The position numbers were made by a program, and so were the translations under genes. The notes beneath the pieces were generated by a model that worked only from the letters and a program-made list of their open reading frames with translations, had not been told where the DNA came from and did no database searches. A stretch of 64,000 bases of DNA from Roseobacter sinensis (GTDB taxonomy: Bacteria > Pseudomonadota > Alphaproteobacteria > Rhodobacterales > Rhodobacteraceae): contig NZ_JALIEB010000013.1 of assembly GCF_025755255.1 (NCBI RefSeq), positions 1 through 64,000 on the forward strand, in the 5' to 3' direction. Position 1 is the stretch's first letter. Every line of letters begins with the position of its first letter. Positions 1-64,000 of this stretch are shown in pieces.

Positions 1-1
1 C

Positions 2-130
2 TCCGACCCCGGCTGGTACGAAAATCCTCCGGGCGAGATGGCCTACGAATGGACCGGCGAGTTGCCCGAGTTCGCCTCGAACAACAGCCCCAAGACCATT
101 CTCACACCAAAACCAAACTCGAAGGGCTGA
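2..130 (+). CDS. C-terminal end of an unidentified protein (partial)
   Basis: An open frame enters from the left edge and stops with TGA at 128-130. It encodes about 42 residues that begin SDPGWYENPPGEMAYEW and end in a Pro/Lys-rich tail. I do not recognise the family. The position directly before two cupredoxin genes suggests a copper-related protein, but that is context only. The gap to the next start is 44 bases, so the genes could share a transcript. Confidence 0.5.
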   Translation, partial: SDPGWYENPPGEMAYEWTGELPEFASNNSPKTILTPKPNSKG

Positions 131-174
131 CTAGCCTCTTCAAGTTCGACCCACCCAAAACCATAGGAAATCAA

Positions 175-888
175 ATGAAAAAACTACTTCTGAGCACAGC
201 TATCACCATTATGTTCGCATCAGGCGCTTTCGCGGATGTCGGCCATGCAAAAAAAGAAACAACGGATGCATCGGAAATGATTGTCGGCATGCCGGGCCAT
301 TCGGAAAAAGTTGATCGCACCATTGATGTCATTCTGCTTGAGAACGATGACGGCGAAATGCTGATCCAGAGCGAAGAGATGAACATCAAACAGGGTGAGA
401 CCATACGCTTCAAGATCACGAACGAGGGTGAATTGGAGCACGAATTTGTCCTCGACACGGTTGAGCGCAATGCCGAGCACAAGATTGAAATGGCCAAGAT
501 GGACATGGAACACGACGACCCGAACCGCATCCGCCTCGATGCGGGCGCATCTGGTGAGGTCGTCTGGACTTTCGCAAATGCCGGTACGTTCGAGGCCGCG
601 TGCCTGATCCCCGGCCACTACGAGTCTGGCATGCACCGTAAGGTTGCAGTTGGGGACCAGATGGCGCAAGCGGATGTGGACTACACGACCGGCAAGATCA
701 AGAAGATCGACGCTAAGGCTGGCAAGGTGACGATCATCCACGGCCCTCTAGTCAATCTCGACATGCCCGCGATGACAATGGTGTTTCGCGCCGACGAGGC
801 GATGATTGCCAAGATGTCCGAAGGTCAAGACATCGAATTCGTTGCCGACCGCGTAAAAGGCAAGTTGACTGTCACTCAACTCAAATGA
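175..888 (+). CDS. Cupredoxin-CusF fusion, periplasmic copper-binding protein
   Basis: A 237-residue protein with a signal peptide (MKKLLLSTAITIMFASGAFA). The first domain (about residues 45-155) is cupredoxin-like: ELEHEF supplies the first His, and the C-terminal ACLIPGHYESGM loop carries the Cys, His and Met expected of a type 1 copper site. The second domain (about 165-237) is CusF-like, with IHGPLVNLDMPAMTMVF holding the His and the two Met ligands. The usual Trp is replaced by Met. I chose the ATG at 175 because it starts the signal peptide; the frame is open further upstream but that part is not protein-like. Likely role is periplasmic Cu binding or shuttling. Confidence 0.85.
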   Translation: MKKLLLSTAITIMFASGAFADVGHAKKETTDASEMIVGMPGHSEKVDRTIDVILLENDDGEMLIQSEEMNIKQGETIRFKITNEGELEHEFVLDTVERNAEHKIEMAKMDMEHDDPNRIRLDAGASGEVVWTFANAGTFEAACLIPGHYESGMHRKVAVGDQMAQADVDYTTGKIKKIDAKAGKVTIIHGPLVNLDMPAMTMVFRADEAMIAKMSEGQDIEFVADRVKGKLTVTQLK

Positions 889-892
889 CCAT

Positions 893-923
893 AAAGGAGG
901 CGATATTCTTTATCGTCTCCTTT
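893..923. terminator. Strong stem-loop between the two cupredoxin genes
   Basis: Bases 893-905 pair with 911-923 as a 13-bp stem (one G-T pair) around a 5-base TTCTT loop. No clear T-run follows, so it may be an attenuating or mRNA-protecting hairpin rather than a classical terminator. It would occlude a start at 885 and argues for the downstream start at 954. Confidence 0.5.
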
Positions 924-953
924 CACCTCGCCTCGGATTTGATTGGAGTGAAA

Positions 954-1529
954 ATGCTGAACTGTCTCGCGCTTCTGAAGCTTGGCCGTTGGATTAAGAA
1001 ACCGAAGCAGTTGTTTATGGCAATCGCTATTGGTATTGTAGCCAGCCTGCCGCCAATGATAGCTGGCGCAGGTTCCGGGGTTGGCGCTCGACCTCATGAG
1101 AATGCATATGAACAACCTGGGCATACCTCAATCGGAAGACCGGCCGCCGGCGCGGATATCACCCGAACAATTGAAGTGAACATAAAGGAAACTGAGAGCG
1201 GCTATATGCTGTTTGAACCGGATGTGATCAATATCGAGCACGGATCGGTGGTGCGGTTCGTAGTAGATAACTCAGGTTCAATCGACCATGAGTTCTTTTT
1301 GGGTTCCTTTGATGAGATAGCCAAACATCAACAATGGATGCAGAAGCACCCTGATATGGAGCATAGTGAAAAGAACTCAGTTAAAATTCCAAGCGCAAAG
1401 ACTGCGACGTTGGATTGGGAGTTTTCGAACATAACCAATCTGGAGTTTGTGTGTCTGATCCCGGGTCACCGTGAGGCAGGCATGTTCGGTGTGATCATTG
1501 TGCATGATCATTTCCGCTCAAGACCATAA
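954..1529 (+). CDS. Second cupredoxin-domain protein
   Basis: A 191-residue protein with an N-terminal hydrophobic segment (LFMAIAIGIVASLPPMIAGA) and a cupredoxin domain. SIDHEFFLG gives the first His, and VCLIPGHREAGMFG gives the Cys-His-Met copper loop. It resembles the cupredoxin half of the preceding protein but has no CusF domain. An ATG at 885 overlaps the previous stop and is in frame, but 954 has GGAG six bases upstream and lies after the stem-loop, so I prefer 954. Likely exported or membrane-anchored and copper-binding. Confidence 0.75.
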   Translation: MLNCLALLKLGRWIKKPKQLFMAIAIGIVASLPPMIAGAGSGVGARPHENAYEQPGHTSIGRPAAGADITRTIEVNIKETESGYMLFEPDVINIEHGSVVRFVVDNSGSIDHEFFLGSFDEIAKHQQWMQKHPDMEHSEKNSVKIPSAKTATLDWEFSNITNLEFVCLIPGHREAGMFGVIIVHDHFRSRP

Positions 1530-1546
1530 GCTCGAGAATCAAACGC

Positions 1547-2785
1547 ATGTCTCTGTTGGATCGTTATCACGACGTCTTTCACAAAATATCCGCCACATTT
1601 GGATATCACTATCACGAGTCAACTCCAGATTGGGTTCACCCATTTTTACACCTGATCTTGGTGCTTGCGCCAGCACTTCTCACTGCTGTTACTGGTTTTC
1701 TCACAATTCGATTTATCCTCAAACAGTGGCGTCGCCCAAGAGTTGTAACGCCGCAGCGAGATTGGATTCGCGGGTTGGACCCTCGCCTATTCAACGCTGT
1801 CCTGCGGCATTCGCGAAAACAACAGGCTTTGATGATCATGTTAAGCCTTATCGCCATGCCCATCTTATATCTGACACTCGAGTTGCCGAAGCAAATCGTG
1901 AACAATGCATTGGACTCTGATCGGTTCCCAGTCCGTTTTTGGGACTATGAATTTGACCAGGTGGCGTTCCTCCTTGTTTTGTGTGGCCTCTACTTGTTTG
2001 CCATCATACTTAGCGGACTGAACAAATACATCCTGAACGTCTTCAAGGGCTATGTTGCCGAGAGGTTCCTGCGTCGCTTCAGATTATTGGTTTTCCGTCA
2101 GTGGCGCAGTGATCCGGATTCCAAGAACCAGAGTGAGATTGTTCCCATACTCGCACAGGAGGTTGAGCCAATCGGTGGCTTCGCGGCCGACGTGCTTACG
2201 CTACCCATCATGCAGGGGGGAACCCTTGCGACCATTCTCTTGTTCATGTTCATGCAAGACCCGGTTTTGGGTGCCGCTGCGCTGACTGTCTTGCCGATAC
2301 AACTTATCCTGCTTCCAAAACTGCAAAGACGGGTGAATATCCTTTCTAGAAAGCGAATTTCCGAGGTTCGCCAACTGGGCAGGCTTCTGAGCGACCAATT
2401 ACGAGGAGAGGCAGCCGGGTCCCAGCCTCTTTTACGGACAAGCACCAGCTTTCGTGAGCTTGAGCAAGTAAGACGTCGCATTTTCCATTTGAAATTCTTT
2501 ATCAAGTCCCTGAACAACTTTTTGACCGCGCTGACGCCATTCCTGTTCTACTCCCTAGGAGGGTACTTCGTTATCGAAGGACGCATCAGCCTTGGTGCGC
2601 TAGTTGCTGTGCTGGCGGCACACAAAGATTTTTCAGCGCCTCTGAAAGAACTGTTTCGCTATTATCAGACTCTGGAAGACACCCGGATTAGATATCACGA
2701 GATAACCACATTCTTCTCAAAGGTTGAGGCAAACCGAAAGGAAGTGCCAAGGCATGATTTTGCTTTGGAGGTAGTACATGCGTGA
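1547..2785 (+). CDS. ABC transporter membrane domain without ATPase domain
   Basis: A 412-residue protein with about six hydrophobic segments and the architecture of an ABC exporter membrane domain. The segment around GAAALTVLPIQLILLPKLQRRVN and the later LGALVAVLAAHKDFSAPLKELF are typical of this fold. The protein ends at residue 412 with no Walker A, signature or Walker B motif, and no ABC ATPase gene follows. It could work with an ATPase encoded elsewhere or be a degenerate exporter. It starts 17 bases after the cupredoxin gene and probably shares its transcript. The substrate cannot be read from the sequence. Confidence 0.7.
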   Translation: MSLLDRYHDVFHKISATFGYHYHESTPDWVHPFLHLILVLAPALLTAVTGFLTIRFILKQWRRPRVVTPQRDWIRGLDPRLFNAVLRHSRKQQALMIMLSLIAMPILYLTLELPKQIVNNALDSDRFPVRFWDYEFDQVAFLLVLCGLYLFAIILSGLNKYILNVFKGYVAERFLRRFRLLVFRQWRSDPDSKNQSEIVPILAQEVEPIGGFAADVLTLPIMQGGTLATILLFMFMQDPVLGAAALTVLPIQLILLPKLQRRVNILSRKRISEVRQLGRLLSDQLRGEAAGSQPLLRTSTSFRELEQVRRRIFHLKFFIKSLNNFLTALTPFLFYSLGGYFVIEGRISLGALVAVLAAHKDFSAPLKELFRYYQTLEDTRIRYHEITTFFSKVEANRKEVPRHDFALEVVHA

Positions 2786-2943
2786 CTTTTGTTCTTCTTC
2801 CGGCGGGTGATTATGAGAAGTCTGCCGAAGTGTGTCGGCGATACCTAAACCGACCAAACATCGAAGGAATAACAATAATGAGATTGGCGGCCCTATTCTT
2901 TGCCTTAGTCGCGTTGGCGGCAGGTGTTTGGTATGTTTGGTAG
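2782..2943 (+). CDS. Small 53-residue protein with C-terminal membrane segment
   Basis: A GTG at 2782 overlaps the stop of the ABC membrane protein as GTGA and has a strong GGAGG ten bases upstream, the hallmark of coupled translation. The N-terminal half is polar (MTFVLLPAGDYEKSAEVC), and the last 21 residues form one hydrophobic segment ending VWYVW. An internal ATG at 2878 with GAAGGAA upstream could alternatively express only the membrane part. No family is recognised. Because it is coupled to an ABC membrane domain that lacks its ATPase, it may be a small subunit of the same complex; that is inference. Confidence 0.5.
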   Translation: MTFVLLPAGDYEKSAEVCRRYLNRPNIEGITIMRLAALFFALVALAAGVWYVW

Positions 2944-3089
2944 GCGTCTTGTATGATCAATTGGATTGTCGCCAGGGCTGCGTTTTGAATCCATTACGTG
3001 TGCAATTTTGGTATTGCCCTCGATCGACAAGTACCAACCGGATGATTTCCGGAAATTTCCGCTGCTGTTGACATGAAAAAGGAAATCCA

Positions 3090-3986
3090 GTGTCGCTGAC
3101 GACAACAACCAAGATCGTTATGGCCATGCTTTTGTGGGCCCTGTGCTTTCCGCTGATCACGGCGGGACTGCAGTATTCGCCACATCTGACGTTTGCGACA
3201 CTGCGTGCGGTTCTGGCCGGTGTCGCATTGGTGCTTATTGCAATATTTTTGCGTCGGCCGATTCCGCATGGCCGTCGCACATGGCTGACGCTCTGTGTTG
3301 TTGGCGTTGGCGCGACAAGTCTGGGTTTCGTGGGAATGTTTCATGCGGCAGAATTCGTATCTCCCGGGCTCGCTACAGTTGTCGCCAATGCTCAGCCGCT
3401 ACTTGCCGCGATGCTCGGTGTCGCATGGCTTGGCGAGCGACTGGCGAAGGTCGGGTGGGGCGGGCTCTTGATAGGTTTCGCTGGGATACTTGTGATCGCA
3501 CTGCCGCAATTGGCAAACGAAGTGCAGGATGGAACGGCCATCGGCTTTGCGTACATCGTTCTAGCAGCCGTTGGAGTGACCATCAGCAACGTGGCTATCA
3601 AATCTATCGCAGGTGAGGTTGATGGTCTGTTTGCAATGGGATTTCAGATGCTGATCGGTAGCGTGCCTCTTGCCGTGGCGGCACTACTCCTTGAAGATCA
3701 ATCTGCCATCCAATGGACATCGGTTTTCGTAGTGTCACTGTTGGGTCTGGCCTTGTTTGGCTCTGCATTGGTTTACTGGCTCTGGTTTTCTGTGCTGGAG
3801 GTCGTGGAACTAAACCGGGCGATCGTGTTCAGCTTCTTAGTGCCGATTTTCGGCCTCACAATTGGTGCACTGTTCTTTGGCGAGCGTCTTTCAGCTGTCC
3901 AACTCTTCGGCATCTTATTGGTCATTGTGGGCATTTCGTTCGTCAATCTTAAGGGTAGGCTGCAGGATCAGCTTAGCAAAATCTAG
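3090..3986 (+). CDS. EamA/DMT-family transporter
   Basis: A 298-residue protein with ten predicted hydrophobic helices arranged as two EamA repeats. Typical markers are the first-helix WALCFPL and the repeat-end motifs LLAAMLGVAWLGERL and PIFGLTIGALFFGERL. Members of this superfamily export metabolites such as amino acids or nucleotides; the substrate is unknown here. The start is GTG at 3090 with AAAGGAAA just upstream. The gene stands alone, about 150 bases after the small membrane peptide. Confidence 0.85.
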   Translation: MSLTTTTKIVMAMLLWALCFPLITAGLQYSPHLTFATLRAVLAGVALVLIAIFLRRPIPHGRRTWLTLCVVGVGATSLGFVGMFHAAEFVSPGLATVVANAQPLLAAMLGVAWLGERLAKVGWGGLLIGFAGILVIALPQLANEVQDGTAIGFAYIVLAAVGVTISNVAIKSIAGEVDGLFAMGFQMLIGSVPLAVAALLLEDQSAIQWTSVFVVSLLGLALFGSALVYWLWFSVLEVVELNRAIVFSFLVPIFGLTIGALFFGERLSAVQLFGILLVIVGISFVNLKGRLQDQLSKI

Positions 3987-4212
3987 AAAGGAAAAAATCA
4001 ATTCAATGAGTTAAGGCGCTCCGGTTATCGTGGTTGTCGTCGTCGAATGACTTCTCAGCAAAACGGAAGAGTCTTCATGGAATTCGGCGCGGTGAAACGA
4101 AAGGAGGATGGATAGTTCATGTTAGCGTCTCCAAGCATTGAATGTGAAAAAAGGCGATGATCTCGTTGTTGATCGCTTAAATCTCTGAAAACTTGGAAAG
4201 GACAGGAACGTT

Positions 4213-4839
4213 ATGGCACTGCAAGATACCGGAAAAGCGAAGGTGCCGGACACGTCGCCGGAACGTGCGTTGCTGGATGGACGGACCGCGTTTCTGGGGT
4301 TTCTGATCAAACGGCTTGGAAATCGGGCGGATGCAGAGGATGTCCTGCAAGACTTCTGCATTCGCGTGCTGGGACGCAAGGATCAGCTCAGAGACGTCGA
4401 ACGGATGGATGCCTGGCTCTATGCGATCCTGAGGTCCACTTTGAATGACTTCTACCGCAAGGGCATGCGGCGTGGTCGATTGGATGCGGCAGTGGCGCGC
4501 GAACCGGAGGAATGGATCGCCGATGCGCCGACTCAGATGGCGCGGTTGTGCACCTGTCATCGTGGACTAATCTCCGAACTGCGCCCGGCGGATTCGGAAC
4601 TACTCCGGCGCATCGACTTCGGCGAAGAGGACCGCGAGCACGTGGCGCGCGACCTTGGACTGACCCGCAACGCCCTTGGCGTTCGGCTACACCGGGCGCG
4701 CACGGCTCTGCGCGAGGCGCTGACAAATCATTGCGGCGCTTGCTGCCAGGATGACCGTGACGATTGCTATTGTCGGCCTGAGGGTTGCAAGAACGCCGAG
4801 TACGAAACTGATTGCGAAGCAGAGCAGCAGAGTTCCTGA
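4213..4839 (+). CDS. ECF-type RNA polymerase sigma factor with Cys-rich tail
   Basis: A 208-residue sigma factor. Region 2 is visible around GNRADAEDVLQDFCIRVL and MDAWLYAILRSTLNDFYRK. Region 4 is EDREHVARDLGLTRNALGVRLHRARTAL, a helix-turn-helix that reads the -35 element. A CTCH pair lies in the linker, and the last 35 residues hold seven Cys (HCGACC, DCYC, EGC, TDC), suggesting metal or redox sensing within the sigma factor. No anti-sigma gene is adjacent. Two matching ECF-type promoters, one just 3' of the gene and one before the Cys-rich peptide gene at 8370, are likely targets. Confidence 0.85.
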   Translation: MALQDTGKAKVPDTSPERALLDGRTAFLGFLIKRLGNRADAEDVLQDFCIRVLGRKDQLRDVERMDAWLYAILRSTLNDFYRKGMRRGRLDAAVAREPEEWIADAPTQMARLCTCHRGLISELRPADSELLRRIDFGEEDREHVARDLGLTRNALGVRLHRARTALREALTNHCGACCQDDRDDCYCRPEGCKNAEYETDCEAEQQSS

Positions 4840-4858
4840 TCGAAACGCGGTCGGTTCT

Positions 4859-4883
4859 GTAACGTTTTCCGTCCACCGACGTC
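4859..4883 (+). promoter_or_regulatory. ECF-type promoter (GTAAC-N16-CGTC), copy 1
   Basis: GTAAC at 4859-4863 and CGTC at 4880-4883 are separated by 16 bases, and the -35 is embedded in TTCTGTAACGTTTT. The same 14-mer with the same spacing to CGTC recurs at 8311-8335. It lies 20 bases after the sigma gene and would drive the 4932 gene and the DUF3141 gene. It is assigned to the neighbouring sigma factor by inference. Confidence 0.6.
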
Positions 4884-4931
4884 TTCTTCTGTGACTGCGC
4901 CTTATAGCAGCACAGCAGGAGGAACCGGAAC

Positions 4932-5264
4932 ATGCCACGGGCCAGGACGAATTGTCCTTCCGACGTAACGGAGTCGTGGTCACGCGATTCCGACGTTCCG
5001 GTCTTCTTGTCTGGGATGATCTGTGCCTGTGCAGAGTCTCCCGCGCATTCAGACGCTCCGATGGCTCTGGCGTTGTTCCAGCGCGTGGAAATCTCAAAGC
5101 ACCCCCCGGAACTAGCGGCGCGCGCACTGGGCCTAAATCCCGGTGATGCGGCCTACCTGCTGACCGGTCTGCGCAAGGAGGTCGCCAAGGAACTCGCACT
5201 TGCGCTTCTTGCAGGTCGGCCATCCAGAGAAATCAATGATCAGAAGGGAACTGATGATGAATAA
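4932..5264 (+). CDS. Unknown 110-residue protein, first gene after an ECF promoter
   Basis: The ATG at 4932 has a strong AGGAGGA eleven to twelve bases upstream, and the start lies about 50 bases after the ECF-type promoter. The N-terminal third is Ser/Cys-rich and of uncertain quality. From residue 44 on, the sequence is helical and protein-like: MALALFQRVEISKHPPELAA, then a segment containing LGLNPGDAAYLLTGLRKEVA. No family is recognised. It overlaps the start of the DUF3141 gene by 8 to 11 bases, so translation is probably coupled. An alternative start at 5061 would give only the C-terminal part. Confidence 0.5.
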   Translation: MPRARTNCPSDVTESWSRDSDVPVFLSGMICACAESPAHSDAPMALALFQRVEISKHPPELAARALGLNPGDAAYLLTGLRKEVAKELALALLAGRPSREINDQKGTDDE

Positions 5265-7020
5265 AAGCTTGCGCCTTGCAACTGTGACAACGGAGCAAAC
5301 TACGGAACCCGAGTCTCAACAGCCCTCGGCTGACGCCCATGTCCCCTACGCCCAGGACGCCTTCGAACGCTGGCTGCTGTTCCTCGATACCTTGCGGGAA
5401 CGCGCCGACAACATGATAGCGCATGAACGGCAGGGCATGCCGCCGCTTCTGGATTTCGATTACGAGCTCTTGATGGATGCCCGCACTTTCGACCGGCCCG
5501 CCAATTATGCGCTGCTCAGGATCACGCGAGTCGGAGACGATTGCTGGGAGGATTGCGTGGACGAGGCGAAACCGCCAGTCATCGTCATTGATCCGCGCGC
5601 GGGTCATGGGCCGGGCATCGGCGGCTTCAAGCACGACAGCGAGGTCGGCATGGCTATGCACGAGGGCCATCCGGTCTATTTCGTGATCTTCTTTCTAGAG
5701 CCGGTGCCAGGACAGACGCTGGCCGACGTACACTATGCCCTGCGTAACTTCGTCACCGAAGTTGCCCGCCGTCACCCGGACAAAGCACCTGTACTCTACG
5801 GAAATTGCCAGGCTGGTTGGGCCGCCGCGCTGCTGGCTGCCGATTGCGACGGTCTAACCGGACCCATCGTCCTGAATGGCTCGCCGCTCAGCTACTGGTC
5901 GGGCGAGGCGGCCAGCAGCCCGATGCGGATGCTCGGCGCGCTCTCGGGCGGGTCGTGGGCGGCGCACATGATTGCCGATCTGGGCGACGGGCGGTTCGAC
6001 GGCGCGTGGCTGGCGCAAAACTTCGAAACACTGCAACCCGAAAAGGCGATCTGGGAGAAATACGTCAACCTCTTTTCCCATGCCGATACCGAACGTGAAC
6101 GGTTCCTCGACTTCGAACGCTTGTGGAATGGCTACTATACGCTGAGCCGCGAGGAAATTCTCGGCATCACGCAGAACCTTTTTATCGGCAATCGGCTGGA
6201 GCAGGGCGAAATGCAACTGGACGCGCATTGCACCATCGATCTGAAACGGATCCGCAACCCGATCATCGTCTTTGCCTCGGAGGGCGACAACATCACCCCA
6301 CCGCAGCAGGCGTTGGGCTGGATTGCCAAGTTGTATCCTGACACCGAAGCGCTCAAGGCCGCAGGACAGCGCATCGTCTACATGACGCACGAGACTGTCG
6401 GGCATCTGGGTATCTTCGTCTCCGGGTCTGTCGCGCGGCTTCAGCATCGGACGATCCTGGAAAGCCTGGAGGCGGTCGAGGCGCTGGCGCCCGGGCTTTA
6501 TGAGATGGTATTCGATATTCCTTCGGGCGGCGCAAAGCGCAAAACCAGCGACTACGACGTGCGTTTTGTGAAGCGCGACGTCGAAGATCTCGGTTTTGGG
6601 TCAGACCATGGAGCGCTGGCGCAGGTCGCGCAGATATCACGGATCAACGAGGCGGCTTATTCGACATTCGTCAGCCCTTGGATCAAGGCCGCGACGTCCC
6701 CGGCCAGTGCCGAGATGCTGCGCGCCCTGCATCCGATGCGATGGACCAGAACGATGTTTTCCGAACGTGTGAACCCATGGATGGCGCTGGTGAAATCCAC
6801 AGCCGACTCCGTGCGCGAGACGCGCGATCCCCTGCCGAAAGACCATCCTGCCATCCTTGCCGAACGCGCGCTGTTGGCGCGTACCGGCGAAAGCCTGGCG
6901 TCATTGCGCAAAGCGCGCGACGCATGGCTCACACATGTCTTCGGCGCGATGTACGGCAGTTTTCCTTTCGCCACCACCACGCAAACGGGCCAGCCGCCCG
7001 ACACATCAAACAAGGAGTGA
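5257..7020 (+). CDS. DUF3141 protein, PHA-synthase-like alpha/beta hydrolase
   Basis: A 587-residue protein matching what I know as the DUF3141 family, which resembles poly(3-hydroxyalkanoate) synthases. IVIDPRAGHGPGIGGFKHDS is the oxyanion-side signature, and the nucleophile elbow is GNCQAGW with Cys184 instead of Ser, as in PHA synthases. FASEGDNITPPQQALGW and THETVGHLG supply the Asp and His region. No lid or polymerase activity can be inferred. Adjacent ATGs occur at 5254 and 5257; AAGGGA is better spaced for 5257. It lies in the likely ECF regulon with the CBS-BON gene. Confidence 0.8.
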   Translation: MNKSLRLATVTTEQTTEPESQQPSADAHVPYAQDAFERWLLFLDTLRERADNMIAHERQGMPPLLDFDYELLMDARTFDRPANYALLRITRVGDDCWEDCVDEAKPPVIVIDPRAGHGPGIGGFKHDSEVGMAMHEGHPVYFVIFFLEPVPGQTLADVHYALRNFVTEVARRHPDKAPVLYGNCQAGWAAALLAADCDGLTGPIVLNGSPLSYWSGEAASSPMRMLGALSGGSWAAHMIADLGDGRFDGAWLAQNFETLQPEKAIWEKYVNLFSHADTERERFLDFERLWNGYYTLSREEILGITQNLFIGNRLEQGEMQLDAHCTIDLKRIRNPIIVFASEGDNITPPQQALGWIAKLYPDTEALKAAGQRIVYMTHETVGHLGIFVSGSVARLQHRTILESLEAVEALAPGLYEMVFDIPSGGAKRKTSDYDVRFVKRDVEDLGFGSDHGALAQVAQISRINEAAYSTFVSPWIKAATSPASAEMLRALHPMRWTRTMFSERVNPWMALVKSTADSVRETRDPLPKDHPAILAERALLARTGESLASLRKARDAWLTHVFGAMYGSFPFATTTQTGQPPDTSNKE

Positions 7021-7026
7021 ACAACC

Positions 7027-7206
7027 ATGGAATGGATTATCGAAAACTGGATTCTGGTCCTCGTGATCGGCGGAATGGCTGTGATGCATCTCTTCGGGCA
7101 TGGACACGGCGGGCATAAGCACGGCAAGACCGCGAAGCGTCAAACTGCACAGAAGAAGGTGCTAGACGCACCCGCCGATACCCGGGTTCAACCGGAAGAT
7201 GCCTGA
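7027..7206 (+). CDS. Small His-rich membrane protein, DUF2933-like
   Basis: A 59-residue protein. One N-terminal membrane helix (WIIENWILVLVIGGMAVMHLF) is followed by a His/Gly cluster, GHGHGGHKHGK, and a charged tail. This pattern resembles small DUF2933 proteins found beside metal pumps; a clearer one lies at 12315. It starts six bases after the DUF3141 stop, behind AAGGAG. The His cluster probably binds metal at the membrane surface. The function is not established. Confidence 0.6.
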   Translation: MEWIIENWILVLVIGGMAVMHLFGHGHGGHKHGKTAKRQTAQKKVLDAPADTRVQPEDA

Positions 7207-7279
7207 CTTCCCCGAATGCTGCGATCCCATGGAACTCTTGGACCTGTCCGGTCGCAAGGGCCTGGTCATCGGCAACTGA
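7199..7279 (+). pseudogene. Truncated fabI-like N-terminus (26 codons)
   Basis: An ATG overlapping the previous stop opens a frame that reads MPDFPECCDPMELLDL, continues SGRKGLVIGN and then stops. The segment MELLDLSGRKGLVIG matches the start of enoyl-ACP reductase FabI up to its glycine-rich NAD motif. The remaining roughly 240 residues are absent. From memory, FabI-like genes accompany DUF3141/CBS clusters, so this is probably the scar of a deletion. Confidence 0.5.
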
Positions 7280-7318
7280 TCGACGCGTCAACACAGTATT
7301 TGAGAAGGAGACAACGAC

Positions 7319-8014
7319 ATGCAAGCCAAGGATATCATGACGACGTCCGTGATCTCCGTCCCGCAGGACGGAAAAATCGAGGACGCCGTGCGCCTGATGC
7401 TCGACCATCACGTCAGCGCGCTACCCGTCGTAGACGTGGACGGCGCCCTGAAGGGACTGGTCAGCGAAGGAGACCTGATGCGGCGCGTCCGCGACACCGA
7501 CGGCCCGCGCCGATCCTGGTGGCTCGAACTGCTGAGCGGGTCGGGCAATTCTGCCCAGGAATTCGTCAAGCTCAACAGCCACCATATCGCGGACGTGATG
7601 ACCCGCGATGTCGTTTCGGTCGAGGAAGACGCACCGGTTGCCGAGATCGCGCGCCTTCTGGAAAAGCACCGGATCAAACGGGTGCCGGTGCTGCGAGAGG
7701 GGCCCGTCGTTGGAATTGTCAGTCGTGCGAACCTGCTCCATGCTTTGTCGGCACTCCCGGACGGGGCACTGGGGGAACCATCGGAAGATGATAGGGTGCT
7801 GCGCTCGAAGATAGATGAAGCCCTGAAAGAGGTTCCCGGTGCGACAGTCAATTTGATCAACTACACCGTGGACAAGGGCAATGTCGCGATCTGGGGCGTT
7901 GCAGACAGCGATTTCGAAGAGAACGCCATTCGGGTCGCCGTGGAAAACGTGTCCGGTGTCCATAGTGTTGACATCCACATGGGCCGACTGGCGGCATGGG
8001 CCTACGGCATTTGA
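7319..8014 (+). CDS. CBS-pair and BON domain protein
   Basis: A 231-residue cytoplasmic protein. CBS 1 (about residues 1-60) begins AKDIMTTSVISVPQDGKIED and contains SALPVVD. CBS 2 (about 85-145) contains DVMTRDVVSVEEDAPVAEI and RVPVLREGPVVGIVS. A BON domain (about 155-225) contains WGVADSDFEENAIRVAVENV. CBS pairs commonly bind adenosyl nucleotides and BON domains bind membranes or polymers, so a regulatory role is likely. GAAGGAG lies just before the ATG. It is probably in the same ECF-driven transcript as the DUF3141 gene. Confidence 0.85.
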   Translation: MQAKDIMTTSVISVPQDGKIEDAVRLMLDHHVSALPVVDVDGALKGLVSEGDLMRRVRDTDGPRRSWWLELLSGSGNSAQEFVKLNSHHIADVMTRDVVSVEEDAPVAEIARLLEKHRIKRVPVLREGPVVGIVSRANLLHALSALPDGALGEPSEDDRVLRSKIDEALKEVPGATVNLINYTVDKGNVAIWGVADSDFEENAIRVAVENVSGVHSVDIHMGRLAAWAYGI

Positions 8015-8369
8015 GAGCGCATGCCCAAACAGATACCGGCGATTGGAAGTCGGCACAGCATTTGCGTGGGGATGATCGACCATCGCGGGAGCGGAGACAG
8101 AGCTCCAAAAAATATCGACGGACACGATTTGTCGGGTCCAATTCGAACTGACCAACGAGTGAGAGGACAAGCAGGACCACTTTCAAGGGGGTCTATGGAC
8201 CCGTGTGTCGCTATTCCAGAAAACGATTGCCAAGGCATTAATATCCGGTCGTTTTTTATCAACGCGGCTGCCGGATCTCATCCCCAAAATCATGATACTT
8301 TTCTTTTTCTGTAACGTTTTTCGACGGTGAGCGTCTACTGAATGAACGCAAAAACCCGAGGAGGTTCAG
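8015..8369 (+). other. Intergenic region with no gene; holds the second ECF promoter
   Basis: I see no protein-like frame here. The only recognised signal is the ECF-type promoter at 8311-8335, followed by a 34-base leader with GAGGAGG before the 8370 gene. Confidence 0.5.
8311..8335 (+). promoter_or_regulatory. ECF-type promoter (GTAAC-N16-CGTC), copy 2
   Basis: GTAAC at 8311-8315 and CGTC at 8332-8335 have the same 16-base spacing as at 4859-4883. The 14 bases TTCTGTAACGTTTT are identical in both copies, with 16 of 17 matching when extended by three bases. It lies 35 bases before the ATG at 8370. Confidence 0.65.
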
Positions 8370-8540
8370 ATGGACAATCGTTCCGATACCCCGGCCCAAG
8401 ACATTAACACTGGGTCGTCGAAAGAATGCTGCGGAAGCGTGACTCAAACCGAGGCCGTTGCCGAGACAGAATCGCGACCAACGGAAGACAGCAAGCCGGA
8501 AAAGGCGGGCAAAGGGGGCTGCTGTTGCAGCAGCAACTGA
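8370..8540 (+). CDS. Small Cys-rich protein (56 residues)
   Basis: A 56-residue soluble acidic protein with two cysteine clusters, KECCGS near the middle and GGCCCSSN at the C-terminus. There is no signal peptide, so it is probably cytoplasmic. GAGGAGG precedes the ATG and an ECF-type promoter lies directly upstream. The clusters suggest thiolate metal binding like a miniature metallothionein or metal buffer, but no family is recognised and this is inference from composition. Confidence 0.65.
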   Translation: MDNRSDTPAQDINTGSSKECCGSVTQTEAVAETESRPTEDSKPEKAGKGGCCCSSN

Positions 8541-8620
8541 CGCACTGGCGTCTCTGATTCAGACGGTCGCAAGGCCGTTTCTGCTAAACATGATCAACTG
8601 AAACAAGAAAGAAATACATA

Positions 8621-9172
8621 ATGCAAACTCTTAAGATACTCGCGACCTCCGCCACGCTGTTGCTGGCTGCTACGGGTGTGGTTTTTGCCCAGGCCGGTCA
8701 CGGTCATGGTGCTCAGCAGCCTGGTGTGGCCACGGGAACAAGCGATAGCGAGTCTGGTCCCATGACTGGTGATCAGACCGACATGATGCAAAAGATGATG
8801 CCCATGATGATGGGCATGCACGCCCGGATGATGGATCATGGCGACAGACCGGGCATGGCTATGATGGATCGGGGCATGATGCAGATGATGATGGGCCCTG
8901 GAATGATGGGAGTACCCTCGGTCGAGGAGGCTACCGCGGCGATGCAAGCGCGGTTGAGCGAGTTTGACGCGGATGGCGATGGCAGCCTGTCCCTGAGCGA
9001 ATTTGAAACCCTGCACAGCGCAATGATCCGCGAGTCCATGGTTGACCGGTTCCAGCATCTGGATGCCGACGGAGATGGCACAGTGAGCCCCTCGGAGATG
9101 GTTGCTCCGGCCGGTCGGATGAGCATGCGCGAGAGGATGGGCGCTATGTCGACGGATAATTCCGACAACTAG
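8621..9172 (+). CDS. Exported Met/His-rich EF-hand protein
   Basis: A 183-residue secreted protein. The signal peptide ends at GVVFAQA and is followed by a short HGHG motif. Residues 53-98 are extraordinarily Met-rich (MMQKMMPMMMGMHARMMDHG and similar), a pattern used for Cu(I) or Ag(I) binding. Two EF hands follow: DADGDGSLSLSEFE and DADGDGTVSPSEM, both with intact Ca-ligand spacing. Likely a periplasmic metal-binding protein; the combination suggests both soft-metal and calcium sites. It probably belongs to the transcript starting at the 8311 promoter. Confidence 0.8.
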   Translation: MQTLKILATSATLLLAATGVVFAQAGHGHGAQQPGVATGTSDSESGPMTGDQTDMMQKMMPMMMGMHARMMDHGDRPGMAMMDRGMMQMMMGPGMMGVPSVEEATAAMQARLSEFDADGDGSLSLSEFETLHSAMIRESMVDRFQHLDADGDGTVSPSEMVAPAGRMSMRERMGAMSTDNSDN

Positions 9173-9178
9173 GATATA

Positions 9179-9209
9179 ATGCCGGGTAAGCCGGCTTGCC
9201 CGGCATTTT
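9179..9209 (+). terminator. Rho-independent terminator
   Basis: ATGCCGGG pairs with CCCGGCAT around an inner, largely self-complementary AAGCCGGCTT, and the stem is followed by TTTT. It ends the EF-hand transcript. Confidence 0.75.
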
Positions 9210-9256
9210 GCGGGGTCTCTTCGTTCTCAATCTGACCGACAAAAAAGGAGCGAACC

Positions 9257-9622
9257 ATGCTGCCAATTATCTATTTCACTGCGATAGCGGCGATCCTTTT
9301 TCTGGCCTTGCGCATGACCTGCGGGGCCTGTGTCATGGGCGCAAATACTGGGGCAGGGCGTGCAGGTTTGCCGCTTATTCCGCTGGGCTGGGCACTAAGC
9401 CTGTTTTTGGCAGTGACATTCGTTGTCTTCGTCGCGTTCGACATGATTTTCCCCGACTACGCGATGTATGAAACCTGGGCTGGCCTGCTGCCTGGGTTCG
9501 TCTGGCTGACCCCGATGAGCTTCATTATCGGTCTGGCCGAAAGCTTTCTTTATGGCTGGTATGCAGCGCTGATCTTCGGCGGGCTCTTCAACGCCATGGC
9601 CAATAAGGGGGTAAAGTTATGA
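9257..9622 (+). CDS. DUF5676-type small membrane protein
   Basis: A 121-residue protein with three hydrophobic helices. LGWALSLFLAVTFVVFVAFD, the central FPDYAMYETWAGLLPGF and the terminal LAESFLYGWYAALIFGGLFN match my memory of the DUF5676 family, which occurs next to copper ATPases. The first helix region carries a CGAC motif that could bind metal or form a disulfide. AAAAAGGAG precedes the ATG. The function is unknown. Confidence 0.7.
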   Translation: MLPIIYFTAIAAILFLALRMTCGACVMGANTGAGRAGLPLIPLGWALSLFLAVTFVVFVAFDMIFPDYAMYETWAGLLPGFVWLTPMSFIIGLAESFLYGWYAALIFGGLFNAMANKGVKL

Positions 9623-9914
9623 CGCCAACTCCCCAACCGATCAGTGGCACGCGTGTCGAATGATATCGACACATCACCCGTCGTCGCCGAAATCTGCCCC
9701 ATGGTGATAAGAGGTGTTGACCTTCCAGCTACTGGACGAAGTACAGCAATATGTATCGAAACATCGGGATTTTGCCGATGAGCAAGGAATCGAACGCGGT
9801 GTCTAGCGACCCATGCGGTGCGGACCCTGCGTAGTCGGCCGCCGACCTAGGCTCGACACGCTGTCCTGACACCCACAACGACTTGAGAAACCCGAATACG
9901 TTTGAGGCGGACAC
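9623..9914 (+). other. Intergenic leader of the copper ATPase
   Basis: No convincing gene is present. A 27-codon frame at 9751-9834 has no ribosome binding site. The stretch contains a CueR-type promoter at 9717-9747, leaving an unusually long leader of about 160 bases before the ATPase start at 9915. Confidence 0.4.
9717..9747 (+). promoter_or_regulatory. CueR/MerR-type promoter upstream of the copper ATPase
   Basis: TTGACC at 9717-9722 is followed by a 19-base spacer and TACAGC at 9742-9747. The spacer holds TTCCAGCTACTGGACGAAG, a partial inverted repeat like the CueR operator CCTTCC-N7-GGAAGG. The long spacer is typical of promoters untwisted by MerR-family activators. The cognate regulator is not in this window. 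Confidence 0.45.
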
Positions 9915-12299
9915 ATGAACCAAAGACCCAATCCTGACCCGACGCAAGAGAGTGTGATCTATACTTGTCCGATGCATCACGAAGTGCGCAAGACCGAACC
10001 TGGAGATTGCCCGAAATGCGGCATGCATCTTGTGCCTGAAGGCGAGGTTGCGGCTCCACAACATGATCACGCCGGACACGGTGCCGCGGACGGGCACGGC
10101 CACCACGCCCATGGGCATTCCGCCACCACGACTGGTGAAAAGGGAGGCAGATACGACACCGTGCCCGCCGGTTATCAAGGCGCAGTCTACACCTGTCCAA
10201 TGCATGCCGAAGTCCGCAAGACCGATCCGGGATCCTGTCCAATCTGCGGCATGGGGCTGGAGCTCGAAAGCGCCACGATGGTCGAGGACGGACCGAACCA
10301 CGAGCTGGTGGATTTTACGCGCCGGTTTTGGGTCGGCGCAGTGCTGACCCTGCCGCTACTGGTTCTGACGATGGGCCCTTATCTAGGTTTTGGGGGCGTC
10401 CGCGACATATTCGGCGAACGCACGACCTTGTGGATCGAACTTGTACTGGGCACACCCGTCGTCCTCTGGAGCGGCTGGCCGTTCATGGTGCGCGGCTGGA
10501 ATTCATTCCGGACGATGAACCTCAATATGTTTTCGCTCATAAGCATGGGCGTGATGGCGGCCTGGCTTTTCAGCATCGTGGCCGTTCTTGCACCTGACAT
10601 CTTTCCCGATGGCTTCCGCGATCCCGAAGGCCATGTTGGCGTCTATTTTGAAGCTGCGGCGGTGATCGTTACCCTTGTCCTGCTAGGGCAGGTGATGGAA
10701 TTGCGCGCCCGTGAAGGCACCGGCAAAGCGATCCGCGCGCTGCTGGACATGGCAGCCAAGACTGCGCGCGTGATCCGCGAAGACGGGAGCGAAGAGGAAA
10801 TTCCGCTGGAAGAGGTGGAAGTCGGTGACCATCTACGTGTTCGTCCCGGTGATAAGGTACCGGTCGATGGCACCGTGGTCGATGGACGCTCTTCGGTGGA
10901 TGAAAGCATGATTTCGGGGGAGCCGGTTCCGGTCGAGAAAACCGAAGGTGACGTGCTGACGGGGGCTACGATCAACGGCACCGGCAGCCTGGTGATGGAG
11001 GCGACGAGAGTAGGAGCCGACACGATGCTGGCGCAGATTGTCGAAATGGTGGCGAATGCCCAGCGGTCGCGCGCGCCGATCCAGAAATACGCCGACAAAG
11101 TCGCGGGGTTCTTCGTGCCTGTAGTGATTGTGGTCGCCATCTTGTCGTTCATCGCGTGGGCGATCTGGGGACCAGCGCCCGCCCTTTCTTATGCCCTCAT
11201 CTCTGCAGTGGCGGTCCTCATCATCGCCTGTCCCTGCGCGCTGGGTCTGGCGACGCCAATGTCGATCATGACGGCCACAGGGCGCGGTGCCCAGGCGGGC
11301 GTTCTGATCAAGAACGCCGAAGCGCTGGAGCGGTTCGAGAAGGTAGACACTCTAATCGTAGACAAGACCGGCACTCTCACAGAAGGCAAGCCCCGGCTGA
11401 TCGCAGTCCTGCCCGAACCGGGGCATGACGAGGCCGAGGTGCTGCGACTGGCCGCTTCGCTGGAACGCGGATCGGAACATCCGCTGGCCGAAGCCATCGT
11501 GCGTGGTGCTGAAGACCGCGGCGTGGATATGGCGAACGCCAGCGATTTCGAGGCGGTGACCGGCAAGGGCGTCAAGGGTGTGGTCGACGGCCACGCGGTG
11601 GCTCTGGGAAATCTCGCATTGATTTCGGATATGGGTCTAGAGGCCGGTGCGCTGACCGCAAAGGCTAACGCGCGGCGTGACGAAGGCGAAACGGTGATGT
11701 TTGTCGTACTGGAAGGCACGATTGCCGGGCTGGTCAGCGTCGCCGACCCGGTGAAGGAAACGACGCCAGCTGCGCTAAAGGCGCTGCATGATCTGGGCTT
11801 TCGGATCATCATGGCCACAGGTGACAACGAACGCACCGCAAAGGCCATTGGCGCACGGCTGGGAATCGACGAGATCCGCGCCGATGTTCTGCCTGAGGAC
11901 AAGGCACGGATCATCCGCGAGTTGCAGGAAGCCGGTCGCAAGGTCGCCATGGCGGGCGACGGCGTCAACGATGCGCCCGCGTTAGCGCAGGCGGATGTCG
12001 GCATCGCCATGGGCACCGGTGCGGATGTCGCTATCGAAAGCGCGGGCTTCACGCTGATCAAAGGCAACCTTGACGGGATCGTGCGCGCTCGGCGTCTATC
12101 GCGCGCTACGATGCGCAACATCCGACAGAACCTGTTCTTTGCACTGATCTACAATGCTTCGGGCGTGCCAGTAGCCGCGGGTGTGCTGTATCCGTTCCTG
12201 GGCGTCCTGATCAGCCCGATGTTCGCCGCCTTTGCGATGAGCGCTTCGTCCATCTCAGTTGTTTTAAACGCGTTGCGACTGCGCGGCGCGAAAATCTGA
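9915..12299 (+). CDS. copA: Copper-exporting P1B-type ATPase
   Basis: A 794-residue inner-membrane pump. Instead of an HMA domain, the N-terminus has two heavy-metal-binding motifs, [20 protein letters not shown] and [17 protein letters not shown], separated by a His-rich linker. Catalytic features are [10 protein letters not shown] (actuator), CPC at 439-441, DKTGT with the phosphorylated Asp483, SEHP, and GDGVNDAPA near residue 682. CPC followed by ALGLATP, together with the two CxxC/Met motifs, points to Cu(I) or Ag(I). DUF2933 and methyltransferase genes follow in the same operon, and a CueR-type promoter lies upstream. Confidence 0.92.
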
Positions 12300-12314
12300 C
12301 AAAGGAAAAGTGAC

Positions 12315-12578
12315 ATGGAAAAACCTTCGACACACGGCGATTATCACCCGCAGGACAATCCGCCGAGGCCGCCCTCGTTCTGGAAATCACGCGCGGGCAT
12401 CTACCTGATCTTCGCGCTTGTCCTTGGCGGACTTCTGCTGGGTTACGAGCATCGGGTGCACATTCTGGGCAGCGGGTTGCTGATCTGGCTGCCGTTGCTG
12501 CTCTGTGTTGGCATGCACTTCTTCATGCATGGCGGGCATGGAGGCCACGGCGGACATGGCAAGGGAGATGATCAATGA
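12315..12578 (+). CDS. DUF2933 small His-rich membrane protein
   Basis: An 87-residue protein. A polar N-terminus is followed by two hydrophobic helices (IYLIFALVLGGLLLGYEH and LLIWLPLLLCVGMHFFMH) and a C-terminal HGGHGGHGGHGKGDD cluster. This matches the DUF2933 family commonly found with heavy-metal ATPases. The His/Gly tail probably binds metal. It starts 15 bases after copA behind AAAGGAAAAG and overlaps the next gene by four bases (ATGA). Confidence 0.8.
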   Translation: MEKPSTHGDYHPQDNPPRPPSFWKSRAGIYLIFALVLGGLLLGYEHRVHILGSGLLIWLPLLLCVGMHFFMHGGHGGHGGHGKGDDQ

Positions 12579-13243
12579 TGACTGATGCAGGTGCATCGTA
12601 TGGCCTTTGGCTTCTGGTCTTCATCAACTCGGCTGTCTTCATCATTTTTGCCTTCAGCTTTTTCAAGCCGCAAACGTCCCGAGACTGGCGGAGCTTCGGT
12701 GCATTCAGCACCTTTGTCTTGGCGCTGTTCACCGAAATGTACGGGTTCCCGTTGACGATCTTTGTGTTGTCCGGCTGGTTGCAATCCACTTGGCCGGACA
12801 TCGACTGGCTCGCCCACGATAGCGGACATCTGCCCGAAATGATGTTCGGCTGGAAGTCGAACCCGCATTTCGGACCGTTCCACCTGTTGAGCTTCGCCCT
12901 GATCGGAGGAGGGTTCTGGCTGATCTCGGTGGCATGGCACCATCTGTGGAATGCACAGCGGCAGGGCCGGTTGGCCGTCACCGGGCCCTATGCGAGGATC
13001 AGACATCCCCAATACGTGGGGTTCATTCTGGTCATGCTCGGATTTCTCGTTCAATGGCCGACCATTCTGACACTGGCGATGTTCCCGGTACTGGTCTGGA
13101 TGTACGTCCGATTGGCACGCAGCGAGGAGGCCGACACCAGCGCCCGTTTCGGACAGGGCTATGAGCAATACGCGCAATCAGTGCCAGCGTTTATTCCAAG
13201 GTTTGCGGGGGCGGGCAATAAACACGACAGCCGCGAAGTCTGA
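12575..13243 (+). CDS. Isoprenylcysteine carboxyl methyltransferase-like membrane protein
   Basis: A 222-residue integral membrane protein of the ICMT/PEMT fold. The SAM-binding signature GPYARIRHPQYVGF is present, followed by LRXE-like RSEEADTSARFGQGYEQYAQ near the C-terminus. Substrates of the bacterial members are mostly unknown; true prenylcysteine methylation is not implied. The ATG at 12575 overlaps the DUF2933 stop, so the two are translationally coupled, tying it to the copper ATPase operon. A second such gene follows a CDF transporter at 40272. Confidence 0.8.
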   Translation: MMTDAGASYGLWLLVFINSAVFIIFAFSFFKPQTSRDWRSFGAFSTFVLALFTEMYGFPLTIFVLSGWLQSTWPDIDWLAHDSGHLPEMMFGWKSNPHFGPFHLLSFALIGGGFWLISVAWHHLWNAQRQGRLAVTGPYARIRHPQYVGFILVMLGFLVQWPTILTLAMFPVLVWMYVRLARSEEADTSARFGQGYEQYAQSVPAFIPRFAGAGNKHDSREV

Positions 13244-13441
13244 GAATATGTGGAAATGAGGCCCGTACCTAGCATTGCTAGTTGTCCCCATCGTTGACTG
13301 CATTTTCGGGCCTTTTGCCAGCGAGAGCTGAAGGCCAGTAGGGTTCGTTCGGGTGCGATAATGGAACTGCAGAAATAGGCTCTGGCCAGAACAGCGATGC
13401 GCCAAATGAAACGAGAAATCTGAAAGCAGGCAAGAACCAGT

Positions 13442-14767
13442 ATGCAGCATAACCAGAAGAGCAGCGACTATAACGAAGGATCAATAAGCCTTGGCGGTGC
13501 CGTAGCCATGGGCACGGGCGTTATGATCGGGGCGGGAATTTTTGCGCTGACCGGGCAGATCGCCCAACTGGCCGGACCACTTTTCCCGCTGGCCTTCATC
13601 GCCGGTGCCATCGTCACCAGCTTCAGCGCTTACAGCTATATCAAGATGTCGAACGCCTGGCCCTCGGCGGGCGGGATCGCGATGATCCTGCAGAAATGCT
13701 ATGGATCAGGCGCAGTCGCGGCGGGAGCAGCGCTTCTGATGGCGCTGAGCATGGTGATTGCAGAAAGCCTCGTGGCAAGGACATTTGCCACCTACGTCCT
13801 GCGCCCCTTCGACATCACCGGCGGGCCCCTCGTCCCCATTCTGGCGGTTGCAGTGATCGTTTTCGCGTTTCTCGTCAATATCGCAGGCAACCGCTCCGTC
13901 GGGCTGTTTTCGCTGATCATGGCGGCAATCAAGATCGGCGGCATCGCTCTCTTCGGTATTGCCGCTCTGTGGTCGAGCGGATTTCAGTTCGCCGCCGCAT
14001 CGCCGACGGCCGAGCCATCGGGGATCGTGGGGTTCATTGCCTCCGTTGCGCTGGCCATCCTTGCGTTCAAGGGTTTCACAACCATTACCAACAGCGGCGG
14101 AGAGATCACTGATCCCCATCGCAACGTGGGCCGCACGATCATGATCTCCATCGCGATCTGCGTGGTTGTCTACCTGCTTGTGGCGTTCGGCGTGGGCGCC
14201 AGCCTGACACTCGACGAGATCATTGCCGCACGTGATTATTCTCTGGCAGAAGCGGCAGCCCCCGCGCTAGGGAAGGTCGGGTTCTATCTTACTATCTTGC
14301 TGGCGGCCGTGGCTACCGCATCAGGCGTTCTTGCCAGTGTGTTCGCCGTGTCTCGGATGCTCGCAATGCTGACCGACATGAAGATGATCCCCCACAGTCA
14401 CTTTGGCATGTCTGGCACGATCCAGCGCCACATGCTGATCTACACGGTGGTGATTGCCTCGACACTGGCTGTGTTCTTCGATCTGGGCCGGATCGCCTCA
14501 TTGGGCGCGTTTTTTTATCTCATCATGGATATGGTCGTGCATTGGGGCGTCTTCCGCTTCCGCCGGAAGGAGATCGGAGCGGCGGCTTCTGTGTTGCTCC
14601 TGACACTCGCATTAGATGCGGTTGTGCTGGCAGCCTTCACTGCGATGAAACTGCAAAGTGACCCGGCCATCGTGCTTTATGCCGCCGTCGGAATTGCCGC
14701 GGTCTTTATACTTGAACGACTGTATCTATCGCGCTGGCTCGCACCGCAGGGTGCTCACGAAAACTGA
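13442..14767 (+). CDS. APC-superfamily amino acid permease-like transporter
   Basis: A 441-residue protein with about twelve helices. The N-terminal AVAMGTGVMIGAGIFALTGQ is the glycine-rich helix 1 substrate motif of the APC superfamily, and AFKGFTTITNSGGEITDPHR matches helix 6 and the following loop. Amino-acid or polyamine transport is likely, with the substrate undetermined. It is a single gene about 200 bases after the methyltransferase and converges with the ScsB gene. Its presence inside a metal island is unexplained. Confidence 0.8.
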   Translation: MQHNQKSSDYNEGSISLGGAVAMGTGVMIGAGIFALTGQIAQLAGPLFPLAFIAGAIVTSFSAYSYIKMSNAWPSAGGIAMILQKCYGSGAVAAGAALLMALSMVIAESLVARTFATYVLRPFDITGGPLVPILAVAVIVFAFLVNIAGNRSVGLFSLIMAAIKIGGIALFGIAALWSSGFQFAAASPTAEPSGIVGFIASVALAILAFKGFTTITNSGGEITDPHRNVGRTIMISIAICVVVYLLVAFGVGASLTLDEIIAARDYSLAEAAAPALGKVGFYLTILLAAVATASGVLASVFAVSRMLAMLTDMKMIPHSHFGMSGTIQRHMLIYTVVIASTLAVFFDLGRIASLGAFFYLIMDMVVHWGVFRFRRKEIGAAASVLLLTLALDAVVLAAFTAMKLQSDPAIVLYAAVGIAAVFILERLYLSRWLAPQGAHEN

Positions 14768-14877
14768 TGCTAGAGTTTATTCGGACTTTCGCATGGGATA
14801 CGACGCAAAGGTATCAGACAACGGGGAAATCATATGTGGAAGTAGTCAACTCGATCAAACACGCGCAAGTTGGCGTA

Positions 14878-16992
14878 TCACTCTGACACGAGACTGCGCA
14901 CAGAAGCGGTGTCGAGCGCGTCGAGCACTGCCTGTGGCGTTAGAATCTCCGGGAGAGCGATGCCGGAAGGCGACCCTGGCCCAAAGACAATATTGAACGG
15001 AATGCCGTAGCGGTCATATCGCTCGAGAAACCGCGCGATGTTATCATCCGGGCGGGTCCAATCCGCTTGCATTGCGATTACGGAACCGCCGCGCAACCGC
15101 GCACGCACTGGATCCCTGTCGAGCACGAGAGACTTGTTGGCTTTGCAGGTCAGACACCAATCCGCAGTCACATCGACGAACACCGTCTCGCCTTCAGAGA
15201 CGCGGCGCGCGATGCCGAGGGGTTCGAAATCCTGCCAATGGGACGTCGCATCAACCCCCGGAGTGGTGCGGTCAGGGGTTGAGGTGAGACCTGCCCCGAA
15301 AATCGCCAGAAAAACACAGGCGCTGAGAACCGCACGCCGTACCCATTGGTTTGCCTGTGGGATTGATGCGGCGACGATGAACACAGCTGTGAGTGACGTG
15401 ATAAAGGCAGCTGCCCGCCCACCCGCCACGCCGACAAGAACGAACAAGAGCCATGCGGCCGTTGCCAGCAACAGACCGCCAAGAAGGATCCTGACCAGAA
15501 GCATCCATCGCCCGGGCCGGGGCAGTCGCGTGACCAACTCGGGACGTGCGGCAATGACGAGGTAGGGGAGGGCCAGTCCAAGACCGAGTGCCGTGAATAT
15601 CACTATCACGTCCAGTGATGTACCAGCGAGCGCAAAGGTGATCGCGGTGCCGAGGAACGGGGCGGAACACGGTGTAGCGAGGATGGCCGCAAGCAATCCG
15701 GTGCCAAAGTCTGAGATGTACCCGGCTCTGGCATTGCTGGCACCCAGGCGGTCTTGAAGGGCCGCGGGCAGGGTTATCTCGAATGCCCCAAAGAGATTGG
15801 CCGCAAAGACAGTGATGACCATGAACATCAGCGTCACGAAGACCGGGTTTTGGAACTGCATGCCCCAGCCGACGGATACACCGATCCATTGGAGAAACAG
15901 CAAAACAGCCGCAAGCGCCCAGACAAAAGCCAGTACCCCCAAAGCTGAAAACAGGAATCCGTTGCGCGTCATCTGCCGGGTTTGACCGGTTGCCTTCAAA
16001 ACAGATGTGAGCTTGATCGATAGAACGGGTAACACGCAGGGCATGACATTGAGGATCAGACCACCGAGAAAGGCGATGGCGGCCACCGCCACGACCTTCA
16101 GCAGACTCGTTCGAGGGTTTGCGCTTGAAAACGGTGGGGCAGGGGGATCTGAGGTAAGCGTGATCGGCGCCGTGATTGCACGTGCGGTGTCTGCGATCGT
16201 CACCGAAGGCTCTGCGTGCTCTTCGGTCCAGGCGTTGATCGGTATTTGTGCCCAGAGTTCCGTTTTATCCCGATCCAATCGGATATCTGGTTTGCCAAAG
16301 GTCACAAGGGGTCCGAATTCCGGGAACACGTCGACCTCATCGAACGGTGTGTCGCTCGTTGCCACAACGATGAGAGCCGAGTCGCGCGCATCGAGGGCCG
16401 TGACCGATATTCTGATGTCGCTGTTCTCGGGTACCGCGGGAACGCGATCGGCATAAGTGGCAATCTGGCGAGCCGAGTTTGTATCGATCCCGACGCCTTG
16501 TGGCAGGGCGAGTGAAAGTTCGAAGTCATGGGGCACACAGACAGTCGAACATGTCAGCAAGGACACGCGGGCACGCAGTTCCAGAGGCTGGCCGGCGTCC
16601 TCAAGTCTCGCGCGGATCGGCAAGACAACCTGACCTGAATAGCCGAAGTTCTCGATCCCGAAGGCCTCGAACCGTTCCGGCGCGGGCCAGAGGAGCTCGG
16701 CGGATTTCAGATTGGTTGAACCCGACCAGTTGATCTCGGGTGCCAAGCCAACCTCGCCGGGCGTACGCCAGTATCCTTTCCAGCCCTCGCCGTACTCCAA
16801 GGCCAATCCAAGGGAAACGGAGGCGGCATCCGGCGCAATCCCGTTTTCGGCCGAGATCAGACGTGCCGTGACCGCAGGATTTGAAACAGACTCGGATTCC
16901 GCGGCATCGGCGCCAGCGGCGGCAAGGATGATTACGCAACCCAAAACAATCGACAGCAACCCAGCCCAGATTTGAGAAACCGCTCCCTTCAT
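14878..16992 (-). CDS. scsB: ScsB/DsbD-family transmembrane thiol reductase
   Basis: A 704-residue protein, longer than classical DsbD and typical of ScsB. A signal peptide precedes a periplasmic domain with the pair TCSTVCVPHDF. Eight or so membrane helices follow with the redox cysteines NVMPCVLPVLSIKL and ATPCSAPFLGTAI. The C-terminal thioredoxin domain carries DWCLTCK. Such proteins move electrons from cytoplasmic thioredoxin to periplasmic partners, here probably the DsbA-like protein encoded at 17524. It is last in a leftward three-gene operon (ScsC-like, rhodanese, ScsB). Confidence 0.85.
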   Translation of the reverse strand: MKGAVSQIWAGLLSIVLGCVIILAAAGADAAESESVSNPAVTARLISAENGIAPDAASVSLGLALEYGEGWKGYWRTPGEVGLAPEINWSGSTNLKSAELLWPAPERFEAFGIENFGYSGQVVLPIRARLEDAGQPLELRARVSLLTCSTVCVPHDFELSLALPQGVGIDTNSARQIATYADRVPAVPENSDIRISVTALDARDSALIVVATSDTPFDEVDVFPEFGPLVTFGKPDIRLDRDKTELWAQIPINAWTEEHAEPSVTIADTARAITAPITLTSDPPAPPFSSANPRTSLLKVVAVAAIAFLGGLILNVMPCVLPVLSIKLTSVLKATGQTRQMTRNGFLFSALGVLAFVWALAAVLLFLQWIGVSVGWGMQFQNPVFVTLMFMVITVFAANLFGAFEITLPAALQDRLGASNARAGYISDFGTGLLAAILATPCSAPFLGTAITFALAGTSLDVIVIFTALGLGLALPYLVIAARPELVTRLPRPGRWMLLVRILLGGLLLATAAWLLFVLVGVAGGRAAAFITSLTAVFIVAASIPQANQWVRRAVLSACVFLAIFGAGLTSTPDRTTPGVDATSHWQDFEPLGIARRVSEGETVFVDVTADWCLTCKANKSLVLDRDPVRARLRGGSVIAMQADWTRPDDNIARFLERYDRYGIPFNIVFGPGSPSGIALPEILTPQAVLDALDTASVRSLVSE

Positions 16993-17008
16993 GGACGCGG
17001 ACCCACGA

Positions 17009-17464
17009 TCAACGGAGAACGTCCGGCAGATTGGCCAAGGCCGCCTCCAGATCCATCACAGGCAAACCGTGTGCGATCCAGCCTGGCCCTTTCAGTGATC
17101 CCAACATGCCTTCTGAGACATCGATGAAGCCCGGGTATCCCGCTCGATTTAGAGCGCTCAAGAGACGGCCACTCCGCCCTCCGGTGGCACAGATCAAGGC
17201 GATTGGTTTTTCGCCAGACAGATCGCGTGCAGCGAACAACCTCTGCTCAAACCTCGGTTCATGCATACTGATCGGCCAGGCGTCTTTCGCCACGGCTGTG
17301 TCCCTCCACTCAACGCGTGAACGAATATCAATCAGAGAAATCTCGCCCTGCGCCAACGCGGCCGAGGCTTCGACGGCTGACCAGACTTTGCGCGTGGCGG
17401 CCGTCACAGAATAGGGGACCATGACCAACGCAGAAGCTAGTAGGATGAAGTGCCGTCTATCCAT
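17009..17464 (-). CDS. Exported single-domain rhodanese
   Basis: A 151-residue protein with an N-terminal hydrophobic export segment after MDRRHF. The rhodanese domain starts around ISLIDIRSRVEW and has the active-site loop CATGGRSG, whose Cys can carry persulfide sulfur. It lies between the ScsC-like and ScsB genes, 16 bases before the latter, suggesting a role in periplasmic thiol or sulfur chemistry under copper stress. Confidence 0.8.
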   Translation of the reverse strand: MDRRHFILLASALVMVPYSVTAATRKVWSAVEASAALAQGEISLIDIRSRVEWRDTAVAKDAWPISMHEPRFEQRLFAARDLSGEKPIALICATGGRSGRLLSALNRAGYPGFIDVSEGMLGSLKGPGWIAHGLPVMDLEAALANLPDVLR

Positions 17465-17523
17465 TCCGTCTCCAATTTCGATAGAAGAGTAAGGCGGAGA
17501 GAACAGCAGACAGCATAGGTTTG

Positions 17524-18306
17524 TCAGGCCGACACACAGGCAAGGTCCCAGCCCTCCTCACGCTCAAGGTCAATGATCTTTCGTATCATTCTGTCGCTGA
17601 CCTGACCTTGGACAACTGTACGACCGATGACGAGGGCAGGCGTGCCAACAAAGGCAAAAACCTGCGCGAGAGCCGCGCTATTTTCCAGCTCGCGCGCGAC
17701 TTCGGGGCTCTCCATGTCAGCGACCAATTGTTCGCCATCAACGCCCAGATCTTCAGAGAGACGGGCAAGGTATTCCGGTGTGGCTTGAAATGGCGAGGTC
17801 ATCAAACGTTCCTGGAATGCGACGTAGGCACCTTGACGCTTGGCGGCCAAGGCCGCCTTTGCTGCCAGATTAGAGCTGTCGCCCAGCAGAGGAAGCTCGT
17901 GCCATGCTATTGCAACCTGATCTGGCATTTTGCTTGTCATATCGGCGAAGCTCTTGGTTTGTACTCTGCAAAAAGGACAATAATAGTCAGAAAATGATGC
18001 CAGAGGGATACGTGCATTGCTCATGTCGAGGTCTCCGTAGAGAGCGCCGCAAATATCTGCTGAGACTCGCTCGATAGCCGCCGCCTTCCGTGCTGCCACA
18101 TCCACACTGTCCGGACTGTCCAAGCCGACGAACGCGTCAAACGATCCGGATGTCTCACCAGCGATAAATCTCCGGAAGCCTTTCGGACGATCGAGTGCTT
18201 CAAGTTCAAGTTTTTCCGGCAGCAAAGAGGGCACGGTTCGAAGCGCCGCATAGCCTGCAATGACCGCACCGATCGTCAAGAGTGTTGATCGTTTCTTGGA
18301 ATCCAT
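17524..18306 (-). CDS. DsbA-family periplasmic thioredoxin (ScsC-like)
   Basis: A 260-residue protein with an N-terminal membrane anchor or signal (STLLTIGAVIAGYAALRTV). The thioredoxin fold shows DYYCPFCRVQ as the CxxC active site and VGTPALVIG as the cis-Pro loop. With the ScsB partner downstream, it is likely the reduced or isomerising periplasmic protein of an Scs-like copper tolerance relay. I chose the ATG at 18306; an upstream in-frame ATG at 18351 would add 15 residues before the signal. Confidence 0.8.
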   Translation of the reverse strand: MDSKKRSTLLTIGAVIAGYAALRTVPSLLPEKLELEALDRPKGFRRFIAGETSGSFDAFVGLDSPDSVDVAARKAAAIERVSADICGALYGDLDMSNARIPLASFSDYYCPFCRVQTKSFADMTSKMPDQVAIAWHELPLLGDSSNLAAKAALAAKRQGAYVAFQERLMTSPFQATPEYLARLSEDLGVDGEQLVADMESPEVARELENSAALAQVFAFVGTPALVIGRTVVQGQVSDRMIRKIIDLEREEGWDLACVSA

Positions 18307-18440
18307 CTGACGCCTGATCTGATTATGCCACCGTTGGAGTCGTACTGGCACAACTTGGAAAAGGTCAACTTTACAAAATGATACAATCTTTCAGCCCCGC
18401 TTCAATTGCTGCAACTTCTGAAGAGCGCTACTTCACGCGT

Positions 18441-18833
18441 ATGGTTTGGAATGCGTTCTCTTTCCTGCGATCGGCATGTCTTGCCTTTGTGTGTCTGACG
18501 ATTACCGTCGTCGGAACGCAGGCAATGCCGTTTGAAGGAGAGATGAGCAGCGCGGAGTGCGGTCCGCAAATCCCCGCTGTCGCTTCTGCGGGAGAAGTGC
18601 CCAACCACGTCCACGCGCACCACCCCGAAAACAATGGCGAGCGGCAAGCGGACGCTCACGCAGGACACGGCGACGGGTGTCACAACGGTCTTTGCTGTGT
18701 CATGGACTACCAGCAACATCTAGATCATCGGTCTGAAGAAACCGCGTGTACGGCGCCAACACGGGCCGCATTCTCCAGGGCTCATGTATCCCGTGAGCCC
18801 CTAGTGCCCGATCGCCCGCCCCGACACTCCTGA
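18441..18833 (+). CDS. Exported His/Cys-rich small protein of unknown function
   Basis: A 130-residue protein. The N-terminus (MVWNAFSFLRSACLAFVCLT) is a signal peptide ending near VVGTQAM. The centre holds metal-ligand-rich stretches, HVHAHHPENNG and DAHAGHGDGCHNGLCCVMDY. No family is recognised. Its position directly before the CusB gene suggests a periplasmic metal-binding or inner regulatory protein of the pump. The frame is open upstream to 18378, but 18441 begins the signal peptide. Confidence 0.5.
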   Translation: MVWNAFSFLRSACLAFVCLTITVVGTQAMPFEGEMSSAECGPQIPAVASAGEVPNHVHAHHPENNGERQADAHAGHGDGCHNGLCCVMDYQQHLDHRSEETACTAPTRAAFSRAHVSREPLVPDRPPRHS

Positions 18834-18842
18834 CATTTCGGT

Positions 18843-18858
18843 GCCCGCATATGCGGGC
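18843..18858. terminator. Palindromic hairpin after the His-rich gene
   Basis: GCCCGCAT is followed directly by its reverse complement ATGCGGGC, then TGTTT. It may be a weak terminator or processing hairpin between the small gene and cusB. Confidence 0.4.
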
Positions 18859-18904
18859 TGTTTGACCAATCGATCGCTGCATCCAATTCAGCCGTCAGGA
18901 GACG

Positions 18905-21334
18905 ATGTTTATGCGTGGAAGATACGCGGCACTTTCAGTTCTTGCCTTGGCAGCCGGCCTTGGCGGTGGGGTTTACGTTGAGCGGTTGTACCTGAACCCA
19001 GCGGTGCAAGGCGGATCTGAAGGCCCCGAGATTCTCTATTGGGTTGCGCCCATGGATCCGAATTTCCGTCAACCAGGACCCGGAAAGTCGCCCATGGGGA
19101 TGGATCTTATTGCCGTCTATGCCGGACAGGAGCCATCTGGTGACCCTGCCGAGGTCACACTGAACGCGGCCGAAATCAACGCAATCGGCGTACGCACGGC
19201 GGTCGCCCGCATGAGTGAAGTGCGACCCCAGATCGAGACTGTGGGTTTCGTGGGGTATGACGAGCATCTGACCAGTCATGTGCATACGCGAGCTGAGGGA
19301 TGGATCGAGAAGCTCGAAGTACGAGCAGTCGGCGATCGGGTCAGCCAAGAACAGGTACTTTTTGAGCTTTTTTCGCCGCTCATCGCGACGGCGACCGGGG
19401 ACCTTGTGCGCGCAGTCGAGGCTGGTGACCCCCGCATTCTGGATGCGGCGCGCAGCAAGCTGATGAGCCATGGCATGTCCGCCCGCCAGATTGCGGAGAT
19501 CGAGGCGGGCGGCGAAATGGTTCGCAACATCGAGATCGAAGCACCACAGAACGGCGTGGTCATCGCCCTGAATGCGGCCGATGGCATGTATCTGCAACCT
19601 GGAACGCTTGCCTTCTCCGTCGCTGACTTGTCGAAGGTCTGGCTCATTGTAGATGTCTTTGAACGTGATATTGCCCGGCTGTCTGAGGATATGCGGGCCA
19701 TCGCTCGGTTCGAACACTTGCCAGGGCGCGTGTTTGAAGGCGACATCGACTACATCTATCCCGAACTCGATCCCCAAACACGAACGCTTCCTGTTCGACT
19801 GAGGTTTGACAATTCCGATGGCGTGCTCCGCCCCGGAATGTTCGGAAGTGTCAGTCTCACACCCAACGAAAGCCGGACGGTCCTGACAGTGCCATCTGAG
19901 GCCGTAATACGCACAGGGTCGGCTGAGCGCGTCATCCTGAAAACAGGGGAGGGGACCTTCCGACCGAGATTGGTGACTGCCGGTCTCCGGGACAGTTTCG
20001 GAGAAGGCGGGCGGACAGAAATTCTTCAGGGCCTGGGTCCGGGTGAAGAGGTCGTTGCCTCCGCACAGTTCCTGATCGACAGCGAAAGCGCTTTGAGCGC
20101 AGGCTTCACGCGCATGGCGCCAACGGATGCCGACCCGGCGCGGGGCAGCGGTGTTCTCGTTGCTCTCGATCCTGAGAGTCGGGTGGCAACCGTGCAGCAT
20201 GACGCCCTGGAAAGCCTGGACTGGCCAGCGATGACATCCGACTTCCCGGTGAGAGCCGATGTTCCCCTGGATCGGCTAAAGGAGGGGGAGGCAGTCGCGT
20301 TTCTCGTGGCCCGTGGCGCAGATGGACTCCTGAGCCTCACCGAACTTGCGCCAGATGATGGAATTGCCGGTACCGGCACTGGGATTGCACGCGCGGTGAC
20401 GTCGGATGGCAAGCTAACGCTGGAGCATGGCCCGATCCCAGAGCTTGGCTGGCCCGCAATGACGATGGACCTGCCGGTGTTGGGGGTTGATCTTGAGGCC
20501 GTGCCTCTCGATGCGCCGATCGAATTCGATCTCACGGCAGGTGATGGCGGCCTTTTCTCCGTAGTCGCGGTCCGCGCCGAGGGCACCGATCCCGAAGAGG
20601 TGGAAGCGGCTGAAACAAATGCCGCAGCGCCGATCATGGTGTCCGGCACCATCGACGACCTGGATCTGAATTCCGAAACCGCAACGATCACCCACGGGCC
20701 CATGGCTGAGATCGGAATGCCAGGCATGACCATGGATTTCCCTATCGATCCGGGCTTGGACATGGCATCGCTGAAAACCGGCGTCCAAATGACCCTCAAA
20801 TTTGCACGGCCGGATGGCTTAAACATGATCTTGTCTGATGTCGAGCTTGAGGCAGCTGCGGCACCGCCCATCGTGGTCTCAGGCACGATCGATAGTGTCG
20901 ATACAAACGCCTCAAAGGCCACGATCACCCATGGACCGATGACCGATATCGGCATGCCTGGCATGACCATGGCCTTTGATATTGATCCGTCACTCGACGC
21001 TGCCGCTTTGATGACAGATGTGGAGATGGTGCTCACTTTCGCGCGCCCGGACGGCATGAATATGGTGCTGGCGGCGGCCGAACCTGTGGCACCGCCCATG
21101 CAGGTTTCAGGTCAAATCAACTCCATCGATGCTCAATCACGGACGGCGAACATCACCCATGGGCCGATGACCGATATCGGCATGCCCGGAATGACAATGG
21201 ATTTTCCCTTGGCTGAGGAACTCGAGATTTCCCAACTCACAGTGGGAACGGACGTCACGCTCATCCTGCGGCGCAACCCGGATTTCTCGATGACATTGAT
21301 CGATGTTGTCCGTGACGGGAGGGTTACCCAGTGA
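18905..21334 (+). CDS. cusB: CusB-type RND adaptor fused to five tandem CusF domains
   Basis: An 809-residue periplasmic adaptor. After the N-terminal anchor comes a metal-binding motif (ILYWVAPMDPNFRQPGPGKS), then the barrel/lipoyl/alpha-hairpin core up to about residue 405. Five CusF-like modules follow, at roughly 417-483, 490-558, 577-650, 656-726 and 732-809. Module 2 keeps the full CusF ligand set (HGPIPELGWPAMTMDL). Modules 3-5 replace Trp by Met (EIGMPGMTMDF). Module 1 has lost the second Met (WPAMTSDF). The usual arrangement is zero or one CusF. A second ATG at 18911 is better spaced from AGGAG. The stop overlaps cusA as GTGA. Confidence 0.88.
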   Translation: MFMRGRYAALSVLALAAGLGGGVYVERLYLNPAVQGGSEGPEILYWVAPMDPNFRQPGPGKSPMGMDLIAVYAGQEPSGDPAEVTLNAAEINAIGVRTAVARMSEVRPQIETVGFVGYDEHLTSHVHTRAEGWIEKLEVRAVGDRVSQEQVLFELFSPLIATATGDLVRAVEAGDPRILDAARSKLMSHGMSARQIAEIEAGGEMVRNIEIEAPQNGVVIALNAADGMYLQPGTLAFSVADLSKVWLIVDVFERDIARLSEDMRAIARFEHLPGRVFEGDIDYIYPELDPQTRTLPVRLRFDNSDGVLRPGMFGSVSLTPNESRTVLTVPSEAVIRTGSAERVILKTGEGTFRPRLVTAGLRDSFGEGGRTEILQGLGPGEEVVASAQFLIDSESALSAGFTRMAPTDADPARGSGVLVALDPESRVATVQHDALESLDWPAMTSDFPVRADVPLDRLKEGEAVAFLVARGADGLLSLTELAPDDGIAGTGTGIARAVTSDGKLTLEHGPIPELGWPAMTMDLPVLGVDLEAVPLDAPIEFDLTAGDGGLFSVVAVRAEGTDPEEVEAAETNAAAPIMVSGTIDDLDLNSETATITHGPMAEIGMPGMTMDFPIDPGLDMASLKTGVQMTLKFARPDGLNMILSDVELEAAAAPPIVVSGTIDSVDTNASKATITHGPMTDIGMPGMTMAFDIDPSLDAAALMTDVEMVLTFARPDGMNMVLAAAEPVAPPMQVSGQINSIDAQSRTANITHGPMTDIGMPGMTMDFPLAEELEISQLTVGTDVTLILRRNPDFSMTLIDVVRDGRVTQ

Positions 21335-24300
21335 TCCCGGCGATCATCCGCGCCTCGCTGGCCAATAGGTTTGTTATTCTGGTCCTTGCCGTCATGATGG
21401 GTGTCGCAGGCATCTGGGCCATCCGCGAGACACCGGTCGATGCGATACCGGACCTGTCCGATGTGCAGGTGATCGTCCGCACCCCTTATCCGGGGCAGGC
21501 GCCGCAAGTGGTCGAAAACCAGATCACTTATCCGCTCGCCACATCGTTGCTGGCGGTACCTGGCGCACAGGATGTACGCGGCTTTTCCTTCTTTGGTGAC
21601 AGTTTTGTCTATGTCGTTTTCGAAGATGGCACGGACCTGTATTGGGCAAGATCCCGCGTCCTCGAATATCTTGGGCAGATCACCGGGAGCCTGCCGGACG
21701 GAGTGTCCCCTCAGCTTGGCCCGGATGCCACCGGGGTCGGATGGATCTACCAATATGCGTTGATCGACAGAACCGGCACACACGATCTCGCGCAACTGAG
21801 AACGCTGCAGGACTGGTTTCTGAAATACGAACTGCAGGCTGTCGACGGTGTGTCTGAAGTCGCAACGATTGGCGGCATGGTCAAACAGTATCAGGTCGTC
21901 GTCGATCCGAACAAATTGCGGGCCTACGATATCACACTGACACAACTCAGGAACGCGATACAGGCGGCCAATCGAGAGACCGGCGGAAGCGTGATCGAGA
22001 TGGGCGAAGCAGAATTCATGATCCGCTCGTCCGGATACATCGATGAGCTTTCTGATCTATCCAGCGCCCCCCTAATGATCAACGAGCGTGGAGCCGCTCT
22101 GACCCTCGGCGACGTTGCTGACATTCGCCTAGGACCGGAATTGCGCCGCGGAGTCGGAGAGTTTGACGGGCAGGGCGATGCCGTTGGCGGCGTGGTCATC
22201 ATGCGATGGGGTGGCAATGCCCTTGCGACCATCAAAGCGGTGGAGGCCCGCATCGAAGAGTTGCGGCCGAACCTGCCGGAAGGTGTCGAGATTATCACGA
22301 CCTATGACCGGTCCGGCGTGATCGAACGCGCAATCGACAATCTCAAGAAGAAGCTGACTCAGGAATTCGTTGTCGTCGTCCTCGTCTGTGCGGCCTTTCT
22401 GCTGCATCTGCGCTCATCACTGGTGATCCTGCTGTCGTTGCCCCTCGGCATCTTCGCTGCCTTCATTCTGATGAAAGCGCAGGGTGTGAATGCGAACATC
22501 ATGTCGCTTGGTGGCATCGCGATTGCCATTGGGGCCATGGTCGATGCGTCGATCGTGATGATCGAGGCGATGCACAGGCGGCTGGAGAAGGAAAAGCTGA
22601 CCGCAGAAAACAGGTGGAGGATCGTGCAGGAATGCGCCTCTGAGGTCGGTCCGGCCCTCTTTTACTCCTTGGCAATCATCACGGTCAGCTTTCTGCCTGT
22701 CTTTGTGCTGGAAAATCAGGAGGGCAGGCTTTTTGCCCCGCTGGCCTATACAAAGACCTATGCGATGGCCGCCGCCGCGATCCTATCAATCACACTGGTT
22801 CCGGTCTTGATGGGATACTTTGTCCGGGGCCGGATTTTGCCCGAGCGCAAAAACCCACTGAACCGATTGGTGGTCTTCCTGTATCGTCCCTTTCTGGATG
22901 CAGCCATCGCTTGGCCGTGGGCGACAACCTTGCTTGCCGGCGCCCTCGTGGCTTCAATGTGGTATCCGTACCAACGGCTCGGGTCCGAGTTCATGCCCGA
23001 GCTGAATGAGGGCGACTTCCTCTATATGCCAAGCTTCTACCCGGGAGTGTCGATCGGTAAGGCGCGCGAGGTCCTGCAGCAGACCAATCGTCTGATCGCT
23101 ACAATCCCAGAGGTTGAAACTGTGCACGGCAAAGTGGGGCGCGCAGAGACAGCGACCGATCCTGCACCACTCACGATGGTGGAAACTACGATCCAACTCA
23201 AACCAGAAGCTGAGTGGCGCCCTGGCATGACCATGGGAAAAATTCGCGATGAGCTTGATCGGACTGTGCAGATCCCAGGCGTGACCAATGTCTGGATCCA
23301 GCCGATCAAGAACCGGATCGACATGCTTGCCACCGGGATACGAACGCCGGTTGGTGTCAAGATCTCGGGTGCTGATCTGAACGTCATCACAGACATCGGG
23401 ATCGAAGTGGAACGAGCCGTGTCGGATATCGAGGGAACTGCCTCCGCCTATGCGGAGCGCCCGGTAGGCGGGCGCTTCATAGAAATCGACGTCAAGCGCG
23501 ACGCCGCAGCGCGATACATGATGAGCGTGCGGGATGTTCAGGATGTGGTGCAAACTGCCATCGGTGGGATGCAAGTGTCGGAATCCGTTGAAGGGCTGGA
23601 GCGCTTTCCGATTAACCTGCGCTATCCGCAGGCGTGGCGCGATAGCCCCGAACGCCTCGAAAACTTGCCCGTTGTCACCCCATCGGGGGCTCATGTGCCG
23701 CTGACCGCCTTGGCCGATGTCCGAATTGTGGATGGTCCGGGCATGATCCGATCAGAGAACGCTCGGCGCACGGGGTTCGTGTTTATCGATATCGCAGGAC
23801 GAGACCTCGGCGGATATGTCGCCGAGGCGCAGAGGGTCGTGGCCGATCAGGTGCGCCTGCCGCCCGGATATTCTCTGACATGGTCCGGGCAGTATGAGTA
23901 CATCGAGCGGATGCAGGACCGGCTGGCGATCGTCGCCCCCGCCACGCTTATGATCATCACGCTGATGTTGTTCATGGCGTTCAATAGGGTGATCGAAGTT
24001 GGCATCATTCTCGCCGCGCTTCCTGTCGCGTTGGCAGGCGGTGTCTGGTTTCTGTGGTATCTCAGCTTCGACATTTCGATCGCCGTCCTTGTCGGCTTCA
24101 TTGCCCTGGCCGGCGTGGCCGTCGAAACAGCCATCGTCATGCTGCTTTATCTCAATCTCGCATGGGAAAAGCGACGCAAACTCGGTCAATCCGAAGGCCG
24201 CAAGCTGACACAAGACGATATCGAGGAGGCCGTCTTTGAGGGAGCTGTTCTTCGGGTGAGACCCAAAGTCATGACCGTGGCCACCATCTTCGCGGCGCTG

Positions 24301-24513
24301 ATCCCGATCATGTATGGCACCGGCACCGGCTCGGAGATCATGCAACGCATCGCTGCACCGATGATCGGCGGTATGGTGACAGCGACCCTGCTGACGCTTT
24401 TTGTCATTCCTTCCACATTCGTGATTTGGAAACGGCTCGCGCTGAAACGCGTAAACCGCGAAATCACGTCCCCAATTCAGCAGCCCGTCGATGCAGCACT
24501 GCCTGCCGAATAA
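21331..24513 (+). CDS. cusA: CusA-type heavy-metal RND efflux pump
   Basis: A 1060-residue inner-membrane proton-driven pump. The N-terminus PVDAIPDLSDVQVIV and PYPGQAPQVVENQITYPLAT are hallmarks of the CusA/CzcA family. Helix 4 carries GGIAIAIGAMVDASIVMIEA, and MYGTGTGSEIMQRIAAPMIG lies near the C-terminus. The CusF-bearing adaptor upstream and the CusF gene downstream argue for Cu(I)/Ag(I). The GTG start at 21331 overlaps the adaptor stop. No outer-membrane channel gene is found in this window, so it must come from elsewhere. Confidence 0.92.
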   Translation: MIPAIIRASLANRFVILVLAVMMGVAGIWAIRETPVDAIPDLSDVQVIVRTPYPGQAPQVVENQITYPLATSLLAVPGAQDVRGFSFFGDSFVYVVFEDGTDLYWARSRVLEYLGQITGSLPDGVSPQLGPDATGVGWIYQYALIDRTGTHDLAQLRTLQDWFLKYELQAVDGVSEVATIGGMVKQYQVVVDPNKLRAYDITLTQLRNAIQAANRETGGSVIEMGEAEFMIRSSGYIDELSDLSSAPLMINERGAALTLGDVADIRLGPELRRGVGEFDGQGDAVGGVVIMRWGGNALATIKAVEARIEELRPNLPEGVEIITTYDRSGVIERAIDNLKKKLTQEFVVVVLVCAAFLLHLRSSLVILLSLPLGIFAAFILMKAQGVNANIMSLGGIAIAIGAMVDASIVMIEAMHRRLEKEKLTAENRWRIVQECASEVGPALFYSLAIITVSFLPVFVLENQEGRLFAPLAYTKTYAMAAAAILSITLVPVLMGYFVRGRILPERKNPLNRLVVFLYRPFLDAAIAWPWATTLLAGALVASMWYPYQRLGSEFMPELNEGDFLYMPSFYPGVSIGKAREVLQQTNRLIATIPEVETVHGKVGRAETATDPAPLTMVETTIQLKPEAEWRPGMTMGKIRDELDRTVQIPGVTNVWIQPIKNRIDMLATGIRTPVGVKISGADLNVITDIGIEVERAVSDIEGTASAYAERPVGGRFIEIDVKRDAAARYMMSVRDVQDVVQTAIGGMQVSESVEGLERFPINLRYPQAWRDSPERLENLPVVTPSGAHVPLTALADVRIVDGPGMIRSENARRTGFVFIDIAGRDLGGYVAEAQRVVADQVRLPPGYSLTWSGQYEYIERMQDRLAIVAPATLMIITLMLFMAFNRVIEVGIILAALPVALAGGVWFLWYLSFDISIAVLVGFIALAGVAVETAIVMLLYLNLAWEKRRKLGQSEGRKLTQDDIEEAVFEGAVLRVRPKVMTVATIFAALIPIMYGTGTGSEIMQRIAAPMIGGMVTATLLTLFVIPSTFVIWKRLALKRVNREITSPIQQPVDAALPAE

Positions 24514-24546
24514 TCGAACGCACAAACCTCAAGAATGGAGCTTCTC

Positions 24547-24888
24547 ATGAAGATACTGACTGCAAGTCTCGCACTTCTGACCCTGTCCGCGACAGGGGCT
24601 ATCGCACAAATGAACCACAATATGGATCATTCGGACATGCCGATGTCCGCCGAACAAATGGAGGGCGCAGTTCACGCGAAGGCCGTGATCAATTCGATCG
24701 GCGACGGCACTGCAAATGTGAGCCATGACCCAATTCCCGAGATCGGCTGGCCTGCAATGACGATGGATATGACGGTTCTGGAAAACGCGCAGATGATGGG
24801 AGAGGTGACCGATGGTGACGAGGTGACCCTGATGCTCGTCAAGGGCGAGGATGGCATGTACGCAATCGGGGCCATAATGCCGAACTGA
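24547..24888 (+). CDS. cusF: CusF periplasmic copper chaperone
   Basis: A 113-residue protein with a signal peptide ending SATGAIAQ. A Met/His-rich linker (MNHNMDHSDMPM) precedes a CusF domain with SHDPIPEIGWPAMTMDM, which contains the His, Trp and two Met that bind Cu(I)/Ag(I). CusF hands the metal to CusB. GGAG just upstream favours the ATG at 24547 over the in-frame ATG at 24535. It follows cusA by 33 bases. Confidence 0.9.
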   Translation: MKILTASLALLTLSATGAIAQMNHNMDHSDMPMSAEQMEGAVHAKAVINSIGDGTANVSHDPIPEIGWPAMTMDMTVLENAQMMGEVTDGDEVTLMLVKGEDGMYAIGAIMPN

Positions 24889-24897
24889 TCACGAATG

Positions 24898-24925
24898 CGC
24901 AGTTGCCGAGAAATCGGCAACTGCG
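24898..24925. terminator. 12-bp hairpin with GAAA loop after cusF
   Basis: CGCAGTTGCCGA and TCGGCAACTGCG pair perfectly around GAAA. There is no T-run, so it may be a transcript-end stabiliser or a weak terminator of the cus operon. Confidence 0.55.
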
Positions 24926-24989
24926 GCGCGTGCTTGGAGAGGTACACCGAATTCGACCGCCGAGCTGCATGTAGGCGAAAGGAAAGTGA

Positions 24990-25505
24990 ATGCCGCTGTC
25001 TTCGAAACAACTTGGTTTGATCGCTGCCGGCGGATCGGCCGTTCTTTTGCTGGCTGCCTTCTTGTTTCAGGCAGCGGGCTACGCACCATGCGCGATGTGC
25101 ATTTGGCAGCGATACCCTCACGCGATCGCCATCGCTATTGGCGCGCTCCTCATGGTTGGTTTGCCCATCTTACTGCTACTGATGGCAGGCGCTGTCGCTG
25201 CGTCCGTGACAGCAGGCATCGGGATGTTTCATACCGGCGTCGAACGAGGTTGGTGGGAAGGTCCGACATCTTGCACAGGCTCTGGTCTTGATATGTCAAA
25301 CTTGTCAGCTGCGGACCTTCTGCCCTCTGCATCATCCACAGCATCGGCCTTGGTCATGTGCGACGAAGTCGCCTGGGAGTTCCTCAGCCTGTCTATGGCG
25401 AGTTGGAACGCCGTGCTTAGTCTTATGCTTGCAGTGGTTTGGGCCTACGCCGCTTACAAGCATTCATTCACGCAACCCAAAATCGCGCAACAGGAACCGT
25501 TGTGA
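24990..25505 (+). CDS. dsbB: DsbB-type disulfide oxidoreductase
   Basis: A 171-residue inner-membrane protein with four helices. The first redox pair is in GYAPCAMCIWQRYPH, and the second periplasmic loop supplies SCTGSG and VMCDE. DsbB passes electrons from DsbA to quinone. AAAGGAAAG precedes the ATG. It lies about 100 bases after cusF and may serve the DsbA-like protein at 17524. A second DsbB is encoded at 36205. Confidence 0.88.
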   Translation: MPLSSKQLGLIAAGGSAVLLLAAFLFQAAGYAPCAMCIWQRYPHAIAIAIGALLMVGLPILLLLMAGAVAASVTAGIGMFHTGVERGWWEGPTSCTGSGLDMSNLSAADLLPSASSTASALVMCDEVAWEFLSLSMASWNAVLSLMLAVVWAYAAYKHSFTQPKIAQQEPL

Positions 25506-25619
25506 CGCGTTACTCGCATTCAGGGAATTCGGTGGGATATGACATGTGAATGGCCAAATTCGGCTGTTTCATCAGCCCCATTACTCAAGAAAACTTGACC
25601 AGAAAACTGAGATGGACAC

Positions 25620-25650
25620 TTGAACCTATAGTTGCTTGAGGTTGTATCAC
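25620..25650 (+). promoter_or_regulatory. MerR-type promoter A (before L,D-transpeptidase 1)
   Basis: TTGAAC at 25620-25625, a 19-base spacer and TATCAC at 25645-25650. The spacer plus the -35 end holds ACCTATAGTTGCTTGAGGT, an inverted repeat with perfect outer ACCT/AGGT. It shares its layout with sites at 26763, 37271 and 40865. Confidence 0.65.
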
Positions 25651-25712
25651 CACGATAAAACCCGATGACAAACGCCACAAGACTGTTGGAATTAGAAGCC
25701 GGAGTACGATTA

Positions 25713-26354
25713 ATGCTGACACGACGTCATTTCATTTCAACGAGCGCTGCATTGTTCTCGGCACCGTTGGCAAGCCCCGTGTTGGCAAAAAGCTGGCCGA
25801 CAAATAGCGAGAAGGCCGCCTGGGATGCGCAAGTTACTCCGGTAGGGTACGATCCGGCGACGTCAAACCCATGGGGGCTGCAGTCTCGGTTTCTACCGCA
25901 GCGAGTGACTGCGAACGATGGGCTGAAACCGGGGGACATTCACGTCGATGCAGTTGCGCGCTATCTCTACCACATCGAGGATGGCGGCACAGCGATGCGC
26001 TATGGTGTGGCCATTGCGAGGGGTAATCTCTACGAGCCGGGAACCTACACAATAAAGCGCAAGGTTGAATGGCCGCATTGGACGCCAACGGCCTCCATGA
26101 TCGAGCGGAACCCCGAATACGCTCAATGGGCAGATGGGCAGGAACCGGGGCCGAGTAATCCGCTTGGATCCCGTGCGCTTTACCTCTTTGTTGGCAATCG
26201 AGACACCTATCTAAGAATACACGGATCGCCTGAGGCGCGATCTATCGGTGGTCGGGCCAGTTCAGGCTGCGTCCGTATGGTGATGGCGCATATCAACGAT
26301 CTCTACCCAAATGTACAGATTGGCTCGACAGCACACCTTTACGCTGCCGAATGA
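25713..26354 (+). CDS. L,D-transpeptidase (ErfK/YkuD family), Tat-exported
   Basis: A 213-residue periplasmic enzyme. The N-terminus LTRRHFISTSAALFSAPLA is a twin-arginine-type signal. The YkuD catalytic motif is HGSPEARSIGGRASSGCVRM, with the nucleophile Cys. Upstream, ERNPEYAQW and PSNPLGSRALYL are typical of ErfK-like members. The reaction is 3-3 peptidoglycan cross-linking or attachment of lipoproteins. GGAG lies nine bases before the ATG at 25713. A MerR-type promoter at 25620 makes it a likely metal-induced gene. It is paralogous to the protein at 40925. Confidence 0.88.
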   Translation: MLTRRHFISTSAALFSAPLASPVLAKSWPTNSEKAAWDAQVTPVGYDPATSNPWGLQSRFLPQRVTANDGLKPGDIHVDAVARYLYHIEDGGTAMRYGVAIARGNLYEPGTYTIKRKVEWPHWTPTASMIERNPEYAQWADGQEPGPSNPLGSRALYLFVGNRDTYLRIHGSPEARSIGGRASSGCVRMVMAHINDLYPNVQIGSTAHLYAAE

Positions 26355-26373
26355 CCTCTTCCACGAGCAACGG

Positions 26374-26640
26374 TCAGGCTTCTTTGGCCACGCAAATCGG
26401 GTTGCCGCGCGCCGTGCGCAACGGCAACAGCGTGGTTTCGACAGGGCCACTGTGTTCGTACCAGTAGCAACCGTCTTCTGGGCGAAGGCGGGCTGTAGCC
26501 AGATTCTGACCAGGCCCGGCCAACTCAACCACGGCTTCCGGGACGTTCCCGATATCGGATGGCCCGTTTGGAGGCGTCGTAGCTGAACACGCGCTCAATA
26601 AAATAGCGCCTACCAATAGTGTTCCTGATCCAATTCGCAC
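26374..26640 (-). CDS. Small lipoprotein of unknown function
   Basis: An 88-residue protein with a lipoprotein signal: MRIGSGTLLVGAILLSACS has the lipobox LSAC. The mature part ends with EDGCYWYEHSGPVETTLLPL and a second Cys near the C-terminus that may pair with the first. The start is GTG at 26640, supported by AGGGGG six bases upstream; the longer open frame to 26877 is not protein-like. It converges with the L,D-transpeptidase. The function is unknown. Confidence 0.65.
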   Translation of the reverse strand: MRIGSGTLLVGAILLSACSATTPPNGPSDIGNVPEAVVELAGPGQNLATARLRPEDGCYWYEHSGPVETTLLPLRTARGNPICVAKEA

Positions 26641-26762
26641 GACAACCCCCTGCCAGTTCACACAATTTGCATTTCTACGGATATCAATCGCATTCTCTGC
26701 GCCATGTTGCAACGACCTCAGTTGTGCCGTTTGGAAATCTACAACGACATTGGAGTTAGGTC

Positions 26763-26793
26763 TTGAACCTAAAGCCACTGGAGACATTAGAGT
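26763..26793 (+). promoter_or_regulatory. MerR-type promoter B (before the CadA-like ATPase)
   Basis: TTGAAC at 26763-26768, a 19-base spacer and TAGAGT at 26788-26793. The spacer contains CTAAAGCCACTGGAG, which fits the MerR-family operator pattern CT-NN-AG-NN-ACT-NN-AG. Its symmetry is weaker than in copies C and D. Confidence 0.6.
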
Positions 26794-26823
26794 CGTTTCA
26801 ACATATGATTCTGGAGAGATCAA

Positions 26824-29190
26824 ATGGCGGCAAATTCCGAGACCGAGCAACACGACGTCTCTCACGCACATGACCATTCAACGAATGGTTCTGGTGAGGC
26901 AACCTGCTGCGGTGGCGGCACGGGATCTGCGGGCGCAATCCCTTCAACGCCGCCCGAGCATGGCCGAAGCTTTCAGGTGAGTGGCCTCGACTGCGCCGAA
27001 GAGGTCTCCATCCTCTCCAAAGTCGTCGGTCCGAAACTCGGCGGGGCAGAGCACCTGGCTTTTGATGTGATCAACGGTCGGATGACCGTGCTGGAAAGCG
27101 CTGACCAGATTTCGGACAGCCAGATCTTGGACTTGGTTGCCAGCACGGGGATGACGGCCCGTGCGTGGGACGCGGACAATGCCAGCGCCGATCAGGCGTC
27201 GCATCTCGCCAAACAGAAATGGTTCACGATTCTGAGCGGCGGCTTCTGGGCCGCGGGATTTCTGTGGCACATCATCGAGACCGGCATGGGGGGGGCACTC
27301 GGCCTCTTCGCGGGGCACGGCGAAGCGCCGATGCCACTGGTCGAGGCAGGGCTATTCGCGGTTGCGATCCTGTTCGGTGTCTGGCTCGTGGCACCCAAGG
27401 CATGGTCGTCCGCACGGCGGCTGTCGCCCGACATGAATCTGCTGATGGTCGTCGCAGTCGCGGGTGCAATTGGCCTTGGCGAATTTTTCGAGGCGGCAAC
27501 GGTCGCGTTCTTCTTCTCGCTCTCGCTTTTCCTCGAAAGCTGGAGCGTCGGGCGTGCGAGGAATGCGATTTCAGCTCTGCTCGACCTCGCGCCGCCGACG
27601 GCAAGAGTTCTTAATGATGACGGCACGGAAGCGGACGTTCCGGCTTCCGCGGTTGCTATCAACGCACGTTTCATCGTGCGGGGCGGCGACCGCATCCCAT
27701 TGGATGGTGAGGTTGTCGATGGGGCAGGGGCCGTCGATCAGGCGCCAATCACCGGAGAGAGTGCGCTGGTCCCGAAGGAACGGGGCGACGAAGTCTACGC
27801 CGGTACGATCAACGGCGAAGGCACACTGACGGTGCGCGCCACGAAGGCCGCCTCGGATACCGTGTTGGCCAAGATCATCCGCATGGTCGGTGACGCCCAT
27901 GCCCGCCGCGCGCCGGTGGAGCAGTGGGTGGCGAAGTTCGCCCGCATCTACACGCCTATCGTCATGGCTCTCGCCATCGCAATTGCCCTGCTGCCGCCGC
28001 TCATTTTCGGGGGGGCCTGGGATTATTGGTTCTACAATGCACTCGTGCTGCTGGTGATCGCTTGCCCATGCGCTCTGGTCATCTCGACACCGGTCTCCAT
28101 CGTCGCTGCACTCACCGCCTCAGCGCGGGCCGGGGTGCTGATCAAGGGCGGCGCATATGTTGAGGCACCGGGCAAGACGACTGCACTGGCCATGGACAAG
28201 ACCGGCACGATCACCATGGGCGAGCCCGAGGTGGCGGCGGTGCATCTGCTGGGCAAAGCATCGGCGCAAGATCTGATGACCCTCGCCGCTGGACTGGAGG
28301 CACGTTCCTCGCATCCCTTGGCGCGCGCCATTCTCGCGCGGGCAGAAGCCGACGGGATCAATGTGTCCGCCGCGCAAGATACCCGAACCGTTCCCGGTAG
28401 GGGACTTGAAGGACGCACAGACGGCCGGTCGATCTGGCTAGGGTCCGACCGGTTTGCCGAGGATAAGGGTTTCGGCGACGCCATTCCGAAGGATTTGCGC
28501 GACCGCATCGAAGGCGCCGGCAGCACCCTTGTTGCCGTGGGCGACGACACCGGCGTGACGGGCATTCTGGAATTGCGCGACCGTATCCGCCCCGACGCCA
28601 AGGGCATCGTGGCACGGCTCCACGCGCAAGGCGTGAAGACCATCGTCATGCTGACGGGCGACAACGAGCGGACAGCGCGCGCCGTTGCCGCCGAGGTCGG
28701 CATCGACGAGGTCCGCGCCGAGCTTCTGCCCGAAGACAAGGTGACTGCCATCGAAGAACTGGTCGAAACGCATGACATGGTGGCCATGATCGGCGACGGG
28801 GTGAACGACGCCCCCGCCATGGCACGTGCGCATTACGCCATCGCGATGGGTGCTGTTGGTTCGGACGCGGCAATCGAGACGGCGGATATTGCCCTGATGA
28901 CCGACGACCTCGGCAAGGTGCCTTGGCTGATCGGTCATTCGCGCCGGACAATGTCGATTATCCATCAGAACATCGGTATTTCCTTGGCGACCAAGGGTGT
29001 TTTCGTCGTCGCTACTGCGTTCGGAGTGGCATCGATGTGGGGCGCTATTGCAGCCGACGTAGGAGTGTCATTGCTGGTGGTGGCCAACGCCCTGCGCCTG
29101 CTTAACAGCCAAGAGGCCAAGGCGCCGCCGTCCGGCGGTGATCAGGTTGGTCCACAGATAACAAAAGCCGCGCTTGCCCACGGACATTGA
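26824..29190 (+). CDS. Zn/Cd/Pb-type P1B ATPase (CadA/ZntA-like)
   Basis: A 788-residue efflux ATPase. The N-terminal tail is His-rich with a CC pair (HDVSHAHDHS, EATCCGGG). An HMA-like domain follows with GLDCAEEVSI, retaining only one Cys of CxxC. Core motifs are ITGESALVPKE, CPC at 414-416 followed by ALVISTPVSIV, DKTGT with Asp458, SSHP and [14 protein letters not shown] with ALVISTP and the terminal-helix pattern place it in the divalent Zn/Cd/Pb branch, unlike the copper ATPase at 9915. GGAGAG precedes the ATG. A MerR-type promoter lies 30 bases upstream. Confidence 0.9.
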   Translation: MAANSETEQHDVSHAHDHSTNGSGEATCCGGGTGSAGAIPSTPPEHGRSFQVSGLDCAEEVSILSKVVGPKLGGAEHLAFDVINGRMTVLESADQISDSQILDLVASTGMTARAWDADNASADQASHLAKQKWFTILSGGFWAAGFLWHIIETGMGGALGLFAGHGEAPMPLVEAGLFAVAILFGVWLVAPKAWSSARRLSPDMNLLMVVAVAGAIGLGEFFEAATVAFFFSLSLFLESWSVGRARNAISALLDLAPPTARVLNDDGTEADVPASAVAINARFIVRGGDRIPLDGEVVDGAGAVDQAPITGESALVPKERGDEVYAGTINGEGTLTVRATKAASDTVLAKIIRMVGDAHARRAPVEQWVAKFARIYTPIVMALAIAIALLPPLIFGGAWDYWFYNALVLLVIACPCALVISTPVSIVAALTASARAGVLIKGGAYVEAPGKTTALAMDKTGTITMGEPEVAAVHLLGKASAQDLMTLAAGLEARSSHPLARAILARAEADGINVSAAQDTRTVPGRGLEGRTDGRSIWLGSDRFAEDKGFGDAIPKDLRDRIEGAGSTLVAVGDDTGVTGILELRDRIRPDAKGIVARLHAQGVKTIVMLTGDNERTARAVAAEVGIDEVRAELLPEDKVTAIEELVETHDMVAMIGDGVNDAPAMARAHYAIAMGAVGSDAAIETADIALMTDDLGKVPWLIGHSRRTMSIIHQNIGISLATKGVFVVATAFGVASMWGAIAADVGVSLLVVANALRLLNSQEAKAPPSGGDQVGPQITKAALAHGH

Positions 29191-29253
29191 TCACTCAGCA
29201 TTTGCAAGGTAACGTAATGTCAATATCAGACCTCACGAAAGAGGCATCGAGCA

Positions 29254-29766
29254 GTGAAAACCATCCGATTTCCCCGCCGCGCCGTCCTGTTGGGCGGGTT
29301 GGCAGCGTTTTTGTCCGGCTGTGCTAGCAAGTTCCGCAGCTATGGCGGACCCGAGGTGACCCGTGTTCGGCTTTATAAGGGGCAGCGCTTGCTTGTTCTC
29401 GACGGAGCCGATCGCGTATTGCAAACCTATCCGGTCGGGCTGGGTTTCGCTCCTGTGGGTCACAAGCAATTCGAGGGAGACGGCCGGACCCCGGAGGGCA
29501 CCTACATAGTAGATAAGCGCAACCCTGAAAGTACGTATCATCTTTCAGTTGGTATCTCTTATCCGAACGAGGCCGACATCGCCTTTGCCGAAGCGCAGGG
29601 CCTTTCCCCCGGCGGCGACATCTTCATCCATGGTGGTCCACGCCCGGGCATCGACCCGACAAATGTCCGCGATTGGACAGCTGGCTGCATCGCGGTCACA
29701 GATCGGCAGATCGAGGACATCTATGCAATGGTGAAGGACGGAACACCTATCCACATCTTTGCATGA
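29254..29766 (+). CDS. L,D-transpeptidase lipoprotein (YafK-like)
   Basis: A 170-residue YkuD-domain protein with a lipoprotein signal (RRAVLLGGLAAFLSGCAS; lipobox LSGC). Catalytic features are HGGPRPG and RDWTAGCIAVTD, including the nucleophile Cys. It differs in type from the two Tat-exported paralogs. The GTG start at 29254 follows AGAGG, 63 bases after the CadA-like ATPase, so both are probably cotranscribed from the MerR-type promoter at 26763. Its 3' end overlaps the convergent lnt end by 20 bases. Confidence 0.85.
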   Translation: MKTIRFPRRAVLLGGLAAFLSGCASKFRSYGGPEVTRVRLYKGQRLLVLDGADRVLQTYPVGLGFAPVGHKQFEGDGRTPEGTYIVDKRNPESTYHLSVGISYPNEADIAFAEAQGLSPGGDIFIHGGPRPGIDPTNVRDWTAGCIAVTDRQIEDIYAMVKDGTPIHIFA

Positions 29767-31354
29767 CGGTCCTTCTCATGCGGCGGTAGTGAGCCGTCGC
29801 ATTGGCCGCCATTGCCCAGCTCCACGAAGCCAAGATGAGCGCCAACAGCATCCAGTCCCCGAAGCTCGCGTAGAGTGTCGGCGGTCGCGCGGAGGGCAGG
29901 CTAGCGTCGATGATGCCCGTTTCGCCGGTATCGAGCCGCGCAACGATCTCTCCGCTCGCGTCGATGACCGCAGAGATGCCCGTATTCGCGGCTCGAATTA
30001 CAGGAAGGCCTTCCTCTATGGCGCGCATACGTGCGGAAGCCAGATGCTGCTCAGGTCCGATGCTGGTGCCAAACCAGGCGTCGTTGGTGGCGTTGAAGAT
30101 CCAGTCTGGCCTGAACAGGTCGTCGACCACATGGCTTGGGAAGATGATCTCATAGCAGATCGCCACGGCGACCAGCGGCACACCCGGAAGCGCAAGCGTT
30201 CGCGGGCCCGGTCCGGGCGTAAAATCGCCCAGACCCGCCGTGAGCCGCTCGATGGGCAACCAGCCACGGAATGGCACATATTCGCCGAAGGGTACGAGAT
30301 GGTGTTTCGCGTATCCGGTCAGGATTCCGCCGGTCGCGCCAAAAGCCTGGACCGTGTTGAAATATCGGGTGCCATCCTCGCTCGGTACCCGGTCCGGCAC
30401 CCCGGTGAGCAGCACGCTGCCTTCTGGTAGCGCGGCGGCAATGCGGGTCTGCGCCTCCGTATCCTCATCGAGGAAACCCGGAAAGGCGGTTTCCGGCCAG
30501 AGAAGAACGTCGAAATCGCCGCGCCGGGTTGAAAGCTCAAGATAGCGCGCGAATGTCGCCTCGCGGTTCTCGGGCGCCCATTTCTCCTCTTGTGGAATGT
30601 TGCCTTGGACAATGCGCAGGTCGACACCGGATGGCTGTTGTGCATCCGACTGGAGGCGAAGCGTGCCGACAGCCCACATCGTCGCTATGCCGGCCAGCGC
30701 CATGAGCGAGATGGTCAATCGTTGCCGCCCGGACGCCATGGCAGCCGCGCCGGGGAGTACCGCAACGAACACGGTGAGAAAGCTTAACCCATAGCTTCCG
30801 ACCCAGGCGGCGGGCTGGCGAAAAGCGGCGTAATCGACCATAGCGTAGCTGGCGAGGTTCCACGGAAATCCTGTCAAAACGTGACCTCGCAACCACTCGG
30901 CAGCGGTCCAGGAGGTCGCGAACAGGAGGCAGGCCAAGAGACTGCCCATGGCTCCGCGCCGCGCGATTTCGGCAAAAAGCGCGGCGGCAATGGCTGGGAA
31001 AATCGCGAGACCTGCGGACAATCCCGCGACCGCCGGGATCGCCATCGTCCCAAACCGCTCGGCCTCGACGTAGAAACTCTCTGCAATCCACGAAATCCCG
31101 AAACCGAACTGGCCAAGACCAAACGCCCAGCCGACGAGGAAAGCGCGCCCGAAGGAGAGATCGCGAAGACCGACAAACAACGCGGAATAGGCAATGGGAA
31201 CAAGCAAGAGAAGCGAGAAAGGCGGGAAAGTCAGAACGGTCAGCGCCCCGGCGACGAAACCAAGCGTCATCCGCGAAAGAAAACGGTGGCGCAGAGCGAT
31301 GCGGTTCAGAATTTCCGGCTTCACGACTTGATCGAACGCCGCGCGCTGATCCAT
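29747..31354 (-). CDS. lnt: Apolipoprotein N-acyltransferase
   Basis: A 535-residue inner-membrane enzyme that adds the third acyl chain to lipoproteins. About six N-terminal helices are followed by a nitrilase-like domain. LLWPETAFPGF carries the catalytic Glu, YAKHHLVPFGEYVPF the Lys region, and AICYEIIFP the nucleophile Cys. The open frame extends upstream to 31609 but that part is antisense to lspA; I chose the ATG at 31354, which overlaps the lspA end by 34 bases. It is the last gene of the leftward operon. A chromosomal copy is usually essential, so this is probably a second copy. Confidence 0.88.
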   Translation of the reverse strand: MDQRAAFDQVVKPEILNRIALRHRFLSRMTLGFVAGALTVLTFPPFSLLLLVPIAYSALFVGLRDLSFGRAFLVGWAFGLGQFGFGISWIAESFYVEAERFGTMAIPAVAGLSAGLAIFPAIAAALFAEIARRGAMGSLLACLLFATSWTAAEWLRGHVLTGFPWNLASYAMVDYAAFRQPAAWVGSYGLSFLTVFVAVLPGAAAMASGRQRLTISLMALAGIATMWAVGTLRLQSDAQQPSGVDLRIVQGNIPQEEKWAPENREATFARYLELSTRRGDFDVLLWPETAFPGFLDEDTEAQTRIAAALPEGSVLLTGVPDRVPSEDGTRYFNTVQAFGATGGILTGYAKHHLVPFGEYVPFRGWLPIERLTAGLGDFTPGPGPRTLALPGVPLVAVAICYEIIFPSHVVDDLFRPDWIFNATNDAWFGTSIGPEQHLASARMRAIEEGLPVIRAANTGISAVIDASGEIVARLDTGETGIIDASLPSARPPTLYASFGDWMLLALILASWSWAMAANATAHYRRMRRTVMQRCG

Positions 31355-31803
31355 GGCGCGGCGAGCAAGAGCCCCACGCCACTGACGACAAATACATCGG
31401 CCAAGTTGAAGGCAGGCCAATGTGTTGTGCCAATGTAGAAATCGAGAAAGTCTGTTACAGCCCGATACCGCACACGATCGATGACATTGCCCAGGGCTCC
31501 GCCAATCATCGCGCCATAGGCAAGCGTTTCGACCGCATTGTCGGCGCGAAACAGCATAATCCCCAGCCAAACACAGATGACAAGAGCGAGAGCGATGAGG
31601 CTCCACCACGGCGCGCCGCCCAGCATCCCGAAAGTCACGCCGTCATTACGATAAAAGACGAGGTTGAATCGCGGAAACACGGAAATCCCGGCGCTTAAAG
31701 TGGCGGCATTCGCAACGACAATGGCTTTGGTGATCTGATCAATCGCGAACGCAGCAAGCGCCGCGAAGACGCCGATAACCGGAGATACCTTGTTTAGTGA
31801 CAT
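31321..31803 (-). CDS. lspA: Lipoprotein signal peptidase (signal peptidase II)
   Basis: A 160-residue four-helix protease. Catalytic aspartates are in GGALGNVIDRV and FNLADV; VFYRNDGVTFGML is the N-terminal conserved loop. It cleaves prolipoproteins before the lipid-modified Cys. The ATG at 31803 starts four bases after the ZIP stop. LspA-like genes are known in lead/cadmium resistance operons (pbrC), which fits the neighbouring MerR-controlled metal genes. Confidence 0.9.
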   Translation of the reverse strand: MSLNKVSPVIGVFAALAAFAIDQITKAIVVANAATLSAGISVFPRFNLVFYRNDGVTFGMLGGAPWWSLIALALVICVWLGIMLFRADNAVETLAYGAMIGGALGNVIDRVRYRAVTDFLDFYIGTTHWPAFNLADVFVVSGVGLLLAAPWISARRSIKS

Positions 31804-31807
31804 TGCC

Positions 31808-32590
31808 TCATCCCAACCAGACATCAAGGAACAGCATCAGAACGAGCCCGACTGCCAGCCCGAGCGTTGCCCTGTTCTGATGGCCGCTGCGATGGGTTTC
31901 AGGGATGATTTCGTGGCTGATGACGTAGAGCATCGCTCCCGCGGCAAAGGCCAGACCCCAAGGCAGCAGCGGTTCCGACAGTGTGATGATCCCGGCCCCG
32001 AGCAGGCCGCCAATCGGCTCGACCATGCCCGTCAGCGCCGCGATGCCCCAGGCGCGCAGCTTCGGATATCCCTCGCCCAGCAGAGATACAGCGACGGCCA
32101 ATCCTTCGGGCGCATTCTGAAGCCCGATGCCGATGGCGAGCGGCAGACCGCCCTCCATACCTCCGGATCCGAAGCCGACCCCGACCGCGAGGCCTTCGGG
32201 GAAGTTGTGGATCGTGATCGCGATGATGAACAGCCAGACCCGCCGCAAAGACGCCGCTTCGGGCCCTTCGCGTCCCGTCTTGAAGTGCTCGTGCGGCAGC
32301 TTCTCGTTCATCAGCGCGACAGCCCCCATGCCCAGAAGGATCGAGACGCATACGATGGCCGCAGGCATCGCGTCGTTTTCGAACATTGGCTCTGCCGCAT
32401 CCAATGCCGGGATGATCAGCGAAAAGAACGAGGCTGACAGCATGACACCGGCAGCGAAGCCGAGCGACAGATCGCGCGTGGCCCGGGACGGGATGCGCCC
32501 GAACAGCACGGGAGCTGCCCCGACTGCCGTGAGCGAACCGGCAGCGAGACTTCCGAGAAAGCCGAGCATTATCGGAGACAGATTTTCCAT
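31808..32590 (-). CDS. ZIP-family metal transporter (GufA-like)
   Basis: A 260-residue, eight-helix transporter. The metal-site helices are ITIHNFPEGLAVGVGFGSG and GIGLQNAPEGLAVAVSL, followed by MVEPIGGLLG and YVISHEIIPETHR. ZIP proteins move divalent metals toward the cytoplasm, so its presence among efflux genes is notable. A His-containing loop (LPHEHFKTG) follows helix 3. It lies in the tightly packed operon between DUF411 and lspA. Confidence 0.88.
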   Translation of the reverse strand: MENLSPIMLGFLGSLAAGSLTAVGAAPVLFGRIPSRATRDLSLGFAAGVMLSASFFSLIIPALDAAEPMFENDAMPAAIVCVSILLGMGAVALMNEKLPHEHFKTGREGPEAASLRRVWLFIIAITIHNFPEGLAVGVGFGSGGMEGGLPLAIGIGLQNAPEGLAVAVSLLGEGYPKLRAWGIAALTGMVEPIGGLLGAGIITLSEPLLPWGLAFAAGAMLYVISHEIIPETHRSGHQNRATLGLAVGLVLMLFLDVWLG

Positions 32591-32602
32591 GGGCGGGCCA
32601 GA

Positions 32603-33058
32603 TTATCCTTCGGCGTAGCTCGAAAAGACTTCCGTCGACCCGTCCTTGCGGATGAGGAAGACATCATAGGCCTCGCGGTCGTCTTCTGGCCCCATGCCGG
32701 GCGAGCCATAGGGCATCCCCGGAACGGCGAGGCCGACGGCGTCCGGGCGCTCCTCGAGAAGGCGGCGGATGTCAGCGGCTGGGACATGGCCTTCGATCAC
32801 GTAGCCATCAATGAGCGCGGTGTGGCAGGAGACCATGCGCTGCGGCACGCCGTTGTCGAGCTTGAAGCGAACCAACGACCCACCGAACATGTTCTCGCCC
32901 GTCGGCGCAAACCCGTTTTCTTCGAGATGGTTCATCCACGAGAGGCAGCAGCCGCAACCGTTCGTCTTGCGGACGTCGATCGCCGTTGCCTCTGCGAGGG
33001 CCTGTGCCGCCGGGAACAGGGCGAGCGTGATGGCAAGAGCTTGGGTCATACGTTTCAT
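32603..33058 (-). CDS. DUF411 exported metal-binding protein
   Basis: A 151-residue protein with a signal peptide ending AAQALAE. The DUF411 core shows KTNGCGCCLSWMNHLEENGF and MVSCHTALIDGYVIEGHVP, followed by VGLAVPGMPYGSPGM. Cys and Met residues suggest copper or silver binding; the family is widespread in metal islands. It is three bases downstream of the M23 gene and twelve bases upstream of the ZIP gene. Confidence 0.85.
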   Translation of the reverse strand: MKRMTQALAITLALFPAAQALAEATAIDVRKTNGCGCCLSWMNHLEENGFAPTGENMFGGSLVRFKLDNGVPQRMVSCHTALIDGYVIEGHVPAADIRRLLEERPDAVGLAVPGMPYGSPGMGPEDDREAYDVFLIRKDGSTEVFSSYAEG

Positions 33059-33061
33059 GGG

Positions 33062-34435
33062 TCAGAGCCTTTCGGTTGTCGTTTCGGCAATCTCGCTGCC
33101 GAGGTTTTGATTCAGAAGTGCGCGCGCCTCGGCCAGACGCGAGAGCGCGGCGGTATCATCCGCTTCGCTCTCGGCTGCTTCGGCGAGCCGGTCGTCAGCG
33201 AGGGGGTCAGTCGGGCGCCCATCCACGAGGACTTCGTAGTGCAGGTTCGGACCTGTCGCCGTACCAGTCGCGCCGACGCGGCCGATCACATCTCCCGCCG
33301 CAACGCGTTGGCCTTGTGCCAGGTCTTCCGGCACGGCGCTCAGATGCGCGTAGCGCGTCATGGTGTCGGAGCCGTGGGCGATTTCGACCACTCGACCATA
33401 GCCGCCCCGCCAGCCGATGAAACTGACCCGCCCCGGTGCCGTCGATTGAACCGGTGTCCCACGTGCCGCTGCGAAATCGACGCCGGTGTGCATCCGGACG
33501 TTGCCAAAGACCGGATGCGTACGGCGTCCGAACACCGAGCTTAGGCGCGCACCCTCGACCGGCTGTGCGAAGACGCGCAGCACCTCGCCATCGACGTAGA
33601 TCGTCGCCTGACCGCTGCCGTCGTTTGGCCATACGATCTCGTAAAGCGAACCGCCGATCTCCAATGCGGCGAAGGCGAGCTCGGGCTGTCCGATCCTGTC
33701 CTCGCCCACACGCGCCTCGCGCCAGAGAAGCCTTAGTGTCTCGCCACCGGCCAACTCGCGGCGGAAGTCCACGGTCCCACCCAGCATCTGCGCAAGGTCC
33801 ACGGAAAAACGGGCGGGTATGCCGGCTTCGTCGAGTGCCGCGAAGATCGAGCTGTAGATCACCGCTTCGCCGGCAAGGGTTACGATCTCCGGATCCGGAG
33901 CCACGACCTGCGTGGACAACTTCTCGCCGAAAACCACCTCGATCCGAACCCCGTCCTCGACGGCGAGTGAGACGGTGCGGGGGCTGCCGTCCACGGTCGA
34001 AGCGACAGTGACCGAGTGCCCCGGCCGCAGCCGTCGCAGATCGTATTCCGCGCCAAGCGCGAGGGCAACTTCGGCTCTGTCAGGTGCCGCAAGTCCAGCT
34101 TCGGACAGCAAGAAATCGAGCGTCTCGCCAGGTGCAATGTCGCGCGACCACGTCGACAGCGGTGGCTCGATCGCCCTTACCGGCCTGTCGGCAAACGCGA
34201 CCTGCAGAAGGGGTAGGGGGCCGAGGTCGGGTGCATCCTCTGCCCATGCCGTCGCGGGCAGCGTCACGAGGATTTCAACGTTTCTAGGGGCTTCAGGACC
34301 TTGGGGCATCCAGCTACCTGCCTGGGCAAGTTCCGGCGGCACGGGTTCTTTCGACATGAAATCAGAGATGGCGATAGCCGCTCCCGAAACCGTCCCCGCA
34401 ATTGCGACACCCGCCGCCAAAGTTCTGAGCCTCAT
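33062..34435 (-). CDS. M23 (LytM-type) metallopeptidase
   Basis: A 457-residue protein with an N-terminal membrane anchor. A long extracytoplasmic region with OapA/LysM-like character (ETLDFLLSEAGL) precedes the M23 domain. Zn ligands are in MHTGVDFAAARGTPV and NLHYEVLVDGRPTDP, with the catalytic region around TMTRYAHLSAV. Such enzymes cut peptidoglycan cross-bridges. The ATG at 34435 overlaps the SCO stop as ATGA. Its place in a metal-responsive operon suggests wall remodelling together with the L,D-transpeptidases. Confidence 0.88.
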   Translation of the reverse strand: MRLRTLAAGVAIAGTVSGAAIAISDFMSKEPVPPELAQAGSWMPQGPEAPRNVEILVTLPATAWAEDAPDLGPLPLLQVAFADRPVRAIEPPLSTWSRDIAPGETLDFLLSEAGLAAPDRAEVALALGAEYDLRRLRPGHSVTVASTVDGSPRTVSLAVEDGVRIEVVFGEKLSTQVVAPDPEIVTLAGEAVIYSSIFAALDEAGIPARFSVDLAQMLGGTVDFRRELAGGETLRLLWREARVGEDRIGQPELAFAALEIGGSLYEIVWPNDGSGQATIYVDGEVLRVFAQPVEGARLSSVFGRRTHPVFGNVRMHTGVDFAAARGTPVQSTAPGRVSFIGWRGGYGRVVEIAHGSDTMTRYAHLSAVPEDLAQGQRVAAGDVIGRVGATGTATGPNLHYEVLVDGRPTDPLADDRLAEAAESEADDTAALSRLAEARALLNQNLGSEIAETTTERL

Positions 34436-35058
34436 GTCGCCCCCTCCATTTCTTCTGCTAGCGCGCGGCGAATTTTCGGCACCGCGAATTCTCTGGGTTC
34501 GTGATAGTCGATCATGGTGACGAACCGCCCAGAGGCTGCGAACAGGAAGACGCTCGCGGTGTGGTTCATCGTGTAATCGCCGCTTTCCGTCGGCACCCGC
34601 TCGTAGGTGGCGCGGAAGCCGTCCGCGACGCGCGCGATCTGCTCTTCCGGTCCCGTCCAGCCACGTATCCCAGGATGGAAGTAGCCGACATATTCGGCCA
34701 TCGTTTCGACAGTGTCGCGCTCGGGATCGACCGTGATGAAAACCACGTTCATTTCGTCGGCCTCGTCTCCCAGATCGTCGAGCCATCCCGAAATGTCCGA
34801 GAGCGTGGTCGGGCAGACATCGGGACAGTAGGTAAAGCCGAAGAACGCCATCGTCGGGCGACCGATAAGGGTTTCTGGCCCGACCGCGTTGCCCTCATGA
34901 TCCGTCAGACGGAAATCCATCTCGGTCAGGGCCACAGGCCGCTGCCCGACAGGTTCGGGTCCACCGGGTCCATCGACCTGCCACCAACCGACGAAGAGCA
35001 TCAGGGCGACCGCCCCGACACCAGCCGCCCCGTACCCCAGGATCGCCCGTCGCCGCAT
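34432..35058 (-). CDS. SCO-family copper chaperone / thiol protein (copy 2)
   Basis: A 208-residue membrane-anchored thioredoxin-fold protein. FGFTYCPDVCPTTLSDIS holds the Cu-binding CxxxC, and NHTASVFLF the His ligand. SCO proteins deliver copper to, or reduce thiols of, the CuA centre of cytochrome oxidase. The start is ATG at 35058, overlapping the PCu(A)C stop (TGATG). The window holds two SCO genes in one operon. Confidence 0.88.
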   Translation of the reverse strand: MRRRAILGYGAAGVGAVALMLFVGWWQVDGPGGPEPVGQRPVALTEMDFRLTDHEGNAVGPETLIGRPTMAFFGFTYCPDVCPTTLSDISGWLDDLGDEADEMNVVFITVDPERDTVETMAEYVGYFHPGIRGWTGPEEQIARVADGFRATYERVPTESGDYTMNHTASVFLFAASGRFVTMIDYHEPREFAVPKIRRALAEEMEGAT

Positions 35059-35525
35059 CAGTCCTCTGGCCCCCGCGCGGCGATTCCAAGGATCGGCACC
35101 TCGACCGTCACTTCGCCTCCGTCGTCGAAAAGCAGGGTCAGCGGAAAGGTGTCCCCTTCCGTCATCGGTTCTTGTAGCCGCATCAGCATTGCGTGCAGGC
35201 CCCCCGGTTCGAGCGCGACGCTCTCGCCCGGGGCGATCGCGATCTCCCCCGCCGGGCTCATGGAACTCACACCTTCGGCATTTGTCTTCGTCTCGTGAAT
35301 TTCGGGCATCATCGCGAGCGGTGTTGTAAGGCCGATCAGCGTCACTGGCTCGTCGCCAGTGTTGCGGATCGTCATGTAAGCGGCCCCGGGACGGTTCATC
35401 CCGATGGAGGCGCGGGACCACGCGTTCTCGACGACAACATACTCGAGTCCGGCCAGCGCGGGCGCTGAGAACCCTCCAAGGGTCAAAAGCGCCGCCAGTG
35501 TGCTGGTCAAAATATACTTTTTCAT
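35058..35525 (-). CDS. PCu(A)C periplasmic copper chaperone
   Basis: A 155-residue exported protein; the signal peptide ends GGFSAPALA. The Cu(I) site is formed by MMPEIHETKTNAEGVSSM and GGLHAMLM, the family's H(M)X10MX21HXM-type motif. It works with SCO proteins in CuA assembly or buffers periplasmic copper. It lies 23 bases after the DsbA-like gene and overlaps the SCO start. Confidence 0.88.
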   Translation of the reverse strand: MKKYILTSTLAALLTLGGFSAPALAGLEYVVVENAWSRASIGMNRPGAAYMTIRNTGDEPVTLIGLTTPLAMMPEIHETKTNAEGVSSMSPAGEIAIAPGESVALEPGGLHAMLMRLQEPMTEGDTFPLTLLFDDGGEVTVEVPILGIAARGPED

Positions 35526-35548
35526 CGTTCTGATCCTGCCCTTTCCAT

Positions 35549-36208
35549 TCAGCTTTGCACAGCAGCGACTTCGGCAGCCACCAGACGACGCAATTCTGCC
35601 TCTCCGAATGGATCGAGCGGCTTGCCGTTCACGAAGAATGTGGGCGTCTGGCGAATTCCCACGGTCTCGACGTCAGCACGATCCTGGTTCAGGATCGCCA
35701 CGACATCGGGTGCCAGCATTTGCGTGCGCGCGGCCTCGGCATCGAGTCCGGCCGTGGCGGCGATCTGAAGGATCAGGCCAGGCGCCGGGGCACCGTGCGA
35801 CGCCCATCTCGGCTGTTCCCGCAGAACGGCCTCAAGCACCGGCACGTAAACGTCCTGCATGCGCGCCGCCTCGAGCACGCGGATCGCTTCCTCGGATGCC
35901 GCGCCGTGGAAGGGCGTGTAGCGGATCACGACGCGGACAGCATCCCCATGCTCGGCCATGATGTCCTTCACGATGGGATGAAAGGCGCGACAGGCCTCGC
36001 AGGCCGGATCGAAGAATTCGACGATCGTGACGGGCGCTTCCGCAGGCCCGAGGATGGGCGAGTAGGGGCGGATCATCGCGTCCGCGAGTTCCGGCGCAAC
36101 AGGCTCCGCTTCGGCCACCGGGCCGGGGCGGGTTGCAAACCAGGTGGCTCCGCCGAAGCCGGCGACGCCGAGGGCGAGAACGGACAGGATCAGGCCGCGT
36201 CGGTTCAT
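35549..36208 (-). CDS. DsbA-family thioredoxin (DsbA2)
   Basis: A 219-residue protein with an N-terminal anchor. The thioredoxin domain has EFFDPACEACRAFHP as the CxxC site and IRQTPTFFVNG as the cis-Pro loop. It overlaps the DsbB start region as ATGA, so the two form an oxidative pair. Together with SCO and PCu(A)C it probably keeps periplasmic copper and cysteine chemistry in balance. Confidence 0.85.
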   Translation of the reverse strand: MNRRGLILSVLALGVAGFGGATWFATRPGPVAEAEPVAPELADAMIRPYSPILGPAEAPVTIVEFFDPACEACRAFHPIVKDIMAEHGDAVRVVIRYTPFHGAASEEAIRVLEAARMQDVYVPVLEAVLREQPRWASHGAPAPGLILQIAATAGLDAEAARTQMLAPDVVAILNQDRADVETVGIRQTPTFFVNGKPLDPFGEAELRRLVAAEVAAVQS

Positions 36209-36627
36209 GTTCGTGTGTCCTTCAATGAAAGGGCCGACAGCGCCCCGATCAGCGCGAAGGCGGCGAGCGCCATCAGCGGGATCGGGATGCCGAAGACCAG
36301 TTGGTTGTCATCGGTGCAAGAGGGGCCGGTGGCCGTGCAGGGCTGGATGCGTTCGGGAACAAGACCGACGTACAGCCCCATGTGCCAGAGGGCGATTGCG
36401 CCGCCGCCAAGCGCCAATGCGATGCCGTAGCGCCCCACGCGGCCGTCCCGCCACCAAAGGCCGAGCCCGAGGACAATGGCCAAGGGAAACATGAAGGCGC
36501 GCTGGAACCAGCACAGCAAACAGGGCGTCTGCCCCAGCACCTCGCCGATGAAAAGCACGGCAAGCGAGGCGACGAGTGCGATGATCCACGCCAGCCCGAG
36601 GGCTGTTTCTCCGGATATGCGGTTCAT
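36205..36627 (-). CDS. DsbB-family disulfide oxidoreductase (copy 2)
   Basis: A 140-residue, four-helix membrane protein. The first redox pair is QTPCLLCWFQRAFMF and the second is PCTATGPSCTDD. It is the quinone-linked oxidant for the adjacent DsbA-like protein. The ATG at 36627 begins MNRISGETA; the frame is open further upstream but overlaps the SCO gene. It starts five bases after that gene's stop. Confidence 0.87.
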   Translation of the reverse strand: MNRISGETALGLAWIIALVASLAVLFIGEVLGQTPCLLCWFQRAFMFPLAIVLGLGLWWRDGRVGRYGIALALGGGAIALWHMGLYVGLVPERIQPCTATGPSCTDDNQLVFGIPIPLMALAAFALIGALSALSLKDTRT

Positions 36628-36632
36628 TTCGG

Positions 36633-37235
36633 TCAGATCCTCTCTTCCAGATCGGCGAGGATCTTTTCGGCGGAGGTGCCGTAGGGCCACGAGTCGGCGA
36701 AGCCCGCGTCGGGATCGAAGAGGAACAGATGCGACGTGTGGCCCATCGTGTAACCATCCGGCGCTGCGGCCTCTTCGACGCGCTCAAAGAAGATTGGAAA
36801 CGTCTCGGACGTGGCGGCGATCTGTTCCGGCGTGCCCGTCAGCCCGATGATGCCCGCATCGAACAGCGGGACGTATTCGGCGAGTGCTGCGGGCGTGTCT
36901 CGTTCAGGGTCGATTGTTATGAAAATCGGCTGGACCTTGGCGGCATCGTCGCCCAGACCCTCCATCACCGCCGCGACCTCAGATAGGGTCGTCGGGCAGA
37001 CGTCGGGGCAGTTGGTAAAGCCGAAAAAAACAAGCATCCAGCGCCCCGCAAAGTCCTCCTCGGTTTGAACCATACCCTGGTGGTCCGTCAGTTCGAACTC
37101 AGCGAAAAAAGGCGGCTCGGCGTCAGTTCGGGCGCTATCGGCACGATAATCGGACCATAGCAAGAGCCATACGAAGGCAAGCGCTGCCACGCCTGCCAAA
37201 ACCCAAAGAAACTTCTGTGCCGATGTAAGGGACAA
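36633..37235 (-). CDS. SCO-family copper chaperone (copy 1), first gene of the operon
   Basis: A 200-residue membrane-anchored thioredoxin-fold protein with FGFTNCPDVCPTTLSEVA (Cu-binding CxxxC) and MGHTSHLFLFD (His ligand). The start is TTG at 37235 with AGGA nearby. It is the first gene downstream of MerR-type promoter C and leads ten tightly packed leftward genes ending with lnt. It is similar in layout to the SCO copy at 34432. Confidence 0.87.
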   Translation of the reverse strand: MSLTSAQKFLWVLAGVAALAFVWLLLWSDYRADSARTDAEPPFFAEFELTDHQGMVQTEEDFAGRWMLVFFGFTNCPDVCPTTLSEVAAVMEGLGDDAAKVQPIFITIDPERDTPAALAEYVPLFDAGIIGLTGTPEQIAATSETFPIFFERVEEAAAPDGYTMGHTSHLFLFDPDAGFADSWPYGTSAEKILADLEERI

Positions 37236-37270
37236 TCCTGTTCGCCTGTTTTTGATTCTTATTGCATGTG

Positions 37271-37301
37271 CGGATACATCCTCTAGCCGCTAGAGGTTCA
37301 A
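37271..37301 (-). promoter_or_regulatory. MerR-type promoter C (leftward, ten-gene operon)
   Basis: Read on the minus strand: TTGAAC at 37301-37296, a 19-base spacer, then TATCCG at 37276-37271. The spacer contains CCTCTAG-CGG-CTAGAGG, a perfect 7+7 inverted repeat. It lies between the divergent SCO and MerR genes, the classical position for a MerR operator. Confidence 0.8.
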
Positions 37302-37406
37302 GCACGAAATCATGGTATAGCTTGAACTCACGCGTCTGTGAATCCGACACTTGTTTATTCCGACGGCAAAACCTACACAAACTGTATCTTTTTCATGGAG
37401 GCGAAA

Positions 37407-37835
37407 ATGCTCACGATCGGTACTCTGTCAAAGAAGACTGGCACAAAAGTGCAGACTATCCGGTACTACGAACAGATCGGACTCATGCCCGAACCTGGCA
37501 GGACCGAAGGCGGACAGAGGCGCTACGACAATGCACAGCTCGACCGACTGTCCTTCATCCGCCATTCGCGGCAACTCGGTTTCTCGCTCGATGCGATCCG
37601 CGAGCTGCTCGACCTCAGCGACCATCCCAACCGCCCCTGCGACGAGGCAGATGCCATCGCGCGTCGCCAGCTCAAACAGGTGGAGCAGCGCATGGCCCGC
37701 CTGAAGGCGCTGCGCACGGAACTGAAACGCATGGTTCACGAATGCAGCGGCGGGCGGACCGGAGACTGCAAGGTGCTTGAGGTGTTGCGGGACCATTCGG
37801 AATGCCTGACCGAGCACGAGGAAATCGGGGCCTGA
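37407..37835 (+). CDS. MerR-family metal-responsive activator (ZntR/CadR/PbrR-like)
   Basis: A 142-residue regulator. The winged helix is MLTIGTLSKKTGTKVQTIRY and EQIGLMPEPGRTEGGQRRY. A dimerisation coiled coil follows, then the metal-binding C-terminus with NRPCDEADAI, VHECSGGRTGDCKVLEVL and a final SEC. The Cys/His layout resembles ZntR, CadR or PbrR rather than the two-Cys CueR loop, pointing to Zn, Cd or Pb. GGAGG seven bases upstream decides the ATG at 37407. It is encoded divergently from the SCO operon and is the probable activator of promoters A-D. Confidence 0.88.
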   Translation: MLTIGTLSKKTGTKVQTIRYYEQIGLMPEPGRTEGGQRRYDNAQLDRLSFIRHSRQLGFSLDAIRELLDLSDHPNRPCDEADAIARRQLKQVEQRMARLKALRTELKRMVHECSGGRTGDCKVLEVLRDHSECLTEHEEIGA

Positions 37836-37917
37836 AGGAAGTCAGCCAACATTCCGGCTGGAACGCAGATCAGCCGCAGAAGTTAATGTGTCGTACAACA
37901 CAAGCTGGAACCACAAA

Positions 37918-38517
37918 ATGGCCGCTAGACAAGATTCAATGGAGAGACGGACGCTTTGGATCGTTCTGGCGCTTAATATCGGCTTGGCCGTGGCCTTTTT
38001 CGCAACAGGCGCCTTCGGCGACTCAAGTGCCCTGATCGCCAACGGGCTCGATAACCTCTCCGACAGCTTCGTCTACGCGATCAGCCTTTTCGCTTTGTCC
38101 CGATCCGACAAATGGAAACGCGGGGCGGCGAACATCTCCGGTGGGCTGCTGATCCTGTTCGCTGCAGGCATCCTCTACGATGCGTGGCGCCGCTACATCG
38201 GCGGGTCAGATCCGCTCGGGACGATCATGATCGCCATGGCCCTGATGGCGGCGGCCATCAACGCAGTCTGCGTCTGGCTGCTCGCTAAGCTTAAAGATCC
38301 GGACGTCAACATCCGCGCGGCCAACACCTTCAGTTACAACGATTTCGCCGCGAACCTCGGAATCGTCGTGGCTGGCGGCCTCGTCGCCTGGCTGGGAACA
38401 AACTGGCCGGACCTCGTCGTCGGCGTGATTGTCGCCGGGATCGCGGCCTGGGGAGGTATCGACATTCTGCGCGACGCACACGGCGAACACCACAAAGCAG
38501 TTCATACGGGCAAATAG
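37918..38517 (+). CDS. Short CDF-like cation transporter
   Basis: A 199-residue membrane protein with six helices but no C-terminal cytoplasmic domain. ANGLDNLSDSFVYAI and FSYNDFAANLGIVV correspond to the helix 2 and helix 5 metal sites of cation diffusion facilitators, with Asn replacing one usual His. Likely Zn/Co/Cd efflux. The start is uncertain: GTG at 37888 and ATG at 37939 are in frame. It follows merR by about 80 bases in the same direction. Confidence 0.75.
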   Translation: MAARQDSMERRTLWIVLALNIGLAVAFFATGAFGDSSALIANGLDNLSDSFVYAISLFALSRSDKWKRGAANISGGLLILFAAGILYDAWRRYIGGSDPLGTIMIAMALMAAAINAVCVWLLAKLKDPDVNIRAANTFSYNDFAANLGIVVAGGLVAWLGTNWPDLVVGVIVAGIAAWGGIDILRDAHGEHHKAVHTGK

Positions 38518-38612
38518 TTGCGGGAGATTCTTTCTGAAAGAAAGGATTGAAGCTACAGTGACTATAGCAATTAGTCTTGTTCCAAGACGATTCGAGGAGC
38601 GACCCGTTGCAT

Positions 38613-39368
38613 ATGACCGACCCCCTACTTGTACCCACCAAACTACTGGATTTTGATGCCGCGCCTCTTGCGCATCTAATTGAGACCCGCGGCTGGCGCG
38701 GCTTATCCGAATACGATCGGATCGGAGCTACCTATGATTTCGTTCGGAATGAAATCGCGTTCGGATACAATCGAGCCGACGACATCCCCGCCTCGGATGT
38801 GCTTTCCGACGGCTATGGGCAGTGCAATACCAAAGGGACGCTCTTGATGGCGCTGCTGCGTGGTGTCGGCATTCGTTGCCGGTTGCATGGGTTTACGATC
38901 CACAAAGGCTTGCAGCGCGGTGTTGTCCCAGAGTTGGTGTATCCGCTTGCTCCTCAGGAAATTCTCCACTCATGGGTTGAGATCGAATATCAAGGTGCTT
39001 GGATCAATTTCGAAGGCTTCATCCTGGATGACGCTTTCCTCAAAGTCCTGCAAACGTCTTTCTCGGACACGGACAGTCTCTGCGGTTATGGCGCGGGCAC
39101 GGATTGTCTTGGCGCGCCTCCCGTCGCCTGGAACGGAGAAGATACCTACATTCAGAAAACCGGCATCGTGCAAGATTTCGGCGTGTTTGATACGCCGGAC
39201 GCCTTCTATTTGTCCCATGAGCAATCCTTTGGATGGCTGCGTGGTGCCCTTTACCGTCATATCATCCGCCACTGGATGAATGCGCGCGTACGTGGTTTCC
39301 GCAGCGGCCGCCTCAAGACTGACGGACGCGCGACACACGCGCATAAGGAGCCTGCCAATGCCGCATGA
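38613..39368 (+). CDS. Transglutaminase-like domain protein
   Basis: A 251-residue cytoplasmic protein. The transglutaminase/protease-like fold shows DGYGQCNTKGTLLMALLRGV with the catalytic Cys, then LHSWVEIEYQGAWINFEGF with the catalytic His and the acidic/Asn position. The substrate is unknown; bacterial members act as proteases or amidases. The ATG at 38613 follows GAGGAG at some distance. Its 3' end overlaps the CDF gene by 11 bases, so the two are probably coexpressed. Confidence 0.78.
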   Translation: MTDPLLVPTKLLDFDAAPLAHLIETRGWRGLSEYDRIGATYDFVRNEIAFGYNRADDIPASDVLSDGYGQCNTKGTLLMALLRGVGIRCRLHGFTIHKGLQRGVVPELVYPLAPQEILHSWVEIEYQGAWINFEGFILDDAFLKVLQTSFSDTDSLCGYGAGTDCLGAPPVAWNGEDTYIQKTGIVQDFGVFDTPDAFYLSHEQSFGWLRGALYRHIIRHWMNARVRGFRSGRLKTDGRATHAHKEPANAA

Positions 39369-40275
39369 TCATGGGCACGCGCATATTGATCCGGATACTG
39401 GCGATCGGCGGGTTGCCATCGCGATCTGGGCGAACGGGCTTCTTACCGTTGCGCAGATCGTCGGGGGCATATTCTCGGGTAGTCTGGCACTGATCGCCGA
39501 TGCGCTGCACAACTTTTCCGATATGGCTTCGCTTGTCATTGCCTTTGCCGCGCGCAGGATCGCGCGCCGCCCGGCCGATGAGCGCATGACCTTCGGATAT
39601 GGCCGGGTCGAAATCGTCGCAGCCCTGATTAACTACACCACCCTGATCGTGATCGGCTTCTACCTGATCTACGAGGGTAGCATGCGCATGATCGATCCGC
39701 CCGAAGTCATGGGGTGGACCGTCGTCATTCTCGGTGGAATCGCGCTTGTGGTCGACACGCTGACCGCAATGCTGACCTATTCGATGCAGAAGGGGAGCGT
39801 GAACATCCGTGCGCTTTTTCTCCACAACCTTTCGGATGCGTTGGCTTCAGTGGCCGTCATAGTCGGCGGGACGCTCATTATACTTTATGATATGCGTTGG
39901 GTTGATCCGGCCATCACCATCGGCATCGCGCTCTACATCCTGTATCTGTCCTTCACCGAAATAGGGGGCCCAATTCGAACCCTGATGCTCGGAAGCCCGC
40001 CAGATATTGATGGAAATGACGTGGTCAGAGCGATCCAGAGTGTCGATGGCGTTGTGGACGTGCATCATGTCCACCTGTGGCAAATGCAGGAGCACGCTGC
40101 GGCATTGGACTGCCATATTGTCGTCGAACGCGAACGGATGGGTGAGGCCGACAAGATTAAAGAAAACGTCAAATCGGTGCTGCATGAACGTTTCTCAATC
40201 GAGCATTCCACGCTTGAATTCGAAGCGAGCGACAATGCGCATCAGGAGGCGCAGGTGTTCGGACACCGCTCATGA
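39358..40275 (+). CDS. CDF-family zinc/cadmium exporter (CzcD-like)
   Basis: A 305-residue proton antiporter. A His-rich N-terminus (PHDHGHAHIDPD) precedes six helices. Metal-site motifs are IADALHNFSDMASL and LFLHNLSDALASVAV, both HxxxD. The C-terminal cytoplasmic domain contains DVHHVHLWQMQEHAAALDCH. Substrate is likely Zn, Cd or Co. AAGGAG precedes the ATG at 39358. It overlaps the methyltransferase gene by four bases (ATGA). Confidence 0.9.
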   Translation: MPHDHGHAHIDPDTGDRRVAIAIWANGLLTVAQIVGGIFSGSLALIADALHNFSDMASLVIAFAARRIARRPADERMTFGYGRVEIVAALINYTTLIVIGFYLIYEGSMRMIDPPEVMGWTVVILGGIALVVDTLTAMLTYSMQKGSVNIRALFLHNLSDALASVAVIVGGTLIILYDMRWVDPAITIGIALYILYLSFTEIGGPIRTLMLGSPPDIDGNDVVRAIQSVDGVVDVHHVHLWQMQEHAAALDCHIVVERERMGEADKIKENVKSVLHERFSIEHSTLEFEASDNAHQEAQVFGHRS

Positions 40276-40829
40276 CGATTGCCCAAGGCATACTAGTGGT
40301 CGTTGGCCTGCTGTCCGGTCTGGTTTTGATTGGTGCGCTCCTTTGGTCGATCGCCCGCCCGTCCAAGCGCATCTGGCCTCCAAACAGAGAGCATTCAGTC
40401 ATACCAAACACTGCATGGGGACTCACATTGGCCGTGTTTGGGGCGGTGATCGGTTTGGGCATTTTGGATTGGAAATCCGCTTCTATGACCAACGCGCTCC
40501 GTTGGGCGGTCGGGCCGTTCTTGATCGCAACCGGAAATCTGATTGTCTGGTGGGGGGCATTCAGCATTGGACTGAAAGCCACCAGCGGTGCGAAAGACGA
40601 GCTGATCACTTCGGGTCTCTACCGTTTCTCTCGGCATCCGCAATACCTTGCCGACATGGCCATCCTGATAGGCTTTGGTCTTCTCTTCGCGTCACCTTGG
40701 GTTTGGGCTATCGTCATCGTTGGAGTTGCCGCGCTGGCCCTTGCCCCGCTCGCAGAAGAGCCGTGGCTGAATGAACAATACGGCTCCAAGTATCGCGATT
40801 ATTGCGCTGAAACGCGTCGTTACCTGTAA
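40272..40829 (+). CDS. Isoprenylcysteine methyltransferase-like membrane protein (copy 2)
   Basis: A 185-residue membrane protein of the ICMT/PEMT fold. The signature is SGLYRFSRHPQYLADMAIL, followed by AEEPWLNEQYGSKYRDYCAE near the C-terminus. It is translationally coupled to the CDF exporter, as the other copy (12575) is to the DUF2933 gene of the copper ATPase operon. The substrate is unknown. The repeated association with metal exporters suggests a shared accessory role. Confidence 0.78.
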   Translation: MTIAQGILVVVGLLSGLVLIGALLWSIARPSKRIWPPNREHSVIPNTAWGLTLAVFGAVIGLGILDWKSASMTNALRWAVGPFLIATGNLIVWWGAFSIGLKATSGAKDELITSGLYRFSRHPQYLADMAILIGFGLLFASPWVWAIVIVGVAALALAPLAEEPWLNEQYGSKYRDYCAETRRYL

Positions 40830-40864
40830 ACTCGCGACCTCACGAGAACGTCATCGTTTTTCAG

Positions 40865-40895
40865 TTGAACCTCTAGCTACTAGAGGTCGTATCCG
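40865..40895 (+). promoter_or_regulatory. MerR-type promoter D (before L,D-transpeptidase 2)
   Basis: TTGAAC at 40865-40870, a 19-base spacer and TATCCG at 40890-40895. The repeat ACCTCTAG-CTA-CTAGAGGT is a perfect 8+8 inverted repeat. Its -10 is identical to that of promoter C. Confidence 0.8.
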
Positions 40896-40924
40896 TCAGC
40901 CAACAAAAGAATGAGGCGAGGCAT

Positions 40925-41494
40925 ATGACAAAAACACTGAAAACACGACGCCAGTTCGTTTCGACAACTATGATCGGACTTCTGGTAGCACCTTCCCTTC
41001 TCCGTGCTCAGGAGCAGGAGCCCTCGGCGGTACGCAGAAATATTTCGTCCTTTAGTGCGGATCCCTGGCAAGACCACTTCGATAACCTTCAGCACGGTGC
41101 AATTTTGTGCGACATCGACTCGCGTGCAGTCCAGTATTGGTCGGAAGACGAAAGTGTCTACAAACTCTACCCGTCGAGTGTCCCTGCCTCGGAAGAGTTG
41201 ACCCGCAGGGGATATACAAAGGTTATAAGGAAGGTGGAGGGGCCGAGTTGGCGGCCCACTCCATCAATGAAAGAGCGTAACCCCGAATGGCCTGACTATT
41301 GGCCGCCGGGTCCTGACAACCCGCTTGGAACACACGCACTTTATCTGTCGTGGCAGTATTACCGGGTGCACGGAACCGGTGACACGCGCAAAATCGGTCG
41401 GCAATCATCAAACGGCTGTATTGGACTGTACAACGAGCACATTGCTGAACTTTTTGCTCTGGCAGAAGTGGGAACCCAGGTCAGGATTTTCTGA
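40925..41494 (+). CDS. L,D-transpeptidase (ErfK/YkuD family), Tat-exported, copy 2
   Basis: A 189-residue enzyme with the twin-arginine-type signal KTRRQFVSTTMIGLLVAPS. The YkuD site is VHGTGDTRKIGRQSSNGCIG with the nucleophile Cys. EGPSWRPTPSMKERNPEW and DNPLGTHALYLSW parallel the protein encoded at 25713, so the two are paralogs. GAGGCGAGG precedes the ATG. It sits 30 bases after the best MerR-type promoter in the window, so metal induction is likely. Confidence 0.88.
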   Translation: MTKTLKTRRQFVSTTMIGLLVAPSLLRAQEQEPSAVRRNISSFSADPWQDHFDNLQHGAILCDIDSRAVQYWSEDESVYKLYPSSVPASEELTRRGYTKVIRKVEGPSWRPTPSMKERNPEWPDYWPPGPDNPLGTHALYLSWQYYRVHGTGDTRKIGRQSSNGCIGLYNEHIAELFALAEVGTQVRIF

Positions 41495-41646
41495 AAGCCA
41501 AGGAAAGCTGGCTAATACCTCCATTCTTAACATAAACTTCATTACGAGTTAAAATCTGCGGCCCGGGGCACATTCTACCCTGAATTACGAATAACACTAT
41601 AAAACAATGAGTTACCTTACAGGAGAACATCGTATGGGGAGCCGTG

Positions 41647-41937
41647 TACTCGCAACTATCCCTTCATGAACGCCGTAAGATCGCGAACTGGTGGCACGCA
41701 AGAGTGCCCGTCCGAGAGATGGCGCGGGTTCTGAAGCGCCACAAATCGGCGATCTCTCCCGAGATCCAACGCAATTTCTAGGCCGACGACAGGTTTCCAA
41801 AGAAATACGCAGTCTACTTCAATCATCCGGCTCAATAGCAGACGGACAAGCGTCGATCTGTGCAGCGCAAGCTGATCTGGCATCCGGGCGCGACGGTCGT
41901 TGATGTTTCTGGGCAGTGACGTCCGGAGCAGCGTTAA
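41647..41937 (+). pseudogene. IS30-family transposase N-terminal remnant
   Basis: Conceptual translation gives YSQLSLHERRKIANWWHARV and VREMARVLKRHKSAISPEI, the helix-turn-helix start of IS30 transposases. In-frame stops at 41779, 41836 and 41917 and the absence of the DDE domain show it is dead. It marks the boundary between the metal cargo and the conjugation genes. Confidence 0.7.
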
Positions 41938-42454
41938 CCATCCGGCAAAGTTCTCGTCAAATCCAACAATACATTGGGATACACTGAGATCCGTTCTGTA
42001 ATCAGATCGGAGAGCCGGTCGGTAGCTTGTCGTGAGTTGGTTGGTTCCTGTGGCAAATTCTCCTCAGACGTGGAAGCGCGCGGTTCCGGTGCGCGAAGGT
42101 GTTGGATATGTCGATGGGGCGCGCGTGATCGCCTGGCGCGAGTACCGTTGGAATACAGGAGAGATATCCCGGATCTGGTTCCTGGACGCCACCGATCTCG
42201 ACCACAGGATGATCGACATCGTGGAGATCGCGACCCACCCGGGAAGTGACGATACGGGTTTGTGACGGCTGGTCCAGCGATTCCGTTGAGGATACTGGGG
42301 CAACCATAGCTCGAGCAGTTCGGAAATATTCCCGCTAGGCTAGAATTTGCCGGAAGATCCGTTTTATATATTTCTCTGTTTTCGTACATATCGGCACTAT
42401 GCTTATGTTTTCTGGAAAGTAGATTCTGTAGAAGGCCTGTCAGGGGGACAGGCC
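41938..42454 (+). other. Junction region with little recognisable coding sequence
   Basis: Only one small candidate frame is seen here (42032-42265, listed separately). The remainder shows no clear gene, promoter or repeat. Confidence 0.35.
42032..42265 (+). CDS. Possible small hypothetical protein
   Basis: A 77-residue frame starting with GTG. Its composition is protein-like (DGARVIAWREYRWNTGEIS, IWFLDATDLDHRMIDIVEI), but there is no ribosome binding site and no recognisable family. It may be a fragment. Confidence 0.25.
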   Translation: MSWLVPVANSPQTWKRAVPVREGVGYVDGARVIAWREYRWNTGEISRIWFLDATDLDHRMIDIVEIATHPGSDDTGL

Positions 42455-42799
42455 GTGCCGATTGCGAGACATCTCAGTCTGATCACGCTGGATGGCGTAA
42501 AGGACCTCATCGCACGGAATGTCGCGTTTCGCTGTCGGTACGAGTTGGTTGGAGGCACCGGTGACGGGAAACCACGCTATAGGTGTATTTATTCCGTGGG
42601 TGACGAGGAGCTTGTCCTGGTGGTGTCAAAGGTGCGCAAACACGGGCCTGAGATTAAGCTGTTCGCCCTCTGGCCGGGCCTCGTCAACCATCATGTGGCC
42701 TATGGGGACGGCCAGCCGGTCAGGATCGACCTTGACGTTCGCCATGCGCCAAAAACTGAAGCGCGCGAAACGGGTCGGCGAAGAGCTGCGAAGGATTGA
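42455..42799 (+). CDS. Hypothetical protein, possible distant paralog of the 44905 product
   Basis: A 114-residue soluble protein from the GTG at 42455, which has AGGGGGA eight bases upstream. The frame is open from 42347, but no good start is seen there. The segment DEELVLVVSKVRKHGPEIKL aligns loosely with EKELVTARARPNGDFIQL in the product of 44905. Both are small, GTG-started and near the conjugation genes. No family is recognised. Confidence 0.4.
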   Translation: MPIARHLSLITLDGVKDLIARNVAFRCRYELVGGTGDGKPRYRCIYSVGDEELVLVVSKVRKHGPEIKLFALWPGLVNHHVAYGDGQPVRIDLDVRHAPKTEARETGRRRAAKD

Positions 42800-42911
42800 G
42801 CACTCGGGTCTTCTTTCTAGCGACTTACGACCTGCGTCCCGCGGGCTCCGTAAGCCCGGACACCGCCGCGACCTGACATGTTGGAGTCCCTGAAACTCAC
42901 CTATCCGCTTC

Positions 42912-43253
42912 GTGAAAGCGCAGTCCGAAGCGGAACAGGTGAAGCGGTCGTTCGGGCCTGCTGAGACGATCAAGTCTATTGAACTTCGACTGGAGGTCGA
43001 GGCTGTGCATACTTTCAGAATCGAAGCCTCCGCCGTGGCGAGGCTTTATGGCGAAGATCCGGCGGTGGTCGTCGGCTGGCTCTATGTCTGGAACACCCAA
43101 GAACTCGCCATCAGATGCAGCGACGAGAGCATAGTATTTCGTTTTGTCGATCCGCCGATCGATCTCGACCGGTATTCCCCTAGGTTTCAGGCCAACAAGA
43201 GTGTCCACGCGCGGCTTGCATCCACCAGGCCGCTGCCCTCGCAAACAGCCTAG
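42912..43253 (+). CDS. Hypothetical protein
   Basis: A 113-residue frame with a GTG start. The central part is protein-like (ELRLEVEAVHTFRIEASAVA, LYVWNTQELAIRC) and predicted soluble. An overlapping minus-strand frame (42897-43361) is less convincing. No family is recognised, and there is no good ribosome binding site. Confidence 0.3.
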   Translation: MKAQSEAEQVKRSFGPAETIKSIELRLEVEAVHTFRIEASAVARLYGEDPAVVVGWLYVWNTQELAIRCSDESIVFRFVDPPIDLDRYSPRFQANKSVHARLASTRPLPSQTA

Positions 43254-43473
43254 GCGACATTTCAGTCCGTCGCGCCGTTTGTATCGCGAGGGACCATCAT
43301 ATTCGACATCCGGCAAATGAGGGGCGACAACCCGCCTGAGCGCGATCTCTTTCGCAGCCATTCAGCGGGAACCCGCATATCTCCACAAGAAGAGATGCAT
43401 CAAAACACTATTATATGATACACGAATACCGTTTTGATTCCTCAATCCGTAGCGCGGAGGCGAAGGAGTATTC

Positions 43474-44298
43474 ATGCTGAAACTGCTGCAAAACACTTCC
43501 CTTTGGATCGGCGGGCTGTTGGCCGTAACGGCGGCTGGATCGCCGCAATCTGCTTACTCCCAAAGCTACCAGATCGACTGCGCCATCCTTTTGTGTCTCT
43601 CAGGAGGCTGGCCGACCTCGGGCCCCTGCGCGCGCGCGCGCGCCGAGTTTATCCGGCGGATCACGCCCTGGCCCGTCGAGCCACCCCTGCAAATCTGGCG
43701 GTGTCCGATGGGCGCGGCCAATACGGTCGATCCGGAAGCTGTGACCGACGAACGGATCTACGAAACTCTCTTCGAGCTCGATCAGACAACGCCGCTTCAG
43801 TCTTTTCCCGTTGATGAGGTCGGCAAATCCGTCACAGGTGTCGCCAGAACGCCTGCGAGCGCGCTTCCCCCCACTTTGCAAGCGCCACCACACGCGGCCC
43901 CTTCCACGCTGCAACCTGACGTGCTCCGCTTGAGAGGCGATGATGCGGCTCCTTTGCCGAAGGGGTTTACGTTCCTCCTTGCTCAGGGTCGGGCCGACAT
44001 CGATATCAGCGGCCCCGAGTTCAACTTCGTACGCTCCATCCGCGTCTTCCAGACCGAGGCCCGCCAATGGGAATCCGGACGGGAAGGCGAATGCAACAGC
44101 CACGCCAGCGTCAGATTGGGAATCTACGGCACGCAAGGCGATTTTCGGTGGAGACAAAGCGGCGTCGGCGCTCTACCGGAGGCGCATGTTGGCCTTGAAC
44201 AATATGGCGATCATTGCCCGAGGATCTCGCATCGGTCCGTGTTCGTGGAATGGCGCGACTACGAAGGGAACTACGGATACGAGCAAGTGAACTACTAG
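43474..44298 (+). CDS. Exported hypothetical protein at the start of the T4SS region
   Basis: A 274-residue protein with a signal peptide (LLAVTAAGSPQSAYSQS). The N-terminal mature part is Cys-rich (IDCAILLCLSGGW, SGPCARARAEF, PLQIWRCPM), followed by a Pro-rich linker and a C-terminal domain ending in WRDYEGNYGYEQ. GAAGGAG lies before the ATG. I recognise this type only from similar positions next to alphaproteobacterial conjugation genes; the function is unknown. Confidence 0.6.
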   Translation: MLKLLQNTSLWIGGLLAVTAAGSPQSAYSQSYQIDCAILLCLSGGWPTSGPCARARAEFIRRITPWPVEPPLQIWRCPMGAANTVDPEAVTDERIYETLFELDQTTPLQSFPVDEVGKSVTGVARTPASALPPTLQAPPHAAPSTLQPDVLRLRGDDAAPLPKGFTFLLAQGRADIDISGPEFNFVRSIRVFQTEARQWESGREGECNSHASVRLGIYGTQGDFRWRQSGVGALPEAHVGLEQYGDHCPRISHRSVFVEWRDYEGNYGYEQVNY

Positions 44299-44446
44299 AG
44301 AAGTTTGCTTTAAACTTGGATCGTCCAACGCTGCCTGATGTCTCAAATCAAACGCGGTAAGCTGTAAACAGGAAGATAGACGGGGACCTTTATTGGTGCG
44401 TGTTTAGTAGGGTCGCAGTCCGTCGTTTCATGCGGGTGTCTGGCCG

Positions 44447-44734
44447 TCACTCACCCACAACCTGCAAGAACTGTCCATAGTCTGCGCTGACCGCGCGCGC
44501 CTCCTCAAAAGCCCGTGTACGTTCTTGTTCGAGGCAGCGAAAATACGCCTGAATATCCTCGATATAGAGCTCGAAGTCAGACCGAATCAGGTCCGCATAC
44601 GCGCGAATGTCCTGTGGATCGGACGGCACGAAAGGCCGTTCCGGCGCGTAGCAAGTCTGTGCCATCGCAACCTCGGGAAGCCAGAAAGACAATAATACAG
44701 CCGTATAGCAGATACTGGTGATCTGTTTGCGCAT
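44447..44734 (-). CDS. Small exported protein of unknown function
   Basis: A 95-residue protein with a signal peptide (MRKQITSICYTAVLLSFWLP to VAMAQ). The mature part is helical and acidic with two Cys (QTCYAPERPFVPSDP, YFRCLEQERTRAFEEARAV). It is the only leftward gene between 43474 and 56485. The frame is open upstream to 44821, but the ATG at 44734 begins the signal peptide. Confidence 0.55.
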   Translation of the reverse strand: MRKQITSICYTAVLLSFWLPEVAMAQTCYAPERPFVPSDPQDIRAYADLIRSDFELYIEDIQAYFRCLEQERTRAFEEARAVSADYGQFLQVVGE

Positions 44735-44904
44735 GGGATTAGGCCCTCGATGCTTGAGGAAAGCGGCTCGCCATGCGTAATACTGGCGTCGAGCGAAAGC
44801 TTGCGCAAGACACAACTGCATCTTGCATACGAAACAGTATTATTGTTATCATGGCTCATCGGAACCAATTGCTCCGGTGCGCCCAAGGACAGGAAGAGCG
44901 CGCC

Positions 44905-45267
44905 GTGGCGATAGATTTACAAAAAGAAGCGCCGAATGTGGTTACAGAAGCGGGATTCAAGATGCTCGTTGAATCCGGATACAGTGTCGAAGTCGTGTGC
45001 AAGCAGGATGCCTACCGGAAGAACTCCGTCTGGCATGGCATCTGGCTCTTGCGCGCCGTCAACGAAGATGGGGTCGAGAAGGAACTCGTCACCGCCCGGG
45101 CGCGCCCCAATGGCGATTTCATCCAGCTCAGGGTCTTCAAGACCGTCACTGGCCTCACCTCCTTCCTTATTGATCTCGGTTTCTCAGTGGTGGCCTTCCC
45201 GGTCTACGAAGGACAGCGCTGGACATATACCCTGGCGGACATGCCCGACGACGACAGCGACGGCTAG
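44905..45267 (+). CDS. Hypothetical protein upstream of virB1
   Basis: A 120-residue soluble protein from GTG 44905, with AGGAAGAG six bases upstream. It contains TEAGFKMLVESGYSVEVV and FLIDLGFSVVAFPVYEGQRW. No family is recognised. It ends MPDDDSDG at 45267, a few bases before the in-frame signal-like segment of the transglycosylase in another frame. It may be distantly related to the 42455 product. Confidence 0.55.
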   Translation: MAIDLQKEAPNVVTEAGFKMLVESGYSVEVVCKQDAYRKNSVWHGIWLLRAVNEDGVEKELVTARARPNGDFIQLRVFKTVTGLTSFLIDLGFSVVAFPVYEGQRWTYTLADMPDDDSDG

Positions 45268-45310
45268 CGCCGTCCTTCTGCTGCTCGCGGCACATGCCGT
45301 ATCGGCGCAA

Positions 45311-45940
45311 ATGATCTTTACGATGGAAAGCGACGGCTCGCTTTCCCCGTCAAACTCCCAAGACAGTTTTGCCCGCAATTACAACGACGGCGTCGGCCAA
45401 GGCGATCCCGACGCGCCGCTGCATATCTTTGGAGACAGCGCCGAGACCAAGCTTGAGCCGGACAACGGCACCTTCCGCATCGCAGCGATCGCCCCGCGTA
45501 TCGCGGTCCCGCGCCCGGACATCCTCGCCGCCATAGACAAGACGGCGCTTCGCTATGCCAGCCACCGGGGTTTGCGCGCGGCGGGTCTCACCGTAACTGA
45601 GTGGCGGCTGCTTTTCCGCGCCAACATCGAAATCGAAAGTGCCTACAATCTGAACGCCCGGTCTCGGGTCGGCGCTATCGGCCTGGGCCAACTCATACCG
45701 GAAACCGCAGAGATGCTCGGCGTAGATCCCTCTGACTGGCGGGCCAACCTCGATGGCTCGGCACGCTATCTCGCCGCACAGCTCGAGACCTTCCGGAACA
45801 CGCGACTGGCGCTGGCGGCCTACAACGCTGGTCCCGACGCCGTCCGCGCACATGATGGCATTCCCCCCTACCCCGAAACGCAAAACCACGTTCAGCGGGT
45901 GCTGGCCGTGTTCAACAGGCTGGAAGGAGAAACCCCATGA
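45311..45940 (+). CDS. virB1: VirB1-type lytic transglycosylase
   Basis: A 209-residue product from the first usable in-frame ATG. The SLT domain shows FRANIEIESAYNLNARSRVG with the catalytic Glu, GAIGLGQLIPETAEMLGV and ALAAYNAGPDAVRAHDG. It opens the peptidoglycan for the secretion channel. In the same frame just upstream, 45269-45310 encodes AVLLLLAAHAVSAQ, a clear signal-peptide core, but no ATG, GTG or TTG precedes it there. Dropping one C of the CCC at 45244-45246 would join it to the ATG at 45241. The true start is unresolved. It overlaps virB2 by four bases. Confidence 0.75.
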   Translation: MIFTMESDGSLSPSNSQDSFARNYNDGVGQGDPDAPLHIFGDSAETKLEPDNGTFRIAAIAPRIAVPRPDILAAIDKTALRYASHRGLRAAGLTVTEWRLLFRANIEIESAYNLNARSRVGAIGLGQLIPETAEMLGVDPSDWRANLDGSARYLAAQLETFRNTRLALAAYNAGPDAVRAHDGIPPYPETQNHVQRVLAVFNRLEGETP

Positions 45941-46221
45941 GGCCGTTACCCCTACTTCTGACCGTGCTGATAGTCTTCGTCGTGCCGGCTGAGCCCGCCA
46001 TGGCGCAATCGATTGACCTGTCGCCGATCCAGGATCTTCTGCAAGGTATTGTCGATGCACTCACCGGCCCGCTCGGCGTCGTCATCGCCACGCTCGCTGT
46101 GATCGGCGTGTTCCTGAGCTGGTTCTTTAACATCATCGATCTGCGCCAGGCCCTTTGGGTTCTGGTCGGCATCGCCGGTGTCGCCGCTGCGCCCACGATC
46201 GTGGCAGCGGTCTTCAGCTGA
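45937..46221 (+). CDS. virB2: VirB2 pilin
   Basis: A 94-residue prepilin. The signal peptide ends AEPAMAQ; two hydrophobic helices follow (LGVVIATLAVIGVFLSWFF and ALWVLVGIAGVAAAPTIV). This is the TrbC/VirB2 layout of the conjugative pilus subunit. It is coupled to virB1 by ATGA. Confidence 0.85.
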   Translation: MRPLPLLLTVLIVFVVPAEPAMAQSIDLSPIQDLLQGIVDALTGPLGVVIATLAVIGVFLSWFFNIIDLRQALWVLVGIAGVAAAPTIVAAVFS

Positions 46222-46232
46222 GGGAGGTTGGC

Positions 46233-46511
46233 GTGGCGGAACGGTCCCCCCTCTTCCTTGGCCTTGTGCGCCCGCCGAAACTCTTCGGTCTGCCGATCAT
46301 CTATGCCGTGGTCTGGCTCTTCGGTTCCGTCCTGCTCTTCGTCTGGATTCAGAGCTTCGTCGTTCTCGGCATCGCGGCCGTTCTCTATCCCCTCCTCTGG
46401 AAGGCCGCGGACTGGGATCCGCGCTTCATCGATGTCGCGATAACCACGCTGCAGGAAACCCCGCCCACCCGAAACCGCAAAATCCATGGGGGAGATAGCT
46501 ATGCCCCGTGA
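46233..46511 (+). CDS. virB3: VirB3 inner-membrane protein
   Basis: A 92-residue protein. PLFLGLVRPPKLFGLPI and two adjacent hydrophobic helices are typical of VirB3, which associates with VirB4. The GTG at 46233 follows GGGAGG. The 3' end overlaps virB4 by 11 bases. Confidence 0.85.
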   Translation: MAERSPLFLGLVRPPKLFGLPIIYAVVWLFGSVLLFVWIQSFVVLGIAAVLYPLLWKAADWDPRFIDVAITTLQETPPTRNRKIHGGDSYAP

Positions 46512-48882
46512 TGACGTCAGCGGACTCAGCGAACGTGATGAGCGCACGCTGATGCCGAAATGGTTTCAGCATGAGAAGCACCTGGCCCACATGCTGCCCT
46601 ATGTCAGTCTGGTCGATGATCGCACGGTCCGCACGCGGATGAACGAGCTCTTCCAATGCGTCCGGATCACAGGCGTCAACAGCTACACCACAGACGACGA
46701 CTATCTCGACAAGGTCCGCGCGCTCTTCGCCCGGATCGTGGCACAGCTCGGCGAAGAGTTTTCCTATTACGTCCACAAGGTCTCGAAGGGCATTCATGTC
46801 GATCTTGAGCCGCTTGAGGGCGACACATTCTCCGCGATCGTCGATGCGCAGTGGCGCAAAAAGATGGAAGACAGCGGGCTTCGGGATAAGACCCTCACGC
46901 TGACCGTCATCCACCGCCCGCCGAACAAAAGCTTCCTCAGCTTCATGCGAAGCCGCTCCCCTGGACGGCTCAAAGACGAGACGGCGAAGCGGCTGCGGCG
47001 GTTGAATGAAGCCGTCGGGATCTTCACCTCTGGTCTATCGGAGCTGAAGCCGTCCGTGCTCTCGGCCGAGACCGGGGACCTGGTCGGCTTCCTGGGTGCG
47101 CTGAACACCGGCCAGGAACGCCCGCTCTACCATAGCTCGCAGTTCGGCTTCCTGGCCTCCTCCGCCGCGAACACCCGCGTTACATTTCATGGGGATCATT
47201 TCGAGTTAAGCGAGGGCGTGGCAGGCCGTCGGTATGGCAAGAGCTACTCCATCAAGGATTACTCCGAGCAGACCCGCTGCACGATGTTCGACACGCTCAA
47301 CCTGCCGGTCGACATGATCGTTACGCATTCCTTCACACCCGTGAACACGAACATGACGATCTCGCGGATCAAGCGGCAGATGAAACAGATGCAGGCCGCC
47401 GATGATGCCGCTGTCTCGCTCCACGACAACCTCTCCTTTCTCGCTGATGATCTCGAAGCCAAACGTGCCAGCATGGGCGATCACCATATGGTGGTCACGG
47501 TCTTTACTGAGTCGCTCGACGCGCTGGAAACCCTCGGCGCCGAGATCGTGAATGCTGCGGCTGCCGAAGGCGTCACGATGGTGAGTGACCGCTTCGGGGC
47601 CAACACACATTACTTCAGCCAACATCCGGGCAATCAACCGAAACGGCTCCGCCCCAGCACGATCACCAATCGCAACTTCGCGGATTTTGCAGCCTTCCAC
47701 CGGACGCAACTTGGAAAGCAAAGCGATGAGGTGCCGTGGGGCAAGGTGATCTCCCTCTTCCCTACCCCGGAAAAGAGCGCCTACCGCTTCTCTTTTCACG
47801 AGGCCGGGTCACCGGAGAAAGAACCCACCAGCGGCCATACTCTGATCATGGGCCGCCCGGGTTCAGGCAAGTCTGTCTTAGCCGCCTTCCTGATGACACA
47901 AGCCAAGCGCGCCGGGGCGCGGGTCTTCGTCTTCGACTATCGCCTAGGCATGGAGATGGCGGTGCGCGCCAACGGCGGGCGCTACACCGCCATCCAGGGC
48001 GGCATGCCGACGGGGCTTAATCCGCTCTGGACCGAGACCGACAACCGTGGGATTGCCTGGCTCACGGACTGGTTCGGCACGCTCCTCCACCGCGAAGACA
48101 AGCCGCTGACACCGGCGCAGACCAACCGGATCATGGAATGCGTACGCCAAAACGCACAGGCCACCGATCCCGGGCTTCGCGACTGGCAGAACTTCGCCTC
48201 GCTCTTCATGTCCATGGATGATGAGGGGGATCTGAACCAGCGCGTCCTCGAATGGGCCGAGAAAGGCCGCTTCGGCTGGATCTTCGGCCATAGTCTCGAA
48301 GACACCTTCTCGCTCGATGGCGACATGGTCGGCTTCGATCTCACGGGCATCCTCGACAGTGAAAGCGACAAGGAACGGATGGCAGTCTTGAGCTATCTCT
48401 TCCGCCGGATCGAACGGAAGATCGAAGACCGCCGCCCGACGCTCATCATCATCGATGAGGCCTGGAAGGCCCTCGACAACACGTATTTCGCCGAGCGGCT
48501 ATCGCAGTGGCTCGTCACCGCGCGAAAACAGAACACCGTCGCCGTGATGATGACCCAATATGCCAGCCAGCTCGAACGCACGCGCACGGGCAAGACCATT
48601 GTCGAGGCCGTGCCAACCCAAGTGCTGCTGCCGAACATACGGGCCAATGCGTCGGACTATCAGATGCTCAATCTCTACCAGAAAGAGCTCGATACGCTGC
48701 TGAACACCGGCACGCATTCCCGTCTTGCGCTCATCCGCGATGATCAGGGCTCGGTCGTCGTCGATGCTGATTTGAGCGCCCTCGGGCCCAACCTCACGAT
48801 CCTTGGCGGCATGGAAGCCGGCGAAAAACTCGTCGGCACCGATTACCGCGACCGACCTGATTTTTGGAGGCTCCAGCCATGA
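46501..48882 (+). CDS. virB4: VirB4 ATPase
   Basis: A 793-residue T4SS ATPase that energises pilus assembly and substrate transfer. The N-terminal CagE/TrbE/VirB domain is followed by the ATPase with Walker A GRPGSGKS at 451-458 and Walker B LIIIDEAW. TARKQNTVAVMMTQYASQLE is the family-typical later motif. GGGGGAG lies just before the ATG at 46501; an in-frame ATG at 46486 is less likely. It overlaps the next gene as ATGA. Confidence 0.92.
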   Translation: MPRDDVSGLSERDERTLMPKWFQHEKHLAHMLPYVSLVDDRTVRTRMNELFQCVRITGVNSYTTDDDYLDKVRALFARIVAQLGEEFSYYVHKVSKGIHVDLEPLEGDTFSAIVDAQWRKKMEDSGLRDKTLTLTVIHRPPNKSFLSFMRSRSPGRLKDETAKRLRRLNEAVGIFTSGLSELKPSVLSAETGDLVGFLGALNTGQERPLYHSSQFGFLASSAANTRVTFHGDHFELSEGVAGRRYGKSYSIKDYSEQTRCTMFDTLNLPVDMIVTHSFTPVNTNMTISRIKRQMKQMQAADDAAVSLHDNLSFLADDLEAKRASMGDHHMVVTVFTESLDALETLGAEIVNAAAAEGVTMVSDRFGANTHYFSQHPGNQPKRLRPSTITNRNFADFAAFHRTQLGKQSDEVPWGKVISLFPTPEKSAYRFSFHEAGSPEKEPTSGHTLIMGRPGSGKSVLAAFLMTQAKRAGARVFVFDYRLGMEMAVRANGGRYTAIQGGMPTGLNPLWTETDNRGIAWLTDWFGTLLHREDKPLTPAQTNRIMECVRQNAQATDPGLRDWQNFASLFMSMDDEGDLNQRVLEWAEKGRFGWIFGHSLEDTFSLDGDMVGFDLTGILDSESDKERMAVLSYLFRRIERKIEDRRPTLIIIDEAWKALDNTYFAERLSQWLVTARKQNTVAVMMTQYASQLERTRTGKTIVEAVPTQVLLPNIRANASDYQMLNLYQKELDTLLNTGTHSRLALIRDDQGSVVVDADLSALGPNLTILGGMEAGEKLVGTDYRDRPDFWRLQP

Positions 48883-49046
48883 AGACATTCTCCCTTGTCC
48901 TGCTCATTTGCACACTGGCTGCCTGTTCCAACTACCGTGAACCGGAGGCGAACTGCTTCAGCTTCGTCTCACGTGGCCCTGCCCCGCTCGACTGTAACTT
49001 CGAAGCGCTTGGCGGTGCCGAACTTGAGTACATTGCCAATGAGTAA
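48879..49046 (+). CDS. Small T4SS lipoprotein (VirB7-like by position)
   Basis: A 55-residue lipoprotein: MKTFSLVLLICTLAACSNYR has the lipobox LAAC. The mature part has two further Cys (ANCFSF, LDCNF). By size and place it may act as VirB7, which anchors the VirB9 outer-membrane complex; the sequence itself is too short to prove this. Translationally coupled to virB4 by ATGA and overlapping the next gene by eight bases. Confidence 0.6.
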   Translation: MKTFSLVLLICTLAACSNYREPEANCFSFVSRGPAPLDCNFEALGGAELEYIANE

Positions 49047-50193
49047 GCGCGCCGTTGCCACGCTCCTGCTGATCGGCGCGGCGTCTGCAGCGCTGGCCCA
49101 GGGTGTGCCGGTCAATGACAGCGGCTTAACCGCACGCGATCTAGTTGAGACGGCGGACCGCGAAGCTGATCTGGCGGTGCAGCGCGAGACGCTGACGGTC
49201 CAGGAACAGATCACGGCGATCGAACGCGAACAGCTTGCGGTGCTCGATGCCATCCTCGACGCGCAAACGAGTTTCGATAGCGCCTCAATCACGGGCATGG
49301 TCACGGACCTCGAAAGCGGAAGTGGAGATGCCGACCGCTCGGCCGCAGCTGTCTACGGGACGTCCGAGATCGACCCCAATCCCGCCGGTGATCAGATGTT
49401 CGGCGACGCCGCCGAAAACATCGAAGAGTTGATCATCCGCGTTGCCCAGGAAACCCACGGGCGGCCCGGGGTCTCTGCCGCTGGTCTCTCGGTCGTGCAA
49501 TGGCGGGCGCTTCTCCAGGCCCTGATCTGGCAGGAGAGCCGCTTCGTGATCCGCGCTGAAAGCCCCGTCGGCGCATACGGGCTCACACAAATCATGCCCG
49601 GGACCGCCAGCGATCTCGGGATCAACCCGGAATATCGCACGAGCCCCTATCTGCAGGTCGACGGCGGTGCGCGGTATCTCTCAGACCAGCTCGCGCGCTT
49701 CGATGGTAACATCATCTTCGGGCTAGCGGCCTATAATGCAGGCCCGGGTCGCGTGATCGAATATGGCGGCGTGCCACCGTTCCGGGAAACCCAGCACTAC
49801 GTTACCGTCATCCCGCAGCAATACAACGCCTATCTGGCTCGCATCGGGGGGATCGAGGCGCTCGGAACCATCGACCCGGCCCTGCTCGCCAACTCGAACC
49901 TCTCCCTGACCGGTGCAGGTGCCGCCTTCTACGGCAGCAATTCTCCGACCGCCATCCGGCAAGCGGCCCTCCGCATACGCGATATCGTGACCCGCATCGG
50001 CACAACGGCAGACGTGCAGGAATCGATGGCGCTCAACACATACGCGCGCGCCGAACTGGTCCGGCTGATCGCCGCCATGACACGCCTTCAGGCCGCGCGC
50101 ACGCAACCGTTTAGCGCCGAGCAGATGCGCCTCGCCGCCGCCCGCATGCAGGAACAAGACTTCATGACCTTCATCATAGAGGAGCTGGACTGA
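49039..50193 (+). CDS. Second lytic transglycosylase with helical extensions
   Basis: A 384-residue exported protein; the signal ends AASAALAQ. Residues about 35-90 are a charged coiled coil (VQRETLTVQEQITAIEREQL). The SLT domain follows with LIWQESRFVIRAESPVG (catalytic Glu), AYGLTQIMPGTASDLGI and GLAAYNAGPGRVIEYGG. A C-terminal helical part ends QEQDFMTFIIEE, which resembles the end of the next gene product (EEQNFMEFTIPD). It thus looks like a transglycosylase fused to VirB5-like helices. The ATG at 49039 overlaps the lipoprotein gene. Confidence 0.8.
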   Translation: MSKRAVATLLLIGAASAALAQGVPVNDSGLTARDLVETADREADLAVQRETLTVQEQITAIEREQLAVLDAILDAQTSFDSASITGMVTDLESGSGDADRSAAAVYGTSEIDPNPAGDQMFGDAAENIEELIIRVAQETHGRPGVSAAGLSVVQWRALLQALIWQESRFVIRAESPVGAYGLTQIMPGTASDLGINPEYRTSPYLQVDGGARYLSDQLARFDGNIIFGLAAYNAGPGRVIEYGGVPPFRETQHYVTVIPQQYNAYLARIGGIEALGTIDPALLANSNLSLTGAGAAFYGSNSPTAIRQAALRIRDIVTRIGTTADVQESMALNTYARAELVRLIAAMTRLQAARTQPFSAEQMRLAAARMQEQDFMTFIIEELD

Positions 50194-51026
50194 TGCCCGC
50201 CCGACCACTTCGCAAAACACTTCGCACCCTCACCTTGACGGCCCTTCTGCCGCTCAGCGTCATCGCCCTTCCGGCGATCTTTCTCCCGGTTTCTGCTACC
50301 GCCCAAGGCGTCCCGGTCGTCGACACCCAAAACATCGCCCAGAATATCCAGCAACTGCGCCAGATGATCGAGGACGAACTCTTGCAGAACGAGCAGCTCC
50401 TGCAGCTGCGCGAACAACTCACCACGCTCACGGACCAGCTCGCAGAGTTGCAGCGGACCTATGAGGCGCTGACCCGCCTCGCAGAACTCCCCGAAGTCAT
50501 CGCCACTGAAATGGAAGCTGAGCTCAATGGCATCCTCGATCAGGAGTTCGGCGATATCCAGGCAACGATCCAGGCAATTCGCACAGGCGACTTCTCGGGG
50601 CTCAGTGGCTCAGGCGCGGCCGAGATCGAAACCCAGATGGACCGCGTGCTGTCCGAGCTTGGTTTCGACGACGATACGCTCCGGGAGATGGCCACCAGCG
50701 GCAACGCAGGCGCAGAGCGCATCGCGACGCAAGCCACCACAGGCGCGCTCGTCTCCGCCGCGGCCCAAAACAGCTATGACGACGCAGGCCAATCGCTCGA
50801 ACGTGTGGAGCGTCTCGTCGGCCTGATCGATGACATGGACGAACTCAAGGAAAGCGTCGATCTCAACACCCGCGTCACTGCCGAACTCGCCATAGCGCTT
50901 GTCGCCATGTGGCAGCTCGAGGCCGTGCAGACCGTGGGCGACGGTACGGGCGGCGTCATCGATGCCGCCACCATCGCCGAAGAGCAGAATTTCATGGAAT
51001 TCACCATTCCGGATTTGGGCGACTAA
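50193..51026 (+). CDS. virB5: VirB5-like T4SS protein
   Basis: A 277-residue exported protein, signal ending PVSATAQG. Long amphipathic helices dominate (LLQNEQLLQLREQLTTLTDQ), as in VirB5/TrbJ pilus-tip proteins. The C-terminus EEQNFMEFTIPDLGD resembles that of the upstream transglycosylase. The start overlaps that gene's stop (TGATG). Assignment rests on layout and helical content more than on a sharp motif. Confidence 0.7.
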   Translation: MPARPLRKTLRTLTLTALLPLSVIALPAIFLPVSATAQGVPVVDTQNIAQNIQQLRQMIEDELLQNEQLLQLREQLTTLTDQLAELQRTYEALTRLAELPEVIATEMEAELNGILDQEFGDIQATIQAIRTGDFSGLSGSGAAEIETQMDRVLSELGFDDDTLREMATSGNAGAERIATQATTGALVSAAAQNSYDDAGQSLERVERLVGLIDDMDELKESVDLNTRVTAELAIALVAMWQLEAVQTVGDGTGGVIDAATIAEEQNFMEFTIPDLGD

Positions 51027-51044
51027 CCATCGAGGCACGAGACG

Positions 51045-51698
51045 TTGAACAGCGAACGCGAGATCATCGAAGAAGAACTGGTTTACGGTGCCCTGCGCCG
51101 GGAACGGCTCTGGCAGCGCCTTGGCCTGCTTGGGATCATCTTCGGGATCATCGGCTGCATGGGGGCCGTGTTGGTCGCTGCTTTGGATGTCGATCCGCCC
51201 CCGGTTGTTGTGCCCTATGATCCCGAGACGGGCTTTGCCCTGCCTGAGGCCTCGGTCGGGGCCACCCAAGTGACTGGCAACCAGGCGGTGATCGAGGCGG
51301 AGATCTTCCGCTATGTGACCGACCGGGAGGCCTACAACCAGCTCGACAATGATCTGCGGATCCGCAGTGTTCTGCAGCGCTCCGATGGCCGGGCAGAAGC
51401 CTCTGTCCGGGCGCAATGGAACAGCACAAACCAGCAATATCCACCTACGGTCTACGGCGAGGATTCCACCCTCGATGTCGAAGTTCTGAGCATCAACCTG
51501 ATCGGGGAGAACCGCGCGACCGTGCGTCTGCGCAAACGGCTTACCTCAATACAAGGCATCCAGGCAGGGCTCTTCACCGCAACGCTCCTCTTCGAATTCC
51601 GACCCGAGACCGCACGCACGATCGATCACGTCTGGACCAACCCCTTCGGCTTCACGGTGATCGAGTACGCCATCCGGTCCGACAGATTGGAGAACTGA
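51045..51698 (+). CDS. virB8: VirB8 assembly factor
   Basis: A 217-residue bitopic inner-membrane protein. A short cytoplasmic N-terminus and one helix (GLLGIIFGIIGCMGAVLVAA) precede the periplasmic NTF2-like VirB8 domain, with DREAYNQLDNDLRIRSVLQR and WTNPFGFTVIEYAI near the end. The start is TTG at 51045 with GAGGCACGAGACG upstream. VirB8 nucleates the T4SS core. Confidence 0.85.
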   Translation: MNSEREIIEEELVYGALRRERLWQRLGLLGIIFGIIGCMGAVLVAALDVDPPPVVVPYDPETGFALPEASVGATQVTGNQAVIEAEIFRYVTDREAYNQLDNDLRIRSVLQRSDGRAEASVRAQWNSTNQQYPPTVYGEDSTLDVEVLSINLIGENRATVRLRKRLTSIQGIQAGLFTATLLFEFRPETARTIDHVWTNPFGFTVIEYAIRSDRLEN

Positions 51699-51699
51699 C

Positions 51700-52392
51700 A
51701 TGGCACGCGTTGGACTTGGCATCTTGACATTGATCTTCACTGCCTCCACCGCACTTGCCGAGGCGACTCCGCGGCGCGGCCCCAATGACGCACGGGTCCG
51801 GATCGCCACCTATCAGGAAGGCCAGGTCTTTCGCCTGAACGTCTCGCTCACCCATGTGACCACCATCGAGTTCGGCGAGGGGGAAACCATCCGCTCGATT
51901 CTTGCGGGCGACACCGAAGGCTTCGAGCTCGACGGCGTCCCCGGCGGCCAGGCCTTCGCGATCAAGCCGCTGGCCCGCGGCGTCCATACCAACGTCACCG
52001 TCTATACCAACCGGCGCAGCTACTATTTCAACGTCCAGGAGGTCTCGACACCCACATTCTACGTGGTGCAGTTCCACTATCCGAATGAAGACCGGCGCCC
52101 GAAAAATGCCGTCGCGGCTCAGGCCCCAAACTACAACTATGGGGCCAGCGACCGCACGGAAATCACGCCCGCGCGCGTTTGGGATGACGGCACATTCACC
52201 TACTTCCAGTTTGCGCGCAACGCACCTGTCCCGGCGATCTTCCGCTATTCAAACGGGCGCGAGCGCACCGTCAATACGCAAGCCACTGAACCGGGGGTGA
52301 TCCGCGTCTCGGGCGTGAATACCCAGTGGGTGTTACGCCTCGGCGATACCGTCGTCTGTATTCAGTCCAATGCGCTGACGGGAGGCACGTGA
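51700..52392 (+). CDS. virB9: VirB9/TrbG outer-membrane-complex protein
   Basis: A 230-residue exported protein; the signal ends STALAEA. The N-terminal domain contains GEGETIRSILAGDTEGFEL and GVHTNVTVYTNRRSYYF. The C-terminal beta-sandwich has PARVWDDGTFTYFQFAR, PAIFRY and VLRLGDTVVCI, all characteristic of VirB9. It follows virB8 directly and overlaps virB10. Confidence 0.88.
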   Translation: MARVGLGILTLIFTASTALAEATPRRGPNDARVRIATYQEGQVFRLNVSLTHVTTIEFGEGETIRSILAGDTEGFELDGVPGGQAFAIKPLARGVHTNVTVYTNRRSYYFNVQEVSTPTFYVVQFHYPNEDRRPKNAVAAQAPNYNYGASDRTEITPARVWDDGTFTYFQFARNAPVPAIFRYSNGRERTVNTQATEPGVIRVSGVNTQWVLRLGDTVVCIQSNALTGGT

Positions 52393-53786
52393 TGAGTGAC
52401 AAGCCGAACCAACCTGACATGTCCGAACGCCTCGCCCGGCTCGAGGCGAGCGCCTCGGGCAGCCCAAGGACGACAACCCGCCGCTCGCCTCTGACGGCCC
52501 TTCTTGTCGTCGCGCTCGTCGGTCTCGGCGGGACCGTCCTTTACCTGCTGAACCAGTCCGAAGAGGAAGTAGCCCTGCCCACGGCCACACCAGACGAGTT
52601 CCAGCCGGAAGGCGATGGCTTCGGGACCATCGAGACACTTGTGCCCCCTGCCCCGCCGGAACCGGAAGTGGTGGAGGTCCCCGCCCCGGCACCGGAACCG
52701 AATGCCGAACTGCTCTCCCAGATCGCGGCGCTCCAAGCGCAAATCGAAGCCATTCAGAACGCCCCGGACCCGGTGGTCGAAGAAGACACGGCGGCGGCGG
52801 AGGCTATTAACGCGTTGACCGCCCAGCTCACCGAGTTGCAAGCGGCCTCCGAAGCCGCGCAACAGCAATTTGCCGAAGAACTGCAAGCCCGCGACCGCGA
52901 GTTGCAACAACTGCGCATGGACCTCGATCTCGCCCGCCTTGAAGCGCAACAGCCGACCCCTGCCCCGTCTGGTCCCACGGAGGAAGAACTCAGGCTTCGC
53001 GAAGAGCAGCGGTTGCGGCAAGAGGAAGAAGCGCGCCGTCTTGCCGAGCTCCAACGCCGATCCGAGAAAGAGCGCGCTTTCCAGGAGCGCCGGATCCTGT
53101 CGCCCGTCATCGCCTTTGGCGGCGCGACCGGCGGCACAGATAATACCGAACTGGCAGAACGTACCTTCGGCGAAGCCACCGACTTCGTCCTGAACGGGGC
53201 CTTCCCGAGCCCTGTCACCCAATCTGAAATCATCGCGAACCCCGCCAACACCGTCATCCAGGGAACGGTGATCCAGGCCGCTCTGGAAACCGCGATCACA
53301 AGTGAATTGGCCGGGCAGGTCCGCGCCATCACCTCCGAGCATGTCTACAGCTATGACGGCACCCGCCTTCTCATCCCGGCCGGATCCAGGCTGATCGGGC
53401 GCTATCGCTCCGGCGCGGATATCGCCCAACGGCGGCTGACCATCGCCTGGGATCGGATCATCATGCCCAACGATCAGACCATCCGGATCAGCGCCTTCGG
53501 GGCAGACGAGCTTGGCCGCTCCGGCACCACAGGCTTTGTTGATACGCGATTTGCCGAACGCTTCGGCTCGGCCGCGCTGATCTCGTTGATTTCCGCCGCA
53601 CCCACCGTTGCGGCCAATGAGACGGAAGATGAACTCGCCGAAGACGTCCTCGAAGACATTGGCGACGATCTGGCCGACGCAACCGACAGCGTGATCGGCG
53701 AGTACCTTTCCATCGGTCCCGTGATCTACGTCGATCAGGGCGCACGGATCACCGTCATGGTGGACCGGGATCTGGAGATCTTCTGA
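52392..53786 (+). CDS. virB10: VirB10 core-complex protein
   Basis: A 464-residue inner-membrane protein spanning the periplasm. One helix (LTALLVVALVGLGGTVLYLL) is followed by a Pro/Glu-rich and coiled-coil region, then the TrbI/VirB10 domain with VIQGTVIQAALETAITSELA, TRLLIPAGSRLIGRYRSG, and VDTRFAERFG. It links inner- and outer-membrane parts of the channel. The start overlaps the virB9 stop as TGATG. Confidence 0.9.
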   Translation: MSDKPNQPDMSERLARLEASASGSPRTTTRRSPLTALLVVALVGLGGTVLYLLNQSEEEVALPTATPDEFQPEGDGFGTIETLVPPAPPEPEVVEVPAPAPEPNAELLSQIAALQAQIEAIQNAPDPVVEEDTAAAEAINALTAQLTELQAASEAAQQQFAEELQARDRELQQLRMDLDLARLEAQQPTPAPSGPTEEELRLREEQRLRQEEEARRLAELQRRSEKERAFQERRILSPVIAFGGATGGTDNTELAERTFGEATDFVLNGAFPSPVTQSEIIANPANTVIQGTVIQAALETAITSELAGQVRAITSEHVYSYDGTRLLIPAGSRLIGRYRSGADIAQRRLTIAWDRIIMPNDQTIRISAFGADELGRSGTTGFVDTRFAERFGSAALISLISAAPTVAANETEDELAEDVLEDIGDDLADATDSVIGEYLSIGPVIYVDQGARITVMVDRDLEIF

Positions 53787-53788
53787 CG

Positions 53789-54778
53789 ATGTCACTCAGC
53801 TATCTCCAGGCCTCCATCGACAAGCTGGAAGGTGCCAAACGCGAGGATGTCATCGAGATCTGCATCAACCCGGATGGGTCCTGCTGGGGCGAGTTCCAGG
53901 GCGATCATTTCATGCATCGCCTGAAACATACGCTGGACGAGGATGCGGTGAAAGACCTCGGAAACCAGATCGCGTCGGATGCTGCCACGCCCCTCTCCAA
54001 GGACCGGCCTATCGTCTCGGTCTCGATCAGCTATCGCGATCGTCCAATTCGTGCTCAGGTCATTACACCGCCTGCGGTCAGCCATGGCATGTCGATCAGC
54101 CTGCGATTCTTCTCGCGTCTGCCGCTTGAGACCATCGAACTGGGGTTCCTTTACGGCAAAGAGCGGAAGTTGGAGGAGCTGCGTCAGGAGAAGAACCGCC
54201 AACTCCGCGAGGTGGTCGTCAGCGGTAATATCGATGCGGCGATCCGGCATTGCGTCGAGAACAAGCTCAACATGATCGTCTCGGGCGGCACATCCACCGG
54301 CAAAACCGTCGCTGCGCGGAAGATCCTGTCTTATGTTGATGATGACGAGCGGATCGTGACGATCGAAGAAGCCGCCGAGCTTCTGCCGAAACAACCGAAT
54401 GCCGTGACATTGATCTCGAACAGGGACGCCATGAACCAGACGGCTGACGTGTTGCTCACCGCCACCCTCCGCATGCGCCCTGACCGCATCATTCTGGGCG
54501 AGGTCCGCGGGAAAGAGGCGATGACCTTTCTGGAAGCCATCAACACAGGCCATGGCGGCTCAATGACAACGCTCCACGCCGAAACCCCCCAATTGGCGGT
54601 TCAACGCCTAGCGATCGCAGCCCTCAAGACCGAGGTCCCGATCCCTTATCGCGACATGATAGACTACATCGAAAGATCCATCGATGTGATTATTCAAGCC
54701 GGACGTGAAGACGGAAAACGGGGGATCACGGAGTTCTATTTGCCCGGAATCGAATTGGAAAAGGAGGCCTATACATGA
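53789..54778 (+). CDS. virB11: VirB11 ATPase
   Basis: A 329-residue hexameric traffic ATPase. Walker A is GGTSTGKT at 166-173; the Asp box is IVTIEEAAELL, Walker B is RIILGEVRGKEAM and the His box is GHGGSMTTLHAE. It powers substrate transfer and pilus biogenesis together with VirB4 and VirD4. It follows virB10 by two bases and overlaps the next gene as ATGA. Confidence 0.92.
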   Translation: MSLSYLQASIDKLEGAKREDVIEICINPDGSCWGEFQGDHFMHRLKHTLDEDAVKDLGNQIASDAATPLSKDRPIVSVSISYRDRPIRAQVITPPAVSHGMSISLRFFSRLPLETIELGFLYGKERKLEELRQEKNRQLREVVVSGNIDAAIRHCVENKLNMIVSGGTSTGKTVAARKILSYVDDDERIVTIEEAAELLPKQPNAVTLISNRDAMNQTADVLLTATLRMRPDRIILGEVRGKEAMTFLEAINTGHGGSMTTLHAETPQLAVQRLAIAALKTEVPIPYRDMIDYIERSIDVIIQAGREDGKRGITEFYLPGIELEKEAYT

Positions 54779-54987
54779 AAAGCTACACGCCAAAGATCCT
54801 GACGTTCACCGGTGGTAAAAAATTCAGCTACCAGCAGATGGAAGACGAGATCGCGAAATACACGCTGAACGGTTGGAAAATTGTTTCAATGACGCAATTT
54901 CAGAGCCATCAGCCGATGTATACAGTTCTCTTGCAGTATGAATTCTCCGAAGAGGAAATGCAGCCAAAAGTGGAGAAGCGGGCATGA
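54775..54987 (+). CDS. Small DUF4177-like protein
   Basis: A 70-residue soluble protein with KKFSYQQMEDEIAKYTLNGW and KIVSMTQF, reminiscent of DUF4177 (aromatic-rich with a conserved GW). Overlaps virB11 and the next gene by four bases each. Base composition looks more AT-rich than virB4-virB11. The role in conjugation is unknown. Confidence 0.55.
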   Translation: MKSYTPKILTFTGGKKFSYQQMEDEIAKYTLNGWKIVSMTQFQSHQPMYTVLLQYEFSEEEMQPKVEKRA

Positions 54988-55385
54988 AGATCTGCAACCT
55001 ACTCCTATTCGCGGCGATTAGTCTTTCCTCGGCGACCGCCTTTGCGCAGGGCTTGGTGCCCGCAATGGACAGCGAGTATGAGTTCTGTCAGAAGCGCCCG
55101 CCCGAGCCTGAGTGGGTACAAAATCTGCACGTGCGAGAGAGCTACAAACGGCTTCTTATCCAGTCGATCTACCGTCTTGAAGGGTACCAGCGTGTCGCTG
55201 CTTTTGGTGATTGCAGGTGCGACACCTTGTTTCCGCCATGGTCCAGTGCTGTCCAGCAATACAACGACAACTTCCTCCATCTCGAACAGTTCGAGGCGAT
55301 GCAAACCCGCCGTGCTTTTCAAGATCAAGGCTCCGCCGTGCGTCGCTCCGTCCAGAAACTCTGTGAAGCAGAAGGCAACTGGTAA
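54984..55385 (+). CDS. Exported small protein between virB11 and virB6
   Basis: A 133-residue exported protein, signal ending SSATAFAQG. Four Cys in the mature part (YEFCQKRPPEPEW, GDCRCDTLFPPW, QKLCEAEGN) suggest disulfides. It ends in helical sequence. Coupled to the previous gene by ATGA. By position it could be an entry-exclusion or VirB5/B7-like accessory protein; this is a guess. Confidence 0.5.
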   Translation: MKICNLLLFAAISLSSATAFAQGLVPAMDSEYEFCQKRPPEPEWVQNLHVRESYKRLLIQSIYRLEGYQRVAAFGDCRCDTLFPPWSSAVQQYNDNFLHLEQFEAMQTRRAFQDQGSAVRRSVQKLCEAEGNW

Positions 55386-55399
55386 TTTAGGAGAAAGTC

Positions 55400-56485
55400 A
55401 TGAGCGTCGTTTCATACCTTGTTGATACCGCCCAAGGCTTCTTGGATGACTCAGCAGAGACACAATTTGGAGCGGTGGCCGCAACAGTTGGAACGATAAC
55501 GACTGTGGCCGTCAGTCTCGTCGTCATCCTCGTTTGCATTAACATGGTATTCCAATATCGCGCCATGGATGGACGGACGGCATTTTGGCTTGGTGTCAAA
55601 ATAATTTTGATAGGGATATTTGCACAGAACTGGACCCAGTTTAATGCGCTCACTTCAGCTATTTTGAACGGCATCGACAGCATAGCCGGATCACTCATCG
55701 CCGCTGTTGGCGGAGGCACACCCGGTCCGTCTGGTACCTATGCAGAGCAGTTTGACGAGATGATTGCTGACTTCGGCAACTATCTTAACGCCGCAGGTGA
55801 AGAACTGAACTGGATGGCCGGTGCGATCCTATCCAACCTCGGAGTCTTACTTCTTTCATTACTCGGGGCACTTGCCGCGTTTTTAATGGTCGCGTCGCGC
55901 TTGATGATTGCGCTACTTCTCGGTTTGGCGCCGATCATGATCTTCCTCACGCTCTTCGATGTGACAAAGGACTACTTCGCGCGATGGCTCTCAGCCGTGG
56001 TTTCGTTTGCGATGTATCCCATCATCATTGCCGGAGTGTTCTCCACCATAACTGGCGTCTCCGCGTCGCTATTGGGGGAACTGGGTGATCCAACAGCTGC
56101 TCCCAACATTGGCGCGCTTGTCCCGTTCTTCATGATGGTCTTGATGGCAAAGGGATTCATTATCGCAACGCCGTTCATCGTTCGGGCTGTATCAGGTAAC
56201 ATCATGATGCCGGCGATTTCAGGTGGGCTTGGAGGTAGCTATGCGTTTAGCCGGGCTGCCCTGGGATCGCAGCAAGCAATCAACCGTTATCTAGTGGGCA
56301 ACGCAAGCGGGTCGGAAGTGGCAGCCTTGCGCTTGCGCGCCGCTCTTGGAGTGTCAGGCATGCCCGAGCGCAGCTACGGAACAAGACCACCATCAAACTC
56401 CCAAGCAGGTACACGCAACCCAAATGCCGGCACAGCACCAGACTATCAAGCGCAAATAGACCGCAATCTGCGCATAGGTCGGTAG
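55400..56485 (+). CDS. virB6: VirB6/TrbL inner-membrane channel protein
   Basis: A 361-residue polytopic protein. LGALAAFLMVASRLMIALLL and LAPIMIFLTLFDVTKDYFAR, with a conserved Trp just after (WLSAVVSFAMYP), are typical of VirB6/TrbL. The C-terminal tail is soluble and Pro/Asn-rich. AGGAGAAAG precedes the ATG. It lies at the end of the cluster, whereas VirB6 commonly precedes VirB8. Confidence 0.85.
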   Translation: MSVVSYLVDTAQGFLDDSAETQFGAVAATVGTITTVAVSLVVILVCINMVFQYRAMDGRTAFWLGVKIILIGIFAQNWTQFNALTSAILNGIDSIAGSLIAAVGGGTPGPSGTYAEQFDEMIADFGNYLNAAGEELNWMAGAILSNLGVLLLSLLGALAAFLMVASRLMIALLLGLAPIMIFLTLFDVTKDYFARWLSAVVSFAMYPIIIAGVFSTITGVSASLLGELGDPTAAPNIGALVPFFMMVLMAKGFIIATPFIVRAVSGNIMMPAISGGLGGSYAFSRAALGSQQAINRYLVGNASGSEVAALRLRAALGVSGMPERSYGTRPPSNSQAGTRNPNAGTAPDYQAQIDRNLRIGR

Positions 56486-56498
56486 CTGAACTAACCTG

Positions 56499-56504
56499 CC
56501 TAGG
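56499..56504. repeat. Target-site duplication CCTAGG, left copy
   Basis: CCTAGG directly abuts the IS481 end TGTTCAGTCCC. The identical six bases abut the other end at 57078-57083. Confidence 0.6.
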
Positions 56505-56760
56505 TGTTCAGTCCCGGCATCTGGTGGATTGGGTCTAGGCTGAATCGGTCCGGCTTTGATGTCCGGATTTTGCAGATGTATTCGTAGGGCTTGAGCCCGT
56601 TTAGTGTCTTGTGTCTGCGGGCGAAGTTGTAAGCTGCCATGAAGTCCGCAAGATGGGTGCGGAGCTGGTCGGGGCTGTCATAGTGGAAGCGCTTGACGGT
56701 CGCGTCCTTGATCGTGCGGTTCATCCGCTCGACCTAGCCGTTGGTCCAAGAATGGTTAGG
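56500..56760 (-). pseudogene. IS481 transposase C-terminal fragment
   Basis: Reading leftward gives NHSWTNG, an in-frame TAG where Gln is expected, then VERMNRTIKDATVKRFHYD, ADFMAAYNFARRHKTLNGL and LDPIHQMPGLNT. These are the C-terminal hallmarks of IS481 transposases. It is inactive. Confidence 0.75.
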
Positions 56761-57077
56761 CTGTTGATTGTCACTGAGAACTGACCCGGCATTTTCATCG
56801 AGATCTGACCCACCCAGTCGTTATGATCTGCTGATTATGATGGCGTCAATGCTGTTGCCTCCTTTCGCTTTTTCTTTGCTATTTCGGAGCTGGCCTTGAA
56901 GCGGTAGCTGTCATTGCCGGTCTCGAGGATGTGGCAGCGATGGGTGAGACGATCGAGCAGTGCTGTATTGCTGCTCTGACGGCGTGCGTTGTCGTGGCGC
57001 TCCCGTGACAAACTTGTCCCATAGGGCTTCTTTCCATTCCTGAGAAGGATCGCACCATCAAACCGTGGGATCAAACA
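56505..57077 (-). mobile_element. Defective IS481-family element
   Basis: The ends form an imperfect inverted repeat (TGTTCAGTCCC on the left; TGTTTGATCCC read inward from the right), flanked by CCTAGG on both sides. The transposase N-terminus MGQVCHGSATTTHAVRAAIQ is read leftward from 57022 to about 56963. The C-terminus is read from about 56760 to 56500. The roughly 200 bases between them belong to an IS21-family element. Most of the transposase including its catalytic core is missing. Confidence 0.7.
56762..56966 (-). pseudogene. IS21-family right-end fragment with the end of istB
   Basis: Reading leftward, ALLDRLTHRCHILETGNDSY and RFKASSEIAKKKR match the C-terminus of IstB, the IS21 helper ATPase. 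The fragment ends at TGTTGATTGTCACTGAGAAC with repeated CTGACCC motifs typical of IS21-family termini. It sits inside the IS481 copy. Confidence 0.65.
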
Positions 57078-57083
57078 CCTAGG
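57078..57083. repeat. Target-site duplication CCTAGG, right copy
   Basis: Direct repeat of the six bases at 56499-56504, immediately outside the right IS481 end. Confidence 0.6.
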
Positions 57084-57323
57084 CCACCGCTGAGTAGCCT
57101 AGGCCCTCTTAAACGTCGGTGCCAGAATTCCAGAAACTTCAAGAAACGTAAGGTGCGTAGAGGGTGCGAACCCAAAAACTGACCGCTGTTCTGCGCAACA
57201 TGAACAGTGGCTTTGCGGAACGGCAATGTAACGGTATTTCCCAAAGTGGTCGTTCGCCGCGCGGGCGACATATGTCTCACAAGCGGACGGAGCGGACGCT
57301 CGCATACAACGTCTTCCTGCTCG
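57084..57323. other. Gap between IS481 remnant and serine hydrolase
   Basis: No convincing gene, promoter or repeat is visible in this stretch. Confidence 0.35.
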
Positions 57324-58589
57324 CTATGTCACGTTTTCGCCTGCTACATGCCGGACCAGAGCGTCCATCGCGTTGCACGTATAGTCATGGAAGTACCAAC
57401 TGTCCGCTTCCGGCTGGCTTGATTGCTTGATGACCGCAACCTCCCTGTTTCGGTCAATGTAGATCCATTGGCCGTTCACTCCGAGCGCCATAATCGCTTC
57501 CGACCCGGGCGTGTTTCTGATCCACCATTGTGCGCAATAGCTCCAATGGCCATTTGCCATGTCTTCTTCCGCACTCGGGCCCCTCAGGAAGGCTTCGGTG
57601 GACCCCCCTTGCGAAAGGGTGTCGATCACCGCTCCGGGGATGATCTGGTCACCGTCCACACGGCCATTGCGGAGCATTGCCGCGGCAAAGCGCGCCATGT
57701 CCTCTGCCGTGGCGTTCAGCCCACCCCCGGCGACGAGATTGCCCGTGGCATCCAGAAGGACATATGCCTCACCGGTCATGCCGAGTCTTGACCAAAGGCG
57801 GGTTTCCAGCAGGGTCACAAAATTCTGACCGAACAGTCGACTGACCGCCCAGTTCAGGACATCGGTCTGCGGCGTCTGGTACTCGAACACCGAACCATGC
57901 GCGCGTCCCTCGAGCTTGGTCAGTGTGGTGGCATAGTCATAGAGGCTCTTTGGTCCGTCCCAATCGACCGCCTTGCTGCCGGCCCCAAGAACCGCAACGT
58001 AATCGTGGAACTCTGCGTCGGGGTCTTCATAGTCCTCACTGAATTTCAGCGATGCCGTCATGTCGAGGACCTGACCGAAGGTGGCGTCGGAAAACCCCGA
58101 TCCGTTGTCGAGTTCCGGTATGATATCCACGATCGGGGTGTCCCGCGTGACCAGCCCCTCTTCGATCGCGGTCAATGCGAAGAGGCCGATGAAGGACTTG
58201 GTGCAGCTGAACATGATGTGCGGCGTGTGGGGCGTCATGCCATTGAGGTAACGCTCGTAGACGACCCTGTCCTTGTGAACTACGATCAGGCTGTCGGTGA
58301 ATGTCTGCCGCAGGAAGCAATCGAAATCAGCGAGAGTGCCATCCTTGCGTCGAACCGACAGGCTGCCGATGTCAGCGTCGATCTCGCGCCTCATCGCTTT
58401 ACCGTCATCGCTGGGCCGCACACGTGCTGTCGGCCAGATCCGCCGCATATTTTGGTAAGCCCACCGATTGAATGGCGGCTCCCACATACCATTGAAGCGA
58501 TCCACCCGCTTATCCGCAGGCGGCGGAAACCCCTGCATAAGGCCAAGCTCCAGATGAGTTGCGGTATCGAAGGGTTCGGGGATCGCCAT
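57324..58589 (-). CDS. Beta-lactamase-fold serine hydrolase (6-aminohexanoate-dimer hydrolase-like)
   Basis: A 421-residue enzyme of the class C beta-lactamase/NylB superfamily. The catalytic SxxK is SCTKSF (Ser128, Lys131 from the chosen start), and the Tyr motif is FEYQTPQTDVLNW. GGGLNATAEDMARFAAAML is a typical later block. No signal peptide is seen, so it is probably cytoplasmic and acts on amides or esters rather than serving as a beta-lactamase. The start is uncertain: GTG at 58631 adds 14 residues. It is a cargo gene between virB6 and virD4. Confidence 0.82.
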   Translation of the reverse strand: MAIPEPFDTATHLELGLMQGFPPPADKRVDRFNGMWEPPFNRWAYQNMRRIWPTARVRPSDDGKAMRREIDADIGSLSVRRKDGTLADFDCFLRQTFTDSLIVVHKDRVVYERYLNGMTPHTPHIMFSCTKSFIGLFALTAIEEGLVTRDTPIVDIIPELDNGSGFSDATFGQVLDMTASLKFSEDYEDPDAEFHDYVAVLGAGSKAVDWDGPKSLYDYATTLTKLEGRAHGSVFEYQTPQTDVLNWAVSRLFGQNFVTLLETRLWSRLGMTGEAYVLLDATGNLVAGGGLNATAEDMARFAAAMLRNGRVDGDQIIPGAVIDTLSQGGSTEAFLRGPSAEEDMANGHWSYCAQWWIRNTPGSEAIMALGVNGQWIYIDRNREVAVIKQSSQPEADSWYFHDYTCNAMDALVRHVAGENVT

Positions 58590-58787
58590 GGCAGTAGTCG
58601 CCTTTCCAAAACTGTCTTTCTTAGCTCCCACACCAGAGGTGAACGGCTAGGCTCGCGCGGGTCTGACTAACAGGTTAGCATTGCGTTGTAGGCATGACGA
58701 CTCTCGACACCGCACATGTCCGCTTGGGGCTCGGAGCTGCCCTTCATCACACCTGATTCCAATGTCCGTTCTGAGCGCAACAGTCGC

Positions 58788-60782
58788 TTAAGACCGATGC
58801 GCGAGACCCGAAAGCTCACTCTCTAGTTGCTCTAATTCATTCAGCGCCTCCTGGACAGTGGCCACGTCATCTTCGTTAGCAGCCTCGACATCAAGTTCCG
58901 TTCGCGCCTCGAAATCCATCTCGAACTGGCCCTGATCATCCGCGATGACTGCGGCGCGCGCCCGCCGCGCATCCGGAGCAGAGCCAAGGTTGACACGCGA
59001 ATTTCCACCGGGTTCGCCAAACCCCATCCTGGCCTCGAGATCTCGTTCCGACAGGCCTGATCCCCGCGGGGCCGTGGGCGTCGCCCTTACGCTCAAGGGT
59101 AACTCTCCCATCGGCGCTACGGGTCCTTCCGGAAACGGCAGATCCCCCTCTTGCGCGGCATGGATCTTCCTGAAGAATGGGTCCTCGTAATACACCACGC
59201 GCTTGGCCCGGACCGGCATCTGCGCATCGACGACCATAATGATCTCATCCAGCGGCAACCGGCGCGCCTCGTCCTCGGGCAGGAGCGAGACCTCCTCGGT
59301 CCGTTCGGACTGGCTCCGACCTTCGAAGGGATTCTTGCCGATGGCGCGAGATCGCGTGACTACGGTCTTCGTGGTCTTGCCCACGGCCTTGCTCAGCTCC
59401 TCGACGGTCTTTTCATCCGAAGGCGTGAGATAGAGCTTTATTCCAGCATTGCCCTGCAGCGCGCGCCGCGTGTTCTCGCCGTAGATCTCGTCAATGGCGG
59501 GGATGGTCTGGGTGACGATCGCGAGATGCCCGCGGTACTGGCGCAGGATCTCGATGCTCTCGGCCACGATGGGCATCTTGCCGAGGCGATTGAACTCGTC
59601 GAGCAGGATCATCACGGGCCAGGGCTCATCCGGGCCCGGTTCCTTGTCCTGGAGTGCCGAGAGCAGATCGGAGAAGAACAGCCGGATCAGCGGCGCCAGG
59701 GATTTTACCATGAGCGGCTGGACCACGAGATAGACACTGAACGGCTGCTTGCGGATCGTCCGGAAGTCGAAGTCTGAGACCGACGTGGCCTCATCGATCG
59801 CCGGGTTCTGCCATTGATCGAGCCCGGACGTCATCAGGAGCGAGACATAGGAGGTCAGCGTGTCGTTATTGGTCGACGCGAGCCGGGTGAAGATCAGTCG
59901 CGCGGCCGGGTTTCGGACCTCGTGAGCGCGCGCGAGATATTCCTTCTGCTTGTGCCCGCCGGAAGCGGCAATGCGGTAAATCTCGCCCAGCGTTGGTCGT
60001 TGCCGCTGAAAGGCCAAGAGCCCCGCAGCAACAAAGAGATCGATCCCGCCCTTGAGAAGCCCCTGCACACGGTCGTTGTCGTTCTGCAAAAAGAGCGTCG
60101 CGAGGAGCAATAGTTCCATCTGCTGGCGTGCCGGGTCTTTCAATTGATAGATGCGCAGAAGCGGGTTGTAGCGATGGGTGCGCTTGGTCTCCCAATCCGT
60201 CGGCGCGAAGCGGTAGACCTCGTCGCCCACCGCGGCGCGGTGACGGGCTGAGGCCTCATAGCATTCGCCCTTCACGTCGAGGACAACAGCCGAACCCTGC
60301 CAGACAAGCAGGTTCGGAATGACGAAGCCAGTTGTTTTGCCGCGCCCGGTGGGCGCCACGATGAGCGCGTGCGGGAAGGTCTTAGAGCAGAGAAATGGCG
60401 CGCGGGAGGCGGGCTTGCCAAGCTTGCCAATCACAAAGCCCGTCCCGGGGTCACCGAAAAACCCGTTCTGTTTCATTTCCCGGCGGGTCTGCCAATGGGT
60501 GGTGCCGAAGCGGGTGAGGGCCGAGCCGGACATCGCGAGGCTCATGAGCAAGCCCAGCATCCCTGCCCCACCCATGATCAGGTTGACCAGTCGGAAGTCA
60601 TCCGGCCGGGTATGTCGGAACGCAAGGTAATTCTCAGCGATGTAAAAGAAGTCAATATCAGCCTGAAACCCCAGATCGCGGAAAGTCAGAACGGCGGAGG
60701 CGATCGCGTAGCCCATCGCCATGGCGACGAGGGTCACCAGCACCACGCCGACGGCGAGCCTTCCTCTCCCCATGCCATCCAT
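58788..60782 (-). CDS. virD4: VirD4/TraG type IV coupling protein
   Basis: A 664-residue DNA-transport ATPase. Two N-terminal helices anchor it. Walker A is APTGRGKTTG (Lys149), Walker B is MILLDEFNRLGKM, and LAIVTQTIPAIDEIYGENT follows. The acidic C-terminal extension with LNELEQLESELSG may contact the relaxase or substrates. It couples the relaxosome to the VirB channel. It overlaps the relaxase stop by one base and is transcribed opposite to the virB operon. Confidence 0.9.
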   Translation of the reverse strand: MDGMGRGRLAVGVVLVTLVAMAMGYAIASAVLTFRDLGFQADIDFFYIAENYLAFRHTRPDDFRLVNLIMGGAGMLGLLMSLAMSGSALTRFGTTHWQTRREMKQNGFFGDPGTGFVIGKLGKPASRAPFLCSKTFPHALIVAPTGRGKTTGFVIPNLLVWQGSAVVLDVKGECYEASARHRAAVGDEVYRFAPTDWETKRTHRYNPLLRIYQLKDPARQQMELLLLATLFLQNDNDRVQGLLKGGIDLFVAAGLLAFQRQRPTLGEIYRIAASGGHKQKEYLARAHEVRNPAARLIFTRLASTNNDTLTSYVSLLMTSGLDQWQNPAIDEATSVSDFDFRTIRKQPFSVYLVVQPLMVKSLAPLIRLFFSDLLSALQDKEPGPDEPWPVMILLDEFNRLGKMPIVAESIEILRQYRGHLAIVTQTIPAIDEIYGENTRRALQGNAGIKLYLTPSDEKTVEELSKAVGKTTKTVVTRSRAIGKNPFEGRSQSERTEEVSLLPEDEARRLPLDEIIMVVDAQMPVRAKRVVYYEDPFFRKIHAAQEGDLPFPEGPVAPMGELPLSVRATPTAPRGSGLSERDLEARMGFGEPGGNSRVNLGSAPDARRARAAVIADDQGQFEMDFEARTELDVEAANEDDVATVQEALNELEQLESELSGLAHRS

Positions 60783-63700
60783 CAGTGAGTCTCCCCGCGT
60801 TCTTTCTCGCCGTCGGTGAGATCGGCGCGCTGAAGTTCGTATTCCCGGTCAGCTATTTCCTCGACAACGGCCCGCGCCGCCTCACTGTTGGCCGTTGCCT
60901 CATCGGACTGAAGGTAGACCTTTGCAGCGTAGAGCCGGTCGAGACGATCCGAGATTTGTTCTTTCAGGACGTCTACGTCGCCGTCGCTGAGCCGATTGAT
61001 TTGATCCGCATTGAGATCCCGTTCCACCGCCACGCGATAGTCGGAACGATGCCACGAATCCTCGAAGAGCGATGAGAGACTGCCCGCGCGCTCATGATCA
61101 ATGACTCGCTGGATTTCCTTTCTCTCTGAGAGACGTATTGGACCGACAAATCCATGCTGCCGGAAGAGGTCCCGCAAGCCATCCCGATCCGACTTGATGT
61201 CTTGAAACTCTTGTTCAGTGACGATTCTGTCGCCATCGCTCCCCATTTGCAGGGCATCTTCGTAGAGGCTCAGCCTGAGGTTGTAGTCTTGTTCGACATC
61301 CCGCTCCATCCGTTCCCCAAACTGTTGCAGGGTATCCCGAATCAGAACTTCCGCGCGATGCGCCGACCTAGCGTCCAAATGTCCTTGCGTCCGATCCATG
61401 TTGAGATCAAGAACAGCTGCGCTGAGCTCGACGCCGCTTCCGTCATGCGGCCGGTCATTGGTCAAGCGACCACGTTCGAAAACGACCTTTTCGAAATACG
61501 AATACTCATCAGCTGTTCTATCAATCTGCTTCTCGACGCCGCGTTCGACATCTCGGATTATTTGGGCGTCAGAATTTGAAAATTCTGCCATTTGCACCTC
61601 ATCTCGCTCCACCACGGCCCGCGCCGCCTCACTGTTGGCCGTTGCCTCATCAGACTGAAGGTAGACCTTGGCGGCGTAGAGCCGGTCGAGACGATCCGAG
61701 ATCTGCTCCCTCAGGACGTCCCTGTCGCCGTCTTGCAGCCGTTCGATCTGCTCCGCATCGAGTTCCCGCTCGACGGTCTCCCGATAGGCCAGCCGCTGTT
61801 GTGTATCTGTAAAGGGCGCGGTCATCTCGCCGGACCGTTCGTGCTCGATGACCCGCCGCAATTCAGCGTCGTCGACAGGCTGGCTGACGACCTCCGGTCT
61901 CGTGGACCGCGCGAGGCGCGCGCCCTGCGCCGTATCGCTTACGCCGTCCCGCAGTCTTTCGCGCATCTCGGTCTCCCGCCGAAACTGATTGATGGCCGCG
62001 GTATTGTGCGCCTCAACAACAGCCGCATAGGTCGCGCCAAGACCGCGCGCGAGATGAACTGGCATGTCCGGATAGCGCGCCCGGAACTCATCCGTGACGG
62101 CTTCGGCAACAGGCGTCCTGAAGTCACGCTCTGCCATAATTCTATCAACATCGCGCGCAATCTCCTCCGCGCGATCCTCGTCGGTAATGTGTTCCCGGAA
62201 GGGTTCGGATCTGTCGATCACATCGCCGGGCCGTGCGAGCAGCTGCGGGTGCGCGTCGATATAGGCGCGCTGCTCCGTCTCGATCTGCCGTTGGGCCCGG
62301 AAGGCAATCCGCCCTTCACGGTCTTCGATCTGCTGCTCGGTCAGGCCCTCCGCGCGCATCGCTCGCCGGATCGTCTGTTCCATCGCCTCAGCGGCCTCGC
62401 GATGGTAATGGATCCGCTCCAAGATGGTTTCCCCTTCCATTACACGGTCCTCCCTCAGGACAGCTGCCCTCTCAAGCGTGATACCAACCTGGACATGCGC
62501 GCGGTTCAGCGCCTCGCGCGCGGTCTCAAGATCGGCGCGCCGCTCGAGGTTGAGACCGCCCGTCTCTGCCACCCGCGCCAGATCATCGGCGATCCATTGC
62601 CGCTCGAGCGCGGCGTTCTGCGCCCCCGTCTCCACCCGCGCGATGACGACAGAGGACCGGATCCCCGTGCCTCTGAGCGCGGTGTCGATCTGCGCCCGGA
62701 CGTCGGATTCCTGCAACCGCACCAATTGGTCCCTGTCGATCTTTGCCTCGGAATAGATCCCACCATCCGACGGACTTTCGGTCAGCGTCCCCGACCGAAG
62801 CCCCAGCGGTTGCATATGGGCGAGCCGCGCCTGGATCTCGTTGAGCTTCCGTTCCAGCTGCGGGCGCTCCGTCTCTTGCTTCGCGGCGATCATGCCCTGG
62901 ACGCGCGCGACCTGATCGGCGTAGCGGATCCTCAGATCGTCAAAGCTCTGCTCCTCAGCCATGTAGACCCCTCCCTCCAAATTAAGTCTGCCACCCCTCG
63001 CGAGAAGCTCACCGGCCCGGAAGAGCGCGGCGGAGATATCTTCACGGGCGTCGCGCGAGGCCTCCACCGCGAGCGCATGATAGACGGTCCGGGTATTGGC
63101 GATCTCAGCCAGCGCACGCTCCAGATCGGCGCCCACGCGCGGCCGCGGCGCCGCCACCCGGCTCTCCTCTTTCGCCGCATAGACCTCGCGCGTTCTGGCG
63201 GGGTAATGCACCACCCCCCGGTCCAAGCGTCGGGTCGCTTCCAGACGCACCCCGAACCTCTCGGCCTCCTCCACCATGGCGAGGCGGAAGTCGTCGTAGT
63301 TGAATCGGTGGTCGCGGCCGAGGAAGAAGAACTCTCCTTCCTGGGACCGGCGGTTCAGGACAATGTGCGCGTGCGGGTGCGCGCGGTCCTCATGCACCGC
63401 GATGATGTAATCGAAATGCGCCTCATCGGTCTGGAAGAAGCGCTCGGCGACATTCGCCGTGATGTCGCGGACGTCCTCGCCCCGTGTGCCGATCGGGTAG
63501 GACAGAAGCATATGGGTCGTCTGTCCGAGCTTTGGTTTGAAGCCCGCGCTCCAACGCTTCGCGAAGCGTTCTGTCAGCTCCTTGATCTCCTTGTTGTTGA
63601 GCTTTGCCTTGCCATCAAGGAATCCGGAACTGTCGACAATATGGGTGGACTTTGTGGTGAGATAACCAAGCTGGTTCGAGAGCTCGGATTTGGAATGGGT

Positions 63701-63886
63701 ACCCCCGCCCCGGATGGCCTTGAAGACCGCCGCACGATGCCCTGCCGCGGCCCGAATGAGCTGCCTCTGCTTCTTGACATGGAGCCCCTGCATAGACCCG
63801 CGGATCCGGCTCCAGCCCTCCCGGAAGACCTCGCCGGTCACGTCATGGACCGCAGCGGCGGCCCGTATGGCATCATTCAGCGGCAT
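60782..63886 (-). CDS. Conjugative relaxase with duplicated C-terminal module
   Basis: A 1034-residue relaxase. The metal-binding motif is HEDRAHPHAHIVLNRR (His170, His172, His174 region); Tyr75 in NQLGYLTTKS is a candidate nicking residue. The nuclease domain spans roughly residues 60-240. A long helical, charged C-terminal region has two copies of an 86-residue module at about 675-760 and 924-1009, each ending QISDRLDRLYAAKVYLQSDE followed by ATANSEAARAVVE. It begins transfer by nicking oriT, which I could not locate. It overlaps the upstream gene by 14 bases. Confidence 0.85.
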   Translation of the reverse strand: MPLNDAIRAAAAVHDVTGEVFREGWSRIRGSMQGLHVKKQRQLIRAAAGHRAAVFKAIRGGGTHSKSELSNQLGYLTTKSTHIVDSSGFLDGKAKLNNKEIKELTERFAKRWSAGFKPKLGQTTHMLLSYPIGTRGEDVRDITANVAERFFQTDEAHFDYIIAVHEDRAHPHAHIVLNRRSQEGEFFFLGRDHRFNYDDFRLAMVEEAERFGVRLEATRRLDRGVVHYPARTREVYAAKEESRVAAPRPRVGADLERALAEIANTRTVYHALAVEASRDAREDISAALFRAGELLARGGRLNLEGGVYMAEEQSFDDLRIRYADQVARVQGMIAAKQETERPQLERKLNEIQARLAHMQPLGLRSGTLTESPSDGGIYSEAKIDRDQLVRLQESDVRAQIDTALRGTGIRSSVVIARVETGAQNAALERQWIADDLARVAETGGLNLERRADLETAREALNRAHVQVGITLERAAVLREDRVMEGETILERIHYHREAAEAMEQTIRRAMRAEGLTEQQIEDREGRIAFRAQRQIETEQRAYIDAHPQLLARPGDVIDRSEPFREHITDEDRAEEIARDVDRIMAERDFRTPVAEAVTDEFRARYPDMPVHLARGLGATYAAVVEAHNTAAINQFRRETEMRERLRDGVSDTAQGARLARSTRPEVVSQPVDDAELRRVIEHERSGEMTAPFTDTQQRLAYRETVERELDAEQIERLQDGDRDVLREQISDRLDRLYAAKVYLQSDEATANSEAARAVVERDEVQMAEFSNSDAQIIRDVERGVEKQIDRTADEYSYFEKVVFERGRLTNDRPHDGSGVELSAAVLDLNMDRTQGHLDARSAHRAEVLIRDTLQQFGERMERDVEQDYNLRLSLYEDALQMGSDGDRIVTEQEFQDIKSDRDGLRDLFRQHGFVGPIRLSERKEIQRVIDHERAGSLSSLFEDSWHRSDYRVAVERDLNADQINRLSDGDVDVLKEQISDRLDRLYAAKVYLQSDEATANSEAARAVVEEIADREYELQRADLTDGEKERGETH
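60860..61117 (-). repeat. Relaxase internal repeat, copy 2 (C-terminal)
   Basis: Encodes residues 924-1009, KEIQRVIDHERAG to AARAVVE. The part nearest 60867-60980 is almost identical in DNA to 61614-61727; the rest is diverged. Confidence 0.8.
61607..61864 (-). repeat. Relaxase internal repeat, copy 1
   Basis: Encodes residues 675-760, AELRRVIEHERSG to AARAVVE. It is offset from copy 2 by 747 bases (249 codons, in frame). Confidence 0.8.
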
Positions 63887-64000
63887 GGGCGAACTCCCTC
63901 AAGGCGGCTGTGGCCTCCAGTTGCATCGCGTCGCGACGCCGCCGAACCAACAGGTCGATTTCGTCGGCGGCATCGAGAATGAAACGCGCCAGCCCCCGCA
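63873..64000 (-). CDS. C-terminal end of a gene upstream of the relaxase (partial)
   Basis: A leftward frame enters from the right edge and encodes GLARFILDAADEIDLLVR, RRRDAMQLEATAALREFAHA and AE before TGA at 63875-63873. It overlaps the relaxase start by 14 bases. Size and place suggest a small relaxosome accessory (MobC-like) protein, but the family cannot be fixed from this fragment. Confidence 0.5.
   Translation of the reverse strand, partial: RGLARFILDAADEIDLLVRRRRDAMQLEATAALREFAHAAE

Follow-up and report, generated by a model that had tools for sequence, protein, structure and literature searches.

The window analysed here, a stretch of 64,000 nucleotides from Roseobacter sinensis, contains an apparently plasmid-borne metal-resistance island in which five MerR-type operator/promoter sites (P1 to P5) head 17 genes around one merR gene. 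The features are listed in Table 1. Three of the encoded proteins, LdtA, LdtB, and LdtC, score above the cut-off for the YkuD domain (PF03734), and their catalytic motifs, as judged by eye, read HGS...SSGC, HGT...SNGC, and HGG...TAGC, respectively. The start of LdtA is most likely at position 25713, which matches the annotation in R. litoralis. LdtC, which like P4 is absent from the initial annotation, lies 63 bases 3' of the ATPase gene and has no site of its own; an LSGC sequence seen by eye indicates that it is likely a lipoprotein. The nearest PDB chains to the L,D-transpeptidase queries are 6v45, 4lzh, and 9tyw. An LDTGo-type identity was considered (such enzymes are 1,3-transpeptidases according to excerpts of PMC10864386), and none of the three chains could be tied to LDTGo. 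The ten-gene run from the first SCO gene to lnt has intergenic gaps of 33 bases or less. The genome contains one other copy of LspA, on contig C16, and one other copy of Lnt, on contig C27. Four of its nine YkuD matches fall on the contig of the window, which is plasmid-like and on which several island gene families occur more than once.

Table 1 Operator/promoter sites and genes of the island
Feature	Position	Strand	Description
P1	25620..25650	+	MerR-type site before LdtA; TTGAAC-CTATAGTTGCTTGAGGTTG-TATCAC; matrix score 40.6
LdtA, L,D-transpeptidase	25713..26354	+	PF03734, 2.2e-21; SSGCVRM motif and RRHFIS twin-arginine-like signal, both by eye
P2	26763..26793	+	MerR-type site before ATPase, weak dyad; TTGAAC-CTAAAGCCACTGGAGACAT-TAGAGT; matrix score 22.8
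ZntA/CadA-type P1B ATPase	26824..29190	+	Pfam; NCBIfam TIGR01525, TIGR01512
LdtC, YkuD enzyme of LdtF/DpaA kind	29254..29766	+	PF03734, 2.6e-18; weak NF040599 match below cut-off
Lnt, apolipoprotein N-acyltransferase (gene 10)	29747..31354	-	PF20154, PF00795
LspA, prolipoprotein signal peptidase (gene 9)	31321..31824	-	PF01252
ZIP family metal transporter (gene 8)	31808..32569	-	PF02535
DUF411 protein (gene 7)	32603..33058	-	PF04214
M23 peptidase (gene 6)	33062..34435	-	PF01551
Second SCO1/SenC (gene 5)	34432..35058	-	PF02630
PCu(A)C copper chaperone (gene 4)	35058..35525	-	PF04314
DsbA-like thioredoxin (gene 3)	35549..36208	-	PF13462/PF01323
DsbB-like (gene 2)	36205..36627	-	PF02600
SCO1/SenC protein (gene 1)	36633..37235	-	PF02630
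P3	37271..37301	-	MerR-type site divergent to merR, heads ten-gene run; TTGAAC-CTCTAGCGGCTAGAGGATG-TATCCG, read from 37301 to 37271; matrix score 46.6
MerR-family regulator	37407..37835	+	PF13411/PF09278; Cys78, Cys113, Cys121, Cys133
Short cation-efflux protein	37888..38517	+	PF01545; no site of its own
P4	38547..38577	+	Fifth MerR-type site, absent from the initial annotation; TTGAAG-CTACAGTGACTATAGCAAT-TAGTCT; matrix score 23.1
Transglutaminase-like protein	38613..39368	+	PF01841
CDF cation exporter	39358..40275	+	TIGR01297, 2.8e-73
ICMT/PEMT-like membrane methyltransferase	40272..40829	+	PF04191
P5	40865..40895	+	MerR-type site before LdtB, perfect 8+8 dyad; TTGAAC-CTCTAGCTACTAGAGGTCG-TATCCG; matrix score 42.2
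LdtB, L,D-transpeptidase	40925..41494	+	PF03734, 2.1e-20; SNGCIGL motif and RRQFVS signal, both by eye

Operator/promoter sites and their regulator

The initial annotation described four promoters (P1, P2, P3, and P5) that share TTGAAC, a 19-base spacer holding an inverted repeat, and a TATC-like or TAGAGT -10 element, and that precede an L,D-transpeptidase gene, a CadA-like ATPase gene, the ten-gene run, and a second L,D-transpeptidase gene. Direct reading of the DNA bears out the elements, with a dyad in each spacer and a TA-type -10, and domain matches bear out the genes. The spacer of P4, which precedes the operon of transglutaminase-like, CDF, and ICMT genes, is likewise 19 bases. When base pairs were counted by eye as 8+8 positions flanking three central bases, pairing was 8/8 at 40865, 7/8 at 37271, 6/8 at 25620, and only 4/8 at 26763. 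The arrangement of a 19-20 base spacer with a dyad is that of metal-sensing MerR promoters, the dyad being weak at 26763; P2 and P4 are the weaker sites.

The possibility that the motif arose by chance was ruled out by shuffled and resampled sequences. With three or fewer mismatches allowed, the pattern TTGAACCTNNAGNNNCTNGAGG matched the window nine times (three of these being the same dyads on the opposite strand) versus a mean of 0.34 over 100 shuffles, none of which reached nine. In the whole 4.9-Mb genome, two or fewer mismatches yielded six places, four of them the sites of the initial annotation, and the reversed pattern yielded none. A matrix constructed from 44 distinct merR-facing sites of other genomes, with no record of the window and no L,D-transpeptidase site in the training set, recovered all five promoters. 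Note that the pattern used to collect the training set was itself derived from the window, that the 31-mer of P3 occurs identically in some of the training genomes, and that the score threshold of 15 was chosen after the scores were known. In 30 first-order Markov resamples of the window the matrix score never exceeded 7.9, and no site was found. A CueR-like site with a matrix score of 19.3 is located at 9717 in the window.

The regulator belongs to the MerR family, with its helix-turn-helix and DNA-binding/dimerization domains scoring above the cut-offs for PF13411, PF00376, and PF09278, and its best PDB matches are 5gpe (a MerR-family regulator), CadR, MerR, CueR, and ZntR. Its gene is divergent from the best-scoring site, P3. 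The label "ZntR/CadR-like" given in the initial annotation is correct in part. Cys78 occupies the 77-79 position characteristic of divalent-metal sensors, aligns with a cysteine of 5gpe and CadR, and replaces Ser77 of CueR. The metal-binding loop, on the other hand, is of the CueR C-x7-C type, and no NCBIfam equivalog cut-off is passed: the scores are 101.6 against 167.95 for ZntR, 116.7 against 143 for PRK09514, and 111.3 against 151.45 for CadR-PbrR, and even the highest, 118.2 bits for CueR, lies below its cut-off of 147.4. Among 34 distinct sequences at least 70% identical to the island MerR, itself included, a cysteine near position 78 is present in all 34 and the C-x7-C loop was scored in 33. 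Because Cys78 is combined with a loop of CueR length, the regulator is probably a mixed sensor that would respond to copper as well as to Zn/Cd/Pb.

The ZntR-zntA and CadR-cadA regulons usually have a single target. They resemble the island in their MerR regulator, their Zn/Cd/Pb ATPase, and the cysteine at position 77-79 (C79 in ZntR), but the ZntR spacer is 20 rather than 19 bases and the CadR loop is C-x6-C rather than C-x7-C. CueR and GolS share the C-x7-C loop (Cys112 and Cys120 in CueR), whereas CueR has Ser77 where the island orthologs have a cysteine near 78. According to excerpts of PMC7911910, citing Ibanez 2015, CueR and GolS with a Ser77Cys substitution still respond to copper and gold and respond more strongly to Hg, Zn, Cd, and Pb.

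Distribution of the sites in other genomes

Of 390 genomes from the order, 77 contain the exact motif, with none for the reversed control among the matches listed, and in a class sample 5 of 385 genomes contain it, with one for the reversed control; both counts include the genome studied here. When LdtA relatives were collected by similarity rather than by motif, a site was located just upstream, in a place like that of P1, in 38 of 95, and in none of the 95 gene interiors, among the matches listed; the other 57 had no site. These loci comprised 30 automatic and 80 chosen ones, the last 20 from lower ranks of the matches listed, and were joined by the window itself and by five stretches of plasmid picked up through their DNA similarity to LdtA. 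Repeated upstream sequences entered the count a single time; if every copy is counted, the site precedes 56 of 116 LdtA genes. In the same loci, and again among the matches listed, sites precede 20/20 ZntA-type ATPases, 5/7 LdtB relatives, and 3/3 SCO genes, with none in gene interiors.

Not every L,D-transpeptidase gene has a site. None was found 5' of 11 LdtC relatives, and in the LdtA tree (93 rows after exclusion of those with stops or fewer than 180 residues, midpoint root) one group of 24 lacks any site scoring at least 15. Since LdtC, Lnt, and LspA have no site of their own, their control by the regulon is predicted from operon structure. In a set of 97 LdtA genes, five of which came from motif-fetched loci (four of those being site-positive), the site is present in 36 of 52 whose retrieved stretch also contains metal genes versus 4 of 45 whose stretch does not, a call that varies with the length of the stretch, about 3 to 41 kb. 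The 57 site-less genes of this set divide into 41 without and 16 with a metal gene nearby. One site-less copy near metal genes lies behind dsbB on pDSHI01.

At 80 distinct sites, three of them from the window, the best island-protein match 3' of the site was SCO, the commonest in other genomes, at 36, the long CDF at 14, LdtA at 7, the short CDF at 4, the ATPase at 4, the transglutaminase-like protein at 3, LdtB at 2, M23 at 2, DUF411 at 1, and none at 7; merR lay on the other side at 54 of the 80. Across 27 non-redundant LdtA promoters the pairwise identity is 68% in the motif, 42% in the ten bases before it, 24-27% in the fifty bases further 5', and 27% in the ten bases after it. Duplicated promoter DNA was thus ruled out as the source of the sites, given that the flanks are mostly random in sequence.

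The ortholog of the local MerR accompanies the site. In hand-picked sets of 37 site genomes (duplicates dropped) and 37 others, the latter defined by a fetched LdtA copy without a site scoring at least 15, an ortholog at least 75% identical was present in 37/37 site genomes, representing 26 genera, versus 8/37 others at 71% or more. Two of these eight in fact bear the site, so that the corrected tally is 39/39 genomes with a site-bearing LdtA versus 6/35 others. Among the genomes first classed as others, one has a site scoring 11 and another has an unfetched island copy.

A predicted metal regulon and its proposed purpose

The conservation of the sites before L,D-transpeptidase genes and the co-occurrence of the MerR ortholog in all site genomes examined make shared control of the five promoters by the local MerR, including those of the two L,D-transpeptidases, well supported as a prediction, as the initial annotation had proposed. 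By analogy with established MerR biology, the protein would sit on the spacer dyads of at least these five promoters and, when metal-bound, would distort the long spacer and switch on 17 genes, operon membership being judged from gene spacing. The products would include metal-handling proteins (the ZntA-type pump, the CDF exporter, copper chaperones, and thiol-redox proteins, namely SCO, PCuAC, and DsbA/B) and envelope enzymes (the two promoter-bearing L,D-transpeptidases, the third behind the pump, LspA, Lnt, and the M23 peptidase).

According to excerpts of PMC9302775, copper inhibits LD-transpeptidases and lipoprotein maturation. The regulon appears to hold extra copies for both processes, and resistance may therefore include the replacement of poisoned targets: beyond export, the cell would make more of those enzymes that are exposed to the periplasm and poisoned by metals. 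This is the purpose that we prefer for the envelope genes, and we consider it likely that the island is run by the local MerR as one metal regulon, with such replacement as its putative purpose. Against this reading stand the weaker sites P2 and P4, the LdtA relatives without a site, some of them beside metal genes, the missing sites of LdtC, Lnt, and LspA, the six genomes that hold a MerR ortholog although their LdtA copy is site-less, and the composition of LdtA described below.

That these sites are MerR-family operators controlled wholly or partly by another MerR protein of the cell, the C12 paralog or a CueR, is, in our opinion, unlikely. The genome's other MerR, on contig C12, is 54% identical to that of the island, and its nearly identical operator, which departs from the pattern at one base, lies at C12:73990 in a second island before a gene like that at 38613..39368, so that cross-control is possible; the window also has the CueR-like site at 9717. 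Against such control stand the position of the best-scoring site, divergent to the local merR, and the presence of its ortholog (at least 75% identical) in every genome with a site-bearing LdtA versus few of the others. We regard as very improbable the suggestion that the L,D-transpeptidases are passengers, their promoter-like repeats arising from duplication or chance and conferring no metal induction. The plasmid-like contig with its repeated gene families is in its favor, but the near-zero chance expectation, the retention of the motif amid mostly random flanks, and the maintenance of site and L,D-transpeptidase together in genomes of many genera argue against it.

A closer contender, although we rate it below even, accepts the L,D-transpeptidases as true regulon members that would reinforce the envelope, with outer-membrane tethering or extra cross-links lowering metal entry, rather than stand in for poisoned targets. 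The M23 peptidase and the three YkuD genes suggest remodelling, and site-bearing and site-less LdtA proteins are alike in composition (His 3.36 versus 3.49%, Cys 0.54 versus 0.54%, Met 2.72 versus 2.69%); the site-bearing proteins are not depleted of these residues and so give no indication that they are metal-tolerant isoforms. Reinforcement leaves the presence of LspA, Lnt, and the Dsb/SCO genes unexplained.

The statement in the initial annotation that MerR regulons normally hold one pump did not survive comparison with pbr, the operon for lead resistance in Cupriavidus metallidurans CH34, in which a pump is already paired with envelope enzymes. As described in excerpts of PMC3431237, this PbrR-driven operon resembles the island in its MerR-family regulator, its promoter with a 19-base spacer, and its combination, under one regulator as predicted for the island, of a P-type ATPase with two envelope enzymes, prolipoprotein signal peptidase and undecaprenyl-pyrophosphate (C55-PP) phosphatase. 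By promoter and gene content, the island would fit a PbrR-type regulon. Whereas pbr has one divergent promoter region, the island has five promoters at scattered positions, two of which each serve a lone L,D-transpeptidase gene, and the excerpts mention neither an L,D-transpeptidase nor Lnt, SCO, PCuAC, or Dsb genes for pbr (PMC3431237). In metal-tolerant Mesorhizobium, excerpts of PMC3668242 report that Zn raises a PbrC-like signal peptidase II over 3-fold in two strains and that, in both, the locus number of this peptidase is close to that of a P1B ATPase; the text of that study contains none of the words "transpeptidase," "ErfK," "YkuD," or "apolipoprotein." Among the open-licence PMC papers listed, none links MerR control to L,D-transpeptidases, although such a link may already have been published.

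The usual picture of metal resistance is one of export, sequestration, or detoxification. In this case, one type of MerR operator precedes cell-wall cross-linking genes in many genera, and the predicted regulon also holds LspA and Lnt. If confirmed, this would give metal sensing a direct tie to the biogenesis of peptidoglycan and lipoproteins, and replacement of poisoned envelope enzymes would become testable as a form of resistance, comparable to antibiotic target bypass. Only tentatively, and with some doubt, do we extend the model to a natural dual-specificity MerR that, in response to copper or Zn/Cd/Pb, drives target-replacement resistance by inducing plasmid copies of precisely the metal-poisoned envelope enzymes (L,D-transpeptidases and lipoprotein maturation) together with pumps and chaperones, in a package spread by plasmids through the Roseobacteraceae. 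The Cys78/C-x7-C regulator would represent a naturally occurring equivalent of the Ser77Cys sensors engineered from CueR and GolS.

MerR-type operators of the window

Listed in the table are the five predicted MerR-type operator/promoters of the window, P1 to P5, together with related features. Four of these, all but P4, had been proposed in the initial annotation as one metal regulon including L,D-transpeptidases (Ldts), and each is indeed present with TTGAAC, 19 bases and a TA-type -10 element. The dyads ascribed to them are strong at P3 and P5 and fair at P1, but weak at P2. The window contains nine matches to the pattern versus 0.34 expected, and the whole genome, with up to two mismatches allowed, contains six, four of which are the proposed sites. 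A matrix was built from 44 distinct merR-facing sites of other genomes, none of them an Ldt site or taken from the window record. It recovered all four sites, the 31-mer of P3 being present identically in other genomes of the training set, and P4 emerged as a fifth. All remaining window positions score below -5, leaving aside 9717 and the reverse readings of these dyads; the top score in 30 window resamples was 7.9. The site at 9717 is probably served by a different regulator, since its half-sites look CueR-like by eye. CueR-like half-sites are also observed at two MerR-type sites of the contig, C9, beyond the window.

Predicted MerR-type sites and related features (L007, L009 and L100-L102, fetched stretches; C12, another contig of the genome)
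Feature	Position	Strand	Genes and remarks
P1	25620		ldtA (25713..26354)
P2	26763		ZntA-type ATPase, then ldtC (29254..29766) 63 bases on
P3	37271	minus	SCO-DsbB-DsbA-PCuAC-SCO-M23-DUF411-ZIP-LspA-Lnt (ten genes); divergent to merR (37407..37835, plus)
P4	38547		transglutaminase-like/CDF/ICMT genes
P5	40865		ldtB (40925..41494)
MerR-type site	9717-9747		TTGACC-N19-TACAGC, score 19.3; upstream of copper-type ATPase gene at 9915
MerR-type site, C9	L009 18342	plus	score 18.0
MerR-type site, C9	L009 10370-10340	minus	score 15.5
Fourth YkuD match on C9	C9:96996-97379 (L009 12996-13379)		
Second island	L007 7564-10576 (C12:73563 onwards)		
Operator in second island	C12:73990 (L007 7991)		genes equivalent to those of P4
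Transglutaminase-like genes directly before a CDF exporter	window 38613-39368; L007 8051-8806; L100 30384-31139; L101 13181-13951		four islands
Related island, pDSHI01	L102 3486-4406		lgt adjoining copper ATPase

Seventeen genes lie behind the five promoters, operon membership being presumed from shared orientation and from intergenic distances that do not exceed 63 bases. LspA and Lnt each have one further copy in the genome. YkuD matches number nine in the genome, four of them on C9; upstream of the fourth on C9 no MerR-type site is found (matrix score -32). The nearest solved structure to LdtA is PDB 6v45 (E 1.4e-44), titled 'probable carnitine operon oxidoreductase CaiA'. The stretch aligned to LdtA contains the YkuD motifs, and the entry name looks wrong.

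The window covers the opening 64 kb of C9, a contig of 112,670 bases in a 4.9 Mb genome. On pRLO149_83 of Roseobacter litoralis Och 149, LdtA and its upstream region are 100% identical to those of the window, and LdtB is 97% identical. Conjugation-like genes were recognized, by eye only, in the right-hand part of the window.

Conservation of the operator in other genomes

The exact motif occurs in 77 of 390 genomes of the order, with none for the reversed control among the matches listed, and in 5 of 385 genomes of a class sample (own genome counted; reversed control, 1). For 80 distinct sites, three of them from the window, the best island-protein match downstream was SCO in 36 cases, the long CDF in 14, LdtA in seven, the short CDF and the ATPase in four each, the transglutaminase-like protein in three, LdtB and M23 in two each, and DUF411 in one; seven had no island-protein match. 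A merR gene lies on the opposite side of 54 of the 80.

For the reverse search, LdtA relatives were collected by similarity, 110 of one search's matches being taken. A site, defined as an upstream matrix match scoring at least 15, precedes 38 of 95 distinct LdtA genes at these similarity-gathered loci, as well as 20/20 ZntA-type ATPases, 5/7 LdtB and 3/3 SCO genes, whereas the same search of gene interiors gave zero for every gene class. Where the fetched stretch also contained metal genes, 36 of 52 LdtA genes have the site, versus 4 of 45 where it did not (Fisher p 6e-10, relatedness ignored). Sixteen island copies thus lack it, an example being one of the two on pDSHI01. When 93 LdtA proteins were placed in a midpoint-rooted tree, 24 rows were separated by a well-supported branch, among them the genome's own copy from contig C16, and none of these has a site of 15 or above (23 below 0, one weak). 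The other 69 rows comprise all 37 site-bearers, 26 site-less proteins and six weak ones. Across 27 non-redundant LdtA promoters, pairwise identity is 68% in the motif and 42% in the preceding ten bases. The remaining flanks are at the random level (24-27%), and given this contrast the operator appears to be kept by selection.

The regulator and the metal sensed

A MerR ortholog of at least 75% identity is encoded in all 37 genomes with a site-bearing LdtA (26 genera), as compared to 8 of 37 comparison genomes at 71% or above. Two of those eight, G005 and G324, earlier dropped as duplicates, do have the site, and the counts thus become 39/39 versus 6/35. The proposal of shared control by this MerR is, as a prediction, largely supported. 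The second island, on C12, contains a MerR paralog of 54% identity as well as a transglutaminase-like gene, a CDF exporter and one more CDF-like protein. Its operator is nearly the same, and cross-talk with this paralog is therefore possible.

The regulator had been described as ZntR/CadR-like. In keeping with this, its closest PDB sequences are CadR chains and 5gpe, a MerR-family regulator that we take to be PbrR691, and it has Cys 78, a divalent-sensor trait. Its best NCBIfam model, however, is CueR, with no NCBIfam equivalog cut-off reached, and Cys 113-x7-Cys 121 has the CueR spacing. Among 34 distinct sequences at least 70% identical (own one counted), a cysteine near position 78 occurs in all and C-x7-C was scored in 33. 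Replacement of Ser 77 by Cys in CueR and GolS is described as retaining the copper/gold response, while responses to Hg, Zn, Cd and Pb are increased (PMC7911910, citing Ibanez 2015). Given these residues and that behavior, a mixed sensor of copper and divalent ions is plausible, and would suit a regulon having both ZntA/CDF pumps and copper-handling genes.

Possible purpose and known relatives

Copper is reported to inhibit both L,D-transpeptidases and lipoprotein maturation (PMC9302775). The regulon would give additional copies for both processes, namely the Ldts, and LspA with Lnt, and on this basis we propose target replacement as its purpose. The main rival is reinforcement of the envelope. 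Counting against replacement, the site-bearing LdtA proteins display no depletion of His, Cys or Met; target replacement, if right, would thus act via dose or unseen changes.

It had been suggested that the inclusion of Ldts would be a new type of metal response. As described in PMC3431237, however, the pbr operon likewise joins an ATPase to envelope enzymes (prolipoprotein signal peptidase and C55-PP phosphatase) under the MerR-family regulator PbrR, with a 19-base-spacer promoter, and in Mesorhizobium zinc is reported to raise a PbrC-like signal peptidase II (PMC3668242). MerR-controlled envelope genes are therefore not new in kind, and the premise about MerR regulons, that they normally hold one pump, is corrected. 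The apparent novelty is that L,D-transpeptidases have their own predicted MerR promoters, kept across many genera, within a five-promoter regulon also including Lnt; no account of such an arrangement was found among the matches listed from open-licence full texts.

A transglutaminase-like gene directly precedes a CDF exporter in four islands. On pDSHI01 of Dinoroseobacter shibae DFL 12, lgt, encoding the first lipoprotein-maturation enzyme, adjoins a copper ATPase gene, and thus lgt, lspA and lnt may all be present in such islands.
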